The notes under the pieces: model-generated | The model's input: only the letters and a program-made list of their open reading frames with translations | Told to the model about the DNA's origin: nothing | Database searches by the model: none | Part shown: positions 1-64,000 of the stretch, piece by piece | Layout of the letters: each line of letters begins with the position of its first letter | Position numbering within the stretch: the first letter of the stretch is position 1 | Source: Phorcus lineatus | Taxonomy: Eukaryota > Mollusca > Gastropoda > Trochida > Trochidae | DNA: 64,000 nucleotides | Direction of reading: 5' to 3' | Assembly: GCA_921293015.1 (NCBI GenBank) | Contig: OV121092.1 | Span: forward strand, 5,400,001 to 5,464,000 | Program-made: the position numbers and the translations under genes

Positions 1-830
1 ATCACCTATTTATTTTTTTGTTAGGTTTGACATTTTCCACAATTTTGACTGCACAACGAATTTTGACTATAACGAATCCTTGATTAAATGAAAAACATTT
101 ATAAAATGTTAATTAGAGTCTACTCATATGCTCTCAAAAAGATATGTGGCGATGATCACTGACTCAGTGAGATCCAAAATGCAATTGCTGAACTATCTTT
201 ATGCTATTTTCATTTACGAGTGATTTATGGAAACATCATAAGCTACATCATAACACTTTTCCAACTTTCTATTGCTCTTCAAATTGAGCGAAAATAAATT
301 TGAAAGATATTTTTTTGCAAAAATAAGGAAACAGTATTTTTTAAAAATGTTCACTACTGCTTTTTTTTCTAGCATATCTGTCCATTAAAATATAACCCCT
401 TTTAAAGGTCTACTTCAAAATTATGTTCAAATTACTAAGAATTTCGTTTAGAATTAGTGACAAATGCAATAAATTCACGAAAATCTTGAACAGTTACTCA
501 AACTTGAAATTGTAGACATAATTGGAAACTGCTGATAGTTTTGAAGTAGAAGGTACCTTTACGTCCATTAAATGGGGATAACCACGTAGTTATCGTATCT
601 ATTTGAAAAATAATCTGCTTTTTAAAAATAACATACTGTATCATTGATTAAAAACTTCAGTGGATTTTTTTTCTTCGATTCAGTCAATCTACATGTGTCA
701 ATGCATTGTTTAATAATTATAGAGATTGTTCTGATTTGTTGACAGTTGCTATTCCTTAGTAAAGAAGGTTAATTTGACAAATTTTACTTATCGAACTAAT
801 GTATCATGTAAGGGTTCGTTGAAATGCAAC
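1..830 (+). repeat. Diverged duplicated block T1
   Basis: This AT-rich block recurs, diverged, at 7150-8160 (T2) and 18640-19340 (T3), always in the same orientation. Shared landmarks in order are a 'gtggcgatgatcactgac / gtggcaatgactaa / gttgcaatgactaatg' segment, 'gatccaaaatgcaat', 'gagtgatttatgg', a 'catatctgtccattaaa'-type string and a 'gttgacagttg' segment near the end. The block probably begins before the window. No reading frame is shared between copies and no terminal repeats or target duplications were found, so it could be an old dispersed element or a segmental duplication. Confidence 0.6.
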
Positions 831-879
831 TACAATCACACATTGTCAACTCTATATGTAAGTACACAATTTTTATGGA

Positions 880-1460
880 TAACAACTTCTTTAAGGGTAT
901 AGTCTAGGCACAAGGTATTACGTCTGCGCATGTCCAAAAAGACGTCATCCATAAAGTCATCGTTAATAATCCACTCCAAATGAACAATGTGTTTCATATT
1001 ATTCTTTTCCTTGTGATTTTTGCTCTAATACTGTTTCAGAAACACCTGAAGAAAGTATATTTACACACTTAAAAATGTTTTACGACAACCGAACGACTTA
1101 CGTCATTGTTTTGTAAACATCGATCACTTGACAAGTCGTGCACACATGACACAGTTTTGCGATGATCAATTGTAATTATCACCTATACAAATTTTAATTC
1201 ATGTTATCGTTCGAGACCATGGCGAGTCCTCAGAGAAAAGGATAATAAATCACGAATTACCCAAAGTTGCAAACAAGCTGAAAGCTTCAGAGTCCGAAAT
1301 TGTTTGAACTTTGAGTCAAGTTTTAGCGCTATGCTGATTTGAACAATGAAATTCCTGCCTGGCTCGAAAAGGGAGCGGTGGAAACTTGCGCCTGTTGACC
1401 TCATGGAAAACTCGTCGATTGTCTCAGCGTGAGGCTCAGTAACTTATGAGGTAGGTTGAA
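880..1460 (+). promoter_or_regulatory. Candidate promoter and 5' exon region
   Basis: This stretch has more C, G and CpG than its surroundings. It contains two CRE-like cores (GACGTCA near 941 and TACGTCA near 1100) and ends at a good splice-donor match (GAG|gtaggt, GT at 1451). A short ATG frame (ATGGCGAGTCC.., about 1219) closes after eight codons, so if transcribed this would be a 5' untranslated or non-coding exon. The minus strand also carries a 66-codon frame here (1204-1404) that I do not recognise. This is inference from composition and motifs only. Confidence 0.25.
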
Positions 1461-2400
1461 TTTTCTATTGTATTTTTTTTACACATTATCAATTGTTGAA
1501 TTTTAACAATGCCTTTTGTCACATAATAAGGTAACTACGACAAAAAAGTTAGGATGTATTACCATATTTCCCCGAAATAACCCCAGGGTTCTAATTTGAT
1601 TAGTACTGCCCTGATTGTATTCGAGAATCACAAATTAGATATATTCTACATGTTTCAAGAAATAGATTTTCGTTATGAATTGCCATGATGCAGCCTTTAA
1701 TGTGTGAACTTAACTGTTATACAGATGTATGCCTACTCTTAGTCAAAGAATCCATTATTGGGTATAGAAATATATTTGAAGAAATTATGTTTTTGATGAT
1801 GTGTGTTTTTTAATTTCATATGGTACAATATCCAAAAAGGTTAATAAATTGTACTGACTTTAATTTTCAGGCTATCTCATGGTATTAACAATAACGAGCT
1901 ACAAACTTAAGTGAAAGATGCCAAACAATCATGAGAATCTAACACTAAGAATTTGAACTGCAAAGGATATAAGGTTGGTATGTTACAAAAGTGTCTGTTC
2001 ATGAATTAATAAACATCAGGTTATCCCCAAATAAATCCAAGCTAAAAAAATTCCATTCATGGGTTAACTGAAAAACATTACTATTGTAGTAAGCCTTGAA
2101 TAGATAAAGTTATAGTAATGTGATTTGTTATGTCATATTTTGCAAAACTATGTTGTAAGGATTAACTCGGCTTTAATTAAATATGCAGATACACATGTGA
2201 AATATTTTTTAAGGCATTATGAAAACCCAAACTTTCAATCACCTCATCTCACAGGTTATTGTAATGTTTTGTTTACATTTCAGGCTTTTGACAACAGTGA
2301 AGATGAAAGTCAGTGAAGTTAGTAAAGTAAAAAACTGAATATTCCTCACATGAATGAATTGCCACCAATAAACAGAAGAGCAGCTGATTACAAAAAGGAA
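1081..2400 (+). ncRNA. Possible spliced non-coding transcript
   Basis: Splice-like signals line up on the plus strand. A donor lies at 1451. An acceptor 'ttaattttcag' ends at 1870 and opens a possible exon 1871-1973, which closes at AAG|gttggt. Another acceptor with a T-rich tract ends at 2283, followed by an AATAAA at 2367-2372. None of the three exon candidates keeps a long common reading frame. Such signals arise by chance in AT-rich DNA, so this is only a hypothesis and would need RNA reads. Confidence 0.15.
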
Positions 2401-2639
2401 GCAGATATAAATTTCTGTTCCTACAATTTTTGTTTTTGACTTATATTTGGTGCTAAAAAGATACTTGAATCCCCTATTCCAAATTAAATACATAAGATGA
2501 AAAGGAGCACTGAATTTATGGACATGTTTTTCATGATAACTTGGAACGGTTATCTTTGGTAATATTTATTAATCTTTTACACTGACAAATAACTATCATG
2601 TTCTTTTTTTAATGTTTCAGCTGAAGTAATAAATTATTT

Positions 2640-4475
2640 TTATAACTTGTCTATCCATATTTAGAAATTTTGATTTTATTTTTGTGAATATGCCAATACC
2701 TTAATATCAATAGTGTCATCACTGATGGCAAGGTGATGTTGATAATGTACACAGGTGAAAAGCTGCAATTAATATTTTTCTCACTTTTACAACCACCTAA
2801 ATAGCCCCAAGATACAGTTTGATATCAGTTGATTTATTGTACATGAAAAACCCACAAAAACTTAATATGAATTTTGCTGTATGTCATTCTTGGTAATAAA
2901 TATGATCACAAGCCAAAGCATTTCCTGTCAGCATTGAGGTAATTTGTTTACACAATTTTGTAACAACGTTTTGATAAATTTGGTTGAATTCATCAAGTTT
3001 ACTCTAAACATTCTTTTATTTTTGGGAGAGATTTGAAAAATAACCTAAAATACCAATGATATTTTACTACTATTTTATATCTTTTGAATTCAGCAAATAA
3101 AACACAATCTAGTTAATATTTCATAAATTGTTCATAGCCTTATTACTTTTTTTTTATAAATGACACAACATAGACGTCTGTTTGGATTGCAAATATTCTG
3201 CTACGCACACACGTTTCACTGAGGAATTTTCTGGATGGTTTTCAACAAAATAAGGTTGACAATAACTGTTATTTACAGACTTATTTGAAAAGTTTATTTG
3301 TGATTTTACTGCACTTCAACGGTTCGCCAGCGAAGCAACTTTACTGTACCCAGACACACAGATTCTTGTATCGTTGTAGCATAACAACGATACATGAATC
3401 TGTGTCGAAACGTCGCACTTTTCAGATTAAAGAAGTTGTTATCCATAAAAAGTGTGTACTTATTTGCCTCCCAACTTCTAAATGCCACTCCAAGAAATTC
3501 TGTATGTGTTAATAAACTCAATCTTGTTTGATTGTTGTTTGCTTGTTTAAGCATCTGCAGAAGTCTGTAGAGGCTGTCGTTGAAAGGTGGGTTCACGCAC
3601 TGAAAACATCTACCATACTAAGAATTATTTATATAATATTCAATGAAATAATGAATTGTGTAGTGCACAAACCGACCAACCTCAGGTTAATTGAGGTGAC
3701 AATAACCGTAAAAGATTCCTTTTGCAAAGACAAATGATACAATTCTTTCAAATTATCTTCTGTTCAAGTCATCGAATACGTTTGTGAATTAGTTGTGACA
3801 ACTTGAAGAGATAAAGGAGTATTCAAAGGAAACACATTAACTTATTCTCAGGAAATTGCGTTAGAGACAGTTAAGTTGAAATTACAGGATAATTTACAGT
3901 ATTTTAAAAAATTCTCAGTAATTTTGGCTTTCTCCAAAATATATTTTCAAGTTTCACCATAAAGGCTAACACAGTTAAGAAAGCTGAGGGTAAGTGAACC
4001 TTCCGGCCTTAACAATAGACATTTATCAAATATATATAATGGGCGTCAGATAAGCTGTTTGCTACGCCTGCATGCTATGTCGATGGGTGCACTTAAAATG
4101 AACTTGGAATGATATGGGGGTAATCCTAAGTAATCATTTCAAAATAAATGATTCATTTGACATACATCTGATTACTTTAAGTTAACTTTTGGGAGATTTT
4201 GACACAATGGATTTTTTCAAAGATCATTTTGATTTGATAGATTAGCCCAAATTTGAGTACCGCATACATGACTAATGTTTCATGGGTTTAGTGTAATAGG
4301 AAGATGGCCTATAGCCTAGAAGATTTAACTACAACAACTAAAACATTGGCTATATAGAGGAAGCATATAAGTCACGATAAAGAAATGCTGTAAGTGGCCA
4401 GAATAGTTTATACAAGCTGACCTTTATGTACACAGTCATTGGATACCATTGTAAATAGAAAACCTTCTGTTGTGC
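2640..4475. other. AT-rich stretch with no supported gene
   Basis: Apart from the hairpin at 3356-3405 I see only AT-rich DNA with short random frames on both strands. No coding, RNA or mobile-element signature stands out. Confidence 0.5.
3356..3405. repeat. Near-perfect hairpin, 22-bp arms
   Basis: The arms at 3356-3377 and 3384-3405 match at 21 of 22 positions with a 6-base loop (agcata). The hairpin is followed directly by 'cgaaacgtcgcac', a phrase that often follows structured ends of invertebrate interspersed repeats. It is most likely part of a short inverted-repeat element or retroelement remnant. A precursor-miRNA-like role cannot be excluded, but two translated frames cross it on both strands simply because of the palindrome. 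Confidence 0.6.
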
Positions 4476-4479
4476 TAGT

Positions 4480-4905
4480 AGCAAAGTATGTCCAGCATAT
4501 AATCATAACAGAAGATGAAAGTTGACAGGATAATTTGATATGATTAGAATCACTACTAAGGACAAGGAGGACTTTTTGAGCAGTCATTGAGAAATACTGA
4601 CAGAACATTACAGTGAAGAACTGTTCTACACGCAGTGAGGTTTGGGTGTGATGCTTAACTGAATATCATTGCAATACCACCCATGGTTCGCTAATTTCAG
4701 CCGATGCTCGCAGGTTTCACTGAAATACATAGCCACCCAACTATAATTATCTGCTCTGATTTTCGTGAATTTAGGCGTCTGTACAGCGTATAATCACGGG
4801 AGAATCTGAAAGAGTTTGACAGACCAATTTGACAATACTGACTTCACTACCAGGAACAAGATTGAGTCCTCGGGGTGACAGACAATTATTGTCCTTGAGA
4901 AATTG
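4480..4905 (+). repeat. Direct repeat pair (period about 303 bp) flanking a SINE tail
   Basis: The segment beginning 'cagcatataatcat' near 4483 recurs, diverged, near 4785 ('cagcgtataatcac'). Both copies are followed by similar 'gaa..gtttgacag..aatttgaca' and 'tcactac..ggaacaag..ga' strings. The two copies lie either side of the SINE fragment at 4618-4740. This may be an old tandem duplication or duplicated host DNA around the insertion. Confidence 0.45.
4618..4740 (+). mobile_element. SINE fragment (body only, no tRNA head)
   Basis: This matches the body of the better-preserved SINE at 58129-58412 in the same order: 'ct..acacgcagt.aggtttgggtg', 'atggttcgct', 'cgcaggtttcac' and 'ata..agccac'. 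The tRNA-derived head with its polymerase III boxes is missing and several indels are present, so this is a dead, 5'-truncated copy. Confidence 0.6.
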
Positions 4906-6829
4906 GTCGCAGTTTCTTGGGATATTCAATGATAAATATTATTGACAAAAGATGAAGCCATTGAGAATTTGTTATGTTTTTTAATAAGATAAAAGTTACT
5001 TTCAAACATGAATTTGTTTCTTTCTGTAAATACATTTACAGTTTAGTGAAACCTTTTTTTTATGTAGACTGAATTACGAAAGGAGGTTAAGAATATGTTA
5101 TGTATGTTCAACTATAGGAACGTTGCAGTATGGATCCTTATACCGCTGATACACAAGAAAAGATAAAAGACGATTTTCCCATATGCTTAAAAACGGTATA
5201 AGAATGTAAACCGATACGTCCCCATGGTAAACATAAAGAAGTTGTACATCTATCAAATAGCTTTGTCTTCCTGAAACTGTAAGTGAATTATGAAAGCCTG
5301 TTCAGCTGTTAGAAAATTCAACAAAGAATTACGAAAGTCTAGATCTCTTCAGATGTAAAAAAGCTTGTCTGAGAAACAGTGTACATGAGTCAAGATCAAA
5401 TTTCTGCGACTGTCAACCATGATCAAACGCTATTGACCAGTCAAATGACCAGAAAGCTGCAGTTTCACTTCCATGGTCATTCATATACAGGACAAGATTG
5501 TATTGTTGGTTGTTGAGATAGGAAAGATACCAGTATGTGACGCCATAACTGATTTATATTGCTCTGGCCAATGCGTTTGGACACAACAATGACAGGTGAT
5601 GGATGAACACAAAGCTATCAGGAGTAATCTGCATCTTAACTGTTATTTTCGAGTAGCCCCACTTCTATCTCCTGGCTATATTGTTGTAAGAGGCAATAAC
5701 AAAACTGATTCAATAGTTGAGACAGTTTCATATTTCAAACAGCAACTGTAGCTTAATATACAAACCAACCTAATTAAGTTCCTTTTCGTTCTACTTTACA
5801 GAAGTCAAAGAGTTACATTTTACCCAAATATTCAAATTTCACAACGTTTTTGTCACTTCAGAGAAAATTAAAGTTGAGGTTTTTTAAAGGCAATAGAATG
5901 TCTTGATAAGATATCAGAGTTTTCAAAAAAAGCTAAGCAACTTAGCTGTAATATTTATTTTTTTAAAAACTTTGTGCTATGTTTAAGTTTTGTTTTTGAA
6001 TTCAATTTCATTGAATTTCAAACCATCAATAGATGGAATTTTGCTTCGGTGGCACATATCAATAACTCACTAACTCAAATTAATTAAGATAATGGTTACC
6101 ACTTGTTGAAGACATTCTAGCTACAACCAATTTTAGTATAGCCTTTTCGTATCATCAGTAATCATTAACCCTCAGATGCAACATTTTCATGGTTGAAGGA
6201 TCGATATGGCATTACATCCTAGTCCACCTGGAGTAGTGTTACACCAAAATATTAACAGACAGTTGTTCTCAATTTGTTACCCGGGTCTTAAGCCGAAATA
6301 TTCATTAGCTTTAAACATGTTAACGTCAGGCAAGATTTACAATTAAAGTACGAACCATGAAATATTACAAGCAGAAATAGATATGAAATATATTTACTAT
6401 TTAGCAAGTTTCTGAGATGTTGTGATGATAATGATGATAGGGGTGCAATAGAAAATAAGGCACAGTGCTTCTACATAATGTTTAACTAAAAGTTCTGTAC
6501 AAATACCAATGTTTAGTTATACTACGCAGTTTGTTATTGACAACGTCTGAACAAAAGATAAAACAATCTCTAAATATTTGCAAATGTTGCTGTTTGTTAT
6601 TTTGTCTTGGGTTGGGTGATGATCAAATGAGATGTTCAAATGTGGATCTGTAACAATAACAAATCAATATAATTTATTTTTAGCTCTATTGCTTTATGTA
6701 ACAAGCCTGTCGATTTCTCTATTATCATCATCTAACCGTAAAAAATAAAAAAAACTTTATCGTATGAATATATGAGCAAGGTTGAATGTATCTGTTAACC
6801 TTGTGACATCCATTGACGTTATGTTAAAA

Positions 6830-6830
<1 letters not shown>
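4906..6830. other. AT-rich stretch with no supported gene
   Basis: I see nothing beyond short A/T runs. No frame of convincing length, no RNA gene and no element ends were found. Confidence 0.5.
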
Positions 6831-6869
<39 letters not shown>

Positions 6870-6873
6870 AAAA
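6831..6873. repeat. Homopolymer junction C29 then A14
   Basis: Twenty-nine consecutive C (6831-6859) run directly into fourteen consecutive A (6860-6873), followed by A-rich DNA. The opposite strand is a 29-G run with strong G-quadruplex potential. The apparent 61-codon minus-strand frame here is just poly-glycine from the run. The exact length is likely unreliable with most sequencing methods. Confidence 0.9.
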
Positions 6874-7149
6874 CCACAACAAAAAACCCAAAAAAACCCA
6901 CACACAAGATAAAATGAACGTAAAAAGTAAATAGTTGCTCACTTAAGAATGTATAGTTAAAATCAATTCTCTATAATCTTTGTATGTAGTTATTTACATA
7001 TTTGTAGTAGTGTATAATTCATTAGTTTAAACAAACAATACCTTTGAAAAAGCTACTTTCAAATACGATGTCTCAACATGATAACAAAACAGTTATCAGT
7101 TCATTAATTTCTTACTACACTTTGTAGATGTATAACGTAGTGAAAATAT

Positions 7150-8160
7150 TCTTTATTTATATAAATGTCAAATTTGACTTATTCACGAATTTTTACTGCA
7201 CAGGTAATGCTGCAATAATGTATTTTGTGTAAAAATACAAAAATTATACTCATACATGTATGACTTCCAGAACACATGTGGCAATGACTAAATCAACATT
7301 TAGATCCAAAATACAATAACTTATTAATTTAATTTATGCTAAAAAGTTGATGTAAGAGTGATTTATCGAAATAGAATAGCATACATCAATACACTGGCCA
7401 ATACTTCCTATCAATGTCAGAATTGTGGTGAAAGTACGTTTGATTGTTATATTATTGCAGAAATATGTACTAAAATTGATCCCTGACCTCTTTTATTTGC
7501 ATATCTCTCCATTGGACCAAAATTAAAACTCTTTTAATAGATTTACTCCAAAATATTGCAAATGAAGTTTTTTGGGTTTTTTTTTAATTTGTGACAAATG
7601 CAAAAACACGAGTAGAAACTCTTGCACATGGCCACATTGTAGTTGAATACATTATTTGAGTCTGCTATTATTTCTGAATATTTCTAGTATCGTTTTTCAA
7701 TTAGACTTACTTTAGCAACATAGCTCTGAGAGAATTATAACATTTCAGCAGCGTCAATAAATGTTGGTTCAAGCTTGAATAAAACGGGACTTGTCCATAA
7801 ATACTGTGTTTCTCTTTTACAATTTCCCCTTCTGTCTCTTCTCTTTCCTGTGAGAAATATATTCCATGTTTTCAATAGCATTCCTTCCTCTTTAAGTATT
7901 CAGATTTTTCAAAGAAATTGACGCAAGGATCTCCTTTTTGAAAATAAGATTGTGTTTTTGAAAGGAAATTGTTACTCCCTTGCGTGTATGAATGTTTATT
8001 TATAAACTTTAGAACAACTTCAATTTTTTAGATTTTAGAAAACAAAAGTAAAGTTGGTAAAATGCAAGTCGTCATTAAGTAAACGACTAAAAGTATTGTG
8101 AATGTTTACTGATATAAAATAAAATATACTTATATAAATTTTAGTTGTAATGGTAATCCT
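7150..8160 (+). repeat. Diverged duplicated block T2
   Basis: This is the second copy of the block also seen at 1-830 and 18640-20060. The stretch 7260-7560 aligns with both other copies ('acatgtggcaatgactaa', 'gatccaaaata', 'gagtgatttat', 'tatctctccatt'). The part after about 7850 aligns only with T3 ('gtttataaac..aga..aac', 'cgactaaaagtattgtgaat' beside 'tgactaaaagagttctgaat'). No coding frame is shared. Confidence 0.55.
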
Positions 8161-11100
8161 GAATATTTTATATATGTATGTATGATGTAAATATTGTTTT
8201 GTCTATTTTTAACATGATCAAAATAACTCCTGAAAAAAACATTCCAATTGGAATGATTCTTCTTAAAACATTTAGAAATATGCCGGTCGATACGGACAGA
8301 AATATTCTCATGTTTTAATCATTATATGTTTAAACTGAGCGCTCTGATTACTTTAGAGTTGGCATTTTGGGAAACAGTTGAACTGAACGTGTAATGTTTA
8401 GTGCATTAAAAAGGGAAATTTATTGAAGACTTGGATAGGCAATCACTTCTAGAGTACTGTAGATTTTTTTGAGATTGTTCAATCAAGTGATGAATTATGT
8501 TTGTACTGAACTGACTTCTGTTCAAATTAGGTGACTTTAACCTTGGAAATTATTGTTCTCAATGGAAAATGATTTCTCCATAAAAGGAATTCAAAGTGTT
8601 TTCAATACAACTTTTCTAGCAAGTTTGTAGATACGTGATGAGAACGATAGATAGGACGGTTTTAAAGGAATGGAAAATATTTATTAATCCCACGAAATTA
8701 AGTTATAAAGAGATAAAACAAAATGATAGAAGAAAAGTAAACGTCAAAGAGCTAAAAAAAATAATGATATTAATTTGCTATTCCACAGGTCCATATTTGA
8801 TAACTACAATTTGTCTTATCACGCAACCAGAGAGATAATTACAATGTGCTATTTTGTCAGCAGTCGGACATGAACACTGTCTCTGTACACCAAGGTATTT
8901 GCAAACTGTGTTTTGTCTTCAACTGCATCACGCAATGCAATTGCTATTTATTTATTTGTTTATCTATATATCTCTAAGTCCTGCCACTCAGGACGGAAAT
9001 ATAATCAAACATCGCTACAAAATAATTCACTCAATCATTCAAACATGGATGCATAATTATTGTACATGTAGTGTACATATCCGATGTTACACTACTGAAT
9101 TAATGGCTTGGTGTCATACATTGATTTATCTGCAGCGAATGAACTGGCTAATAGCAGTTTTAGGTTTGAATAAACGGATATCTTTAGGAGTGCTATTACA
9201 ATGTCTTCATATGTTTCAACCAATCCTTAATACACACATAGGTAATAATTGAGCGAAACTAAAATTAGACCATCCGAAAGATCCCATTATCTATCAGGAA
9301 TGGATATATTTGAGGGTAATAACCTACTTAGATTGCAGTCTACTTATTAATCCTTCAACAAGATAACTTAAACAATTGAATTTATGAACAATTGAGTAAA
9401 ACTATCCTTGTCATGTGCGAGGGAATAAAAGGATGACGCCACAAGCGTTATTTAACTTTGAATAATGTATCGATTAAACATCTCTACCTTTTTAATCTCA
9501 AACGTAAATGTGACTTCAACAGTGTTATTTTGACTATTCTATATATCAATCTATCTCATCGACTGTGTATTGCATAAGGTATAACTGTGTAGAATGCTGA
9601 ATTGAGAAAATGTTTTAGTCTCATTAATAACAATAATCGTATGTCTTCACATAGTTTAATTATATACAAAAACAGGTAACTTTATGTTTTCATGAATATA
9701 TAGGATGCCTCGACCTATCCTTATAAGATAGGATTAATGAAGCATTATGTTATGTAAGCTCCTGTGTTTTATTGCTTAATCCTACATGTTCAAGACACCT
9801 TGATTACATTGTTGCTTCACATGACAGCAAATCTTGTTTTATTTCAGATTGGGTACACGTTAAGCAGTGTGTAATTATCTCCCGTGTTGCGTGAAGGGAC
9901 AAATGCGATTCTTGAACATGAATCTGTGCCAGACAGGATCAATGTAACAGATTCTTTCTGTTAACTCTTGTTTTTTATAGATAGCCGAGATGATTGGCTG
10001 GGAGATAACTTAATTAGTGTTTGCTAGTGTACTGCAGTATCGTCCCTACTGTTAATGTGAAAGGTATTCAATGCCGACTCTTTGATTATAGATAGAAAGT
10101 CGGATTGAATGAATGAATCCTGTTCCAATGTTCATTTATTGAACTATACTTAAAGCTATACTTCAGTTGTGATGAAATATGAAGTGATGGTAATTGCTTT
10201 TCAGTTTGTCTCAACAATGTGTTCCAACAGCAATTCAGTTGGTAAGGGTGATGTACTGGATGAATTAATGTTTACTCAATTTAAACATATGGTAATCATT
10301 AGGATTTAAATTAAATCTTAACGGAATATAAGAATTGAAACAGTTATTGGTGACCGTAACAGTACAAATACGATTATAATCATTGTCAATCACAGAAAAA
10401 AATCCTTAATTAACATATTTTGCTTAAGAGCAGTGTCTCTGCTGTCTTACATACCATAAAGCAGACAATGTTTAGTCCTTCGCTGCATACCATTGTTAAG
10501 ATATTTATATATACTGTTAAAAATTTGGTGAGAACCATGTTATCTCTTTTATTATTAAAACAGGTTGATTTTAATATACATTTGAAAAATGAATGGACAT
10601 GTGTGACGAACACACACAGTCATTCAGCGAATGTCTCAATCAGACATGCAAACCATGGAAAGCAGGTGCATAAGAAAAGTTCACTTAAGGGTTCTGCAAT
10701 ATGTATGGTAAGGTGTTTTGCTACGTGTCCGTAGAAGTCTGCACCGTTAATTTATCCAATGAATTTATGAATACGCGGCGTCGTAGATGATATTTGACCA
10801 CTGAAAAACACTAAAGAGGAATTGGAATGTTGTTAAGAGTAAAGAGTGACCTGCCGGACCTCATTCCACAAGAACATGTTGAACCTTCTCCAAAAAGCAT
10901 TGCTTGACAGTATAGTTCAACCAAGCACCAAACAGAAAGTTGAAAGAGCTGTAGTGCGTGCTAGGGGCTCACATACATGTTATTAACACGTTGTTGACTC
11001 GATAATCGTCGATTTTTACCTTTTGTTATATTCAGTTGTAATTACATTATATTCCTTGGTGTTTTATCTAGGTGTTATGACAACGTTTCTCTGAATAGTT

Positions 11101-12140
11101 TTCTCCATCTTTCATTAGATGTGTTAGGTGTTCAAATCAGACCTGGTAAAAAGAGAACATGTTCTGTACATTCTGAAAAATAACAAGAAAAGCCTTTAAA
11201 AAGGCAAACTTGGCGGGCACAAGGGCATACTTATTGGATTGGAGAGGAGGAGTATATTAATAATAGTAATTTGAAACATAGCTATGTGAAGGCGCCAATA
11301 TTGTGTATGTTATTCAGGCTACTATATTTGCCAAACCTCACTCGACAAGCGACTATGACGCTAATACAAATGGAAAAATCAAATAGTTGTGCAGATATGG
11401 CATTTACTGTGTTTATATTGGTAAAGAGAACCTAAACTATATCAAAAGTTCCAATTTTAATTAGCTTGGGGAATTTCGAATCACAATCGGCCTACTAGAA
11501 GAAAAATATTCATCCTTTCAATAACTTCTCGTGGCAAGTGAATATTTTCAAATAAAACAATTTAGTTATTTAAATACTTATTTTCTATATAATTTGAATA
11601 AAAGTTTTGCAAGTATATGAAATTATGTTTGTATATAAATCCCGTAGAAAATTAAAAGCTGTTGTTTGGAAAGTTGATATTCATAAACATTTGAAAAACT
11701 TTAGTTGAAACGTCAAACCTTTTAGCATAGAGAATCATATGTCTTTGAATAAAAAGATATTTTCTAAATTTTATCATGAAACGGTTTTAAATTCATATTT
11801 GTTATGAATGATAATTTTAATTGCAACCGACAAGTTTAAAACCAAATATTGGAAAAACCCAATTGAAAATGATCTTTAAGAAAAGGTAGAATTATTTCAT
11901 GATTTGTTATCAAAGTAATTCAAGAAATAATATATAGGACAAGTGAGATACAAAGGCAATGGCCGTCTGTCATCTTCGAAGAATGCGTGGTCTCGCATTC
12001 GATATCTAGGTCACCATGCACAAAGTTGCTTTGATGAATCCTGGCTGATAGCGATACTAAGGATACAACGTTTGACGAGATGTTATCGTACTTTCAACCA
12101 AAACTAGTAAACCAAAATTAATCTTATATCTTTTGCGTTT
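8160..12140. other. Unannotated AT-rich DNA
   Basis: No gene is supported here. A 132-codon frame at 8854-9252 (plus) is long for this window but has a strange composition, no recognisable domain and crosses a small hairpin near 8977-8993 (GTCCTG..CAGGAC). I treat it as chance. A short frame from 10827 (about 28 codons, beginning MLLRVKSD) has a more coding-like base composition but is too short to judge. Confidence 0.45.
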
Positions 12141-12148
12141 GATATCGA

Positions 12149-12365
12149 GGGAGTGAGTTAATGTTTAGCGCCGCTTGGGCAATATTTCAGCCATTAGCGG
12201 CGAGGTTTTATAACGAAGAGAGAAAGAGAGACGGGAGGCGAGGAGAGGTGGAGGCATGTTCAGTAGCGTCAATTACGGTCCTCCGTTATGAGCCCAGGAT
12301 GGCACGCACAGTGATAGAAGAGAGTGTGTGACTCGTGCGCTAAGCGCTCACATTACTGAACATGT
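12149..12365 (+). repeat. Gastropod-type interspersed repeat
   Basis: It begins 'gagtgagttaatgtttagcg', continues with 'ccgctt..gcaatatttcagcc..agcggcgagg', and goes on into a GA-rich tract and a more GC-rich tail. From memory, the opening resembles a very abundant repeat in abalone and limpet genomes ('gtgagtttagttttacgccgc..gcaatattcc'). An 11-base inverted repeat (CATGTTCAGTA at 12255-12265 and its complement at 12354-12364) lies inside. This is the main taxonomic hint in the window. Confidence 0.5.
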
Positions 12366-14090
12366 CTATTTGACGATTCTTGGAAAACTGTCAGCTGTTT
12401 GTTGAAAAAGCGTGGGTTGTTACAAAAATAGAATAATGACTCCGATTCTTGAATGCGAAATAATGGACCAAACTTGAAAAAATGTAGCCTCTTATATGTG
12501 TGACATTATTTACAAATGAGTATTTACACTCTTATCAACATATATGAAAGAAAATATCATTCTTCTCCCAATATGACATTTGTAGGGAAATCAAATTCCA
12601 CATTTATTTTTAAAGCATGCCAAATATTTTGTGGTACCCACAAGGTCACATGGTTAATTTTTTGCTACATCTCTTTTCATTGGTCATTGGATACGCCGTG
12701 ATACAAATAGAACATCTAGCATTGGCTAAAACTTCTCTTTGAAATTTCCAACTGTATTATAGAGTGAAATATCGGCAATAAGTGCCATTTATCAAATGTA
12801 TAAGTACTTGGCGGCTTTGGCCGCCAAGCAATAAGAATACATTCCATGTTCCCGAGCATTTGTATTGAATAGCATAGTGAAATATTTGTTGGGTACATGA
12901 AATAATTGGTCGGTATAACTTATATTTGTAGCAAAAATGTAGAGACACAGATCATTTATAAATTGAAACAGTCACACGTCAGATGCACAGATGTTTGCAG
13001 TGATACGTCACGATCCAAACCAGATGTTGAGATAGACATGTTTCGTATCACTGTTGATATCAATGGAGTAGAGATCGGATCTCTCTGAAGTGTTACAACA
13101 GACATCACAGTTCCTTCATTCTGCGCTACATTTTACTAAAGTAGAATCAGTGGTAATTATCAATTTATAAACAAAAAGCAAAAAGCAAATTCCCATTTTT
13201 TAGACCTTTTCTAAGAAAATAATGGAAACAAAAGTTCCTTCACTCGTCACATCTGCATGTATGAAATTTGATTATGTGATATAGGAATTGTTGTGCCATA
13301 TAAATTTTACATGATCTATTTTTGAAAGAGCACATACAACATTTTTTGTCACATTTGTCATGGGTGCAGAGATTTTTTTTATTCCAATTGATCATGATTG
13401 ACTGATTCTGTTACTTTGTGTGACTCAGTTATTGTTTTGCGCTACTTACTTAATATTTCAACTATAAGCATGTACCAACAATTTGAGGTAGATCTCCCTA
13501 ATGTTTATTCCAATGTAGTCATGACCAAGTTTGTAAGCATACTTATTTAAAACATGGTATCCCTATGAATGTAAGATAAGTAAGAGAGGGTAAATACTTA
13601 TTAAAGATTACATACCAAATTCCTAATAATCCTACAATAAGTAAAAAGATACAAAAAGGGGGAATTGAAAGGGTTTACCATCATGGCATCAAAAAACAAC
13701 ACAACATAATATAATTTCCTATAATTACTCAGTTTTTTCTAAGCTTTCCAATTCAAGCTTTCTCAAAATGAAGGTTTCATTTGAAAAGAAAAGAAGTCGC
13801 AGAAGACGAATGATGCTAGTTGTAGATGGTCAGTTTAAAAAATTAGTTTTTCTTGCTGAAAAAAATCTGTTGGGTTATTCAATTACCTGCTAAACTGTTT
13901 TTCGGACGAATTATCATCCTTCTTTTTTTCAATGTGAAGTTTTTTCATCAGTTACCTATAAAACAAGTTAGTAACACTTATTTCAGTTTTTCGCATTCTA
14001 TATTAGTTAAAAAGATAAACCTTATAACGATAATTACATCTATTTCAAATGTTAAACATTTCATTAAAAAGTGCATATAATTAGTGCCAT
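12366..14090. other. AT-rich stretch with no supported gene
   Basis: Apart from the hairpin at 12807-12828 I see only short, unrecognised frames on both strands. Confidence 0.45.
12807..12828. repeat. Perfect GC-rich hairpin (9-bp arms)
   Basis: CTTGGCGGC is followed by TTTG and then the exact complement. It is GC-rich in an AT-rich setting and resembles the 'cggcttcgcc' centre of the palindrome at 21864-21950, suggesting a palindromic element core. No surrounding arms were found. Confidence 0.55.
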
Positions 14091-14104
14091 GTCTGCAATT
14101 ATAC

Positions 14105-14396
14105 CATCCTACTTAATCAGTGTAATTGAATCCGCTGATCCACCTCCTTCCATATACCCAGATCTCTTTGCTTTGCTTACCTGTTATTATTTCAGCCAAT
14201 GAAATGTCGATATCCAAGGAGCTTAAAGCTACTCTTTTGAACTTAACGGAATTTTCCATCCGGGTTGTGCCGCTGTTGCTGGATGCGAGTCGTCTAATTG
14301 GCTGGTTAGATAGCTAGCGATACGATGCTTTTTGGCCTTAAGGATACCAGGGTATATAGAAGGAGCTCGATTCAATTACGCTGAAGAAGCAGGATG
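14105..14396. mobile_element. Short inverted-repeat transposon (MITE) with 9-bp target duplication
   Basis: The left end (from 14105, catcctacttaatcag..) and the inverted right end (to 14396) match imperfectly over about 50 bases, including a perfect 'gtaattgaatc' core. The element is 292 bp and encodes nothing. Directly outside it, CAATTATAC occurs at 14096-14104 and again at 14397-14405, a textbook target-site duplication. Nine-base duplications are typical of Mutator-like elements, and long inverted repeats fit too, so a non-autonomous MULE-type MITE is the best call. A second copy of one end lies at 29615-29659. Confidence 0.8.
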
Positions 14397-14405
14397 CAAT
14401 TATAC

Positions 14406-16530
14406 ATTCAAGAAACTGATTCATCATGACATTTTAGAAACCTCTTCTGACTACACTAAATATGTTAGACGATATTAAATTTTGTAGGGCAATAAGTAAT
14501 ATGCTAATGTTTCTATGACATCATTTAGCCATAGTGCAATTATATCGGAATACGATTTGCTGTTTTGAAGTTCACACTTCTTATGAACATAAATGAATAA
14601 GACAAAATAGACTTGTGATTTTAGCCACTGCCTGTTTTTGCATTAGGTAACAACGTAGAATGTGTTCCCCACCACCAGTCTCAAGAGAATTGAAATGCAA
14701 GTTCTGTGTACATAAGAAACATGATTTATTTGTTTTATTGAAATTCTAAGGGAATTGAACAGTGAAGTTAGTGAAAAAATCTCAGTAAACATTATCATAT
14801 TTACTAACAGTAGTACTAAAGCTTCTCAGTTGATAAACCAAGTGGGATATGGTTAACCTGTCATTATTTAAGAATGTATATTGTAAATCATATGTATGTG
14901 AATGTCTACTTCTCTCCGTATGTATGTGATAATACACACCGCGATAATACAAAATCGCGAAATATCCCCACTGCAGTAATAAAAAATATACTCTGATACA
15001 GCTCAAAGTCAGCTTTTTTGTTAATTTATCAATACTTTGCATCAAATTCCGTGTTAATACCTTATAATTTTATTGATTAATATTTCTCCGAGCCTAAGGT
15101 CTGTGTATTAACTCGGCCGATTCGGAAATAATTAATCAATTATAGTTTTTCAAACAATTTCACTTTCTCTTACTTGCACCATCGTAAAGAGGTCATTTTC
15201 ATCAAAATCAAAATTGTTGATCTCATAAAAATCATGAAAGTTTTGAAGCGATTGTATGGCTCGTGTGCATATTTAGAGTCACATTTCAGTATGCTTCGTA
15301 TTGACCAAGTTTTCCTCTATTAGCCCAATTAACAAATCACGTGGTCTAGACCGTAAGATGTGTTTATAAGTGCCATACAATTGATAGTTAGTCAATAAAG
15401 TAAGGTACACATGAGTGAATCAACAAACACATTGGGTTATTTTCATAGTTTTAAGGATAATCCTTCCGCCATGTATTATTGAGTGGCAGCTTCAACCTAA
15501 TATGTATAAAATAGTTCATAAAATAACAGCCAACAGTGTTTAACAGTTCCTATGTATACAATAATTCTAAGCAAACTGAGGTACCTGATTTTACACATCG
15601 TTTGATTGCTAAGTGAGATTGAGAATTTGTGTTAGATGAGGAAATGGTGTATTATTTAATACATTAATCTTTATGTTAGTTCAGGATACACTTGTCAATC
15701 ATCGTCATGATTATACTCAAGTTATCTCTTATAAAACACTGGACCAGTCAGGAAAGGCCATGTGAAAGGAAAAGATGAATATATGCAATCCCTGAAGATC
15801 ATTTTATAACCATACTCTAGTGAAACATGATTTACCCATTATTCATATCAGGGCGATATTCATTAGCATTGTCAATATCGGACAGATATCTCCGGACATG
15901 TCAATTTCTATTCCCAGGGTAGTCGTAGACAAGTCTTTATACAGTTTCATTCATGCAATAACCATAAACCGTATGGAAGAATTCTTTCCATCAAGATCTT
16001 GTCAATTTATGAAACATGTTTTCTATAAAGCATTATTAGAGTTCTTTAGAATATTAGACATTGGCAAGTCAAATCTAAATTCATCAATGATTGATACGTG
16101 TTACTAATTAAAATATAATATTGTGACAACAATTCTGTCTCTAAATCATTTGAAAATGGAGAAAATTGTCCCTAAGTTCTATAGTATTTTCATTGAACTG
16201 TCTATCGTTTATCCAATGTTGTGGTTAAGTTTGACAGGCAACTACTAAATCCTATATTTCACATCAAGGAAAGGGCATTTAGAAGTCATCTGCATAAGAA
16301 AGGAACGATTTATGGAAAGTAAATTCTTTATTGCTCGCGACCTTCTTAATTTTATTCTATACCTTCATCAGGAGGGAACTCGGGAATAACAAAACTGGAT
16401 ACATAATTTCCATCTCTCTCTCTCTCATGTTCAAAGACTTCAAACATTAGGAGAGGGAAGTGGTAGAACTTTCTTAAAATGAACGATAGCTGCAAGCCAT
16501 GAATCTTTTTTACAATGTCTTTCAAATAAA
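14406..16530. other. AT-rich stretch with no supported gene
   Basis: A 95-codon plus frame at 15820-16107 and an 87-codon minus frame at 14782-15045 are present but match nothing I know. They are about the length expected from chance in this much sequence. Confidence 0.4.
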
Positions 16531-16539
16531 TGCCATAAC

Positions 16540-17010
16540 AAGAATCAATGTTCTCGTATACCAGCACAAAACAAACAACGAAAGTTAGTTTTTCAAATGT
16601 TTCTCCCTTTTTACAAATAGTATGACAACGATACATGACAATGTCTGCATGCGATCAGTATTCACAATACATCAATCATGAAACAGGACATGACATGTCG
16701 AGCAGAATTAGTACTTGTTAAGCTCCTCTACCAACAACTGAAATTTGGCATTTTTTGTGCAGTTTTATGTTTAAAGATGATGTTTTCATAAAGGATGAGA
16801 ATCACCTTGGTTGGGTCGTTATTTTTACGGTGGAATCAAAATGGAATCATTTTTCAAGTTTTGCCAAATAAGAGTAACCTTCCTACAGTCATAGAATAGG
16901 TGGGTAATAGTTTCAATAGAACCCGAACAATAGCTGCATAAGTTAGTATTAGTGTATTGCATCTTAAAAAGGCTGTTGTTTGTTACTAAATAATGAAGAA
17001 GTTATATGTT
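16540..17010 (-). pseudogene. Decayed LINE C-terminus with zinc-knuckle (zf-RVT-like) domain
   Basis: Read on the minus strand, 17000 down to about 16845 gives a continuous stretch ending in a zinc-binding motif. The pieces are 'TNNSLFKMQY', then a cysteine pair C-x2-C (codons around 16927-16941), then 'ETITHLFYDC' and an 'IWQNL' end. This C-x2-C..E-x2-HLF-x2-C pattern, followed by I/L-W, is the C-terminal zinc finger (zf-RVT) found after reverse transcriptase in many L1-like non-LTR retrotransposons. Further on (about 16565-16640) a shifted frame gives a run resembling the alpha-helical tail of these proteins, with stops. Upstream sequence to 17.6 kb shows no reverse-transcriptase core I can identify, so this is a 5'-truncated, frameshifted relic. 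Confidence 0.65.
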
Positions 17011-17966
17011 ATACAATTACCAATCATCAAGATGCTGAGCATATACATACTGGCACATAATTGAAAACAAGGCACATTTCAGGATTTTTAAAACAGGTTT
17101 TAAATGTTACAGTTACGCAAATGAAGCAACCATCCTTAGGGAGCTAGGTGTTGGTTGCTTTAAAGATAATTTAATCATTTTACGCAGTTAGAAATTGTGT
17201 TTCTGCGCAGAGACAGCATTTTATTTGTTGACAAATATAGCTCTGTGTTATTATATCCCTGCTTTCGTGATAGCACAAATTAGATTTTTCTAGCATGGAC
17301 CTACGCAAAAACAAATCATTATTATAATTACTTTTAGCTCTTTGAGTGAGTGATTTTTTCTTACCATTTCCCACATCATAGAAATTCGTTTAATGAATTT
17401 ATGTGATAAATTACTTCAAAGAAAAGTTATCTATTGATGTGAAGTAAATAAGCTCATAATTTTAAAAGAAAAAGAATGAAGAGGAGATATAGGTCGTTCA
17501 CTTAAACAAGGGTAATCAATTTTGTATATTGATATCAAGTTCAGATATTCATTTCTTTCTTGATACTGGTCATGATTCATTCTCATTAAAACACAACGAA
17601 ATTCTAAGTGTGTAAACACATTCACATGAAAGGAATCATTTTCGTAATTTTAACAGTTTTGAATATGTTTTTCGACTGTTTACCAATAAAACGTTAAAAA
17701 TAGCAAGCAAATGTCCATGAATTATGTTTTGAGAGTTTCTTGAAATGCTATTAAAATGGATTAAAGTTATTTTGTGCGAAATCATTCTAAACTGAATTTC
17801 AGACTATTATGACTCTCTTCAATCATCGTTAATTCTGACGATAATTCAGCATGAAGTGAATTCTTTGAATAAACAACACTGAACATAAGCTTATTTCCAT
17901 TACTTATACTCTCATAATTTGCGGTAATTCAGGGCTTTATGCTCCGATAACCCTTCTCAATCACCC

Positions 17967-18327
17967 CTGGGATATTTCATCAGGAAATGGTTTTTTTTAA
18001 ATTACTGGCTCTTTAACTTGTTATGAAACAACTCGATATAAGATGTGGAAATACGCGTTAGGTAACGATATGATCAAACCAGTCCCTTTAAGCGCATGCT
18101 CAGAAATTTAATTTTAAAATCTAGAGGGAAACTTTTAATCCTGATTTGTTGTGAACACGAAAGTGTGAGCTACGAGCTGGAATTGGTAGCTTCTTCTACG
18201 CAAGAATAAAGGGGATTGTCACCATCTTTAGAGAGGGGGCCAGGTCTAATCAATGTAGCAGTTTCATTGACTTATGCAAATAAAAGGCGGGCAATTTTGG
18301 GGCAGGTTTTCCTGATGAAATTCCCAG
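17967..18327. repeat. Inverted repeat pair, about 20 bases
   Basis: 'ctggga(ta)tttcatcaggaaa' at 17967-17986 reappears inverted at 18308-18327 with one small indel. The spacer is about 320 bp. It may be the ends of an old short element, but no target duplication was recognised and the similarity stops outside the 20 bases. Confidence 0.45.
18274..18281 (+). promoter_or_regulatory. Octamer motif ATGCAAAT in a GC-rich patch
   Basis: A perfect POU-factor octamer is followed directly by an A-rich TATA-like string and a GC-rich 'ggcgggc'. It lies in a 150-bp patch (18165-18330) richer in G+C than its surroundings. It could be a promoter or enhancer element. An eight-base motif alone is weak evidence. 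Confidence 0.2.
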
Positions 18328-18639
18328 ATGTGATGGTGAAGTGTATCAGAACATTAAGCCCTGGGTGACCGAGGATGCACTCCAATACAAATATAGTTTT
18401 GATGATCTTGGCATTTAACGGAGAGAAATTTCATGAATAATGAAAACACTGAAGAGTTTAAACATAATGAGTCTGCTTTTCTGAGAAACAATGAGTAAAT
18501 GACCACGTTAAAGAAAAATCAACTAGGTAAGCCAAATATCGCAAGGGAACCTCAAATATAACGTTTTACAGTTTCTAAGGAAATGATAGGGATTGAACTG
18601 ACATATTCTTGATTCCACTGCTACAGCTGCTGTTTCAAG

Positions 18640-20060
18640 GTATGTTTCACTACTTTAAATTTTAGTGCAAATATGAATGATGTGATTTGACAAGTTGACA
18701 TATTCAACAATTTTAATTGCAGAGGTAAAGATCTTTGATTAGATGTATAAAACATATGAAATAACATTGAGATTCTTCAAATTACTTTCAGAGCACATGT
18801 TGCAATGACTAATGCATCAGTGAAGCCCAAAATGCAATTACTGAATTGTTTTATCTTATTTTCATTTACCAGTGATTTATGAAGACAACATAAGGTACAT
18901 CATTACACCGGGCACAGATTTCTATTAGTGTCAAAATTTGAGAGAAAATAAAAATGATTGATAGTTTATTTCAGAAATAAAAACAATCAATATTTTCAAC
19001 AAATGTGTTACTCTCTCGTTTTCGCAAATGCCACAGTTTTTTTGGGCATGTGACATATTTGTCCATTGAATATGTACCGTACCTATAACCCATTTTGTAG
19101 ATGTTCATTTTCATGGCCTTAAAAAAACATGAAATAACATTAAAAACATCTGTAATCTTTTAGAAAATAGATACTGTATTATTAATTTACAGATTAAACT
19201 TACTCTGCTGGGTTTTTTCAAATCGCTATAGCCATAAATTTTCTGTTGACTCAATGCGATTATTGTTATTCGTGGACAGTTGATATTTCTTTTAAAGGTA
19301 ACTTAATGGGACTAATGTTTCATAATTACCGAACCAAGCTATGTGTCATTGGATTGGTATATCACAGTTCCTAGTAATGTATGCAAAATTGATCACACTT
19401 CAGTGATGCTTGCTTCTTTGGGCAACAGTGCCCCCTTTCAGAAAGCAAACTTTACAAAAGTTAACCTGAACTCCCATTGCACTAAGGTTACCTAGTGACT
19501 TACGATCACCCTAGGGCTTTGTGAAAGCCCTTTAGTCTGTTGATGCATGTGAAAATGAACTGTAGCTGCGTAGTGTCTAGGTTGGTCTTTTTCTCTTTTC
19601 TCTTTTTGAAACAAAGCCCTACAATAACCATAACATTTCACCAGTGCAAATAAACAGTGATTTAGAAGAAAACATTTTGTGAAAAGCTTCTATGCATACG
19701 CAAAAAGACGGTTACTATCTTTATAGGTAAATTTAAGTCAACAAAGACTACAAAGTTTTTTTTACTTTTAAATTTTCCATTTCTGTTTTTTTTTTACTTT
19801 TCTATTACAAAATATTCTAATGAGATGTATGTTTTTCTTTACTTTCCAAATTTGAAATTAAATTACACAGGGATATGCGTTTGTAAGGAAACCTTATTAT
19901 TACCTCCCCTATTTCAAGGAATGTTTAGTGTTATAAATATTCATTCCTTTGAATTTTTCAGTTTAGAAAAAGAACCTAAAGCAGTTTTCATTTAGGAAAT
20001 GACTAAAAGAGTTCTGAATATCTGTTTTCATAAAAGAAGATTGATCTAATTGATAGTTGC
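18640..20060 (+). repeat. Diverged duplicated block T3
   Basis: This is the third copy of the block at 1-830 and 7150-8160. The stretch 18790-19340 aligns with T1 ('gcaatgactaatg', 'cccaaaatgcaattactgaa', 'atttaccagtgatttatg', 'atttgtccattgaat', 'ggacagttgatattcttt'). The stretch 19860-20060 aligns with the second half of T2. Between them lies sequence with a perfect 8-bp hairpin at 19513-19531 (AGGGCTTT/AAAGCCCT) that is absent from the other copies and looks like a separate small inserted repeat. Confidence 0.55.
19513..19531. repeat. Small perfect hairpin
   Basis: AGGGCTTT, gtg, AAAGCCCT. It lies in a more GC-rich patch (about 19400-19560) that interrupts the T3 block and is probably an inserted short repeat. 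Confidence 0.4.
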
Positions 20061-20785
20061 AATATTTATATCGATCCTCATGTTAATTTCGTTGTGTCTT
20101 TTTTTCTTTCTTATTTGACAGAATACGTCCATGGATGACATTCTTTAACTATGAACAATGCAATTTGAAACAGGGAAATCTCGTGATTAGAAAAACAAAA
20201 ATTTGGTGCCAATAGACAGAAATAACGTCATATTCCAAATGTAAGATGTTTATAAAAGAGTGCTCTTATGACGTTATAAATGTCTTTTACGAAATGCGTC
20301 TAAGTTGCCAAAAAGGTCATATTGACTGTTACAGGTGTATTGTATTATAGAATTGTCTTTTATCACACATATGTTTGTATGTTGATATGTTTGAGTGTAA
20401 ACAATTAAGCTTGATTTGTATGTTTTAAATAGGGTTCCTTTTTTTATTGTTCCATTCCGTAGTCTGCTTATAAATGTGAATATGACCTGTAGTGTTATCC
20501 GTATTTGTTTGTTTAGGGTATCAATAATTATCTATGATAGATAATGCTAATGTGATTCTGTATCCTTCATAGGTTTTCGAAAGCATTGATTTTTATTATT
20601 TCAATCAACGCTGCAATGATAAACTGTTTAAACAAGCAGCTCTTAAAAGAACAACACATCCCTTTTGTACAATATTGTAAAATGAATTGACGTTTTTTCA
20701 TCTTGACGAGAAAGAAAATATCTTATCTTTAGATACATTATAGTTGTAAACAATAGTACATTTTGTGGTTGTTTTCTAAAGACAT

Positions 20786-21472
20786 AAGTTCAAACTCATC
20801 AACCTTTTCCCAAATTGATGAAGCTCGATGACTCAAAGCATGCATAACATTCCATATCATACACAAAGAATATCATTAAAGGTCTTGCCCTGCTTTGTTA
20901 AACAGTGAAATGCACTTGCAGTCAACTTGAAATAATAAAATTGCCCGCACAGACCTGTTATGGAGGATACAGAAGGATTCATGCAGAAATATGTGTTTCT
21001 AGCTATTTTCCTACTTGGTTCATATTGCATTCAGTTGTTATTATTATTACATATTTTAATATATACTATTTATAATGATGAATGGAGGCTAAGGGTGTTT
21101 AGATTAAGTGAAGATTACAATATTTTAACATAATTACGTTTTATATTATTATATATTTATGTTTAGAAAGATGACTTAGATTTCTGTACAATGTTCAAAT
21201 TTTGCGAACATGAGTTCACTATAGGGTCGTTGTACATAAGTTCAAATTTCTTACGTCAGCCACTGTCAACCATTGAAGCTTGGTAACTCACGAAGCATAT
21301 ATAACGTTCCATATCATACACAAATGATGTCAAAAGAGGTCTCATTTGAAAGTGAAATGCACTTGCAGTCAACTTGAAATAATTTAATTTCCTATTTGTG
21401 CCAGTTGAGGAGGATAGAAAAGTAATGATGCGAAAAAAATGGGGTTACATTCTGACTATTTTCAAACACATC
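20786..21472 (+). repeat. Diverged tandem duplication, unit about 451 bp
   Basis: Two copies run 20786-21030 and 21239-21472. Both contain, in order, 'cataagttcaaa', 'tcaacc', 'gaagct.g', 'cattccatatcatacacaaa/gttccatatcatacacaaa', and a nearly identical 'gtgaaatgcacttgcagtca' followed by 'acttgaaataat'. They end in a similar 'gaggata.a.aag' and 'ctattttc'. The preserved core around 'gaaatgcacttgcagtc' is markedly more similar than the rest. Confidence 0.7.
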
Positions 21473-21863
21473 ATTTTTAAAGAATGAATGATGAATCAGT
21501 TGTTCATGATCAGATAGTTTGTATTATGTTAACGTTGACATTTTTGTATATACGAAAGGTGTAAGAAATAATGTGACATTCACACAGATCTTGTAAGTTA
21601 AATATTAATCACGATAGCTTTGTTAATCAATAACATGTATTATTATATGAATGGATTATTTCCGGCTCTCTGATTGGCCTACTTGGTCACATGAAAGCAT
21701 TAACGTCAACCTGTGTGGATCGGGAGAGGTTGATATAACAATCAAACACATCCGGTGTATAAAAATAATTTATAAAATCCCGGTCTACCGGACATACCAG
21801 CAGAATGGCAATTCAAGACCTATTTCATATAATAAAACAATTATATACTTCAGACTCGGTTCA

Positions 21864-21950
21864 TCCAATGATTTATCGATCTTGGACATGGGATATTCAC
21901 CTCGGCTTCGCCTCTATGAATATCACGTCCAAGATCGATAAATCATTGGA
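21864..21950. mobile_element. Near-perfect palindrome (fold-back element)
   Basis: Arms 21864-21887 and 21927-21950 are perfect complements over 24 bases. The complementarity continues inward with small differences to a GC-rich loop 'cctcggcttcgcctct' (about 21900-21915). A palindrome this size is typical of the centre or end of a fold-back MITE. The surrounding GC-richer DNA (21650-22000) may belong to the same element. Overlapping frames here (21651-21941, 21805-21999) are by-products. Confidence 0.7.
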
Positions 21951-21999
21951 TCAACCTCGCTTGAAGTCAATAAATTCTATAAGGTTTAAATTCCAGTAA

Positions 22000-24170
22000 G
22001 CCCGCGGTGTCAACAGAAGTATGCTTTATCATATGTAAAGACAATGCAAATTCATCAGCTGCTTCATTCTCTGAATGGAACGCCAATTTGCCTTGACGGA
22101 TAAGTTGAATACAGATGAATGTCTTATTTAAAAAAAGTGTTCTGGTAATCGTTATAACTTGTGAGCCTCATACTTATTGGATTGGTAAACTTCATAGCAA
22201 CTGACAAGTGAGCTGACAATTCCAAGATAAAAATGTCATCAGTGGTAATTACAAAAAAATGGCATTGCTTTGTGTCACTGTGCTAGTTATAAATACCCAG
22301 CATGACAAAATGAGGTCATGTGCATTTGACACCTGTCATAATGGCAAATCCCTAGCATTTTATGTTGATTTCTGTAATTTGTTTCACTATCGACAAGTTT
22401 TTTTTCTAAAAAACGAAGTGTTCGGATTAACCGCGGCTTGACTGTGATTGAATATATATTGAATAGTTACTATTACAACAAATGCAGATGAAAACATCAA
22501 CATCAAATATTTAAATGGTTTGGGGGAAATATTATAAAAATCTGCGGGGAACATGTAGACGTTCAACACCAGTGCCTTCATTTATCACACACTTCGTGAA
22601 TTGACATACGTTAGATTTTCCATATGTGTATAACCACTTTCCAAAATACTTGCAGCGGGAGAAATAAGTCTGATGGGTGATACATTCACAGTGTCCTAAT
22701 TGAAAGCAAGTGTATTATATACATTTCAATAACCGCTTAGCCTTAAAGACACATTTGAATGTTCAGATTTCTCTATCGCTAGGTCTGATGTTCATGACAT
22801 TGGTGAAAGTATTTTTTTCTAAATTAGCTGCAGCTTAGAAAATAACTTGATGATTACGTGTGTATCATAACGACGAGGTAGGTGAAACATAGCTAAAACG
22901 TTGGCAGCCCACAGTAAACATGAGCAAGTGCGCGTGAGTCATTCAAGATCAATTGAGGGATATATACCGATCCTTGAGTAAATTGTCGTGCAATAAACGT
23001 TCAATTATATAGAAGTATGCCTTTTAGCTCAATTAACAAAGAAGAAGTGTTGATATGGCAATAACAAGATGAAACATGCAATGTTAATTGTATTTCCATG
23101 TTTCCTGTTCCCGCTTAATGGACATTCAATTTACCCTAAGCATTTGCAGCTGATTTATACATACCTTGTCTCTCATTTTGCCAAACCTACTAATTCCTGT
23201 GAATACCTATTTATCAGTATTAAGCTTTCGTAGGTAGGACGAATGCCATCGCACCAACTAAAACCCCAGAAAGTCTACAAATAGTAAAACATAAAGAAAC
23301 GCATGTGTAAATGTAACTTGATTTCAGAAAATTGTCCGACAATCACGTCAGTAGGAAGTTCAAACTGATCAAAATATTCATTTATTTAAGTAAATGTACA
23401 AATTATTGTCCTGCATGTTTATTTTCATTGATCGTAAATGTAGATACATTTTCCTTTGTCAGCAGACACCTATAATAGCCGTCAAACAATTATATTGAAT
23501 TATTATCATCAATTAATCTGTTCCACTTATTCAAGGAATTTTTTTAGTTTAGTAAGCGTGACACTTAATTTGCAGTGGATGTAATAGATTATTCGTCCCT
23601 TAAGCAAGTTAAAAAGCATTTAAATAGCAACATTTAATATCAATCTCTATGCAGTTTATGTTACTAGTTAGACAGAACGTGAGTTTTTTAAAGCTTAGTG
23701 AAGGGTGTGTGCTTTTAAATACGAAGCACTGAACAAGTACTCGAAACTTTGAGGTGCAGGCTTTGTATAACAGACACATTAATATTTGATTCTGAGGTGG
23801 ATCTAAAACACTTTTCTTTTTTACAATCACGAGTATCTGAAGGACTTGTCAAAAACATTAGCAACAATTTAAAATTATTGATTCTATTTGTTAGTTGATT
23901 AGGTTTAGTAATCATGAACGTATGGCAATGAGCGGGGTTTTTTCCACCACTTTAACATATGCCATATGGTGTCATGTTTTTTTATAATAATTAAAAAAGT
24001 ACAACAGAATCGCTCTGAAAAAAATGTAGAGAAAAATAAAAGAAAATTGTAGTTTAAAAAAATATCTGTTTTTCTGAAAGTAACCATATACATATTGTAG
24101 ATGTGCCCTTTCATTGCTTTCATTGCATCTATGTTCATAATTTCTAATACATGGAACCCGCACCATTATA
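22000..24170. other. AT-rich stretch with no supported gene
   Basis: Many short overlapping frames occur on the minus strand between 23.6 and 24.24 kb, but none has a recognisable motif. I see nothing else. Confidence 0.45.
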
Positions 24171-24174
24171 CCAT

Positions 24175-24350
24175 TGACGTTTTGATAGGACTGATTTAGA
24201 GCAGACGTTTGGCAGACGTTGATAGAAAACAAGGAACTCACCGGTAAAAATCCATAACATAAACAGAGGATGTTTAAACAAACAACTCACTGTGACGACA
24301 GACAGCGGTCTCAGACCGTCCATACGAAAATGATGTTGTGATCATGATAT
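24175..24350 (+). repeat. Module A, copy 1 (unit W)
   Basis: This is the first of six copies of a module whose best-kept core is 'aaaatccataacataaaca' followed by 'gaggatgtttaaacaaac', then 'ctcactgtga', a 'cagacagcg' segment and 'gatgttgtg'. Other copies are at 30540, 36360, 36905, 42690 and 45835, all on the plus strand. The core includes two forkhead-like strings (ATAAACA and TTAAACAAAC). It opens the first duplicated unit, W. Confidence 0.65.
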
Positions 24351-25380
24351 GTAGGAATATGTTTATTAGACATTTATGGGCCAACTTTGTATTTTTTTCT
24401 CTGCTCCAATCATTTTCCAGTAATACTGATAATAAACAAAATCTGCGTTATAAAAGTATGTAAGTGCATCTTTAAACATGAAAATACAGATGCACCTTAT
24501 AATGAAAGAGATCCAACATAACTGGTAAAAGCGTTCTCATGTTCGGCATTTTAAATAGAGGAATGTGCACTTACAGCACAGAAACATTGTACTTGGGTCC
24601 ATTAACTCGATCAGCAAAAGCAAAATAAATGTCTTACAAACTTTACCACTTTTTCTGACGTTTCTAACTCAGAACGTGCGCCATATACTAATTATTGAGA
24701 TTTGAATAGGAGCAATATTTTCAAACCATACCCGATAATTGCCATGTTCTTGGATGGCAGCTGAAACTCTTAAGAAACAATATTTTGGTCTGACATGACC
24801 CGTGATTTCAACTAATTTCTGTCTTTTTTCTGTCTACACCGCAATTTGACTTCTTAAAATGTTAAACGTTTTCGATTTATTACAGGAAACATGTACATGA
24901 TGCGATGTACTTGAGAAGATAGAAGTCTGTTTAATGCTTCATGGTAATGATGTGGTATTTGCATTCTACTAGGAAAAACATAAAAGGAAGCTGTACATAA
25001 CAGAAAGAAAACATCAGTGACTTTAGGTTACTCAGGTTTTTGTTTATCAAGGATAACTAAATCACTATGAGAAGGCTAAACAAGCGTCATCATTAAAAAA
25101 AACCTTTTCACTTTGTTTATTAATTAAATTTGTTTCTGTTTATCATTTAACAAACCCAAAATTGTTGCATGAGCTTTATCTGGAAATGCATTTACATATG
25201 TACAGATATAGGAATAATGTTAAACATTACCTTGATCAAAACCCTGCATTTGATTTATGTTACAAGCATACCTTACGCTTCAAACCTAGATTTATATGAC
25301 AAATTGTTATGTGCAAACTTTCAAGAATTCATTGTGAACCATGAATATTACATGTCAGACATCTCCAAACCTGCGTTCTT
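24350..25380. other. AT-rich stretch with no supported gene
   Basis: No clear feature. The last 200 bases may be the far 3' part of the retrotransposon relic that follows on the minus strand. Confidence 0.4.
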
Positions 25381-25389
25381 GATTACTAA

Positions 25390-26000
25390 ATACTTCTCAG
25401 GATAGTCGTCATGTTTGATCATAGAACTGTGTATGAATATTTCGTGATGTCAATCTTACAGATATCTTATCTTTACCTCGTTGGTGAAATATTTCTGGAA
25501 AGTACTTTTGGATTTCAACAGGGGATACCCATACACATCCAAAGCTATTTTTAAAGGCAGTCTTCTTACCCAATTTTCATGTCCTGATTCATCAATTCTT
25601 TTAACTGTTAGAACACTTTCTCTTGTATCTAGACTGAGGTTGGCTGAGAAGCCTGGTCAAAAATGTCAAATATCTGCTAATGGCATATAAGATTAAAGGA
25701 TGTCGTCTGCACTCAGCTATGGTAGCTTTGTTAGGAGATCTAGAGCCAACTTTTAAAATAGTTTTACCCAAGTTGCCATGCACCTTTCAACAGGTTTTTG
25801 GATTTACCAACCCAATCATTATGCGCCATAGAACAAAGTCGGCTCTATTCTCACCTGACATATTTTAAAGCAAGCATTTACAATCAATTCTCTCCATGAA
25901 TGCCTCTTGGTAATAACTAATACATCAATTTATATAATCATATGAACAGAACTGAAAGCTTTTTGAAAGTTAACAAATTAAAAAAGTTGTTGCCCTTTTT
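25390..26000 (-). pseudogene. Decayed non-LTR retrotransposon, reverse-transcriptase fragments
   Basis: Read on the minus strand this gives ordered pieces of a reverse-transcriptase protein in shifting frames. At 25939-25977 lies 'FVNFQKAFSSVHM', matching the (F/Y)VDF-x-KAFDSV motif of RT block 3/A. At 25822-25848 lies 'IEPTLFYGA', matching the '(K/I)P-x-LLYG-x-E' region near the RT end. At 25637-25759 lies a helix-rich stretch with 'SPNKATIAECRRHPL' and 'LTRLLSQP', resembling the 'TPN-x3-xGELGR-x-PL' domain after the RT. At 25443-25612 'DESGHENWVRRL' is followed by an open run. The catalytic YxDD box between the first two pieces is deleted (only about 90 bases separate them), and there are several stops and at least two frameshifts, so it is dead. 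Confidence 0.65.
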
Positions 26001-26188
26001 ACGGAGGTTTGGTATAAAAAAAACAAAGTATGCAATAATATCAGGACCAATGTCGGAATTATTTCAGTAATGCGTTTATCGAGTTCACGCAAAGACATCC
26101 CAAGACATTCATATACAACATAAAAAGTACCTTGCATATTTCTGTATTTGTTAGGAAAAGAATCTTTCAAATAATCATTGATAGTCAC
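25970..26188 (-). pseudogene. Unrecognised coding-like frame upstream of the RT relic
   Basis: A 72-codon minus-strand frame (begins MTINDYLKD, contains LRELDKRITEIIP) overlaps the start of the RT relic and could be its upstream part in another frame. It is charged and more coding-like than most frames here, but I cannot match it to a family. It may also be an unrelated relic. Confidence 0.25.
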
Positions 26189-26189
26189 A

Positions 26190-27700
26190 TGTAATACAAT
26201 AAATCAAACTTTGTTGACAGTTTTGATTTCGGCATTGGATAGACAGTATCTTTTAAACTGTGATTCAGGAAAGATATCTTTTAGAAATTACTTGATAGTA
26301 AAGTGAAGCTTCCTGCTATAAACAAGAGTCCGGTCTTCTCATTCTTGTAAGAAACATTAATAAACAAGTCGATAAAGAAGAAATAATGTAATTGCTTCTT
26401 CAGTGAGTGTTAGATTGATAGACAAGACTTAGGAAGTAGAGTAGATGAAGACAGGAAGAAAATGTAGGTTGTTATTGTTGTACGATCAACACGGAGTAAT
26501 GTACCGTGTATGATATAGTGATATATGATGAGTTAAAAATTACCTTTTTAGAGTCCTTTTTATACTGGTGTGATGAAGAAATACAAGTTTTTATTGTCAG
26601 ACAGATTCATCATTGAAATACATAAAACGTTGTATTAATAAAGGACTGAGTTTGCTTGACATAATCACATCATCTCACGATTCTAGTTCAAAAAATTTTA
26701 CGTCTTAATTTTTAATGGAGGATTGAGATCATACAACCATATAAAGAAACTTTACTTTACATGACGTAATTGGGTCTTTCTTTTGTTATCTGAAAGTTTA
26801 TCCAACTAACTCTTGAACCTAGAAAACATCATATTTATTTGGTGTTTACAATGGATGATGCCATGAGATAGAGGATTTATTAATTATTGCATGATAATTT
26901 ATCTTTAGATCATTGATTAAAAATTATAACCTTGTACCTTTCCGCTATCAGCAGTTTTTTTTTGGTGTTTTTTTATTTTTTTTTTTTATCAGTTCCCAAT
27001 TTTACAGAGTCAGACATCTATTCATATCTCCCAGATAAAATACATTAGAGTTAAATTCTAAATATCATAACTTGATATAGATATGAGACCTAAATCAATT
27101 ACTAAAAAATGGGATCAGTTAAATTCTAGTCTAATTACTGGTTATAATGATAACTGAATGTTACCTATGAATCACAAGTACTAAAATACGTATTATCGTT
27201 GATTTTACGACGAGAATAGTTTCAATATAGCATTTATTTTATCAATCGATTCTAGGATGATTCTTATCATCAAACACACTAAGTTTGTGCCCTGATAGGT
27301 TATGAGACATTCGGATATCAAATCAAATAATCCAAAGTAATTGTAAACAGAGGTCAGCAGATATGGAAATGAAAATAAAACTATATTTTTACCTAGTGAG
27401 GTTATCAATTGAAGTGTCATTATAGCGATTCATCCACCAAAAGAGAAAGCATTTGTTTGTTATTTCATTTGTATTTTGATATTCGTTTAGATCTCAATAC
27501 TAGTTTAGTCATGCTGTTAAATGTGAGTATAAAGATTATACCTTAACACCTATTACTGTGTTATTTCAAGGTGTATTGACGAAAACGGGACCTATTGCAG
27601 GTAATGATCCTCTACAATAACAAGAAAAATATCCCATAGATGTCCCAAAAAAGAGAAATGTAAGAATACATCCAAACAAGTACAAACGGATTTTAGCTTT
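26190..27700. other. AT-rich stretch with no supported gene
   Basis: It contains long T runs (26956-26990) and nothing else that I can identify. Confidence 0.5.
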
Positions 27701-27707
27701 GGTAGTT

Positions 27708-27761
27708 ACAAGATAACAAAGATGTTTATATGAAACAAGATAACAAAGATGTTTATATGAA
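27708..27761 (+). repeat. Perfect 27-bp tandem duplication
   Basis: Two identical adjacent copies (27708-27734 and 27735-27761) of a unit beginning acaagataacaaagatgttt. Perfect identity means it is recent, unlike the old duplications around it. Confidence 0.85.
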
Positions 27762-27879
27762 TATTTGATTATTGCCACGAACTCAGGTGTGTTTTGAGGC
27801 TATTTACTTTTCCCATGATCTCGTACCTGTTTATTAACAGGCCACTGGTCCCATTTCAGGTAGTTGGTGTCATGCGGTA

Positions 27880-29250
27880 CATACCAGCGGGATATAAAAG
27901 AAAATATGCCATTGATCTATCCAGATAGCGAAACACAGGAATTTTGTGGACGATAATAGACCTACATCTGCTGTAGTATTGTGAGAATAAACACTAAGTC
28001 ATTCGTGAACTTTTATTAGGGGCTTTTTAGAAGTGGATAAATCATGCCATATTTATTAAAATGTACAATTACAGAGGATACTAACGTTGTTGGTATCTAT
28101 CACTAATAAAATAAACCATTTAAAATTCTTCAAAAAGCATTTTTGAATGACCTCTTCATCATAAATGTGCCCTCAAAGATTATTCTACTAGGCAGTAACG
28201 CGTGTATTACAGAAGCAGAAACTACTCACTGTTTATTGTACCAGTAAAATTCGATTATGAGTTCAAAGTTAAAAGTCGAACATTTTACAAATATAAATAA
28301 AGACGTTCCCATATATGACAATTGGTGAAGCAACATATACTTCACATTGATCAATGTATCTGCAAACTTTAACGCAGGAATATCTATTGAATGTGAACAT
28401 ATTATTACGGGGTAAAAGATAATAGACTTCAGTTGATCAGACTGACACACAGACTAGGCAACTGTTTAATTTCTAATGTTTCCCAATACATAAATCGTTT
28501 AAGTTGATATTGATGCATGTCTTAGTACAATTTTCAAAAAAAACACCTCTTCAACGTATACAAATGTATGATAACCTGACACGATCACAGGTTATTGTTT
28601 CCGGTATAAACATGAAATTCTTATACTACAACATACGATTACTCTCTGTTTATTGTTCTAGAAACATTCGCAAACTTAGTAATTATGAGTTCACTTAGTA
28701 GAACATTTTAAAAATATCTAATTTTGAATTATGTTTTTAAAGAATTCGGACGCTACATGTTTGAGCAATTATATGAAAAGTTTCACTTCTGTGAATACGG
28801 TTCGATTTAAGGTTACCACATAACCACTTGTTAATTTTAAATTGACAAAAAAGTTATAACCAATAATTCTCTTAATTATCATCACCATCTTTCAACATTA
28901 TACTGTGAAGCAAATGGTTGGGAAGTGTGCATGTTCATAACCAAGAAATGTCAAAGTTTAAGTTTCGTTTTGTTTTTGCGTTCTTCTATTGTTTGACCTT
29001 TAAGATTGACATCTTATCGTTAGTTTCTCCTGTCTATTATGACAAGTATTGATGATGTTAGATGATGACCTTGTGTCTCACCCCTTCGTGAAATCCTTGG
29101 TATTCAGATAAGATCGCTGGTAACATTTGCTTTGCAGTAAGTAATAGTCGGATGTCTCGAACCAAACGGTATTGATGGCTCCAGATAAAGGAACACTGGC
29201 ATTTTTGTGGACGAAAATAGTCAGACTTTTGATTGTGTTCTACCAATGTA
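27880..29250 (+). repeat. Unit W: degenerate modules B and C
   Basis: Here 28570-28690 aligns with module B of units X and Y ('acctgac..gatcac', 'ttattg', 'tccggtataaaca'), with a TATAAA at 28605-28610. The stretch 29063-29245 aligns well with module C at 47817-48015 ('gaaatccttgg.attcag', 'taacatttgctttgcagtaa', 'gatggctcc.gataaaggaac', 'tttgtgga'). A second, worse copy of the module C end lies at 27930-27990 ('ccagatagcg', 'aattttgtggacga'). The order and strand match the other units. No frame is conserved across units beyond a minus-strand stretch shared by chance of homology. Confidence 0.55.
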
Positions 29251-29575
29251 ACAACACTCTTGTGTTCTAAAGAGGAAAAGCAACTTCTGATGTTATAACT
29301 TCACGAAACTAAAGAATATGAACGAAGAATTTATTAAGATACTTTTTCATGATACTATAACCTATATTTGCAACAAATCCAAAGAGACATATCCGATTAT
29401 ACCGGCGGCTCTATCATTTGTTACTTGTTTTTTAACCCTGGTAAAATATTATAATTATAATTATATTATCATGGCTATTAAAATTGTAGTGACCTATTGA
29501 TATCTCATTTGACATTTTAAATAGCTCACCAACCATTTAGAGTGTTTAGCCAGTTTATAGTTACGTAACTACTCT

Positions 29576-29578
<3 letters not shown>

Positions 29579-29612
<34 letters not shown>
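29579..29612. repeat. (AT)17 microsatellite
   Basis: Thirty-four bases of uninterrupted AT dinucleotide directly abut the inner side of the MITE end at 29615. It probably grew from the AT-rich interior of that element. Confidence 0.95.
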
Positions 29613-29614
<2 letters not shown>

Positions 29615-29615
<1 letters not shown>

Positions 29616-29659
29616 AGGAGCTTGATCAGCGGATTCAATTACACTAATGAAGCAGGATG
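29615..29659. mobile_element. Solo end of the 14.1-kb MITE family
   Basis: The inverse complement (from 29659) reads catcctgcttcattagtg, then taattgaatccgctgatc, matching the left end at 14105-14150 at almost every position. The partner end is not found to the left. The sequence passes straight into the AT microsatellite, so the other end is lost or deleted. Confidence 0.7.
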
Positions 29660-29669
29660 TGTGCATCTG

Positions 29670-30530
29670 TGATTGTTCACAGTTATGATGTTTCTGAAAT
29701 AGTTTTAATGATCACATCACCATTCAAATTATCAGCTTTTTGTTAAGTTATAAAATGTGCCAGCATGCAGGCAACTGTAATCATCCTCTGTAGACAACCT
29801 AATCATATAGGAAGTAACAGAATTAGTGAAAACACGTAACGGAATACAATATCATTTGCACTTTGAGTTAATGTTAGTCATCTAGATAGCTGTAGCCTTC
29901 AAAACTTGAGATAACACTGACTGAGCAGTTTCATCAAAGTGAGGCAAGAAATTTGAGCTTTTCTTTTAATTTTATATCATTTAAACAATCGTTTCTCGCG
30001 TGAAAATAAGAGTAAAGAATGTTTCAAAACAAAAGTGACAGATACTTTGGGGCTTTTGTTTAAAGAAATGTTAATATACAATTGTGTTTGATAACTTTTT
30101 ATGTCACACATTCCTAAGGGTAACTAATTAGTTTGAAAACAGTTAATGAAAAATGTATCAACAAGTTTATTTTTGATAAATGGTAATCAATTTGAAAGTT
30201 ACAGAATGCATAACCATCACATTAATCATAATGTAATCTCTTACAAAGTACATGTGATGTAATTTCTAAGAAATTAAATTTATTCACGAAATTATTTGCT
30301 TGAAATGTGAACTTTTGTTCAGGGGGTTTTGTGTAATAGTATTAATGTACCAGGAGAAATCACAGAGAAACAAAAGCTGAAATAAATCTGAACCATACAA
30401 AATTGAAAACAATTTGACAAATTTCATATTGATGTACAGGAGATGAGGTGTCAATTAGATATTAACTATTTATCAACATTCGTTTTTTATTTAATTAAAA
30501 TCTACTAATTACTGAAATGTTTTTTAAATG
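29670..30530. other. AT-rich stretch with no supported gene
   Basis: Nothing identified. Confidence 0.5.
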
Positions 30531-30539
30531 ATTTTTGCA

Positions 30540-30955
30540 CACACGCGGTAATTTGAAATGACAAGTGCATGCTTCATATATGTCTGTGTGCAATGATCAT
30601 CGCAATAATTATTCTTTAAATAGTATTTTCTAAACATATATATTAAAAAGAACGCGCACTGACAGAACGAAACCTGAGTATTTTGTCAAAAGAAGTTTTA
30701 TGTTACTATTATATACGTAAACATACATGCCCACATATGTGTGTAGTTGATGCGCACACTGACGGTTAGAGAGGGCTGATTTAGACATTCTCCGGGCGGA
30801 TGATGATTGATAACCGAGAGCTCATGGTAAAAATCCATAACATAAACAAAGAATGTTAAAACAAACATCTCACTGTGAGGAAAGACAGAGAAGACTCAGA
30901 CCGACCTGCCGATAATAATGTTGTGGCAGCACAAGAATGAAACAGATACGACGGA
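30540..30955 (+). repeat. Module A, copy 2 (start of unit X)
   Basis: This is the longest and clearest copy. 'cacgcggtaatttgaaatgaca' opens it, then 'tgtgtgtagttgatgcgcac', 'agagagggctgatttaga', 'gatgatgattgataac', 'aaaaatccataacataaaca', 'ctcactgtgagg', 'gacagag' and 'gttgtggcagcacaagaatg'. It aligns over 400 bases with 36360-36800 and 45835-46255. Confidence 0.75.
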
Positions 30956-32339
30956 ATTCGAAAAAAGGAAAACCCTTTTGAAATTTGAAAATAGTTTTTA
31001 TTCAGCTTTCACAAACGCCAACGAAACGAAAACTACATAACCAAACATATGCGTATAGGTGCTAGTGCTAACGCAGAGCTTGTCATGCTAAACAACAAGT
31101 AATATGTCATATGAAGTAGTTTACCTTTGCAGGTAAAACTTTTAAAAATACAAACCATCAATAATATCTTCGAAAGGTCCTGTAATAAAAAAGATATTAT
31201 GGTTCGAAGAGTGCAGGTTTTTGGCTCTTGGATGAGAAAGCCTGTTGCAGGATGAAAGGGAAATAGCTGTGCTGCGCATGCCCGACATTCACAGAACAGG
31301 TGGAATTAACTTGTAAAAATATAAAATGTAACAGGCAGTAACGGGGCATAAACAGATCAATAGTATTTAAACGGCTTTGACACATCCGATTGTGTAATAA
31401 AGGGGGAGGGGAGGGGTCTGCATGGGATTGGCAATTCTTTGATGTCTTAACAGAGAAAGCATGTTGTTTCAAAGAAATACATTGCTGTCTCCAGTCTATT
31501 CTATATGTCAACAATGTTTACAAGAGTCACCTAAACTATCGTTCATTGGTCAAACGGGTCAAATTCTATACAATGTAATGGAGCTAGCTAAGAGCCCAGA
31601 AGGGTATGATATCATAACGAATATTTTCACATTTTTCGAATATTTTCGCATTACGTTGATAACAATATCTTTTGAATAAAACTTTAATGATAATCTTGCA
31701 ATCTTGATTAAAGTCTAAAACTTACTGGTGTAAGCAAGTGTATCTTAAGATCGAAATGTTACACTTTGGTATAATGTTATCAAATATCATTAACAATTTT
31801 CACAGGGAGAGGAAATGTTGTGCGTATATTCATATTTCATGATTATATCAACATTAATATTTGTCAATACTTAAAATTTGCCAAATGATCGCAAAACGTT
31901 GTATAGTTCATTCATTAAAATCTTCATGAAAATATCATTAATTATTCCACACTAGTTGAAAATGTGGACCCATCATGGATCGTAATTATCCTTATAAAAT
32001 GTTTTCGATGTGATTAGTTATAGTTGGAAAGCTAACGTTGTGAAAAGAACAATCGAACTTTTATTATTTGGAGTCAATAAACCAGAAAGGTTTGCATGCT
32101 GAAAATGAGTTGTAAACGGTTATCACAGTTTGTTTACTATGACTATTACATGATCTTATTACATTCTTAATTCCTACGTTATCACTTAATTTTAAATATG
32201 TGCAGAAAATGAAGAAATATTAGATTACAGAACCAAATAAAATGCTCAAATTTAAGATAACACTACCGTATTAAACAGGAAATATTCGTTGCTTAAGCAA
32301 TTTTAGCATTTCAAAATTTCAAAATATTAGTACCACAAC

Positions 32340-32560
32340 AAAACACACCTCTTCTAAGGGTAAACGTACGGGAAAGGGATTCCTATCATCGTCAGGTGTG
32401 ATTTACCTGACAGGATCAGAGTCTGTTTATTGCCTCCTGGTATAAACACGACACTTTAACTGTACCACGCAGAACATAACAGGAACTTGTGTTTAACGTG
32501 AGTAGAAACATAAAACTTACTTCCTGTAGTTTGACGATATCTTCAAACATGACTCTTTAA
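32340..32560 (+). repeat. Module B, unit X, with TATA-like box and hairpin
   Basis: It aligns closely with 47285-47455. It contains a perfect 7-bp hairpin (32391-32397 with 32405-32411, loop gtgattt), 'aggatcagagtctg', 'ttattgcctcctgg', a TATAAA at 32441-32446 and a splice-donor-like AAC|gtgagt (GT at 32498). Module C, about 500 bases on, begins with an acceptor-like 'ttttcatagcag' (AG at 33003-33004). A promoter plus non-coding first exon is one reading, but unit Y lacks the donor GT (CAC|atgagt). Confidence 0.6.
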
Positions 32561-32939
32561 TGAGGTCACTAGGATCCTGTTTTTAAATCTCACTTGTATT
32601 CCGTAACATCTAAAACAACTGCTACAAGGCTAAACAAGATCCCTTTTCATCTTTAACTCAAATATGCATTTCTTAATGAATGTTTAATTAATTTATATGC
32701 ATTAAATTGACACTATTGTTGTTATGTATATACTTCTGTATAACGTTACTGTAAACAAAGTTATTTGTGATTTCAGATCTTTGAAGTGTACAAAATCATA
32801 AGAAAACTGTGACAACAATAATAAATATTTCTTCTGAATGCCAAAATCAACACTACATATCAGTTAACTTCCAACAAGATGAAAGCCTGCCTATATAAGT
32901 AAATATTTTAAAATTTGTACAGGCAGATTAGCAGACGTA

Positions 32940-33600
32940 CTTGATAAAGGACAACTGCTTCAGGATGTTCAGAGGTCGGATTGCCGCTAACATTTTCATA
33001 GCAGTAAGGAAAAGTTGAATGATTTGAAACACACGTTTTTGTAGCTCCACATAAACTCAGTAATCGTTGCACACGAGGCAGACAAATTTTCTTTTCAGGA
33101 AAAATAATGTTTTTTTCAAGAGGTGAAGACAACTTTAAAGAAAGATAATCATATTTGTGCAGAGACTGCAGATATGTTACCAGCTGTGGTTCTCTTAAAA
33201 CTACTTGACTTAATTTTATGTAAAGTTGTACGATTTGCTTCAGGAATCAAACACATCCTGCAATGTGTATTTTAATGTATTCCATGTGATGTCTTTCCGA
33301 CCGGAACCAGAAGACTTGTGGATACAGCTCCAGGGGGTCCTCATGCATATTGTATGTTTAAACAATTTACGTTAGATGAATTTTCTTTCGTTAACATTGC
33401 TTTTAGTAATTCTTTCTGTTAGCCATTCAATTAAATGATAGAGAACAAACGGCACTAGTTTCAAGTAGTAATCTTTATGCTGAGAGTAAATACCTGTCCA
33501 ACTCTTTAAAGAGAAGCATATGTTCTCGAGCTGAAGGATGTACAGGTGTTCTGTGTTTAATGTGTTTCGGTATAATGTCAGCATGTATATATAGTTCAAA
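32940..33600 (+). repeat. Modules C and D, unit X
   Basis: Module C (32950-33110) shares 'gctaacattttc', 'gcagtaagga' and 'gaaac.cacgtttttg.agctcc' with 47880-47965 and 29120-29180. Module D (33350-33600) shares 'atgtttaaacaatt', 'cgttaacat.gct.ttagtaattct', 'tatgctgagagtaaat.cct', 'gagaagcat' and 'gctgaaggatgtacaggtgtt' with 48840-49050. Module D is also present in unit V at 39010-39160. Confidence 0.65.
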
Positions 33601-33659
33601 TAGATTCCATCTCTCAGGTATTCTATAGAAAAAAAACATTTGTTGAAGAAAATCAAGAT

Positions 33660-33846
33660 GATTTATTCACAAGTACTTTCGTCAATAATGTCTCATCAGG
33701 TTATGGCGTCAAACATATTGTATCGACGCAAAATATGTATCTGTATAATTTAATTTGACGTCATATTTGTTAGCTGTGACACGATAACCGACTCAACGTC
33801 ATTCACCCGATGAGACCTTGTGGTCGAAAGTACGTGTGAATAAATC
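33660..33846. mobile_element. Short palindromic MITE with 44-base terminal inverted repeats
   Basis: 'gatttattcacaagtacttt' at 33660 and onward is matched, inverted, from 33846. About 37 of 44 bases agree, through 'gtctcatc.ggt'. The element is 187 bp, non-coding, and has no clear target duplication. It sits at the end of module D of unit X and is absent from the same place in unit Y, so it inserted after the duplication. Confidence 0.75.
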
Positions 33847-34189
33847 AAATGGTAGGAATTTATACCAGGTTAAAATTATTTCTTGTCCATCAAACCTTTT
33901 ACTCAACCACCAAGAAAATCCGTCAATAAACACTTTGATTGCAAGACTTAATCACTATTGTATTTATGAGATCTCTGCTTTTGGGTGAAATTCAAAATGA
34001 ACAATTATTTTTCAACAATAATGTTAACCTTTGTTGCCGTGTCAGACACAATCAAATATGATAGTTGTGGCAACGTGTCAATTCATGTTTCAAATTACAC
34101 ATAATTTCATGACTGAAACAGAGATTTATTCAATTTTTATAAAAGGTGTTTTCAAAATAGTTTTACTATGTGAGTACTGTGCCATCAGA

Positions 34190-34570
34190 AGCATATGGGG
34201 AAAATAACAATGTTTTGTAATGGCAGCAAATCGTTAAAAATGAAATATCTTCAACATCAAACTATACTTACATGTTGCAAGAGAAAGTTTCTTACATATT
34301 TATGCAGACCTTGGAGCAAAAAATCAAATTCAATAAATCCTGTGTTCTTCGTAAAGGTGCTTATCAGTCAATGTGAGACGTACATGCACTGTTTAAAGTC
34401 ACGGGCAAGAGAAACTTATCACATATCATGTGGGGAGTTTTGTGTGTCTTATTAACAACCTGTAGAACGTTGAGATAAAGTTAATATGAAGAATCAATCA
34501 ATCATCTTACACCAAAAAAACTTATTGTTGGACGATATAAATTTTGCCCTTCAGGTTTTCAAAAGGGGAA
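34190..34570 (+). repeat. Module I, unit X
   Basis: It aligns with 41150-41640 in unit V. The shared pieces are 'gaaaa.a.caatgttt..taa.ggcagcaaatcg', later 'aatcaatcaatc', and 'attttgcccttcaggttttc' beside 'gatttgccttcagactttc'. An 86-codon frame (34195-34455) is not kept in unit V. Confidence 0.5.
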
Positions 34571-34574
34571 AAGA

Positions 34575-35920
34575 ATTACGTTACGGACACTTTGTCAATA
34601 GGGCTACCATCATCCTCAATTTGAACCATTTTTCATAATGTCAGTTGTAGCAGTTATAAGTTTCTTTGGCCAAGGGGTTAAGTGCACACATTGTAAAACA
34701 AAGCAGGCATTTCCAGGCAATATCAAACCGGTAATGGAATGAAGTATTTGATTCGTTCTGACAACAAAATGACACGTGCATTCCACTAATAGGCACATTA
34801 CAGGAAATATTCAGAAATACTACCTTATTCGACTGATACCGACCTATAAAACCTTCAACCTGCTTTGTCGTTTCTAACAATGAGTCATTTTGAGTGCAAT
34901 GATGTGTTTCAGTCTTTTAACTTTTAAACATTGATTGTGTTTTTCAACGGGAACTATAGTTTTATAAATAGTTACCAGGTACAGAACGAAATGTGCATTT
35001 TACAAGTCCAAACATATTGTGAAAAATCATCACACATTGGGTTACCTATTACGATATGATTAAGTGTATACCTTATAGTTTGAAAAATGTTTCTTTCAAT
35101 TGCGAATCACTACAATAGTTTGAAGTTGAGGTTGAACTGTGCCAACACTAAATTGGCAACGAAGACAAGTTATGAACAACAACACTTCACAAACATTAAT
35201 AAACATTGATGAAAGTAGGACGAAAACGCGAATGTCTATATTATTTTTGTTTAAGTAGAAATTCTTTTTAAGAATTTATTACCCTCTCAACAAAGTTTTA
35301 AGTCCGTAGGTGGTTATGCTTTATATCTTGCTCCTCAATCGCTTGGATGAAAATGAGAAGAATAGTTTATGATTTCCATCAACAAAGAAGTTGTTTTTGT
35401 AAACGTAAGGTGTTGACAAGCTTTGATAGGTGAATGTATTTTTAAATTGCGTGTGTGTAGTGCCCACATCCAAAGTGCATTCTTTAGAAATTCTACCTAT
35501 CTAATTTACTATAACACTTCCTTAAATGTATTCTCCAAAAACAGGTTTACACTTTTTTGCTGATTTGGATGTTTTTAAAGGTAACAATATATGAGATGAA
35601 ACAAAATTAGATAGATGTAGGTGGAAAGATGCTAAAGTGAAATTAAAACATGAGTTTTTTACTATAGGCCAGATACTTATGATACACTACTTTTATTTAA
35701 CTAAACAATAATTATTGTATTGGTATATTAATGACCAAAGAGACACACACGGTTTTCAATCAAAGGATCATTGAAAGCTTTTGAAGGTTCTTGTTGAAAA
35801 TGAATAACCTCGAGACGTGGATATTTAAAACTGATTAGACACCATAGAAATATCTCATATACTAGTATATCAAGTAGCAACATAAATGCCGTATTCGAAG
35901 AAGAGTTATTGAAGTTCAAT
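34575..35920. other. AT-rich stretch within unit X, no supported gene
   Basis: A string near 34667-34680 resembles a tRNA A-box (tttggccaaggggttaagtg), but no B-box follows at the right distance. Nothing else was recognised. Confidence 0.4.
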
Positions 35921-35929
35921 AACCACATA

Positions 35930-36010
35930 GGTACACCAGACTCAAGGTGCCAAACACAAATGTACCAGTGTATGTACCAAAACGTTTTGAAGATAAAGAT
36001 GACCACACAA
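35930..36010 (+). repeat. Module J, unit X
   Basis: 'acaccagactcaaggtgcca', then 'aatgtaccagtgtatgtacc', 'acgttttgaagataaagatg'. It aligns with 42647-42715, just before the next module A fragment in each case. Confidence 0.6.
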
Positions 36011-36359
36011 GGAACACACAATCACAAATAACGTAACATCTATACAAATTCTCAGTTGTATTACATACAGAAACATTGGACTCTCTGGAAATTGTGTTGC
36101 GCTGAATAAATGTAAAATACTTATATTTGGTGCAAGGTTGGCTGTATGGTTGTTTTTTGTTAGACACGACATATAACCTGGGGCTGCTATAGGTTTTTAT
36201 GGATAGTTGCCGCCGTAAATATTTTGGCTATATGGATTCCCCACTCAAGTTTCAGGAACTCATAAACTTCCTACTTATATCACAGAAACAAACTTTCAAG
36301 CAGAAGTTTTTCATTCAATTATCTTTCTCTCATGAGTCTCAGAGTTTTCTTTTATGATT

Positions 36360-36800
36360 TTTGCACATATGCAAGTATTTCAAATGACATGTTTCATATT
36401 TCACCTTTTATGCAATATAATTATATACTTTTATGGAAAGATCAAAGCACAAAATATTCTTCGAATATAGATTTGCTTAAAACACATATACAAAAAGCCG
36501 CAGTGAAAGATAATTTACAGAAATTTTGTCACATTGAGTTTTAAGTGTTAATATATTCGTTAAACTACATCCCAACATACGTGTGTACTTGTTTTATAAG
36601 ACTGACGTTTTAGGAGGGCTGATTTCAACATTCTATGGGCAGATAATGTTTTATAGCTAGGAATCCAAGGTTAAAAATCCATAATATAAACAGAGAATGC
36701 CTAAACAAACATCTTACTGAGAATACAGACGGTACACTCAGGTCGTCTAGCCGATAATGATGTTGTGGCGGCAAAAAAAAGGAATACAATGGTTACAAAA
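36360..36800 (+). repeat. Module A, copy 3 (start of unit V)
   Basis: It aligns with 30540-30955 and 45835-46255: 'gatcaaagcac', 'aaaacacatatacaaaaagc', 'attcgttaaac', 'gtgtgtacttg', 'ggagggctgatttcaacatt', 'aaaaatccataatataaaca', 'gatgttgtggcggc'. A 70-codon frame here is not conserved. Confidence 0.7.
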
Positions 36801-36904
36801 GTTTTAGATATTTGAATGTATACAGCTGTGTCAAATTGCATTTTCAAGCTTCAATTAGAATAAGGCCTTTTTGAAAAAAATCATCGACGAAAACAACGAC
36901 CATT

Positions 36905-37175
36905 TCTAAACTATGTATTAGTTTTGTAAAATATACAGAAATTTTACTGTAAAAATCCGAAAAATGTGTGTAGTTAGTGCCTTTGTTATTGTTGACTTTT
37001 AGAGAGGGCTGATTTAGAAACTCACTTGGTAGATGATGACTAATAACAAGAGACTAAAGAGTAAAAATCCATAACATAAACAGAGAATGTTTAAACAATT
37101 ATTTTAAGGTGAGGACACAGAACTTTCAGACTGTCCAGCCGAAAATGCTGTTGTGGCAGGACAAGAATTGAAAAC
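36905..37175 (+). repeat. Module A, copy 4 (tandem second copy in unit V)
   Basis: A further copy follows copy 3 within 100 bases: 'gtgtgtagttagtgcc', 'agagagggctgatttagaaa', 'gatgatgactaataac', 'aaaaatccataacataaaca', 'ggtgaggacacag' and 'gttgtggcaggacaagaatt'. It is closer to copy 2 (30540) than to its neighbour in some stretches. Confidence 0.7.
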
Positions 37176-37179
37176 ATAT

Positions 37180-39005
37180 TTTGAAGAATCGGAAATCTGT
37201 CTAATTTGAAGGTCTATCAAAAGTAAGAAGGAACTTTTACATTTCATTTGGAACGTCTTACAAAAATAGCTACCATACAGCTTGCATAAATGCTAAAAGG
37301 AATGTTAAGTAAACAAGTATTCCCAAGGTTCTAACAGATGGAGTCTGGGATAAATATATCGATACATTGTTTTATTTCTTTAGTACATGTGACTTAATAA
37401 TTCAGGGTTGCAATACAGGAGTTCCTCTTCTTTCATTCTATGCCAATGACCCGAATGAAATTGTATGTATGAATGCCTCACAAAAAAATTTTAAAAATAC
37501 ATTGAATAAATGAACCGTTCTCACTAGTATTATGATATTGATTTATCTGATGAATGTAAAGGGACTTGCGTTGAAATGTATTCTTTATCGGCTTTAAATC
37601 GTGTGCGTTTCTTCTTTTAATTTCGTCTACATGATTACGTAGCCATTGCACTACATGCAAATATACACAGTCCATGTTTATCATTTGCTTCATGTATATA
37701 ATGAAATAAATTGGAAAAGTAAAGTCCCTGCTATTACCACTTGTGTTTTTCCATCAGAAAGATGTGTATAAAAGATTCATAAACATTATATCAGTCTTTA
37801 AAAATTGTATCTACATGTATAGATATATTGATGTTGTCATTACATAGACATAAGACAACCAGGGGAAAAGAAGTCATGCCATTTATGATTGATGTCATCT
37901 TATAGGAGTAGATTTATTTATATTGCTTCCATAATAAAACATATTCCTCGTTTTCTGCATTTTAAAGTAACAAAGTTTTAATTCATAAAGCGATTCATAC
38001 AGTCTGAATTATAATAATGAACATAGCCAAACGAAAAAACGCTGTTTTTCATATGGTACAGATGTTGTTGATGTACGACTAAGCAATGTGTGTGTGAAAG
38101 TTAAAAGAAGCAAAAGTACCACAGTGCGATGTGAGTTCTATAGTATTAACTATGCTACGAGTGAGTCATTAGTGGAGGGTATATGCATAAAAGATTTAAA
38201 CTAATCTGAACTGAGCATGTAACAGTTACTTAACCTATGTATGTTACCCCAATACCAAAATAACAACAGCAACTGCCAGTAAACCTATTTCCGATTTTGG
38301 GTTAATGCTAAATATCTTAAGACTCGTTTACTAGCAAAAGTTCAACACAGAATCGATTATCTTACAAGGAGCTTTGGATTTGTGTATCACGTGTAAGGAA
38401 AATAGCCATTCATCGTCAAGACATTTATCATATGATAATTTATGACCCGGAAGTTATCAAGAACAAATAATCCATGGACGTCTCAAGTAATGAAAAATAG
38501 GAATTTAAAAACGACAACAATGAAGCACCTGCTTTGGCATGTTATTTTCAATTGATGGTATTGCTATTACGTAAATCAGCTGAGATTCGAGTGACCTTGT
38601 ACCTGTGCGGATTACCACTTGCCTTTACAATATACAGATCAATATCAGTACACACCTGTATACCCGTAAACGATAAATCTTCACTCATAATTATTTGAAA
38701 AAAGTCAATTTATTCTATATTATCAAATGGTGGGCAACAGAGGTTAAAAACAATTATAGACGTCTTGCATCAATCCCTACTATTGAATGGTTGAAATCAT
38801 GACATTATTGTTAAATATGGACTCATAGTGCCCTTACGTTAGTCACTAACTACCTCACTTATCAGAAAAACATAACTTCATAAATGTAATTCTCAAAATA
38901 ATTAATTTTACATTTTTTTCATGACACATATTTTAATGATTTGAGACAATTCCCTTGCAAAAAATCCCTTTCCAACGAATAACCTATGCTAAGCAAACAT
39001 TTACA
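37180..39005. other. Unit V interior, possibly degraded module B
   Basis: Module B should lie here. Only 38340-38410 ('ttgtgtatcacgtgtaagga') vaguely resembles its end, without the TATA-like box. Module C was not found. No gene is supported. Confidence 0.35.
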
Positions 39006-39009
39006 TTAT

Positions 39010-39160
39010 ATAACTATAAGTGTAGTTAACATTGTTGTTAGTAGTTTTGTTTGTTAGTAATAGATTAAATGGGAAAGAATTGCTATTGAATAAATGTCAC
39101 CAGTTTCGAGGGGTAATGTTAATGCTCAGACTCTTTAAGAAGAAGCATATTTACACCTCC
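39010..39160 (+). repeat. Module D, unit V
   Basis: 'gttaacattgttgttagtag', 'tttgtttgttagta', 'caattgctattga' type strings, 'atgctcagactctttaa' and 'gaagcatat'. It aligns with 33370-33530 and 48860-49035. Confidence 0.55.
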
Positions 39161-39594
39161 TGATGTGATGAGAAAAATAAGTAATACCCTTTTTATGTTT
39201 GAACGATAGCTAGACTAAATTATTACCATCCTAAATTAATGAACGGCTCGGCACAACTGTGCTTGTTTCTACCATTTACTTAACTTAGATCTCCTGGAGG
39301 TATTAAAAACTTAAATTCTAGAGATCAAATAATACTTTTCCTGACTATTGACATAATCATATCGTTAATATGTTAGGAAAGCGTTTGGTTTCAAATTGCT
39401 ATATTCAATCTTAATTGGGACAAACAAGTTTATTATCTGTTGTAATACCAAAATTAAATCCTATGAAATGTTGTGGAATAAGTCTTTAAATCATTACTGC
39501 AAACCGGACAGTTTAACAAAAACAGTTTTCACGAAAACTCATACATGCCAGTCATAATTGACTTGCACCTGAAAGTTGCTTTATCTTGTGTATC

Positions 39595-40250
39595 AAGCCC
39601 ACTTCAGCAATGTAGGAAAGTTCAAATGGAGATTATCTTTTTCAAAATTAAGTACCAACAGTCAAGAAAATAATACAGGTTTGAGGTTCCTGTATTTTTT
39701 ATCTTCATCACCTACTGGTTTGTAATAATTGATTCGTGTTCAAACAATATCTCACATACAATGTTCCAAATGTTTACTATTTCAAATTTGATAATTCATA
39801 GTAATTGATAGTTGATAGTCCATACTAACCATCGTTTATAGCTGAATGGTGTTAATGTGAATAATGGACAGATTTCAAGAATTAAAAACAAGAATTAAAT
39901 AGATAATAAGAGAAATGTTTGTAACAAATTCTTCATGAAACAAGGTCAAAACGCTAACCTTGTTGAACAGCTGTCAATAATCTAAGTTTGTTAGACATAC
40001 TTCAGTTTGTTATTTCAGGCCATCGACTTACAAATTGCACTAAAAGAACTTTTTACTAAAAAACATTTAGAAATCCATACGTTGTTTTTCAATTCAGGAA
40101 ATACAAACAAGGTTACTGCTATCATTTGTCACTTGAAACCTTTTATTGAGTCATCAATAAAATGAATATTCTTAAAATCCATGACCTGACTGTAATGCAA
40201 AGGTTGCTTAACAAACAAAATCTATGTTGTCAACTTAAGAGGAGAAGAAT
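39595..40250 (+). repeat. Modules E and F, unit V
   Basis: Module E shares 'cccacttca.ca.t', 'ggaaagtt', 'gattat.tt' and 'taccaacagtcaagaaaata' with 49930-50070. Module F (39930-40250) shares 'ttcatgaa', 'caaggtcaaaa', 'gttgaacagctgtcaat', 'ttcaggccatcgactt', 'cacttgaaaccttttattga' and 'aaatctatgttgtcaactta' with 50360-50645. This is the clearest V to Y homology outside module A. Confidence 0.7.
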
Positions 40251-40379
40251 ATACTTTCATGAAAATATGCTATTTTCATGAAAGTAATGGAATCTTTTAT
40301 CAGGTGGTTTGCAAATAAAAACGTATTAGTCTCAGAGTTTTTGCGGCCCTGTCCGACACTACATCATCATTTGTGATAT

Positions 40380-40950
40380 TAATGACTTAAACATTGCCTC
40401 ATTTCAGTTCAGTTGGTCACATCATTTAACACAGGCTTGCACAACCTCTTCAGCCTGCATAATTGCATAACTCCAAAAGAGATGGGAATGAGATAGTGTA
40501 AGCAATACAAGTGTTAACACCACAATGGTATTTTCAAATGCACCATGAGCATACTGCCAACATAGATAAGTACGCTATGTAAATGTCTGTATCATGAAAG
40601 CTATTTCTCACAGAGGGCTGCATCATTTACACACAGCTGGACATATACACAATATGTCAAGGGCGTTATGTCAGTTATGGTGAATGTGACGTGCATGTAC
40701 TGCTATGAAGCATTTTTATTTCTCATAAAGAATCATTCTGCTGATATTCTCTATCATATTGAAAATAAACTTATTATCATAAGTACTAAGCATATCTTTT
40801 CATCTGTCTTTATTCATTAACCGTTCATATGTTATTCATCTTGCTAGGGACAATTCAATCAAACAGAAAGCCGTTTATTTTATACAACAATTGAATTTAA
40901 TTCACATGCCTAAATGATGAATCGGTAAATTTGAAGATACTTCCCAGTAA
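40380..40950 (+). repeat. Modules G and H, unit V (empty site for the 51-kb transposon)
   Basis: It aligns with 50815-50946 joined to 52013-52500 in unit Y: 'tgcataattgcat.a..ccaa.a', 'gggaatgagat', 'caatacaagtg', 'catgagcatactgccaaca', 'gataagtac', 'cacagctggacatat', 'ggtgaatgtgacgtgcatgt' and 'caaacagaaagccgtttatttta'. At about 40512-40516 the alignment is continuous where unit Y carries a 1,062-bp insertion. Confidence 0.7.
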
Positions 40951-41065
40951 AATGATTACACAGCTATTCATTGAATTTCTATTAAAAGATGAACAATATC
41001 TGGAGTCTGGAAATGACTTTTGTTTTTCATCTATGTATTACTTGAACTATGAAGAAGTTGTTTGT

Positions 41066-41068
<3 letters not shown>

Positions 41069-41127
<59 letters not shown>
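41069..41127. repeat. (TA)n microsatellite, 59 bp
   Basis: An uninterrupted TA run. The two plus-strand frames across it (40931-41368 and 41062-41256) are long only because TATATA translates as alternating Tyr-Ile, and they should not be read as genes. Confidence 0.95.
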
Positions 41128-41130
<3 letters not shown>

Positions 41131-41149
41131 GTATGTATATTGTGCCATC

Positions 41150-41640
41150 TATGTCATGAGAGAAAAATATCATTGTTTCCTAAAGGCAGCAAATCGACAC
41201 ATTTTTCAACTTTACACCAATATTTCAAGGGTGCAAAAAATTTACAAAGTTGTTAAGTCAAGAATTATTCAGCACATCTTGTGTTTTTATTGTGATTTCT
41301 TCGATGTAAGACGTTCATATCCATGTAGATGTAGAGGTAGTGTATTAACTGATAGTCAAAAAACATGATCTCAAATTGAAATGAATATAATGGATCAGAG
41401 ACAGCAAGGGGGCCCTGAAGGTTGAGTCAGTCTCTTAAATCAATCAATCCCTAAAACACCTAACCACAATGATACTAATTGACACTACTAGATTTGCCTT
41501 CAGACTTTCAGAAGTTATATTTTGAAGTTAATTAAGCTTATTTAGTTTGACACATCAACCAATCCCTAAAACATTTAAACACAAAACATAATGTTTGACA
41601 ATACTAGTTTTGATCTTTATATACTTTCATGGGTAACCTT
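41150..41640 (+). repeat. Module I, unit V, with internal 124-bp duplication
   Basis: It aligns with 34190-34570 ('aaggcagcaaatcg' and the following region). Its second half is itself duplicated: 'caatccctaaaacacctaac' near 41446 and 'caatccctaaaacatttaaa' near 41570, each followed by 'a.tgacactactag' and 'tttgacaatactag' style strings. The internal copy is not in unit X. Confidence 0.5.
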
Positions 41641-41644
41641 CAAG

Positions 41645-42590
41645 CTTAAACCTGCTTTATCTTTTTCAATCAAATAAAGTCAATGAAACGTTTAACTTAC
41701 AGTTTTATTTAGAACATCCGTTGGAATTGTAAATAAGTATTTTTAAACTTATTTTTGTGAATATTTACCAGATAGCGAAAGAAATGTATAATAACATCTG
41801 AACTGCGATCAAACATTTAACTACATATTATGTTATGGTAATATGCACGACTTCGATGTTTGTGTATCTATACAACTGTACAGGTGACATATAATGTGCC
41901 TGAAAATGAACTGAACCTGAAAGTTGTAATTATTTTTAGTTTTTGGAATGGGGCTCTCTTTAAAAGATGTCACTCTAGGTTTTTGAGTAGGTTCTTATCT
42001 CATGACAGGAAATGTATGAACGACCCCTAAAGAACAATTAAGTAAACATTCGACATAACCCATATACTCAAATCATATATACTTCTACATTCCCGTACAG
42101 TGCAAATTTGTCCTATATTGCACTTTGAACTGCTATTCGATAAAGGATTGCAATATTTTGTTTGATCAGAAACCCTCTGCTAATTGACTAAACAGAAGGC
42201 ATTTAAATCTAATTATTAGTTAGGTAGTGAAGAATGGTTGACCTAATTTTAACCAAATGTAATGTTTAGCAAGGAGAGGACAATAACATTAATATTCTTG
42301 TTTTGAAATGTGAATTATCATAAGTGAAAGGATGCATGTTACCTTTTATTTGATTGACCGGCTCCGTTTGTAAATAAGGTAAGAAAACATAATGACAAGT
42401 TGGAGGAATAACATGATTATAAAATGATTATGTGAAATTACATATAGTACGCTATACAACATTATCATAACTGCTGCGATAACAAGAAGTGATGGAAGTT
42501 GCAGAGTGCATAATGTGAAAACTGAGTTCAATATTCAAAACTAAGCAAACCACCTTACAAATATATCAAATACATAAACGCTAGGTAAAA
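41645..42590. other. AT-rich stretch with no supported gene
   Basis: Nothing identified. Confidence 0.45.
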
Positions 42591-42639
42591 ACAGAAGAAC
42601 AATATTTAAAGAACATGTGTTTAGATCAATGACAAAGAG

Positions 42640-42810
42640 AGTACACCAGATTCAAGGTGCCAAATAGATGTAAAAGTGTACTAACTAAACGATTTGCAGA
42701 TAAAGATGAGCACTGGAGAACGATTCCATAACATAAATAGAACATGTCCAAACAAACAACACCATAAAGAAACATCATACTCTCTGAAGATGACGATGTT
42801 GTTGTACCTA
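42640..42810 (+). repeat. Module J and partial module A (end of unit V)
   Basis: 'acaccagattcaaggtgcca', 'taaacgatttgcagataaag' matches 35930-36010. It is followed at once by a short module A core ('ccataacataaatagaacat', 'aaacaaacaac', 'gatgttgttgt'). Confidence 0.55.
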
Positions 42811-43129
42811 AAGAAATGGTAAATACTTACACCTACAATGATTTAGGGTTTTGTGCTAATGGATGTTATATAGTTTCCGGGTTTTCGAGGTACATATGAT
42901 GTGATGATGTAAGTGAGATGGAAGCATCTGTTGTTCGAGAGAGTCTAAAGTTCGAAGATTCTTTACATCATTATAGGATAACAATGTGGTTCAATTATGC
43001 GAAGAATGTATGTAATAAAACTATTATAGAATGTTGGACAGCAAATTAAATACATTTCAAATGATTAATATCTAAAGTAGATTGTAACTAATTCCAAAAT
43101 GTATGCAGCAACTGTCAGTATGATGCTAA

Positions 43130-43196
43130 TGTTGGTAAAGGTATATACAACGAAAATCTCTCTTAGTGAAATATGTAATCTTATGAAACAAGTATA
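43130..43196 (+). repeat. Single copy of the 67-bp minisatellite unit
   Basis: This is nearly identical to the four tandem units at 45262-45529. The preceding 'gcaactgt..gctaat' is also shared, so this is the founder locus or a copy of it, about 2.1 kb away. The next few bases after the unit (gttggtatagctg) show the start of a second unit that was not continued. Confidence 0.85.
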
Positions 43197-43487
43197 TGTT
43201 GGTATAGCTGCAGAACTGTAGCTATATGACCTCTTCCCCCAGTATCATCGAGTTTATAACTACAGAGTCTACACATGAAAAACCTAACCAATTTCCTTAT
43301 TCAATTGGTACCTTCTCTTTCAAGAGTCTTACACAACGAACATAACTGTCCTGTAACTATTCATTATCAATAAAATACTCTTCAATTGTTATGTATTATG
43401 GCCGCATATATTTTTGAAATATAATCATCATAATATTAGTTTTACCGTTTGTTTATTTTTACATTCACTGCAACTCAGCGGTACGGT

Positions 43488-43499
43488 GACGCCATCTTG
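43488..43499 (-). promoter_or_regulatory. TISU/YY1-like motif (one mismatch), minus strand
   Basis: On the minus strand this reads CAAGATGGCGTC, one base off the translation-initiator/YY1 element SAASATGGCGGC. The ATG opens a frame of only six codons. It faces away from the perfect plus-strand copy at 44965, 1.47 kb to the right. The pair could also be diverged inverted ends of an inserted element. Confidence 0.3.
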
Positions 43500-43792
43500 A
43501 GTCTATTTTTAGATATGCTAATTACTTAGAATTCCCCTTTACGGTCACGTGATGTGTAAATTCAAGACTGGTCACGGACATAAGAAACGAGTGCGTAAAA
43601 ATATATGCAGCAAAAGCGGGGACGCAATCGATGTTTTGTTGAAGACATAATAGGTAGTCGGCGACTTTCATGTTACACTTTGTCTAAATATAGTATGTAA
43701 AGCCGATGATTGAATTTATGTAATTTGCATCTAGTTATCAAACAGTGTAACAGCACTTTATTGTAAAGCTGAACCAAAACGGGTACAGCCGT

Positions 43793-43826
43793 GTCGGGTA
43801 AAGATACGCGTCGGATAAAGATACGC
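43793..43826 (+). repeat. 17-bp tandem repeat GTCGG(G/A)TAAAGATACGC
   Basis: Two adjacent copies (43793-43809, 43810-43826) differ at one base. The core GCGTATCTTTA, inverted, appears again at 44158-44168. Three copies of such a CpG-containing motif within 370 bp of AT-rich DNA suggests a protein-binding repeat or parts of an inserted element. Confidence 0.7.
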
Positions 43827-44682
43827 ACTCGCACAAAACCTAGTAAAGCAGGATGAGTGTTAGCTTGTAATACATTTATATCTCTGCATCTTTAGGCAAT
43901 TTAGAAGATATCATGAAATTTTTGAAAAGGTTAAAAGGACTTTAGTGTTGATTATTGGCAAAAAGTTGGTAAAAACTGACAAAATTCCTAGAAAACATAT
44001 CGTGCGCAAACAGTTTGCCTTCCCACATAACAATTGTCATTGGAAACCAAAGTATTGATCCGACTATCAGTTTGTCCTAACCTAGACTTCAGAAAACATT
44101 TTAAAAATCTATCAAAATCATAATAATGGAAGTGTAAGGTGCATTTAAACCCGGCGTGCGTATCTTTAGCCTACACGTGCCCACCTACGAGAATAGGGGG
44201 GTAGTCGTTGGATTTGGTTATCTTTAAACATTAAAAACAAAATTTAAATCAGTATCAAAGAGACAAAATAAATATACTCATTATATGTATTTCATACATG
44301 TTCTATTTTTGATACGTAGTTTCCGTCACTGATTGTTAGAAATAGTTTTTTTTAATAAATATGAAAATATATCGATAAACGGGTTAATTTAATACATGGA
44401 TTTAGAGTTTGAAAAAAAGGAAGAAGATATAATTCCTATCTTTCCTTTCCTGTATTTATGTATCTCATTACTGAATAACATTTTCACTGTGTATTTTCTA
44501 AGAAAGAAATTGCGAATATTTTGCGGAACTTGAAAATGATAATGAATCCGCTGGTAGAAATAAGCAATAAGGAGACTTTTTAGGAATCAAATATCAATGA
44601 TATTTTGTCTTTTCTAAGGTATAACGTGACTTTCTTGTGGCACATATATTTGATCTAATAAATGAATCCTATATAATAATTC

Positions 44683-44763
44683 ATGTCGAAGTTCAACACT
44701 CGCAAGCTGATGCGAATAAGAAAGGCGATCGACATCGGAACGGCAGTGATTAAGACTATCCAA
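44683..44763 (+). CDS. Candidate 27-codon first coding exon
   Basis: ATG at 44683 opens 27 codons (begins MSKFNTRKLMRIRKAIDIG, ends VIKTIQ) that stop at a near-consensus splice donor CAA|gtaaga (GT at 44764), in phase 0. Codon choice (AAG, CTG, ATC, GAC, ACG) and G+C are clearly higher than the flanks, and composition falls immediately after the donor. In-frame stops lie just upstream, so the ATG would be the start. The peptide is basic and amphipathic, and I do not recognise the family. The reading frame continues to 44940 without a stop but with AT-rich, non-coding-like sequence. The next exon was not located, so this could also be a relic of an inserted element. Confidence 0.35.
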
Positions 44764-44931
44764 GTAAGAAAACAAATTTTATATGATTTTTTTTTAAATT
44801 ACATAAACGAAAACTTATATGATATGTTCAAATTCAATGGTATGCTTCTACTGAAACCCTTGAAAAAAGAAGCAGGTAGAGACAGTAGCCCAGTTTGCGT
44901 AGCTATCGTCTTGATAACGTGTCTTCGTTCC

Positions 44932-44998
44932 TTGACGTGATTCTCGCTCATTTGCATACGTAAACAAGATGGCGGCTTTTATGAACGGAAAAACGTAG
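44932..44998 (+). promoter_or_regulatory. Promoter-like cluster with perfect TISU/YY1 element
   Basis: A CRE-like TTGACGTGA (44932-44940), a POU octamer in reverse (ATTTGCAT, 44950-44957) and a perfect TISU/YY1 consensus CAAGATGGCGGC (44965-44976) lie within 45 bases. In metazoans this element marks short-5'UTR, TATA-less genes and contains their start codon. Here the ATG (44969) would give a 9-codon peptide (MAAFMNGKT) before a stop, unless a donor is used at 'acgtagaa'. The flanking 45120-45245 is also GC-richer. Confidence 0.35.
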
Positions 44999-45150
44999 AA
45001 GACAAATTTTCAGGCTTAAACTTATATTAATTATCGGCGTTAACATTAAAGTAATCATTTGATGTTTGAAACATAGTTCTCATCTGTAATTGGTCCAAAT
45101 AATAGAGAGTTTGATCATTTCATTTTCTGGTTACACCAACATTAGCGCCA

Positions 45151-45171
45151 GCGAACCCAGATTTGGTTCGC
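45151..45171. repeat. Perfect 7-bp hairpin GCGAACC/GGTTCGC
   Basis: Stem of seven GC-rich pairs with a 7-base loop, in the GC-richer patch right after the promoter-like cluster. Possibly an inserted-repeat end. Confidence 0.5.
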
Positions 45172-45261
45172 ACAGGTTAGTTTTTCTAAGGATGAGTCTG
45201 CAGCCAAAAAGGCGACGTCATGGTATCAAAGAGCCTATTTTAGCGAAGCAACTGTAGCTAA

Positions 45262-45533
45262 TGTTGGTAAAGGTATATACAACGAACATCTCTCTTAGTG
45301 AAATATGTAATCTAATGAAACAAGTATATGTTGGTAAAGATATATACAACGAAAATTTCTCTTAGTGAAATATGTAATCTTATGAAAAAAGTATATGTTG
45401 GTAAAGGTATATACAACGAAAATTTCTCTTAGTGAAATATGTAATCTTTTGAAAAAAATATATGTTGGTAAAGGTATATACAACGAAAATCTCTCTTAGT
45501 GAAATATGTAATCTTATGAAACAAGTATATGTT
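45262..45533 (+). repeat. 67-bp minisatellite, four units
   Basis: Units start at 45262, 45329, 45396 and 45463, exactly 67 bases apart, each beginning tgttggtaaaggtatatac and containing 'ctcttagtgaaatatgtaat'. They differ at only a few positions, so the array is young compared with the rest of the window. The minus-strand frame over it (45295-45483) is a repetition artefact. Confidence 0.95.
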
Positions 45534-45834
45534 CAATTCCATTCTAACATTCAAAAGTCATAGCAGATACTAAATGCGTGTCAATGATATACTTTGTCTA
45601 TGACATGAGTAGTAAATGTTAGCATTTCTCGAGTGAGAGCCAGGAACATTGAAGGATACTTAGGCACGACTGTTGTAAACTTAGGATCTCACAGATACAA
45701 AGCTAATATTTTGTCTATTACCAAAGTCTTGATCTGAACTCAAAACATTCGTTTAGATGCAGAGCTAACTTAATCTTATGTTTTTCCTCCAGTCTCCTTT
45801 TTCACTTGACTATTAAAAATTCGTCTACATGCAC

Positions 45835-46255
45835 GCTGTAATTTCAAACTACATATTTAAGCTTCACTTAGAATTAAACTCCTATTCAATTTCCTTTGCA
45901 AAGATCAAAGCAGATTTCTCTTTGAATACTGATTTTTTAACAAACATGTACAGAAAATCGCGCTAAAAGAATGAAACTTAATACACATATATTTTGTCAT
46001 TAGCAGTTCTATGTAACTAATCTATTCGTAAACAGGCATGTCCAAAAACGTGTGCAGTTGGTGCAAATAAGTGCTGTTGAGAGAGAACTGATTAAGAAGT
46101 TCTCAGTTGGCCAGATGATGATTGATAACTAGGAAACCATGGGTAAAGTCTATAACATAAACAGAAGATGCCAATACAAACATTTGACTGTGCAGACAGA
46201 CATAACACTGGAACCGTTTGGCATATAAGGATGTTTTGGCAGCACATGAATGCAA
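45835..46255 (+). repeat. Module A, copy 6 (start of unit Y)
   Basis: 'aaagatcaaagcaga', 'acaaacatgtacagaaaatc', 'attcgtaaacaggcatgtcc', 'gtgtgcagttggtgcaaata', 'gagagagaactgatta', 'gatgatgattgataac', 'ctataacataaacagaagat', 'ttttggcagcaca'. It aligns end to end with copies 2 and 3. Confidence 0.7.
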
Positions 46256-47284
46256 TATACATTTGGATTTGATTACAGAAAAATTTGACCCTTGTTTGTC
46301 ATTTTGTATATTTCAGGTAAAATTCTCCTGCAGAATCCTGGTGTTCCGTAGACAAAGACAGATAAACATTCTCATTGGTTCTGACAGTAAATCATACTGT
46401 TTTTCTAGTGATTAGGAGTATCAAGTTTACTCAACTGAATAATCTTTCCTCAAAAATGAAAAGGAAGCACTTGAAAAAAAGATACAAGTCAAAGTAGATA
46501 ATGACAAATACGGCGGCTCTCTTTTTTTGAGAGGGTTAAAACACTAGATTTATTTAACTACTACTGTTGAAGTAAAAGCTATAATACCGTACCTCGATTA
46601 TATAAAATAGCTGATTTGAATCATGACCTTTTCATTGTCTAATTTAGACTCTTTTTTCATCAATAATATCAAAACATTTTCATTCATCAAATCTAATATC
46701 ATTGTCATTTGATTTAGGGAAAATATATTTTAAAAGTCTGATGCAATAGGGTGACATTGCCACTCTTCTGTAATAGAACATCACTTCAGTGCTTTCAAAA
46801 GTTTAGGTAGAACGATTAACCATAGGTATCTGACACATCGTTTCATGATATTGGGAATGGTTTTAATGCATGGATGTTGACTTACAATGGAAAAGGGCCT
46901 TCATCTTGTAACAGAAAAATCAGACACTTATGATTTCCAAGCAAAGATTTGAATGCCGAAGAAATGTTGTTAATGAATATCACAGTTTGGTCATCAATAA
47001 CTTCTATACTTCGGGAAATTTCTAACTTTTACATCTTTAATTACATCGCTTGTTTTTTCAGGTGAAACAAAAATATGTAATGAAAAAATACAGATTGATA
47101 TACAGAATTTTTCTAAATGTTATTATTCAAAACGGAATGGGACATTACCATTTGAAAGAGTAAATGGTTAAGCCTTTTTTAAGGTATGGTTTTCAAAATA
47201 AGGGTTATACTAATGAAACTTCTTGGTCAGCATAATTATAAACATTTCTGGAGAGTACAGCAACAAGAAACACAACTTCTGACA

Positions 47285-47455
47285 GTAACTGTTCCGGAAA
47301 GGGATTCCCAACACATGCAGGTGTGATTTACCTGCGAGGATCAGAGTCTGCTTATTGCCTCCTGGTATAAACACACAATTTTACTGTACTTGGCGGAAGA
47401 TAACAGGAACTTGTGTGTCACATGAGTAGAAACATAAAACTTACTTAATTGCCAT
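47285..47455 (+). repeat. Module B, unit Y, with TATA-like box and hairpin
   Basis: It aligns with 32370-32525 at high similarity, including TATAAA (47366-47371) and the hairpin (47317-47322 with 47330-47335). The hairpin keeps its pairing by a compensatory change: the T-A pair at 32392/32410 in unit X is G-C here (47317/47335). The splice-donor-like GT of unit X is AT here. Confidence 0.65.
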
Positions 47456-47799
47456 TTGAGCACAGCTTGGAGGGTTTAATTAATTAAAAACTATAGCGTG
47501 AAATTAAGGGCAATTAAAGTCGTGTTTCATCATCAGTAGAACTAGATATGTTGCATGTAGAAAGCAGTTCAGTTGGTTAACATCCTGTTGATCTTGAACG
47601 ATCTGATTTATAATGACATAGCATAATCCCCTTTCAATGCCTTCATGATATTATGAATAGAATATACTTAGATAGTTTGTGTTGATCAGCAAGAATAAAC
47701 CATTCCTCTGTTCCAACTTTGAAACCCTCTTGGGTTTTCAACCTTTTTATATGAAGTGACCTTAATTTATCATCTCTCCTCATGAATGTTCTGCAGCCT

Positions 47800-48015
47800 A
47801 TTATGACATGTGTTTCAGCGTTATCTGAAGAGCCTGTGCCTCGACCTCTCTCTGTGAAATCCTTGGCATTCAGGTTGTTCCCAGGTCGAATTTCAGCTAA
47901 CATTTTCTTTGCAGTAAGGAATAATCGAATGACTCGAAACAAACGTTTTTGATGGCTCCTGATAAAGGAACTCAGGAATGTTTGTAGAGGAGACTGACTT
48001 ATGATTTTGTTGTAC
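47800..48015 (+). repeat. Module C, unit Y
   Basis: It aligns with 29063-29248 (W) and 32950-33110 (X). It contains an acceptor-like 'cattttctttgcag' (AG at 47913-47914) kept in all three units. The minus strand carries a 132-codon frame (47643-48041, includes FRVIRLFLTAKKML), a version of which is open over 60 codons in unit W (29058-29246) but not in unit X, so coding is not supported. Confidence 0.6.
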
Positions 48016-48834
48016 CTAAACCCAAGGCTGTTATGTTTCAATATATGAAGACAACGTAAAAAGATATTTCCAAAGCTGAGGCACTTATTAAAATATTTGA
48101 CAATTTCATATCTTTAAAGTTGAACGATTTGCATAAGAAATCCTGAACGTATAATATAATATATTTCATCTGGTGTGTTTCACATGGTGCCGTAAATTCC
48201 GACCGAAACAAGGAGAAACCTGTAGACTTGTGGCTACAAATGCAGGCATGATTGATCAATGTTTATCAAGAACGTTATCACAACCTTTTGATTAACAAAT
48301 GTGACTATTTTGCGCTGTTTAAGCAAAGGAAAGAGATAAAAACGTTATTTCAGGAGACTGACATTGACTGGAAATGACTACCTTCTTTGTGTGTTTTTTA
48401 ATCAAGCCAAACTGTTACAACATTAATTTTTCATTAATGTTTACTATTAAATGCAATTAAATATCATCAGATGTACTTTTATTTACCATTCTTCCCATAA
48501 CAACCTTATTATAATTCTACGATTGTTTGAATTCATAATATGATATGTAAAACATGCCTTCAATTGCGATGATGTTGAATTCAGTTGAGGTGCTTTTAAG
48601 ATAGACTTGCTTTTAAAGACATTAAACCTTAAGTAAGAGAAGACATTGGACATGTATTAGCGTGGCTTCAGCGGCAGGTTCGTCATATTTAGCAAAACGA
48701 AAGTAAATTTAATCAATGAAACTAAAACTCTGACACCTGATTTCTAATGACATTCGTTTCTTAATGTCCTTCAAATTTCTCTCTAATTTTGTTCAGTGCT
48801 TCCATGAAAGCTTAGCAGGCTTCTTCTTGCATGC

Positions 48835-49070
48835 ATTATGTTTAAACAATTTTATTGCATAACTTTGAGTGTCGTTAACATCGCTCTTAGTAATTCTGTT
48901 TGTTAGTCATCGAATGAAATGAGTAAGAATGTGAAACAATTGCTATTGATGTGATCGCACTAGTGTACAAGAGGAAATGTCTATGCTGAGAGTAAATGCC
49001 TTTCAGACACTTTAACGAGAAGCATGTGTACTCCGCTGAAGGATGTACAGGTGTTCTTTGCTCAAGGATA
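48835..49070 (+). repeat. Module D, unit Y
   Basis: It aligns with 33350-33600: 'atgtttaaacaatttta', 'gtcgttaacatcgctcttag', 'taattctgtttgttag', 'tatgctgagagtaaatgcc', 'gagaagcatgtg', 'gctgaaggatgtacaggtgt'. The 187-bp MITE that follows module D in unit X is absent. Confidence 0.65.
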
Positions 49071-49919
49071 TGTCTCGATACACGATCTTCACGTGTTTCG
49101 TTATGTTTTCAATGGAACTATCCTGTAACAGATATTGAACATTTTATTCAAAGTCTAAAATAATATTTTACTTCCACTGATATAAATAACAGAAAAAGGC
49201 AATTCACGTACTTTGTTTAAAACTGTTTCATATCAATTATTTTCCTTTAGATATTATTTTATACAGAGACAGAAAAACATAAATTGTACGGCTCGTGGTT
49301 AATTTATTTTGTTGTTTATTTCAGATAATATAAGAATTTAAAATATTTGATATTAATGAAAAACAGGCTTTGGTGTTTGAATCAAAGATACACTAAAATA
49401 TGATCATCTTACATTGATGTATAGGTCGAGAAAACTTTCCTTGTGCAAATATTGTGTATTTCTATCATTTAGTGATCTGAAATCTCCCAGTTTTATTATC
49501 AGCTTAAATCCCATTGGTCAAACCAAAATATTCAAATTATATGAAAGTGTTGTCCAAAATTGTTGTGTCGAGTTATAATCTGTAATAAATTGTTTCAGAA
49601 TGATCATTTTCATCTTAAATTCTAGTGGTCAAAATATATTACTCCTTTTGTTCCATTTGCTAGGTTCATGGTCAATGTCCAGTCATAATGTTAGGAAACT
49701 TTAACGTACTTTTCCGTTTAAATGTAAATATGAGTTCATATTAATTGTTTCCGAATCTGTCTACAAGTTTATACTTAGGCATAACATTTGTCAAACAAAC
49801 TGAAACAAAGCAAAAAGTTTAAATTTTTACTGCATCTAAAAGTTTTTTTTTATGATAGGATATGTTTATCTAAACAGTGTTCATTGTATCTATTCCAAAC
49901 TTGCAACTGAGAGTTGCAT

Positions 49920-50650
49920 ACTTTTTGTGTATCTACGCCCACTTCACCATTCAAGGGCCAAGTGAACCAGAACCCATTTGACAGTATGTAAACAAGGAAA
50001 GTTATTTAGGGTATGAAAGATCCCGAGCTGAAGATTATTTTGTAAATACCAACAGTCAAGAAAATAATCTACGATTCAGCAGCCTGCTGTTATAGTAGGT
50101 AAAGGGCCGATGGACAAAGCTAACCATCAATTGGTATACCTTATAAAAATATATCTGGAATTAACTATAACAAACATTTAATATTCAAGGACAATTTAGT
50201 CTGTTACTTTTGTAAATCAATTCAAATTTTGCTAACGTTTCCTCCGTATGCCATAATAACCATCAATAGTCTACACTAGTCTGTACATAGTAACCATTAT
50301 AATTAACTGAAGAGTGTTTAACGGTTTTGCACCGTTGTTGATAATTTTGGCCAATAGTTACTTCATGAATTATCAAGGTCAAAAAGGTAACTCTGTTGAA
50401 CAGCTGTCAATTTGATATTTCAGGGCATCGACTTCAAGAATTGACTAAAAGAAGTGTTCACTCTGTAATGAGTAATCCATCTGCTGTTGTTGAGTTAAGG
50501 AAATAATGCAAAGTTAAGGCTATTTCTTTTCACTTGAAGCCTTTTCGTGAATCAATGCAATGAACGTCCTTCAAAACTGTTAGGCTGGCTATAATCATGT
50601 GAAACGGTTGGCTAGCACATAAAATCTAGGTTGTCAACTTCAGATGTTCC
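49920..50650 (+). repeat. Modules E and F, unit Y
   Basis: It aligns with 39595-40250 in unit V over most of its length, with 'gttgaacagctgtcaat', 'atttcaggg.catcgactt', 'cacttgaagccttttcgtga' and 'aaatctaggttgtcaactt' as anchors. Confidence 0.65.
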
Positions 50651-50948
50651 AATTCCTCTTACATAGATGAGCTTTTATTGACATATGCTCCTTTGCATTC
50701 CTCAGATATTTGCTATCTGATGAAATTTGCAATTCACAACATCTTTAATGTTTTACAAATGTTACAATATTTTTGCTGCCCTCTCCAGTACTACGTGAAA
50801 TAGGATATTTGTGGCTTCAACATTGCACTAATTCCGCTAAGTGTACATGGTTAGAACCTAAAGGTCATATGATTGATTATTGAAAAACCTAACAGTCTGT
50901 AATTGCATGACACCAATAAAGCTTGGAATGATAATAATGCAAGTAGTA

Positions 50949-52010
50949 GGGCAAACTGACCGAGGTTCGGACACCACCCGAGGTCGCCCGAACTTCGGAC
51001 ACTTTTGACTAGGAGCTGACGCAATAATAAGTGCATTGTCGGCAATAAACTTGTTTTGAAATATGAATTTCAAGTATGTCAATTTATTCCTTTCATTAAA
51101 TAAACAATTGATCGTAGGTAGTATATCTAATCGACATTTTGCTATGATGTACAAAAAATAGATCCATGTAAGAAATTGGCAAAATATTTGTTTCAACGTA
51201 AATGTTGACTATCAGGTTAGGACATATAGGAAGCTCCAAAACATTTTAAACTGTATTCATAAACAATGAGAAACAACCAAAGAGTTACATTGTACTGATG
51301 TTGGTAAATATAAAGGGGATATGTAAGTGAATGTAGAGATATTGATAATATGTCAAAATGACCTTGCTTCGGACAGTTTTGACCATGGTTCGGACACTTT
51401 TTATATTTCCTTTATACTGACTTGTAATGCTGTAATTCAACCAACAAAAGTTCTGGAAACATGCAATAACATACGACTAACATATTTCACAAAGTTATTA
51501 ATTTTCAAAACATACGGTTTAGCGAGTACGGCGTTATTGTGTCTAACGCCTACGAAATTGATTGTGACGTCATAATTTTTTAACGACGCATGCGGCAGTT
51601 TTGGGAGAATTTAACATCGGAAAGCATGCTCTGTACAGATGACAAATTAATTCATCTTTCCGAAAAACCTTGATATTATTGTACATGAACTACTCACTGC
51701 GTGTTTAGGAATGTCTGAGATCATTTTGATAAATATCTAAAGCTAAGGGTGCATGCGAGAATATTATGTGCAACTGTCTGAAGGTAGGTCAGAACTGTCC
51801 GAACCTCGGGCGATTTCATATAGGCAATAAAAACCGTTCTTTTCGGTAAATTTACGAACAATTCTGCATTTTATATGGAGATCCAAAATAAATATTTACT
51901 TTTTTGATAATTTAGTTTGCTCATCTTTACATTATTAAAATAATATTTTATAATGCAGAGTTTCAAAATATTTGAATCGATACAGTGTCCGAACCTCGGT
52001 CAGTTTGCCC
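50949..52010. mobile_element. Non-autonomous DNA transposon, 1,062 bp, 26-bp perfect TIRs, TA flanks
   Basis: The ends 50949-50974 and 51985-52010 are perfect inverted repeats beginning GGGCAAACTGACCGAGG. TA lies just outside both ends (50947-50948 and 52011-52012), consistent with a TA target duplication. The motif TTCGGACA is repeated six times: direct at 50966, 50994, 51368 and 51389, and inverted at 51796 and 51986, including second inverted-repeat pairs just inside the ends. These look like transposase-binding repeats. No transposase is encoded. An 82-codon plus frame (51327-51575) has no known domain. The surrounding DNA is module G of unit Y, and unit V has the uninterrupted site at about 40514. 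Superfamily is uncertain. Confidence 0.9.
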
Positions 52011-52012
52011 TA

Positions 52013-52500
52013 CGTGTGCTCACATCAGGGTGATGTTTTCAGTTGGGTCATGAGCATACCACCAACAGTGATAAGTACAGCTATATGAATATCTTCATCA
52101 TCATAATTATTTGTCGCTGCACCATTCACAACACAGCTGGGCATATGAATAGTACGCCAAGGACGTTGTAAGGTTTATGGTGAATGTGTAAGAGTTAAGG
52201 TGAAAGTGACGTGTGTGTATATATGGCTAGAAAGCTAGCTTCGATAAGTTACGTCTGTCTTGACATACAGAACCATAATGCTAATAGTCCCTAATAATAG
52301 TAAGAAATGATAAAAGGTACAAGATATTCTTAGAATATATTTTCTACCGTCTCTATTCATCGTTCGTACATATACTTGTTTTAGGTTTGGATAGGCCAGG
52401 GTCAATGCATACAAACAGAAAACCGTGTATTTTATTATACACATGAATCTTAGTCATTAGCCTAATAGATTATATCGGAGAAATATCGTTACGTTTATGA
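52013..52500 (+). repeat. Modules G (right part) and H, unit Y
   Basis: It continues the alignment to 40515-40950 after the transposon: 'catgagcataccaccaaca', 'gataagtaca', 'cacagctgggcatat', 'ggtgaatgtg', 'aaagtgacgtg', 'acaaacagaaaaccgtgtat'. The left part of module G is at 50815-50946. Confidence 0.65.
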
Positions 52501-55075
52501 TCTTCATTATAAACCATTTGTCACTAGGTTTGAGTTCTTGTTTATTGTACACCAGAAATTGGTGTAGGTGTTCCGCAAAATCACCACTTATAATGTACTT
52601 GTTTGTCTATACAGGACCAAGTACCTTTTCTGGGACATAATCGAGTCCTCATTATTGTGTCTGATAACGGCGATGTCTATGTTTACAATGCTGTATTTGC
52701 ACACATAGATATTAACCAGAGCTGTTTACTGGTTTACAATCTGAAAAACTACTTGTTGATGGTTACTGGTGGTTACATCGCGAATCGCCTCGAACAATCA
52801 CTTCAAGGGCACTGTAATTGGTTGTAATGTGTGTTTATTAGTTCACGAATTACCATGAATATGTACCTACAATGTTTGTCAATTGTATTTGTGTTCGATG
52901 AGCACCAGTGTATAAACAGTACTATCCGACTATACAGACACTATCCAGACATTATTACCACGTCTTGTGTCTTAGACAGTGAGATAGAAATGACCATTAG
53001 GACATAACGAGTAGAAGATACTGAAAAAACACTGTTGTCTTGCCTCAGTTCATGAGTCACCAGTATTTTTATCTTATTCCAAGCAAACGTGCTTAATGTG
53101 CTAAAATAACGAGTTTATTGACATTTTAAGGCATCTTTGAAGCCATAGTCAACACGTATTTTAATCGAATGAAAACATAAGGGTTTTTACATACGTGTTT
53201 GAAATGCCATTACATGTTGGCACTCCCTTCATATGCAACAATTGTAAGCAAAAGTAAACGAGCTGTATTTGATATTATGATAATGATTTCATACATTTAA
53301 AAAGGTTAGTTTGCCTAAGATGTAGCAAAGTTAAAACACATTTTTTAAACAATTTTCAAAATGATTCATGGAATATCTTGGTAACACTAGATTGAAAAAC
53401 ATTCACAGTGCCGTCCTCATCGTGGGATTTATCTCAGTCGTTGAATGGAATTTAGTACATTTTGTACATTAATTTGTAAATCTACGAATGACCAATATGT
53501 CATGTATTATTAGCTTAACACAAATTCCGGAAAATTTTATTTGATTTTGACGTTTCAATTAAATGAATTTGGATCACATCGACATTTACCTGGTTTTTTT
53601 CTGATGTAATTACGCTTGTATAGTGTTAGCTTTCAGACTTATTGGAGGAATTGACGCTTTTAGACATTGTTGGGAAAACTAGTAAATGACACTGAAAGTG
53701 AACACATTTCTTTGTGTTGAATGAATCTTACACGTAGCTCACATAACCAACATACTATTGTGAATATCCGACGGTTGTTGACTTTGCATATTGTCTATAG
53801 GAAATAGAATGGTCTCACACTAAGGAAAACAAATGCTACATCTCTGTACCATCTCTTGGCAATATTTTAATCTATTTGAGTGTCTCCCAGATGTAAATGT
53901 ACAAAGTTCCATTTAGCTATGAAAATTCATTTTCCTTCCTCAATGGATTTAAAGATGTTTATACTAAAATAGCCGCATGGGTTTTTCCTGACATCTTTAC
54001 TACGACTTCAGATAATTTGTCTTTGTAATTAAATGTTTTACCCCCTGAAGAAAGTGTATTTTCAAAATGACAATAGTTTGACTAATCAATATTTCAAAAA
54101 CTCGTCACCAAGCCTTTACAGAAATTTCGATTATTTGTGTTACTGATGCATTATACTTGAAAGCTGCCAGTTAAAGGATGTTCTGTTATTTTGAGTTCAC
54201 AACAACTGTTGTTATTGTTGTTTTCCTCCAATCAATCTCAGGACCCTCAACATCTAATTTAGGTGCCAGCACGCAAGCACATTATGTCGCGTCGTATCAA
54301 TGTTATTGAGCAGAGTTACAGAATGACTTTCTGTTGTTAATACACGAATATACCAATTTACAAGGAGCACAGCACGATCTTCCTCCGGCAGACTATCAAT
54401 GACATGTTAATGACTTCCATGCGGTGTAGCGTCCTCACATAAGGTCAATATTGCGTATATATTTCCAAATCGAAGTACAGTGACATATTTCAAATGAATG
54501 CTTATGCCAAGTAAGACATGATATAGCTAGTTCAACAATTAACATAAACATGTATTAATTTCTTAATTGATTTTATCCTATTTCACATACTCATATCTAG
54601 TATATTCTATTTCAAAGGAAACATTTGTTTCTGTGTGTAAAAAGTGCCTATGCTACTAGGTGCAATCGGCTTTTTGAATTCAAATTATTTTCTCTTCTAA
54701 GTGGCATAAACCAGTACTATCAGCCCATAGATTATAAGTTAAATGGAGAGTAATGTCGGGGTACGTCGAGGGACATTCCTGTTTATACGTGTAGTTAATA
54801 ATGATAATCTTAAACTTTATTTCAAACATATGTGAGTGTAACAATTTGGTCGCTCAAGATTTTACAAAGATTTTCCTTGATAAAGGATAGCGAGCATTTA
54901 CTAAAAAAGAAACACATTGTGAAATTTAGCCAATAATTGATGAAAATTGGAATGTAAAGCTAAGGCTCAGACTATCTGATAATTTCAATCGCTAATTTAT
55001 GTTCATTTTCTGTTAAACCATTATTAAAATATATTTTTTCTGTTCATAAATTAGTGAAAGTACAGCAATTTAGTT
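52500..55075. other. AT-rich stretch with no supported gene
   Basis: Beyond unit Y I could not extend the duplication. A 74-codon plus frame (52603-52827) has fairly coding-like composition (begins MSIQDQVPFLGHNRVL) but no recognised family and no convincing splice signals. Confidence 0.4.
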
Positions 55076-55080
55076 TTTAC

Positions 55081-55156
55081 GTTACGCCAAGGTGGTTGGG
55101 CGAAAGTCGACAGGGCTACACATGTCAAGGAACCCTTGGTTCTTTGTTCAAGCCCC
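55081..55156 (+). mobile_element. tRNA-like remnant, possible SINE head
   Basis: A string with A-box-like 'cgccaaggtggttgggcg' and, 55 bases later, B-box-like 'tgttcaagcccc' has the length of a tRNA (about 75 bases). In between lies 'caaggaacc ctt ggttctttg', a self-complementary arm in the place of the variable loop. The stems do not close as a full cloverleaf, so it is a decayed tRNA-derived SINE or pseudogene rather than an active tRNA gene. Confidence 0.35.
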
Positions 55157-55159
55157 AAA

Positions 55160-57500
55160 TTGTTTATATCGCATTAATCAGAGGTTATCTTTGATGTCGA
55201 GAGACACTGCGTGAGCTGTACGAGTCTCATTTACCAAACTTTATCAATGGTGTCATTTGATCAATGAGTACCGATTGAAGTATCATTTCAAAGTAAATCG
55301 TTATTTTTCAGAGGTTTATATTAAACAACAAGAATGACAGTTAAGAGTGGATAGCGTTTGATAGTTTATTTAACTAGTAGCCATTTTTAATTATTTGACA
55401 TGTAGTTTCTGTTTCTACGCATATACAAATATCATGTAACAGGTAGTTATCAGTTATGTCGGAAGGAGGATGTGAGACGTTTTTAATTCATACATGGCAT
55501 TTAGTTTCGTATCAATGCTGAACAATATGTCATGAAATCACGAAATTGCCATTAGACAGCGGGCGTAAGTTACTAATGGCTTTCGAACCCAATGTGAAAC
55601 TTGGTTTACTCCTGAACTCATATTATTTAATTAAATGTCATTTCTAGGCATATCTGTTGACCTCTTCTTTGGTCAAAACTAGAAGTGAATATTGTTTACA
55701 GATTCGTATAACCTTGTTATCATATTCTCTAAACAGCATACAACTTTCAATCCGAAAAAAATTCACACACAGAGGTTTTAAAATGCAAAGTAGAAGCCTC
55801 AAAAACGTTTTCAGTACTGATGTAAGCGGATATAAATAGAACTGGGGTAAGAATTGGGAACTCTTTATGAGGTTGAACCACGTAGAGAAATTTTGCATAA
55901 GATGAACATAGATTGAAGGTTAGGACAGAAAGACACAGTTCTTAAAGCTGCGAAAATAATCTATAATTCTCAACAGTCTCTTTATCACATTCACAAGTCA
56001 AATTTAGAATAGTAAAATAGGAAAACAATTTCGATGGTTACATTGTAAAATGCCAACTGAATGAGATGATTCAAATAAAAAACACTTCCCAGTGAGAAGT
56101 ACGGGTACACCGTATGAAGTGAGCCGCCATGCTTTTCTAGAATCCGAATCGTGCGACCTTTTTAAGCTGATGGCTGATTGCCTTCTTTACAGCTTTAATT
56201 TTCTGTAAATTCATTGCTTCTATGTTTTAAACTATTTCGACAAACACTCTTACTGATATCTTCACAAGCATTTTTGTAATATTGCTGTTAATGTTAAAAA
56301 AGTGAACGATGGGGTACTTTTAGCAAAAAAACAATTCTTAAAAAACATTTAGTCATTCAGTTTGTGGCTATGAAGTATACACATGTTTGTTTTTGATTTT
56401 TCAATTGTCAGCGTTTTGTGTGTCTGGCATAAACTTCTGAATCGTAATAAGAAAATTGGTTTCAACCGTTGTTAAAGGTTGGAATCGCATTGAGCATTTC
56501 CTCAAAAGATGATGGGCTTATTGCATGGTGCTCTGGTCAACATCCTTCGTACAACATTCGGCGTCTATGAACTTTCCACATATCTTCTGAGAACTGCTAT
56601 TGTTATGGGGATCAATGTTTGTTCTTACTTCTAATCGCACTTCTTTTAAAATCAATGTAAAAATCAACCATGAAATAATCAAAATGCAACCAATTAGGAT
56701 GTTATGTTATATACAGCACCGTATGTTGCATATATAAGCTTAAAGATATTAATAATAATGAACAAAATGTAAGTAATTAACATACAGCTCAAATAACCCT
56801 GCTCTCCCCTATTTATCAGTCGAAGCATATCTAGAGCGTGAACGTGTATATGTTAATATGACCACTTACAATCATATCTCTAAACTTTATATTCACGCAA
56901 ATAACATAAACGAATCTTGAATTTAAAATACTCTTAAGCGTCAATAAGTTGGAATTTAGCATGTTTTCACATTAGTATAAAAGGTAAACCGTACACAGTG
57001 GGACACACATAGAAACCATATAAGCTGACGTGTAAGAGCGTGACTGTTTCTCCTTTGTAACGGTTTAAAAGACTTGATGCGATGTTCGTGTACCGGCTCT
57101 AGAAATGTTATTATAACCCCTTGCGTACAGTACACAAACTCTCGACTTGGATCTGTTCTTGACAAGACCAGGTGGTAACTTCATAAACACCCACTGACCT
57201 GAATAACCTGCTGTAATAAGTCCAGTTTCCAATGTAAATATCCTTGTACTGTACGAGTAAAGTAAATGGGAAGCAGTTTTGAGAAAGACTGAAATGTTGT
57301 CAGGTGGAAAGCTAAATGCAGACTCAAGAATATAGCATTTGAAGCAGACTTTCTGCTCCATATCCTCTTGGTAATTCCACAAACACCAAAACCTCGTCTT
57401 ACAGTTCTCATCGGATAATAAAAGGAGGGAAAGTTTCCTTAGATTGCAATAAACTGCACACATTGCATTTACAGCATCAACATCCCTAACATCCCGCCAA
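55160..57500. other. No supported gene; one long minus frame
   Basis: The longest frame of the window (minus, 57065-57571, 168 codons) lies here. Its first 20 or so codons are SINE-tail sequence, and its cysteine- and serine-rich remainder matches no family I know. The patch 56460-56640 is GC-richer and may be another old interspersed repeat. Confidence 0.4.
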
Positions 57501-57503
57501 TCG

Positions 57504-57622
57504 TTGCAGGTTTCACCGCAATGCATAGCCACATTGGTGTTGCGGGCTTTATACAATAATACTAGCAGCAACAGTAGTGGAATAATCTTGAAAGCAGCGT
57601 TTAACCCAATATCACCTCACCC
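57504..57622 (+). mobile_element. SINE tail fragment
   Basis: 'gcaggtttcaccgcaatgca', 'tagccacattgg', 'acaataatact' and an end 'ttaaccc.aatatcacctcac'. It matches the second half of the SINE at 58129-58412 and the fragment at 61611. No head. Confidence 0.65.
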
Positions 57623-57659
57623 ACTTACCTTAAGGAAATTGAACTCTTTGTGTTGTATT

Positions 57660-58125
57660 ATAGGCACACGTGCAGTTTGTTTATTGTGAGAACACCCCAA
57701 ATCCTCAAATAGATCGCAACACGTGCAGTTCGGGAAAATTTACAACATGCCACGTAATCCAGCTTGAAGCACCTGATATAACTTCTTAAGTACCGTGAAC
57801 TTTCATACCATGAATGGCGCAAGGGAGAAGATTAACGACCACAACTAATACCATAACAATCAAACATGTGCATGAACATAAGTTTCTTGACTATAAACCT
57901 TATAAATCTTGAAGGCCTCTTGGTATTTTCAAGTTTAAACTTCAACAAGATAAGTCGTGATTGCATATTTATACCAGTTCCTGACAATATTGAATTGTGT
58001 GTACGACTATACATTGTATGATGATACATGAGAGATGACTTTGTGCCAAAATGGCGACTTGTCGAATTCGAATGTATTAGTACTTTGTATCTAAATGTAA
58101 CCATCGTTCTGATTTCTAAAAACTG
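57660..58125. other. Stretch between SINE copies, no gene seen
   Basis: Nothing recognised. A minus frame (57832-58104) matches nothing. Confidence 0.4.
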
Positions 58126-58128
58126 TAG

Positions 58129-58412
58129 GAGCGGGGTATCGCTGTGGATCGAGCGTTCGGCTTTGGATCATGAGGTCTATGGTTCGAATCCCGCCAGAGA
58201 CTCGGCCACCTTATCTGCAGTAGAGACCTCTTCAACACGCAGTAAGGTTTGGGTGCAACGCTACACTGATGTTCGGTGCAGTATCACCAATGGTTCGCTA
58301 CTTCCACCCGAAGGCCGCAGGTTTCACCGTTATGCAAAGCCACAATGGTTTAATGGGTTTTCTCCCTACAATAATACTCTCACTTCCTCTCACCTCACCT
58401 CCTCTCGAAGCA
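58129..58412 (+). mobile_element. tRNA-headed SINE, nearly complete
   Basis: It begins gagcggggtatcgctgtgga. A tRNA-like head (58129-58195) has an A-box-like 'gctgtggatcgagcg' and a perfect B-box GGTTCGAATCC at 58181-58191, as in tRNA-Arg-type SINE heads. The body follows with 'cacgcagtaaggtttgggtg', 'caatggttcgct', 'cgcaggtttcaccg' and 'aaagccacaatgg', then a CT/CA-rich tail 'cctctcacctcacctcctc' and a short TA run. The body is shared with fragments at 4618, 57504 and 61611. It is transcribed by RNA polymerase III if active and uses a LINE in trans. No clear target duplication was seen. Confidence 0.8.
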
Positions 58413-59063
58413 ATAGTATATATATATATTCAATTCAACGCTTCGATTAGTTTATGATACATGACATTCATATTATGTCATTGTTATAAGAACATTTTGA
58501 GAAAAGAAGATGCGTTGAGGCATCAGACAGTTAATATAAACTTTTATTTGTTTTAAATGTCTACAAAGAGTAACCTTTTGCTGTCTGGAGGGTAAGTGCC
58601 TTGAAGGATGAGCATCTTAAATAGGTTCTCAAAAATGCGTTAGAGAATGTCCCTTTGGTCATTTATTTAGTTATGTCAACATAATTCAATTTGTATTTTG
58701 TGCTTTTCTCACTTTTTATCCAGCAATAGCATTAACTATTTCCTTTTTCTTTAATCAATTTACTGGGAATTAAAAATCTGTACCCTAGGGTTTTAAAGAA
58801 GTTCGCAATAGTTATATCGTATTTTCTTCTTTCTTTACAGATGCATCTTACAGAAAAGTTTGGGAGTCACGTGAATACCCGTTTATTTCTTATTGCAAGG
58901 TCTGTTAAAATTGTCTTCTTTGGATTTCTTATTCAGTTAACATTGTGCCTCACACACCATTTACAGAAGAGCGAGTTTCATGGTCATCATTGTGAAAAGT
59001 TCAATTATAAACTTGCCAGCATAATAGTATGAGTGATCAGTCTGCTCACAATATACGAATATA

Positions 59064-59065
<2 letters not shown>

Positions 59066-59119
<54 letters not shown>
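59066..59119. repeat. (ATT)18 microsatellite
   Basis: Fifty-four bases of uninterrupted ATT. Confidence 0.95.
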
Positions 59120-59124
59120 TTCAC

Positions 59125-61605
59125 AGCGCACCTAATATATAAAATCCCAATGGAGCTATAAACCAGTGCAAACACGAGGACATTAAGTTACTGTCACCTT
59201 CGATGTATAATGAATTTAAAGGTACGTGGTCATAGGACACATATGATGATAATGACATGTTTCAGAAACTCTGCGATTAAGTTACGTCATGATATACTCC
59301 TGATTTATTTCGTTAAGAAGTATTTCAAGAAGTGAAAAAGTGCATTGACCATGTAAATACACCAGAATGGGAATTAGAAATGTTTTGTTGATTATATGTT
59401 CCGATCAAGACTAGTTTTGTGTTTTATTCATGGGGTACCTTGATAAAGAACTGCGCAGAAGTTTATCTCCATATACCGTGTTTAAACCTGATCGCGTGTT
59501 CTATAAGGAAGCTCCTTAATTTCAAGTCATTTCCATGTACGGTGAAGCTAATAGAAGTGAATTATGTGTGGGACCAAATCCATCACTGCGGGAACAATAG
59601 CGTGATAGTCAGAGGCCACACATTTAAGCTTTGAGATACTTTCAAATTAGTTTTCCTAAATAGTCCAATTTCATTATTTATTGCTAACATGTACTTGTGT
59701 GTCAGTTAAGGATCTTGGCCTAAAACAAGCATTTTTTTTTTTTAGAAAGATATTTCAATAAGGATTTGTCCTTTTTAAAATTCATTGTTCTTAGCTACTT
59801 TCGTTGCAGTTTTTATTTTGATAATTAGTTCTTACAATGTGCAAGTTAATCATATCACTCCAGGCAAATGGAGAGATTATAAAGTAAACATTCAGAGCCC
59901 TGGGATGAAGTAGAGTAGAAACATACGTAATCAAGTTAGGTCCCACTCTGAACTCGCTGATCTCCACATCGCTCCCGGCTGAAGCCTTTTCTACTGAGAA
60001 AAGTTAAGCGTCGAGTAACACCAGTCCAGTTACCTATTTCAAAATGGGACCGTGCAATAAGGGAAGACCTCAGATAGAATCTGATACCACCTTCATACGA
60101 CTGGATACGGATTTGTACGACAATGGACGCAAGGTGTAGACGTACGCTCAGGTACTTCATTTTTGTTTATTTACAAATTATATAGCTCGCGTTAGAAGAT
60201 GTCGTTCATGTTTTACTTTGTTCCCCGTTTTGGTTGATACGGTCTCCTTTGATTGTCATTTGTTATGAATGATTAAGGACAACCATTCGGCGAAGATTAG
60301 TTAACGAGACCCTAGTTACCATGGGGAAACCATTTAACAAGTTTGTCCTACAATCGTTGTACTTACAGTACATTGAATGTTTTTGATCAGATGACCAATA
60401 AGTCCAATACAACTAGTGTCTGATAACACATAAAATTACACTCTGGTTTTCATGCAAATTCATTCAATGAATATAATTTCAATTTAGTCAATGAACAAGA
60501 AATAATTAACAAGTCATGTAATCATTATCGGTTTCTTTATGATAACGTGACAATCGTCAGAAAAAGGGTAATATCTCTACTCAAGGTTCATGAATAAATG
60601 TAGTTATGGTATTTGAATTAACATGTGCATGTTATAAATGTTATTACGTTAGACAATATAAGACATCTTTATTGTTAATCCATCCCTAATTGTCCATGTT
60701 GTTCATTCTCTATTGCTCATATTCCTGGTTTTTGTTCAGACCAATTTACAAGTGCATTTAACGTGTAATCAATTTTATAACAAATATAAAGTTTTAACAA
60801 CTTCAATCCATAGCTAGCCATAAAATAACTTACTGATTTTGAAAGACGTGGTGATGAAATGTTCTGCCCTTGACACCATGTGTAAGCAATAGTTATGGCA
60901 GTTAAAGCGCTATCTGGAATCATTCCCTCTCAGATTTACATTTATTTGTTTATTATGTAGAAAAGACACATGTTTTTGCATTCTATTAGGAATATGTGAT
61001 ATTCATCGCTTCATTTTCAGCTTAGCCTTCATGTACTTGTATTGAATAAATAGTCGGTTATCTAAACATATATTCCATTTTGATTGATGCCGTCGGGTTC
61101 GTGTCCCTTCCATGCAATATGCATTTGGCCTTTGCATGGAAATGGAAACAATATGCATAATAATGTTGTAGTTTCTAAAGAACGATACATGTATCAAATC
61201 TTAGATCCAGGCTTCAGAAAATATATGAAAATGCGTGTTGGACGAATTAACGTATGAAGAACTATATAATCACAACATAAATGGGATTATTTATAGACTA
61301 TATTAGTCTGCGGCCTTAGGAGTTAGATATCTAATCTCTAAATAATGACCACACCTTAAGTAAGTAAGTGTCTATTTTCAAATTGCCCGTGTAGTTGCAA
61401 TGCCACAATGTAAAAGGTTTGCTCAACACACTTTAGTTTAGTTGTTAACCTTACATTAATAGTATAACCAAATAACTCAGATGGAAATAAGTCCCGTTTC
61501 TGATCAACCATGTTGTGGTTTACTATTCTAGATGCGTACTATTCTAGGTACAACGTATCATTTATATTCCGTACAGGACTCTTCCATATTTTGCTTGTTC
61601 AAGTC
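59125..61605. other. No supported gene
   Basis: A GC-richer patch at 59940-60160 carries a 74-codon minus frame (59936-60160) rich in arginine that could be an old coding or repeat fragment. A short inverted repeat (ccatgcaa..tttgcatgg, 61109-61139) is also present. Neither supports a gene. Confidence 0.4.
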
Positions 61606-61610
61606 TTTGC

Positions 61611-61745
61611 TCACAGGTTTCATGAAAATACATATCCACATTGGTGATACAGGATTTCTCCCTATAAAATCCTCGACTTCGTGGTACTAGTGAGAACATA
61701 ATGAAAGAGAAGTTAAACCCCAAAAGCATCTCCCCTTTACTCACC
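61611..61745 (+). mobile_element. SINE tail fragment
   Basis: 'cacaggtttcatgaaaatac', 'atccacattggtg', 'tttctccctata', 'ttaaacccc', 'catctcccctttactcacc'. It is the same family as the SINE at 58129, tail half only, and more diverged. Confidence 0.55.
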
Positions 61746-62129
61746 TGTGTAGTTCATGATCGACTGACAGACTGCTATTCTCAGACGTTCATAATTTGTA
61801 GAACCCATTTATTATATAATAGCAAATGTAATATCGTCATTTACCAATTGAAATAAATCTTACTATCAGTGAATTGTGAAAATAACAATGCAAAACAATC
61901 CTCAAACGCAATGACATGCTGATGATGTTAGGTTGTTGCTGAGGCGATGGACTCCTTGAGTCGAATCTACATAATTCGATTGCGATAAATACGCAACGAT
62001 GTGAACATATAACGTATATAAACCAATTGTATATTCCATAAAAACATCCTATGTCTTAAGAAGATCATGACTAGAATAACCGCTGTCAGGCATGCATTCA
62101 TTATCTGCCTTTCTCAAGATGGGTCGTCT

Positions 62130-62415
62130 TGCCCTCAAATAGGTGTCTACATTGCCTTCATCAAAAATGTCTGATGAATTTTAAATGGCAATAAAAGCCC
62201 TGTAAGGGGTTTTAGTTTGTTGTTAACACAGATGTTTGTGAAAGTAGATATGCTTGTTTCATCTTTATTGCCCGAGGCATGATATGAATCGTTCTGAAAT
62301 TTCTTAACTGATAATAAGTATGACTGCTTTCACGACCAGAAACATACAGTCCTTTCGTTCCATGCCACAGGGTGTGTATTGCCTTCATTGAAACCGTCTG
62401 ATGAAATGAAAACAA
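62130..62415 (+). repeat. Diverged direct repeat, period about 229 bp
   Basis: 'ggtgtctacattgccttcat' near 62142 with 'tgtctgatgaa' following is repeated near 62371 as 'ggtgtgtattgccttcattg' and 'gtctgatgaa'. An old partial duplication with unknown role. Confidence 0.55.
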
Positions 62416-62599
62416 TATCTGAATATCGAAAGAGAAACGAATTTGTTCCCTCTGGCTCTGAAAGCCTCTCCCTGTACCTACGGCATATTGTAATGACTTG
62501 TAATTTCAGACGGTCTATTTATAGAGTCAGACAAGGTAACTTTGAGACAATCATCACTTTTTATTTTTTGTATCAAACACCCAAATAAAATAACCATAT

Positions 62600-64000
62600 G
62601 CATCAATAATAAAATTTTCTAACATTTTCAGTCAATTGAATTAAAATGTTTACATTCACTCCTAGGTTGATCAAGTCCGCAAATGCGCATCGCATAGTTA
62701 TAAGAAATTTTATTAATGTTATCAACCATGATATGTAAAAAGCAACATCAGAATGATATATTTTTCACATATAAAATATTTGACCCATATGTAAGGTTCG
62801 TTTACTCCGACGCATTTCTAAAACATCAAAATGTACCATGACAATTGTGTCCTGTCATGGGTTTCTCACGTCTGGAAACAGGACAATGTTGATAAAAAAA
62901 AACTGTAACCTGCCTGTCAGAAAACATAAAGACATTATTGGACTCTTATGGTAAGATTAAATACTCCAGTACTTAAATGCTTTCATTATCTTCAAAATCA
63001 TTCTATAATACTGATCACTTATAAAGCCCGCACTATAGCGTACAATGAAATTTGCATACTCATCCCGTATTCATTTTAACTGTATTTCAATGATATTAAA
63101 GTTATAAATGTTATGAAGTCGGAATTCCCCATCCCATCTAATTGTTTTCCAAATATGTTACCTTATCAACTCTCTCAAGGGATATTTGTCGGTTATTTTC
63201 TACAGATGAGTTGAAAGATCGTTAGCCTATTTAGTATGTCTAGTTATTTATCACTTCTCAAGGACTAAAGGGTTTAGTTGCAACTATTGTCAGCGAATTG
63301 ATAACCTTAAATAGTTATTTCAGTAATCGTTCTTCTTGATAAAATTACACCACTGACAGAGTTTGATATATTCGACCTTAGCGTCATAGTCCATGTCCCT
63401 GTGGACTGTAAAATCACTGTTTTATGCAACTTCTTGCCACATGGCCCAGCCATGACGTCACTTAGGGACAGTGTTGGCGCTGGTCTCACATAAGCAGATT
63501 TCGGTTTCAATTCACGGAAAAGAAAACTATTGTTTTTCTGGGCTCATAGTATATTTTATTTAGACAAGAGGATCAATGGCAATTCATTTGACATGGGAAT
63601 ATTTTCAATGTCTTATAGCAATTTTAAAAGATGAATATTTAGTACATGATGTTATAAAACTTTTGGGAAACGTGACCTTGTATTAGTAAATCACTTGATT
63701 TTTAATTTGCATAGTCCATCACAATACATGAATATTGCTAAATTAAGAGTAACAAAAAAATACTAAGGTTTACACTAAGTGGTTAGTATTTGTTATGCAA
63801 ACATGTTATTTAGTTGTCGGTATTTCAGGTTCAAAAGAGTAGTTCCTATTGTTCTTGATTTAAGCATTAATGAATATTTCAGGAATTCAATAAGGTATTT
63901 GGTAAACTTAATCATATATGCACCATGGTTATTTTCTTTAATTTAATTGATCAACACAAAACAATTAAGACGTGATATAACATATCTGCAAATACTGATT
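62600..64000. other. No supported gene
   Basis: A 67-codon minus frame (63307-63510, includes MAGPCGKKLHKTV) lies in a slightly GC-richer patch and has coding-like codons. No family or clear splice signals were recognised. Confidence 0.35.

Follow-up and report, generated by a model that had tools for sequence, protein, structure and literature searches.

What could leave a stretch of DNA repeated several times in the same order and on the same strand when the copies share no gene? The locus that raises this question lies at 24.2-52.5 kb of the 64,000-nucleotide stretch that was analysed (the window), or C19:5.424-5.452 Mb, where an array of diverged copies is found in an animal-like genome of 958 Mb. 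A preliminary description of the window had offered three readings of the array, namely duplicated enhancers, a duplicated noncoding transcription unit, or a gene family represented here by its introns and spacers, its exons lying outside the window. Among these, duplicated enhancers fits best, because recognisable islands persist between nearly saturated spacers and a core is common to six copies. We put at about even the probability that the array reflects old local tandem duplication in which selection has kept the islands, probably as regulatory elements.

Units and modules of the array

Self-BLAST and unit-by-unit comparison resolved four units, W (24.17-29.30 kb), X (30.53-36.13 kb), V (36.35-42.83 kb) and Y (45.84-52.48 kb). 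The six pairwise unit comparisons gave 32 direct and 3 inverted matches at E<=0.01, compared to 11 direct and 18 inverted matches summed over ten replicates of dinucleotide-preserving shuffles of all six pairs (about 3 per replicate). The parallel off-diagonals expected in a self-comparison were present, on the same strand and at the unit boundaries previously described, confirming the ordered, one-strand recurrence of modules that had been claimed. The copies were collinear, on one strand and at one locus, exceeding both chance and the mobile-element background, and were diverged, which supports calling the array both tandem and ancient. Whole-unit MAFFT alignment was excluded from rate estimates because some unit pairs were no more identical than with two units reversed.

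All modules lay on the + strand. Module A was the sole module common to all four units, and was detected by unit comparison, core search and genome query in W (24166-24435, core 24253-24281), X (30528-30946, core 30836-30864) and Y (45841-46259, core 46151-46179), and by the same three methods in V, where it is doubled (36.4-36.8 and 36.9-37.2 kb; copy 1 at 36354-36788, core 36680-36708; copy 2 at 36887-37195, core 37070-37098). Module E was detected in W (24849-25016, 61% identical to X; unit comparison), X (32329-32522, 83% identical to Y and better preserved than any other island of the array; self-BLAST, unit comparison and genome query) and Y (47254-47446; self-BLAST and genome query). 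The same three units carried module F, at 28951-29296 in W (67% identical to Y) and 47712-48067 in Y, both found by unit comparison and genome query, and at 32959-33083 in X (self-BLAST and genome query). Module G was present in X (33334-33590) and Y (48818-49098), by unit comparison and genome query, and in V (38975-39132; unit comparison). Modules H (39169-39340 and 49348-49533; unit comparison) and J (40498-40931 and 52003-52484; unit comparison and genome query) were detected in V and Y, as was module I (39592-40507 and 49991-50948; unit comparison and genome query), with weak traces of I in X (33854-34071; unit comparison, E 0.001 and 7e-6). Finally, an end module K was shared by X (35821-36125; unit comparison and genome query) and V (42531-42831; unit comparison, core search and genome query), the latter copy holding a sixth, diverged A core at 42727-42755.

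Genome-wide, copies were confined to the array for all five module queries (3,285 bases in total), supporting a single locus, and the high-copy interspersed repeat considered in the preliminary description was not seen in these searches. The genome search was insensitive to weak copies, missing module E of W (61%) as well as the A core at 42.7 kb, a diverged copy, so very diverged module copies elsewhere are conceivable. An interspersed mobile element was rejected on these copy counts. Several tandem insertions of a low-copy element would suit a region in which repeat fragments, which by eye we take to be pieces of mobile elements, are frequent; nevertheless, neither the five module queries nor the A core had a copy outside the array, save core matches with three mismatches near the control level, making such an origin extremely improbable.

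Islands, spacers and the A core

The recognisable islands span about 80-400 bp, and most of each copy is near saturation. Among paralogous copies, islands were better kept than the spacers between them: 18 spacers of similar length had a mean identity of 0.666 versus 0.632 when shuffled, compared to 66-89% for the flanking islands. The sole array spacer among the 18 (436 and 422 bp) had an identity of 0.639 versus 0.615 (sd 0.028) for its shuffles and sits between islands of 83% and 77%; the difference between the E island and this spacer corresponds to p ~1e-6, calculated with the identity rounded and the number of columns approximate. Saturation is not complete in every spacer, since seven of the 18 exceeded their own shuffles by over 2 sd. 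Conserved columns were clustered within module A, for which 29 of 10000 column shuffles reached the observed value. In E, F, G, H, I, J and K no such clustering was found, as between 1015 and 8041 of 10000 shuffles did so; the edges of these seven modules, however, had been drawn around similarity. Because only A occurs in all four units, selection on the other modules would have been lost, or never present, in some units.

The 29-bp A core occurred six times genome-wide at two or fewer mismatches, every time in the array and on the + strand. The pattern search gave 22 matches, the remaining 16 of which carry three mismatches, and a reversed-pattern control gave 8. The core contains two forkhead-like sites, TAAACA/AAACAAA, and TAAACA/TGTTTA headed the conserved aligned 6-mers of the array (6 observed versus 1.0 expected) and ranked seventh of 1427 6-mers in the region; this excess was not significant once corrected for all 6-mers, and the copies are non-independent. 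The two A copies of V, 390 bp apart, are 68% identical, and each is 71% identical to the A of X. Recent gene conversion between neighbouring copies was therefore unsupported as an explanation of the islands, the nearest copies not being the most alike. A search for the homeobox and forkhead families, in one case scoring 150 of 354 candidates, gave none near C19:5.4 Mb among the matches listed; the closest listed homeobox matches on C19 were at 3.41 and 7.28 Mb.

Coding and RNA readings

Gene families typically form tandem same-strand arrays, and fast-evolving families can keep introns better than exons. The arrangement of the array would suit the remains or introns of a tandem protein-coding family, with exons that are diverged or dead or are situated in another place. 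A six-frame Pfam scan of 24.0-53.5 kb found no domain above cut-off and one match below it (E 0.059); ten chosen open reading frames from the window and its right flank gave five Pfam matches in four proteins, all below cut-off (best E 0.0011), and ten from copies in the flanks gave no Pfam domain. Codon-phase bias was seen in 8 of 136 local matches and 1 of 18 within the array, without excess, and most indels were not multiples of three, those divisible by three making up 93 of 660 in local matches and 9 of 76 within the array. On inspection by eye, two phase-biased matches had stops in every frame. The Pfam, phase and indel results support the noncoding character of the units, and the reading-frame, phase and indel checks uphold the earlier statement that no reading frame survives in all of them. 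Copies across the 274 kb around the array likewise lacked exon-like shared frames, and array modules were not detected near genes elsewhere in the genome, weakening the reading as introns and spacers of a family with outside exons. A protein-coding family was rejected on these grounds, and even as remains or introns we consider it very unlikely.

A duplicated noncoding transcription unit, either a long noncoding RNA or a small RNA locus with the islands as candidate exons or processed RNAs, is unlikely to a lesser degree. All units share one strand, although this order is expected from tandem duplication anyway, and splice-site-like strings were noticed by eye in the Y copy of module F (TTTTCTTTGCAG) and in the V and Y copies of module I (TATTTCAGG). 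RNA folding was mostly weak, with two alignment windows folding better than shuffled columns at z below -4 (60 column shuffles each, best of many windows): a + strand window of module A (z -4.6), for which the consensus fold energy was only -3.2 kcal/mol, and a - strand window of module J (z -4.2, two sequences only). Rfam gave no family at gathering score, and a tRNA search gave nothing at threshold. Three matches below threshold were returned by the tRNA and Rfam searches.

Regional duplication and the origin of the array

The array is one of five adjacent spans of local copies within 274 kb. In this region, copies 2-25 kb apart comprised 150 direct and 12 inverted pairs (sign test 2e-31, the pairs being non-independent). 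Six control blocks from the flanks gave 15-52 matches each under permissive unit-comparison scoring, which led to the discovery of the neighbouring arrays; the 100-kb flanks on each side hold other arrays of like kind. Further units of the array itself, which might have continued beyond the window, were absent within 100 kb on either side, where the only matches to it were short repeat fragments. Of three genome controls for local duplication elsewhere, one was informative, a 4.6-kb stretch of C2 with zero local copies, a state shared by 65 of 1347 windows of equal size in the region. The L045 control had no direct pair within 10 kb and was uninformative, since direct pairs were also absent from 108 of 264 windows of that size in the region. 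Mobile-element matches dominated the 10-kb C2 and 3-kb L041 controls, which therefore have no bearing on the point.

Region-wide local duplication is compatible with neutral turnover too. The main rival to selection is a gene-free, duplication-prone stretch whose copies decay without function, the islands being segments that have a lower mutation rate, arose from later copying or conversion, or were spared indels. Direct copies are so frequent throughout the 274 kb that duplication here needs no selection; moreover, some units have lost modules, column clustering is lacking in seven of the eight modules, and nested copies such as the two A modules of V permit differing ages. Against neutral decay stand the equal-length spacers near the shuffled level beside islands of 77-83%, the retention of the A core six times at 0-2 mismatches, and the greater similarity of A copies that are not nearest neighbours. 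On balance we regard neutral duplication as possible, though clearly less probable than selective retention.

The copies, with their order, strand and single locus, show that a noncoding stretch of about 6 kb was copied head to tail repeatedly, long ago, by local same-strand duplication, as was the adjacent sequence over 274 kb or more of this chromosome. The bulk of each copy then drifted near saturation while the short islands remained recognisable, most likely because purifying selection kept them as cis-regulatory elements. We infer from the preserved sequence a regulatory function, in which the islands may be related enhancers or other factor-bound elements with a common core that has two forkhead-like sites. 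Their putative target would be a gene outside the stretch read, and extra copies would supply redundancy, dosage or room for divergence. More tentatively, and with a probability well below even, a quarter-megabase or longer without recognised genes may hold neighbouring families of selectively kept regulatory islands produced by local duplication, such that enhancers would multiply like gene families with no gene copied.

If the islands are regulatory, the array would be an enhancer family that arose by tandem duplication with no gene involved; how its members are born, diverge and disappear could be followed within one genome, and the adjacent arrays would serve as replicates. Should the islands be neutral, this is nonetheless a locus where same-strand local duplication far exceeds inverted copies, and it would warn that old paralogous noncoding DNA may mimic conserved elements.

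Several known systems resemble the array in part. Vertebrate duplicated conserved noncoding elements (dCNEs) are also noncoding islands recognisable in several copies, but lie beside paralogous genes, with early whole-genome duplication given as their origin (PMC2781166, excerpt), a paper that never uses the word "tandem"; the array copies, in contrast, are head to tail, with no recognised genes, and their conservation is known between paralogous copies only. Mammalian segmental duplications are depleted in ultraconserved elements, according to an excerpt of PMC4008492, which would make conserved elements copied in tandem an uncommon case. In Drosophila regulatory modules, local duplication is likewise a source of regulatory sequence, acting on binding sites separated by no more than about 50 bp (PMC3188502, excerpt), whereas the array has units of 5-7 kb and islands that can reach hundreds of bases in length, for which binding is putative. 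Like shadow (redundant) enhancers, the array comprises several related elements that are candidates for joint action on one gene; what defines shadow enhancers is the activity they share (PMC7556877, excerpt), and the array is known from its sequence. At the level of titles and abstract openings, we found no comparable array in the literature. Ordinary local tandem (segmental) duplication without function also gives head-to-tail copies on the same strand at a single locus, as found here; the array differs in its uneven preservation, with islands of 66-89% beside spacers near the shuffled level.

A four-unit array at a single locus

Self-comparison gave same-strand off-diagonals linking unit W (window 24.17-29.30 kb), unit X (30.53-36.13 kb), unit V (36.35-42.83 kb) and unit Y (45.84-52.48 kb), each on the same strand as the others, confirming the collinear tandem array proposed in the preliminary description. 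Comparing the units in all six pairings yielded 32 direct and 3 inverted matches with E<=0.01, compared to totals of 11 direct and 18 inverted in ten rounds with shuffled units. The proposed order of the modules, the islands recurring among units, also held, but presence in all units applied only to module A, the others occurring in two or three units each. The best preserved island was module E, 83% identical across 194 bp between X and Y. Unit V carried module A twice, spaced 390 bp, and its end module contained an extra diverged copy of the A core, a 29-bp stretch inside module A.

Searches of the 958-Mb genome (74 contigs) bore out the expectation that the modules are not a high-copy interspersed repeat: five queries (194, 354, 995, 1421 and 321 bp) matched the array only, the 995-bp query giving an additional 35-bp inverted match within itself. 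The search was able to detect dispersed repeats, as two other queries matched many contigs; it overlooks weak copies, such as the 61% copy of E in W, and so very diverged relatives may exist elsewhere. The A core pattern, allowing up to 3 mismatches, occurred at 22 places genome-wide. Those with 0-2 mismatches numbered six, every one on the + strand of the array; the 16 with 3 mismatches were outside it (reversed-pattern control, 8). The array is a single-locus family, with no further units within 100 kb on either side.

Two other repeats were observed in the window. A 67-bp tandem repeat (about four copies) lies between V and Y at 45261-45533, with an outlying copy 2.1 kb upstream (43125-43207; 94-100% alike), and copies of a SINE-like dispersed repeat lie at 4611-4736 and 58128-58378, with more in the flanks on both strands.

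Coding and RNA potential

The window, bases 5,400,001-5,464,000 of contig C19, is 33% G+C, with CpG at 0.71 of its expected frequency, and its longest stop-to-stop frame runs to 183 codons. No Pfam domain exceeded the cut-off in six frames of 24.0-53.5 kb, where the sole listed match fell below it (E 0.059). Phase bias was seen at p<0.05 in 8 (about 7 expected by chance) and at p<0.01 in 3 (about 1 expected) of 136 local direct matches across the 274-kb region C19:5.300-5.574 Mb; inside the array, it was seen in 1 of 18. Of 660 indels in the region, 93 were divisible by three; for the array the count was 9 of 76. In sum, the array does not look coding. No gene was recognised in the region, where short-exon spliced genes could escape notice, and its protein-like frames of >130 codons, judged by eye, resemble mobile elements.

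The window, its flanks and L044, a further stretch examined, contained no tRNA and no Rfam family that reached gathering score. Consensus RNA folds were mostly weak; among the many windows tested, one in module A (+ strand) reached z -4.6 at -3.2 kcal/mol and one in module J (- strand), with two sequences only, z -4.2.

Local duplication in the surrounding region

Across the region, matches of >=60 bp joining sites separated by 2-25 kb comprised 150 direct and 12 inverted pairs, the direct pairs having a median identity of 74% and covering 17% of the sequence; some of the pairs, in a number possibly close to that of the 12 inverted ones, will be mobile-element copies. Although free of further W-X-V-Y units, the flanks abound in other arrays: the direct pairs group into five neighbouring spans of diverged duplicates, at window -98 to -40 kb (29 pairs), -37 to 19 kb (28), 24 to 52 kb (22; the W-X-V-Y array), 66 to 105 kb (22) and 115 to at least 174 kb (49), the last continuing into the final stretch examined. 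A control on contig C2 (30,005,400-30,010,000; 4.6 kb) was without local copies, its nine other matches all lying far away and involving query bases 1-135, compared to 65 of 1347 region windows of 4.6 kb without local copies. This comparison, with one informative control, hints that local duplication is a regional property.

Within these spans, the stretch from -37 to -6 kb seems to be a duplication with two copies, offset by about 14-16 kb. A short dispersed repeat occurs at -48342 to -47846, 149376-149865 and 162336-162797, and at 5179-5286 of L045, a further 10-kb stretch; a piece of about 110 bp has copies 97-99% identical on several other contigs, suggesting that this repeat was probably recently mobile.

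Retained islands and their motifs

Noncoding DNA was duplicated locally, repeatedly and head-to-tail at one place with islands retained, and the duplications are old enough that most spacers, the DNA between consecutive islands, approach saturation. For 18 pairs of consecutive islands whose spacers match in length between copies, the spacers had a mean identity of 0.666 (shuffled, 0.632), compared to 66-89% for the flanking islands, a comparison biased in favour of spacers, which were scored over aligned columns only while gaps counted as differences in islands. Seven of the 18 exceeded the shuffles by >2 sd and two fell under the shuffle mean. Inside the array, the E-F spacer (436 bp in X, 422 bp in Y) had an identity of 0.639, compared to 0.615 (sd 0.028) when shuffled, between islands of 83% and 77%.

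Spacers that keep length but lose letters, between islands that keep theirs, are what selection on islands would leave, although the same pattern could be mimicked by mutation at strongly uneven rates, by local conversion at a later time or by the replacement of spacers. There is about an even chance that purifying selection has preserved the islands as regulatory elements, which would act on a gene beyond the stretch read. The main rival, neutral decay proceeding unevenly in a stretch prone to duplication, also draws support from the wider regional pattern, because duplication itself is common here; we consider it the less likely of the two. For module A, neighbouring copies are unlikely to have undergone recent conversion, as the two in V are 68% alike and each is 71% like that of X. 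Conserved columns were clustered in module A (29 of 10000 column shuffles as high); the other seven modules did not pass the same test, in part since similarity had defined their edges.

Related cases have been published: duplicated conserved noncoding elements near paralogous genes in vertebrates (PMC2781166), a model in which such elements are duplicated and lost (PMC4008492) and, in flies, local duplication supplying binding sites up to about 50 bp apart (PMC3188502). PMC4008492 also cites a finding of ultraconserved elements being depleted from segmental duplications, which argues against the retention of tandem copies. In the literature searched we noticed no report of tandem arrays, at kilobase scale and without a gene, made up of paralogous noncoding islands, although one may exist. 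We place the array among local tandem duplications of noncoding DNA, which are known, and regard enhancer function as a candidate role.

The A core reads CATAACATAAACAGAG.ATG...AAACAAAC and contains two putative forkhead-like sites. In the array, TAAACA/TGTTTA showed the strongest over-representation among conserved aligned 6-mers (6 versus 1.0 expected), and it ranked 7th of 1427 in the region, led by TTGACA/TGTCAA and ACTGCA/TGCAGT; these values are too optimistic since the copies share ancestry, and the motifs serve as leads to candidate binding.

Genome searches for homeobox and forkhead domains revealed several clusters. Among the homeobox matches listed, ten on one strand of C17 inside 1 Mb presumably mark a Hox cluster, and 21, all on the - strand, fall in C11:13422931-13527257; 18 of these share one E-value and mostly lie some multiple of about 2.8 kb apart, seemingly a large tandem array in which a near-identical unit coding for a homeobox recurs. 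The forkhead search gave 55 matches, including a cluster at C1:15.40-15.52 Mb (12 in 115 kb, both strands; one partial, with a stop). The forkhead matches and the C17 group give the genome an animal-like appearance. Forkhead-like matches of mixed strands at C16:2.008-2.031 Mb and C12:36.983-37.003 Mb lie within open frames of 554-595 codons (five on C16, five of six on C12), perhaps a mobile element or a local gene expansion.
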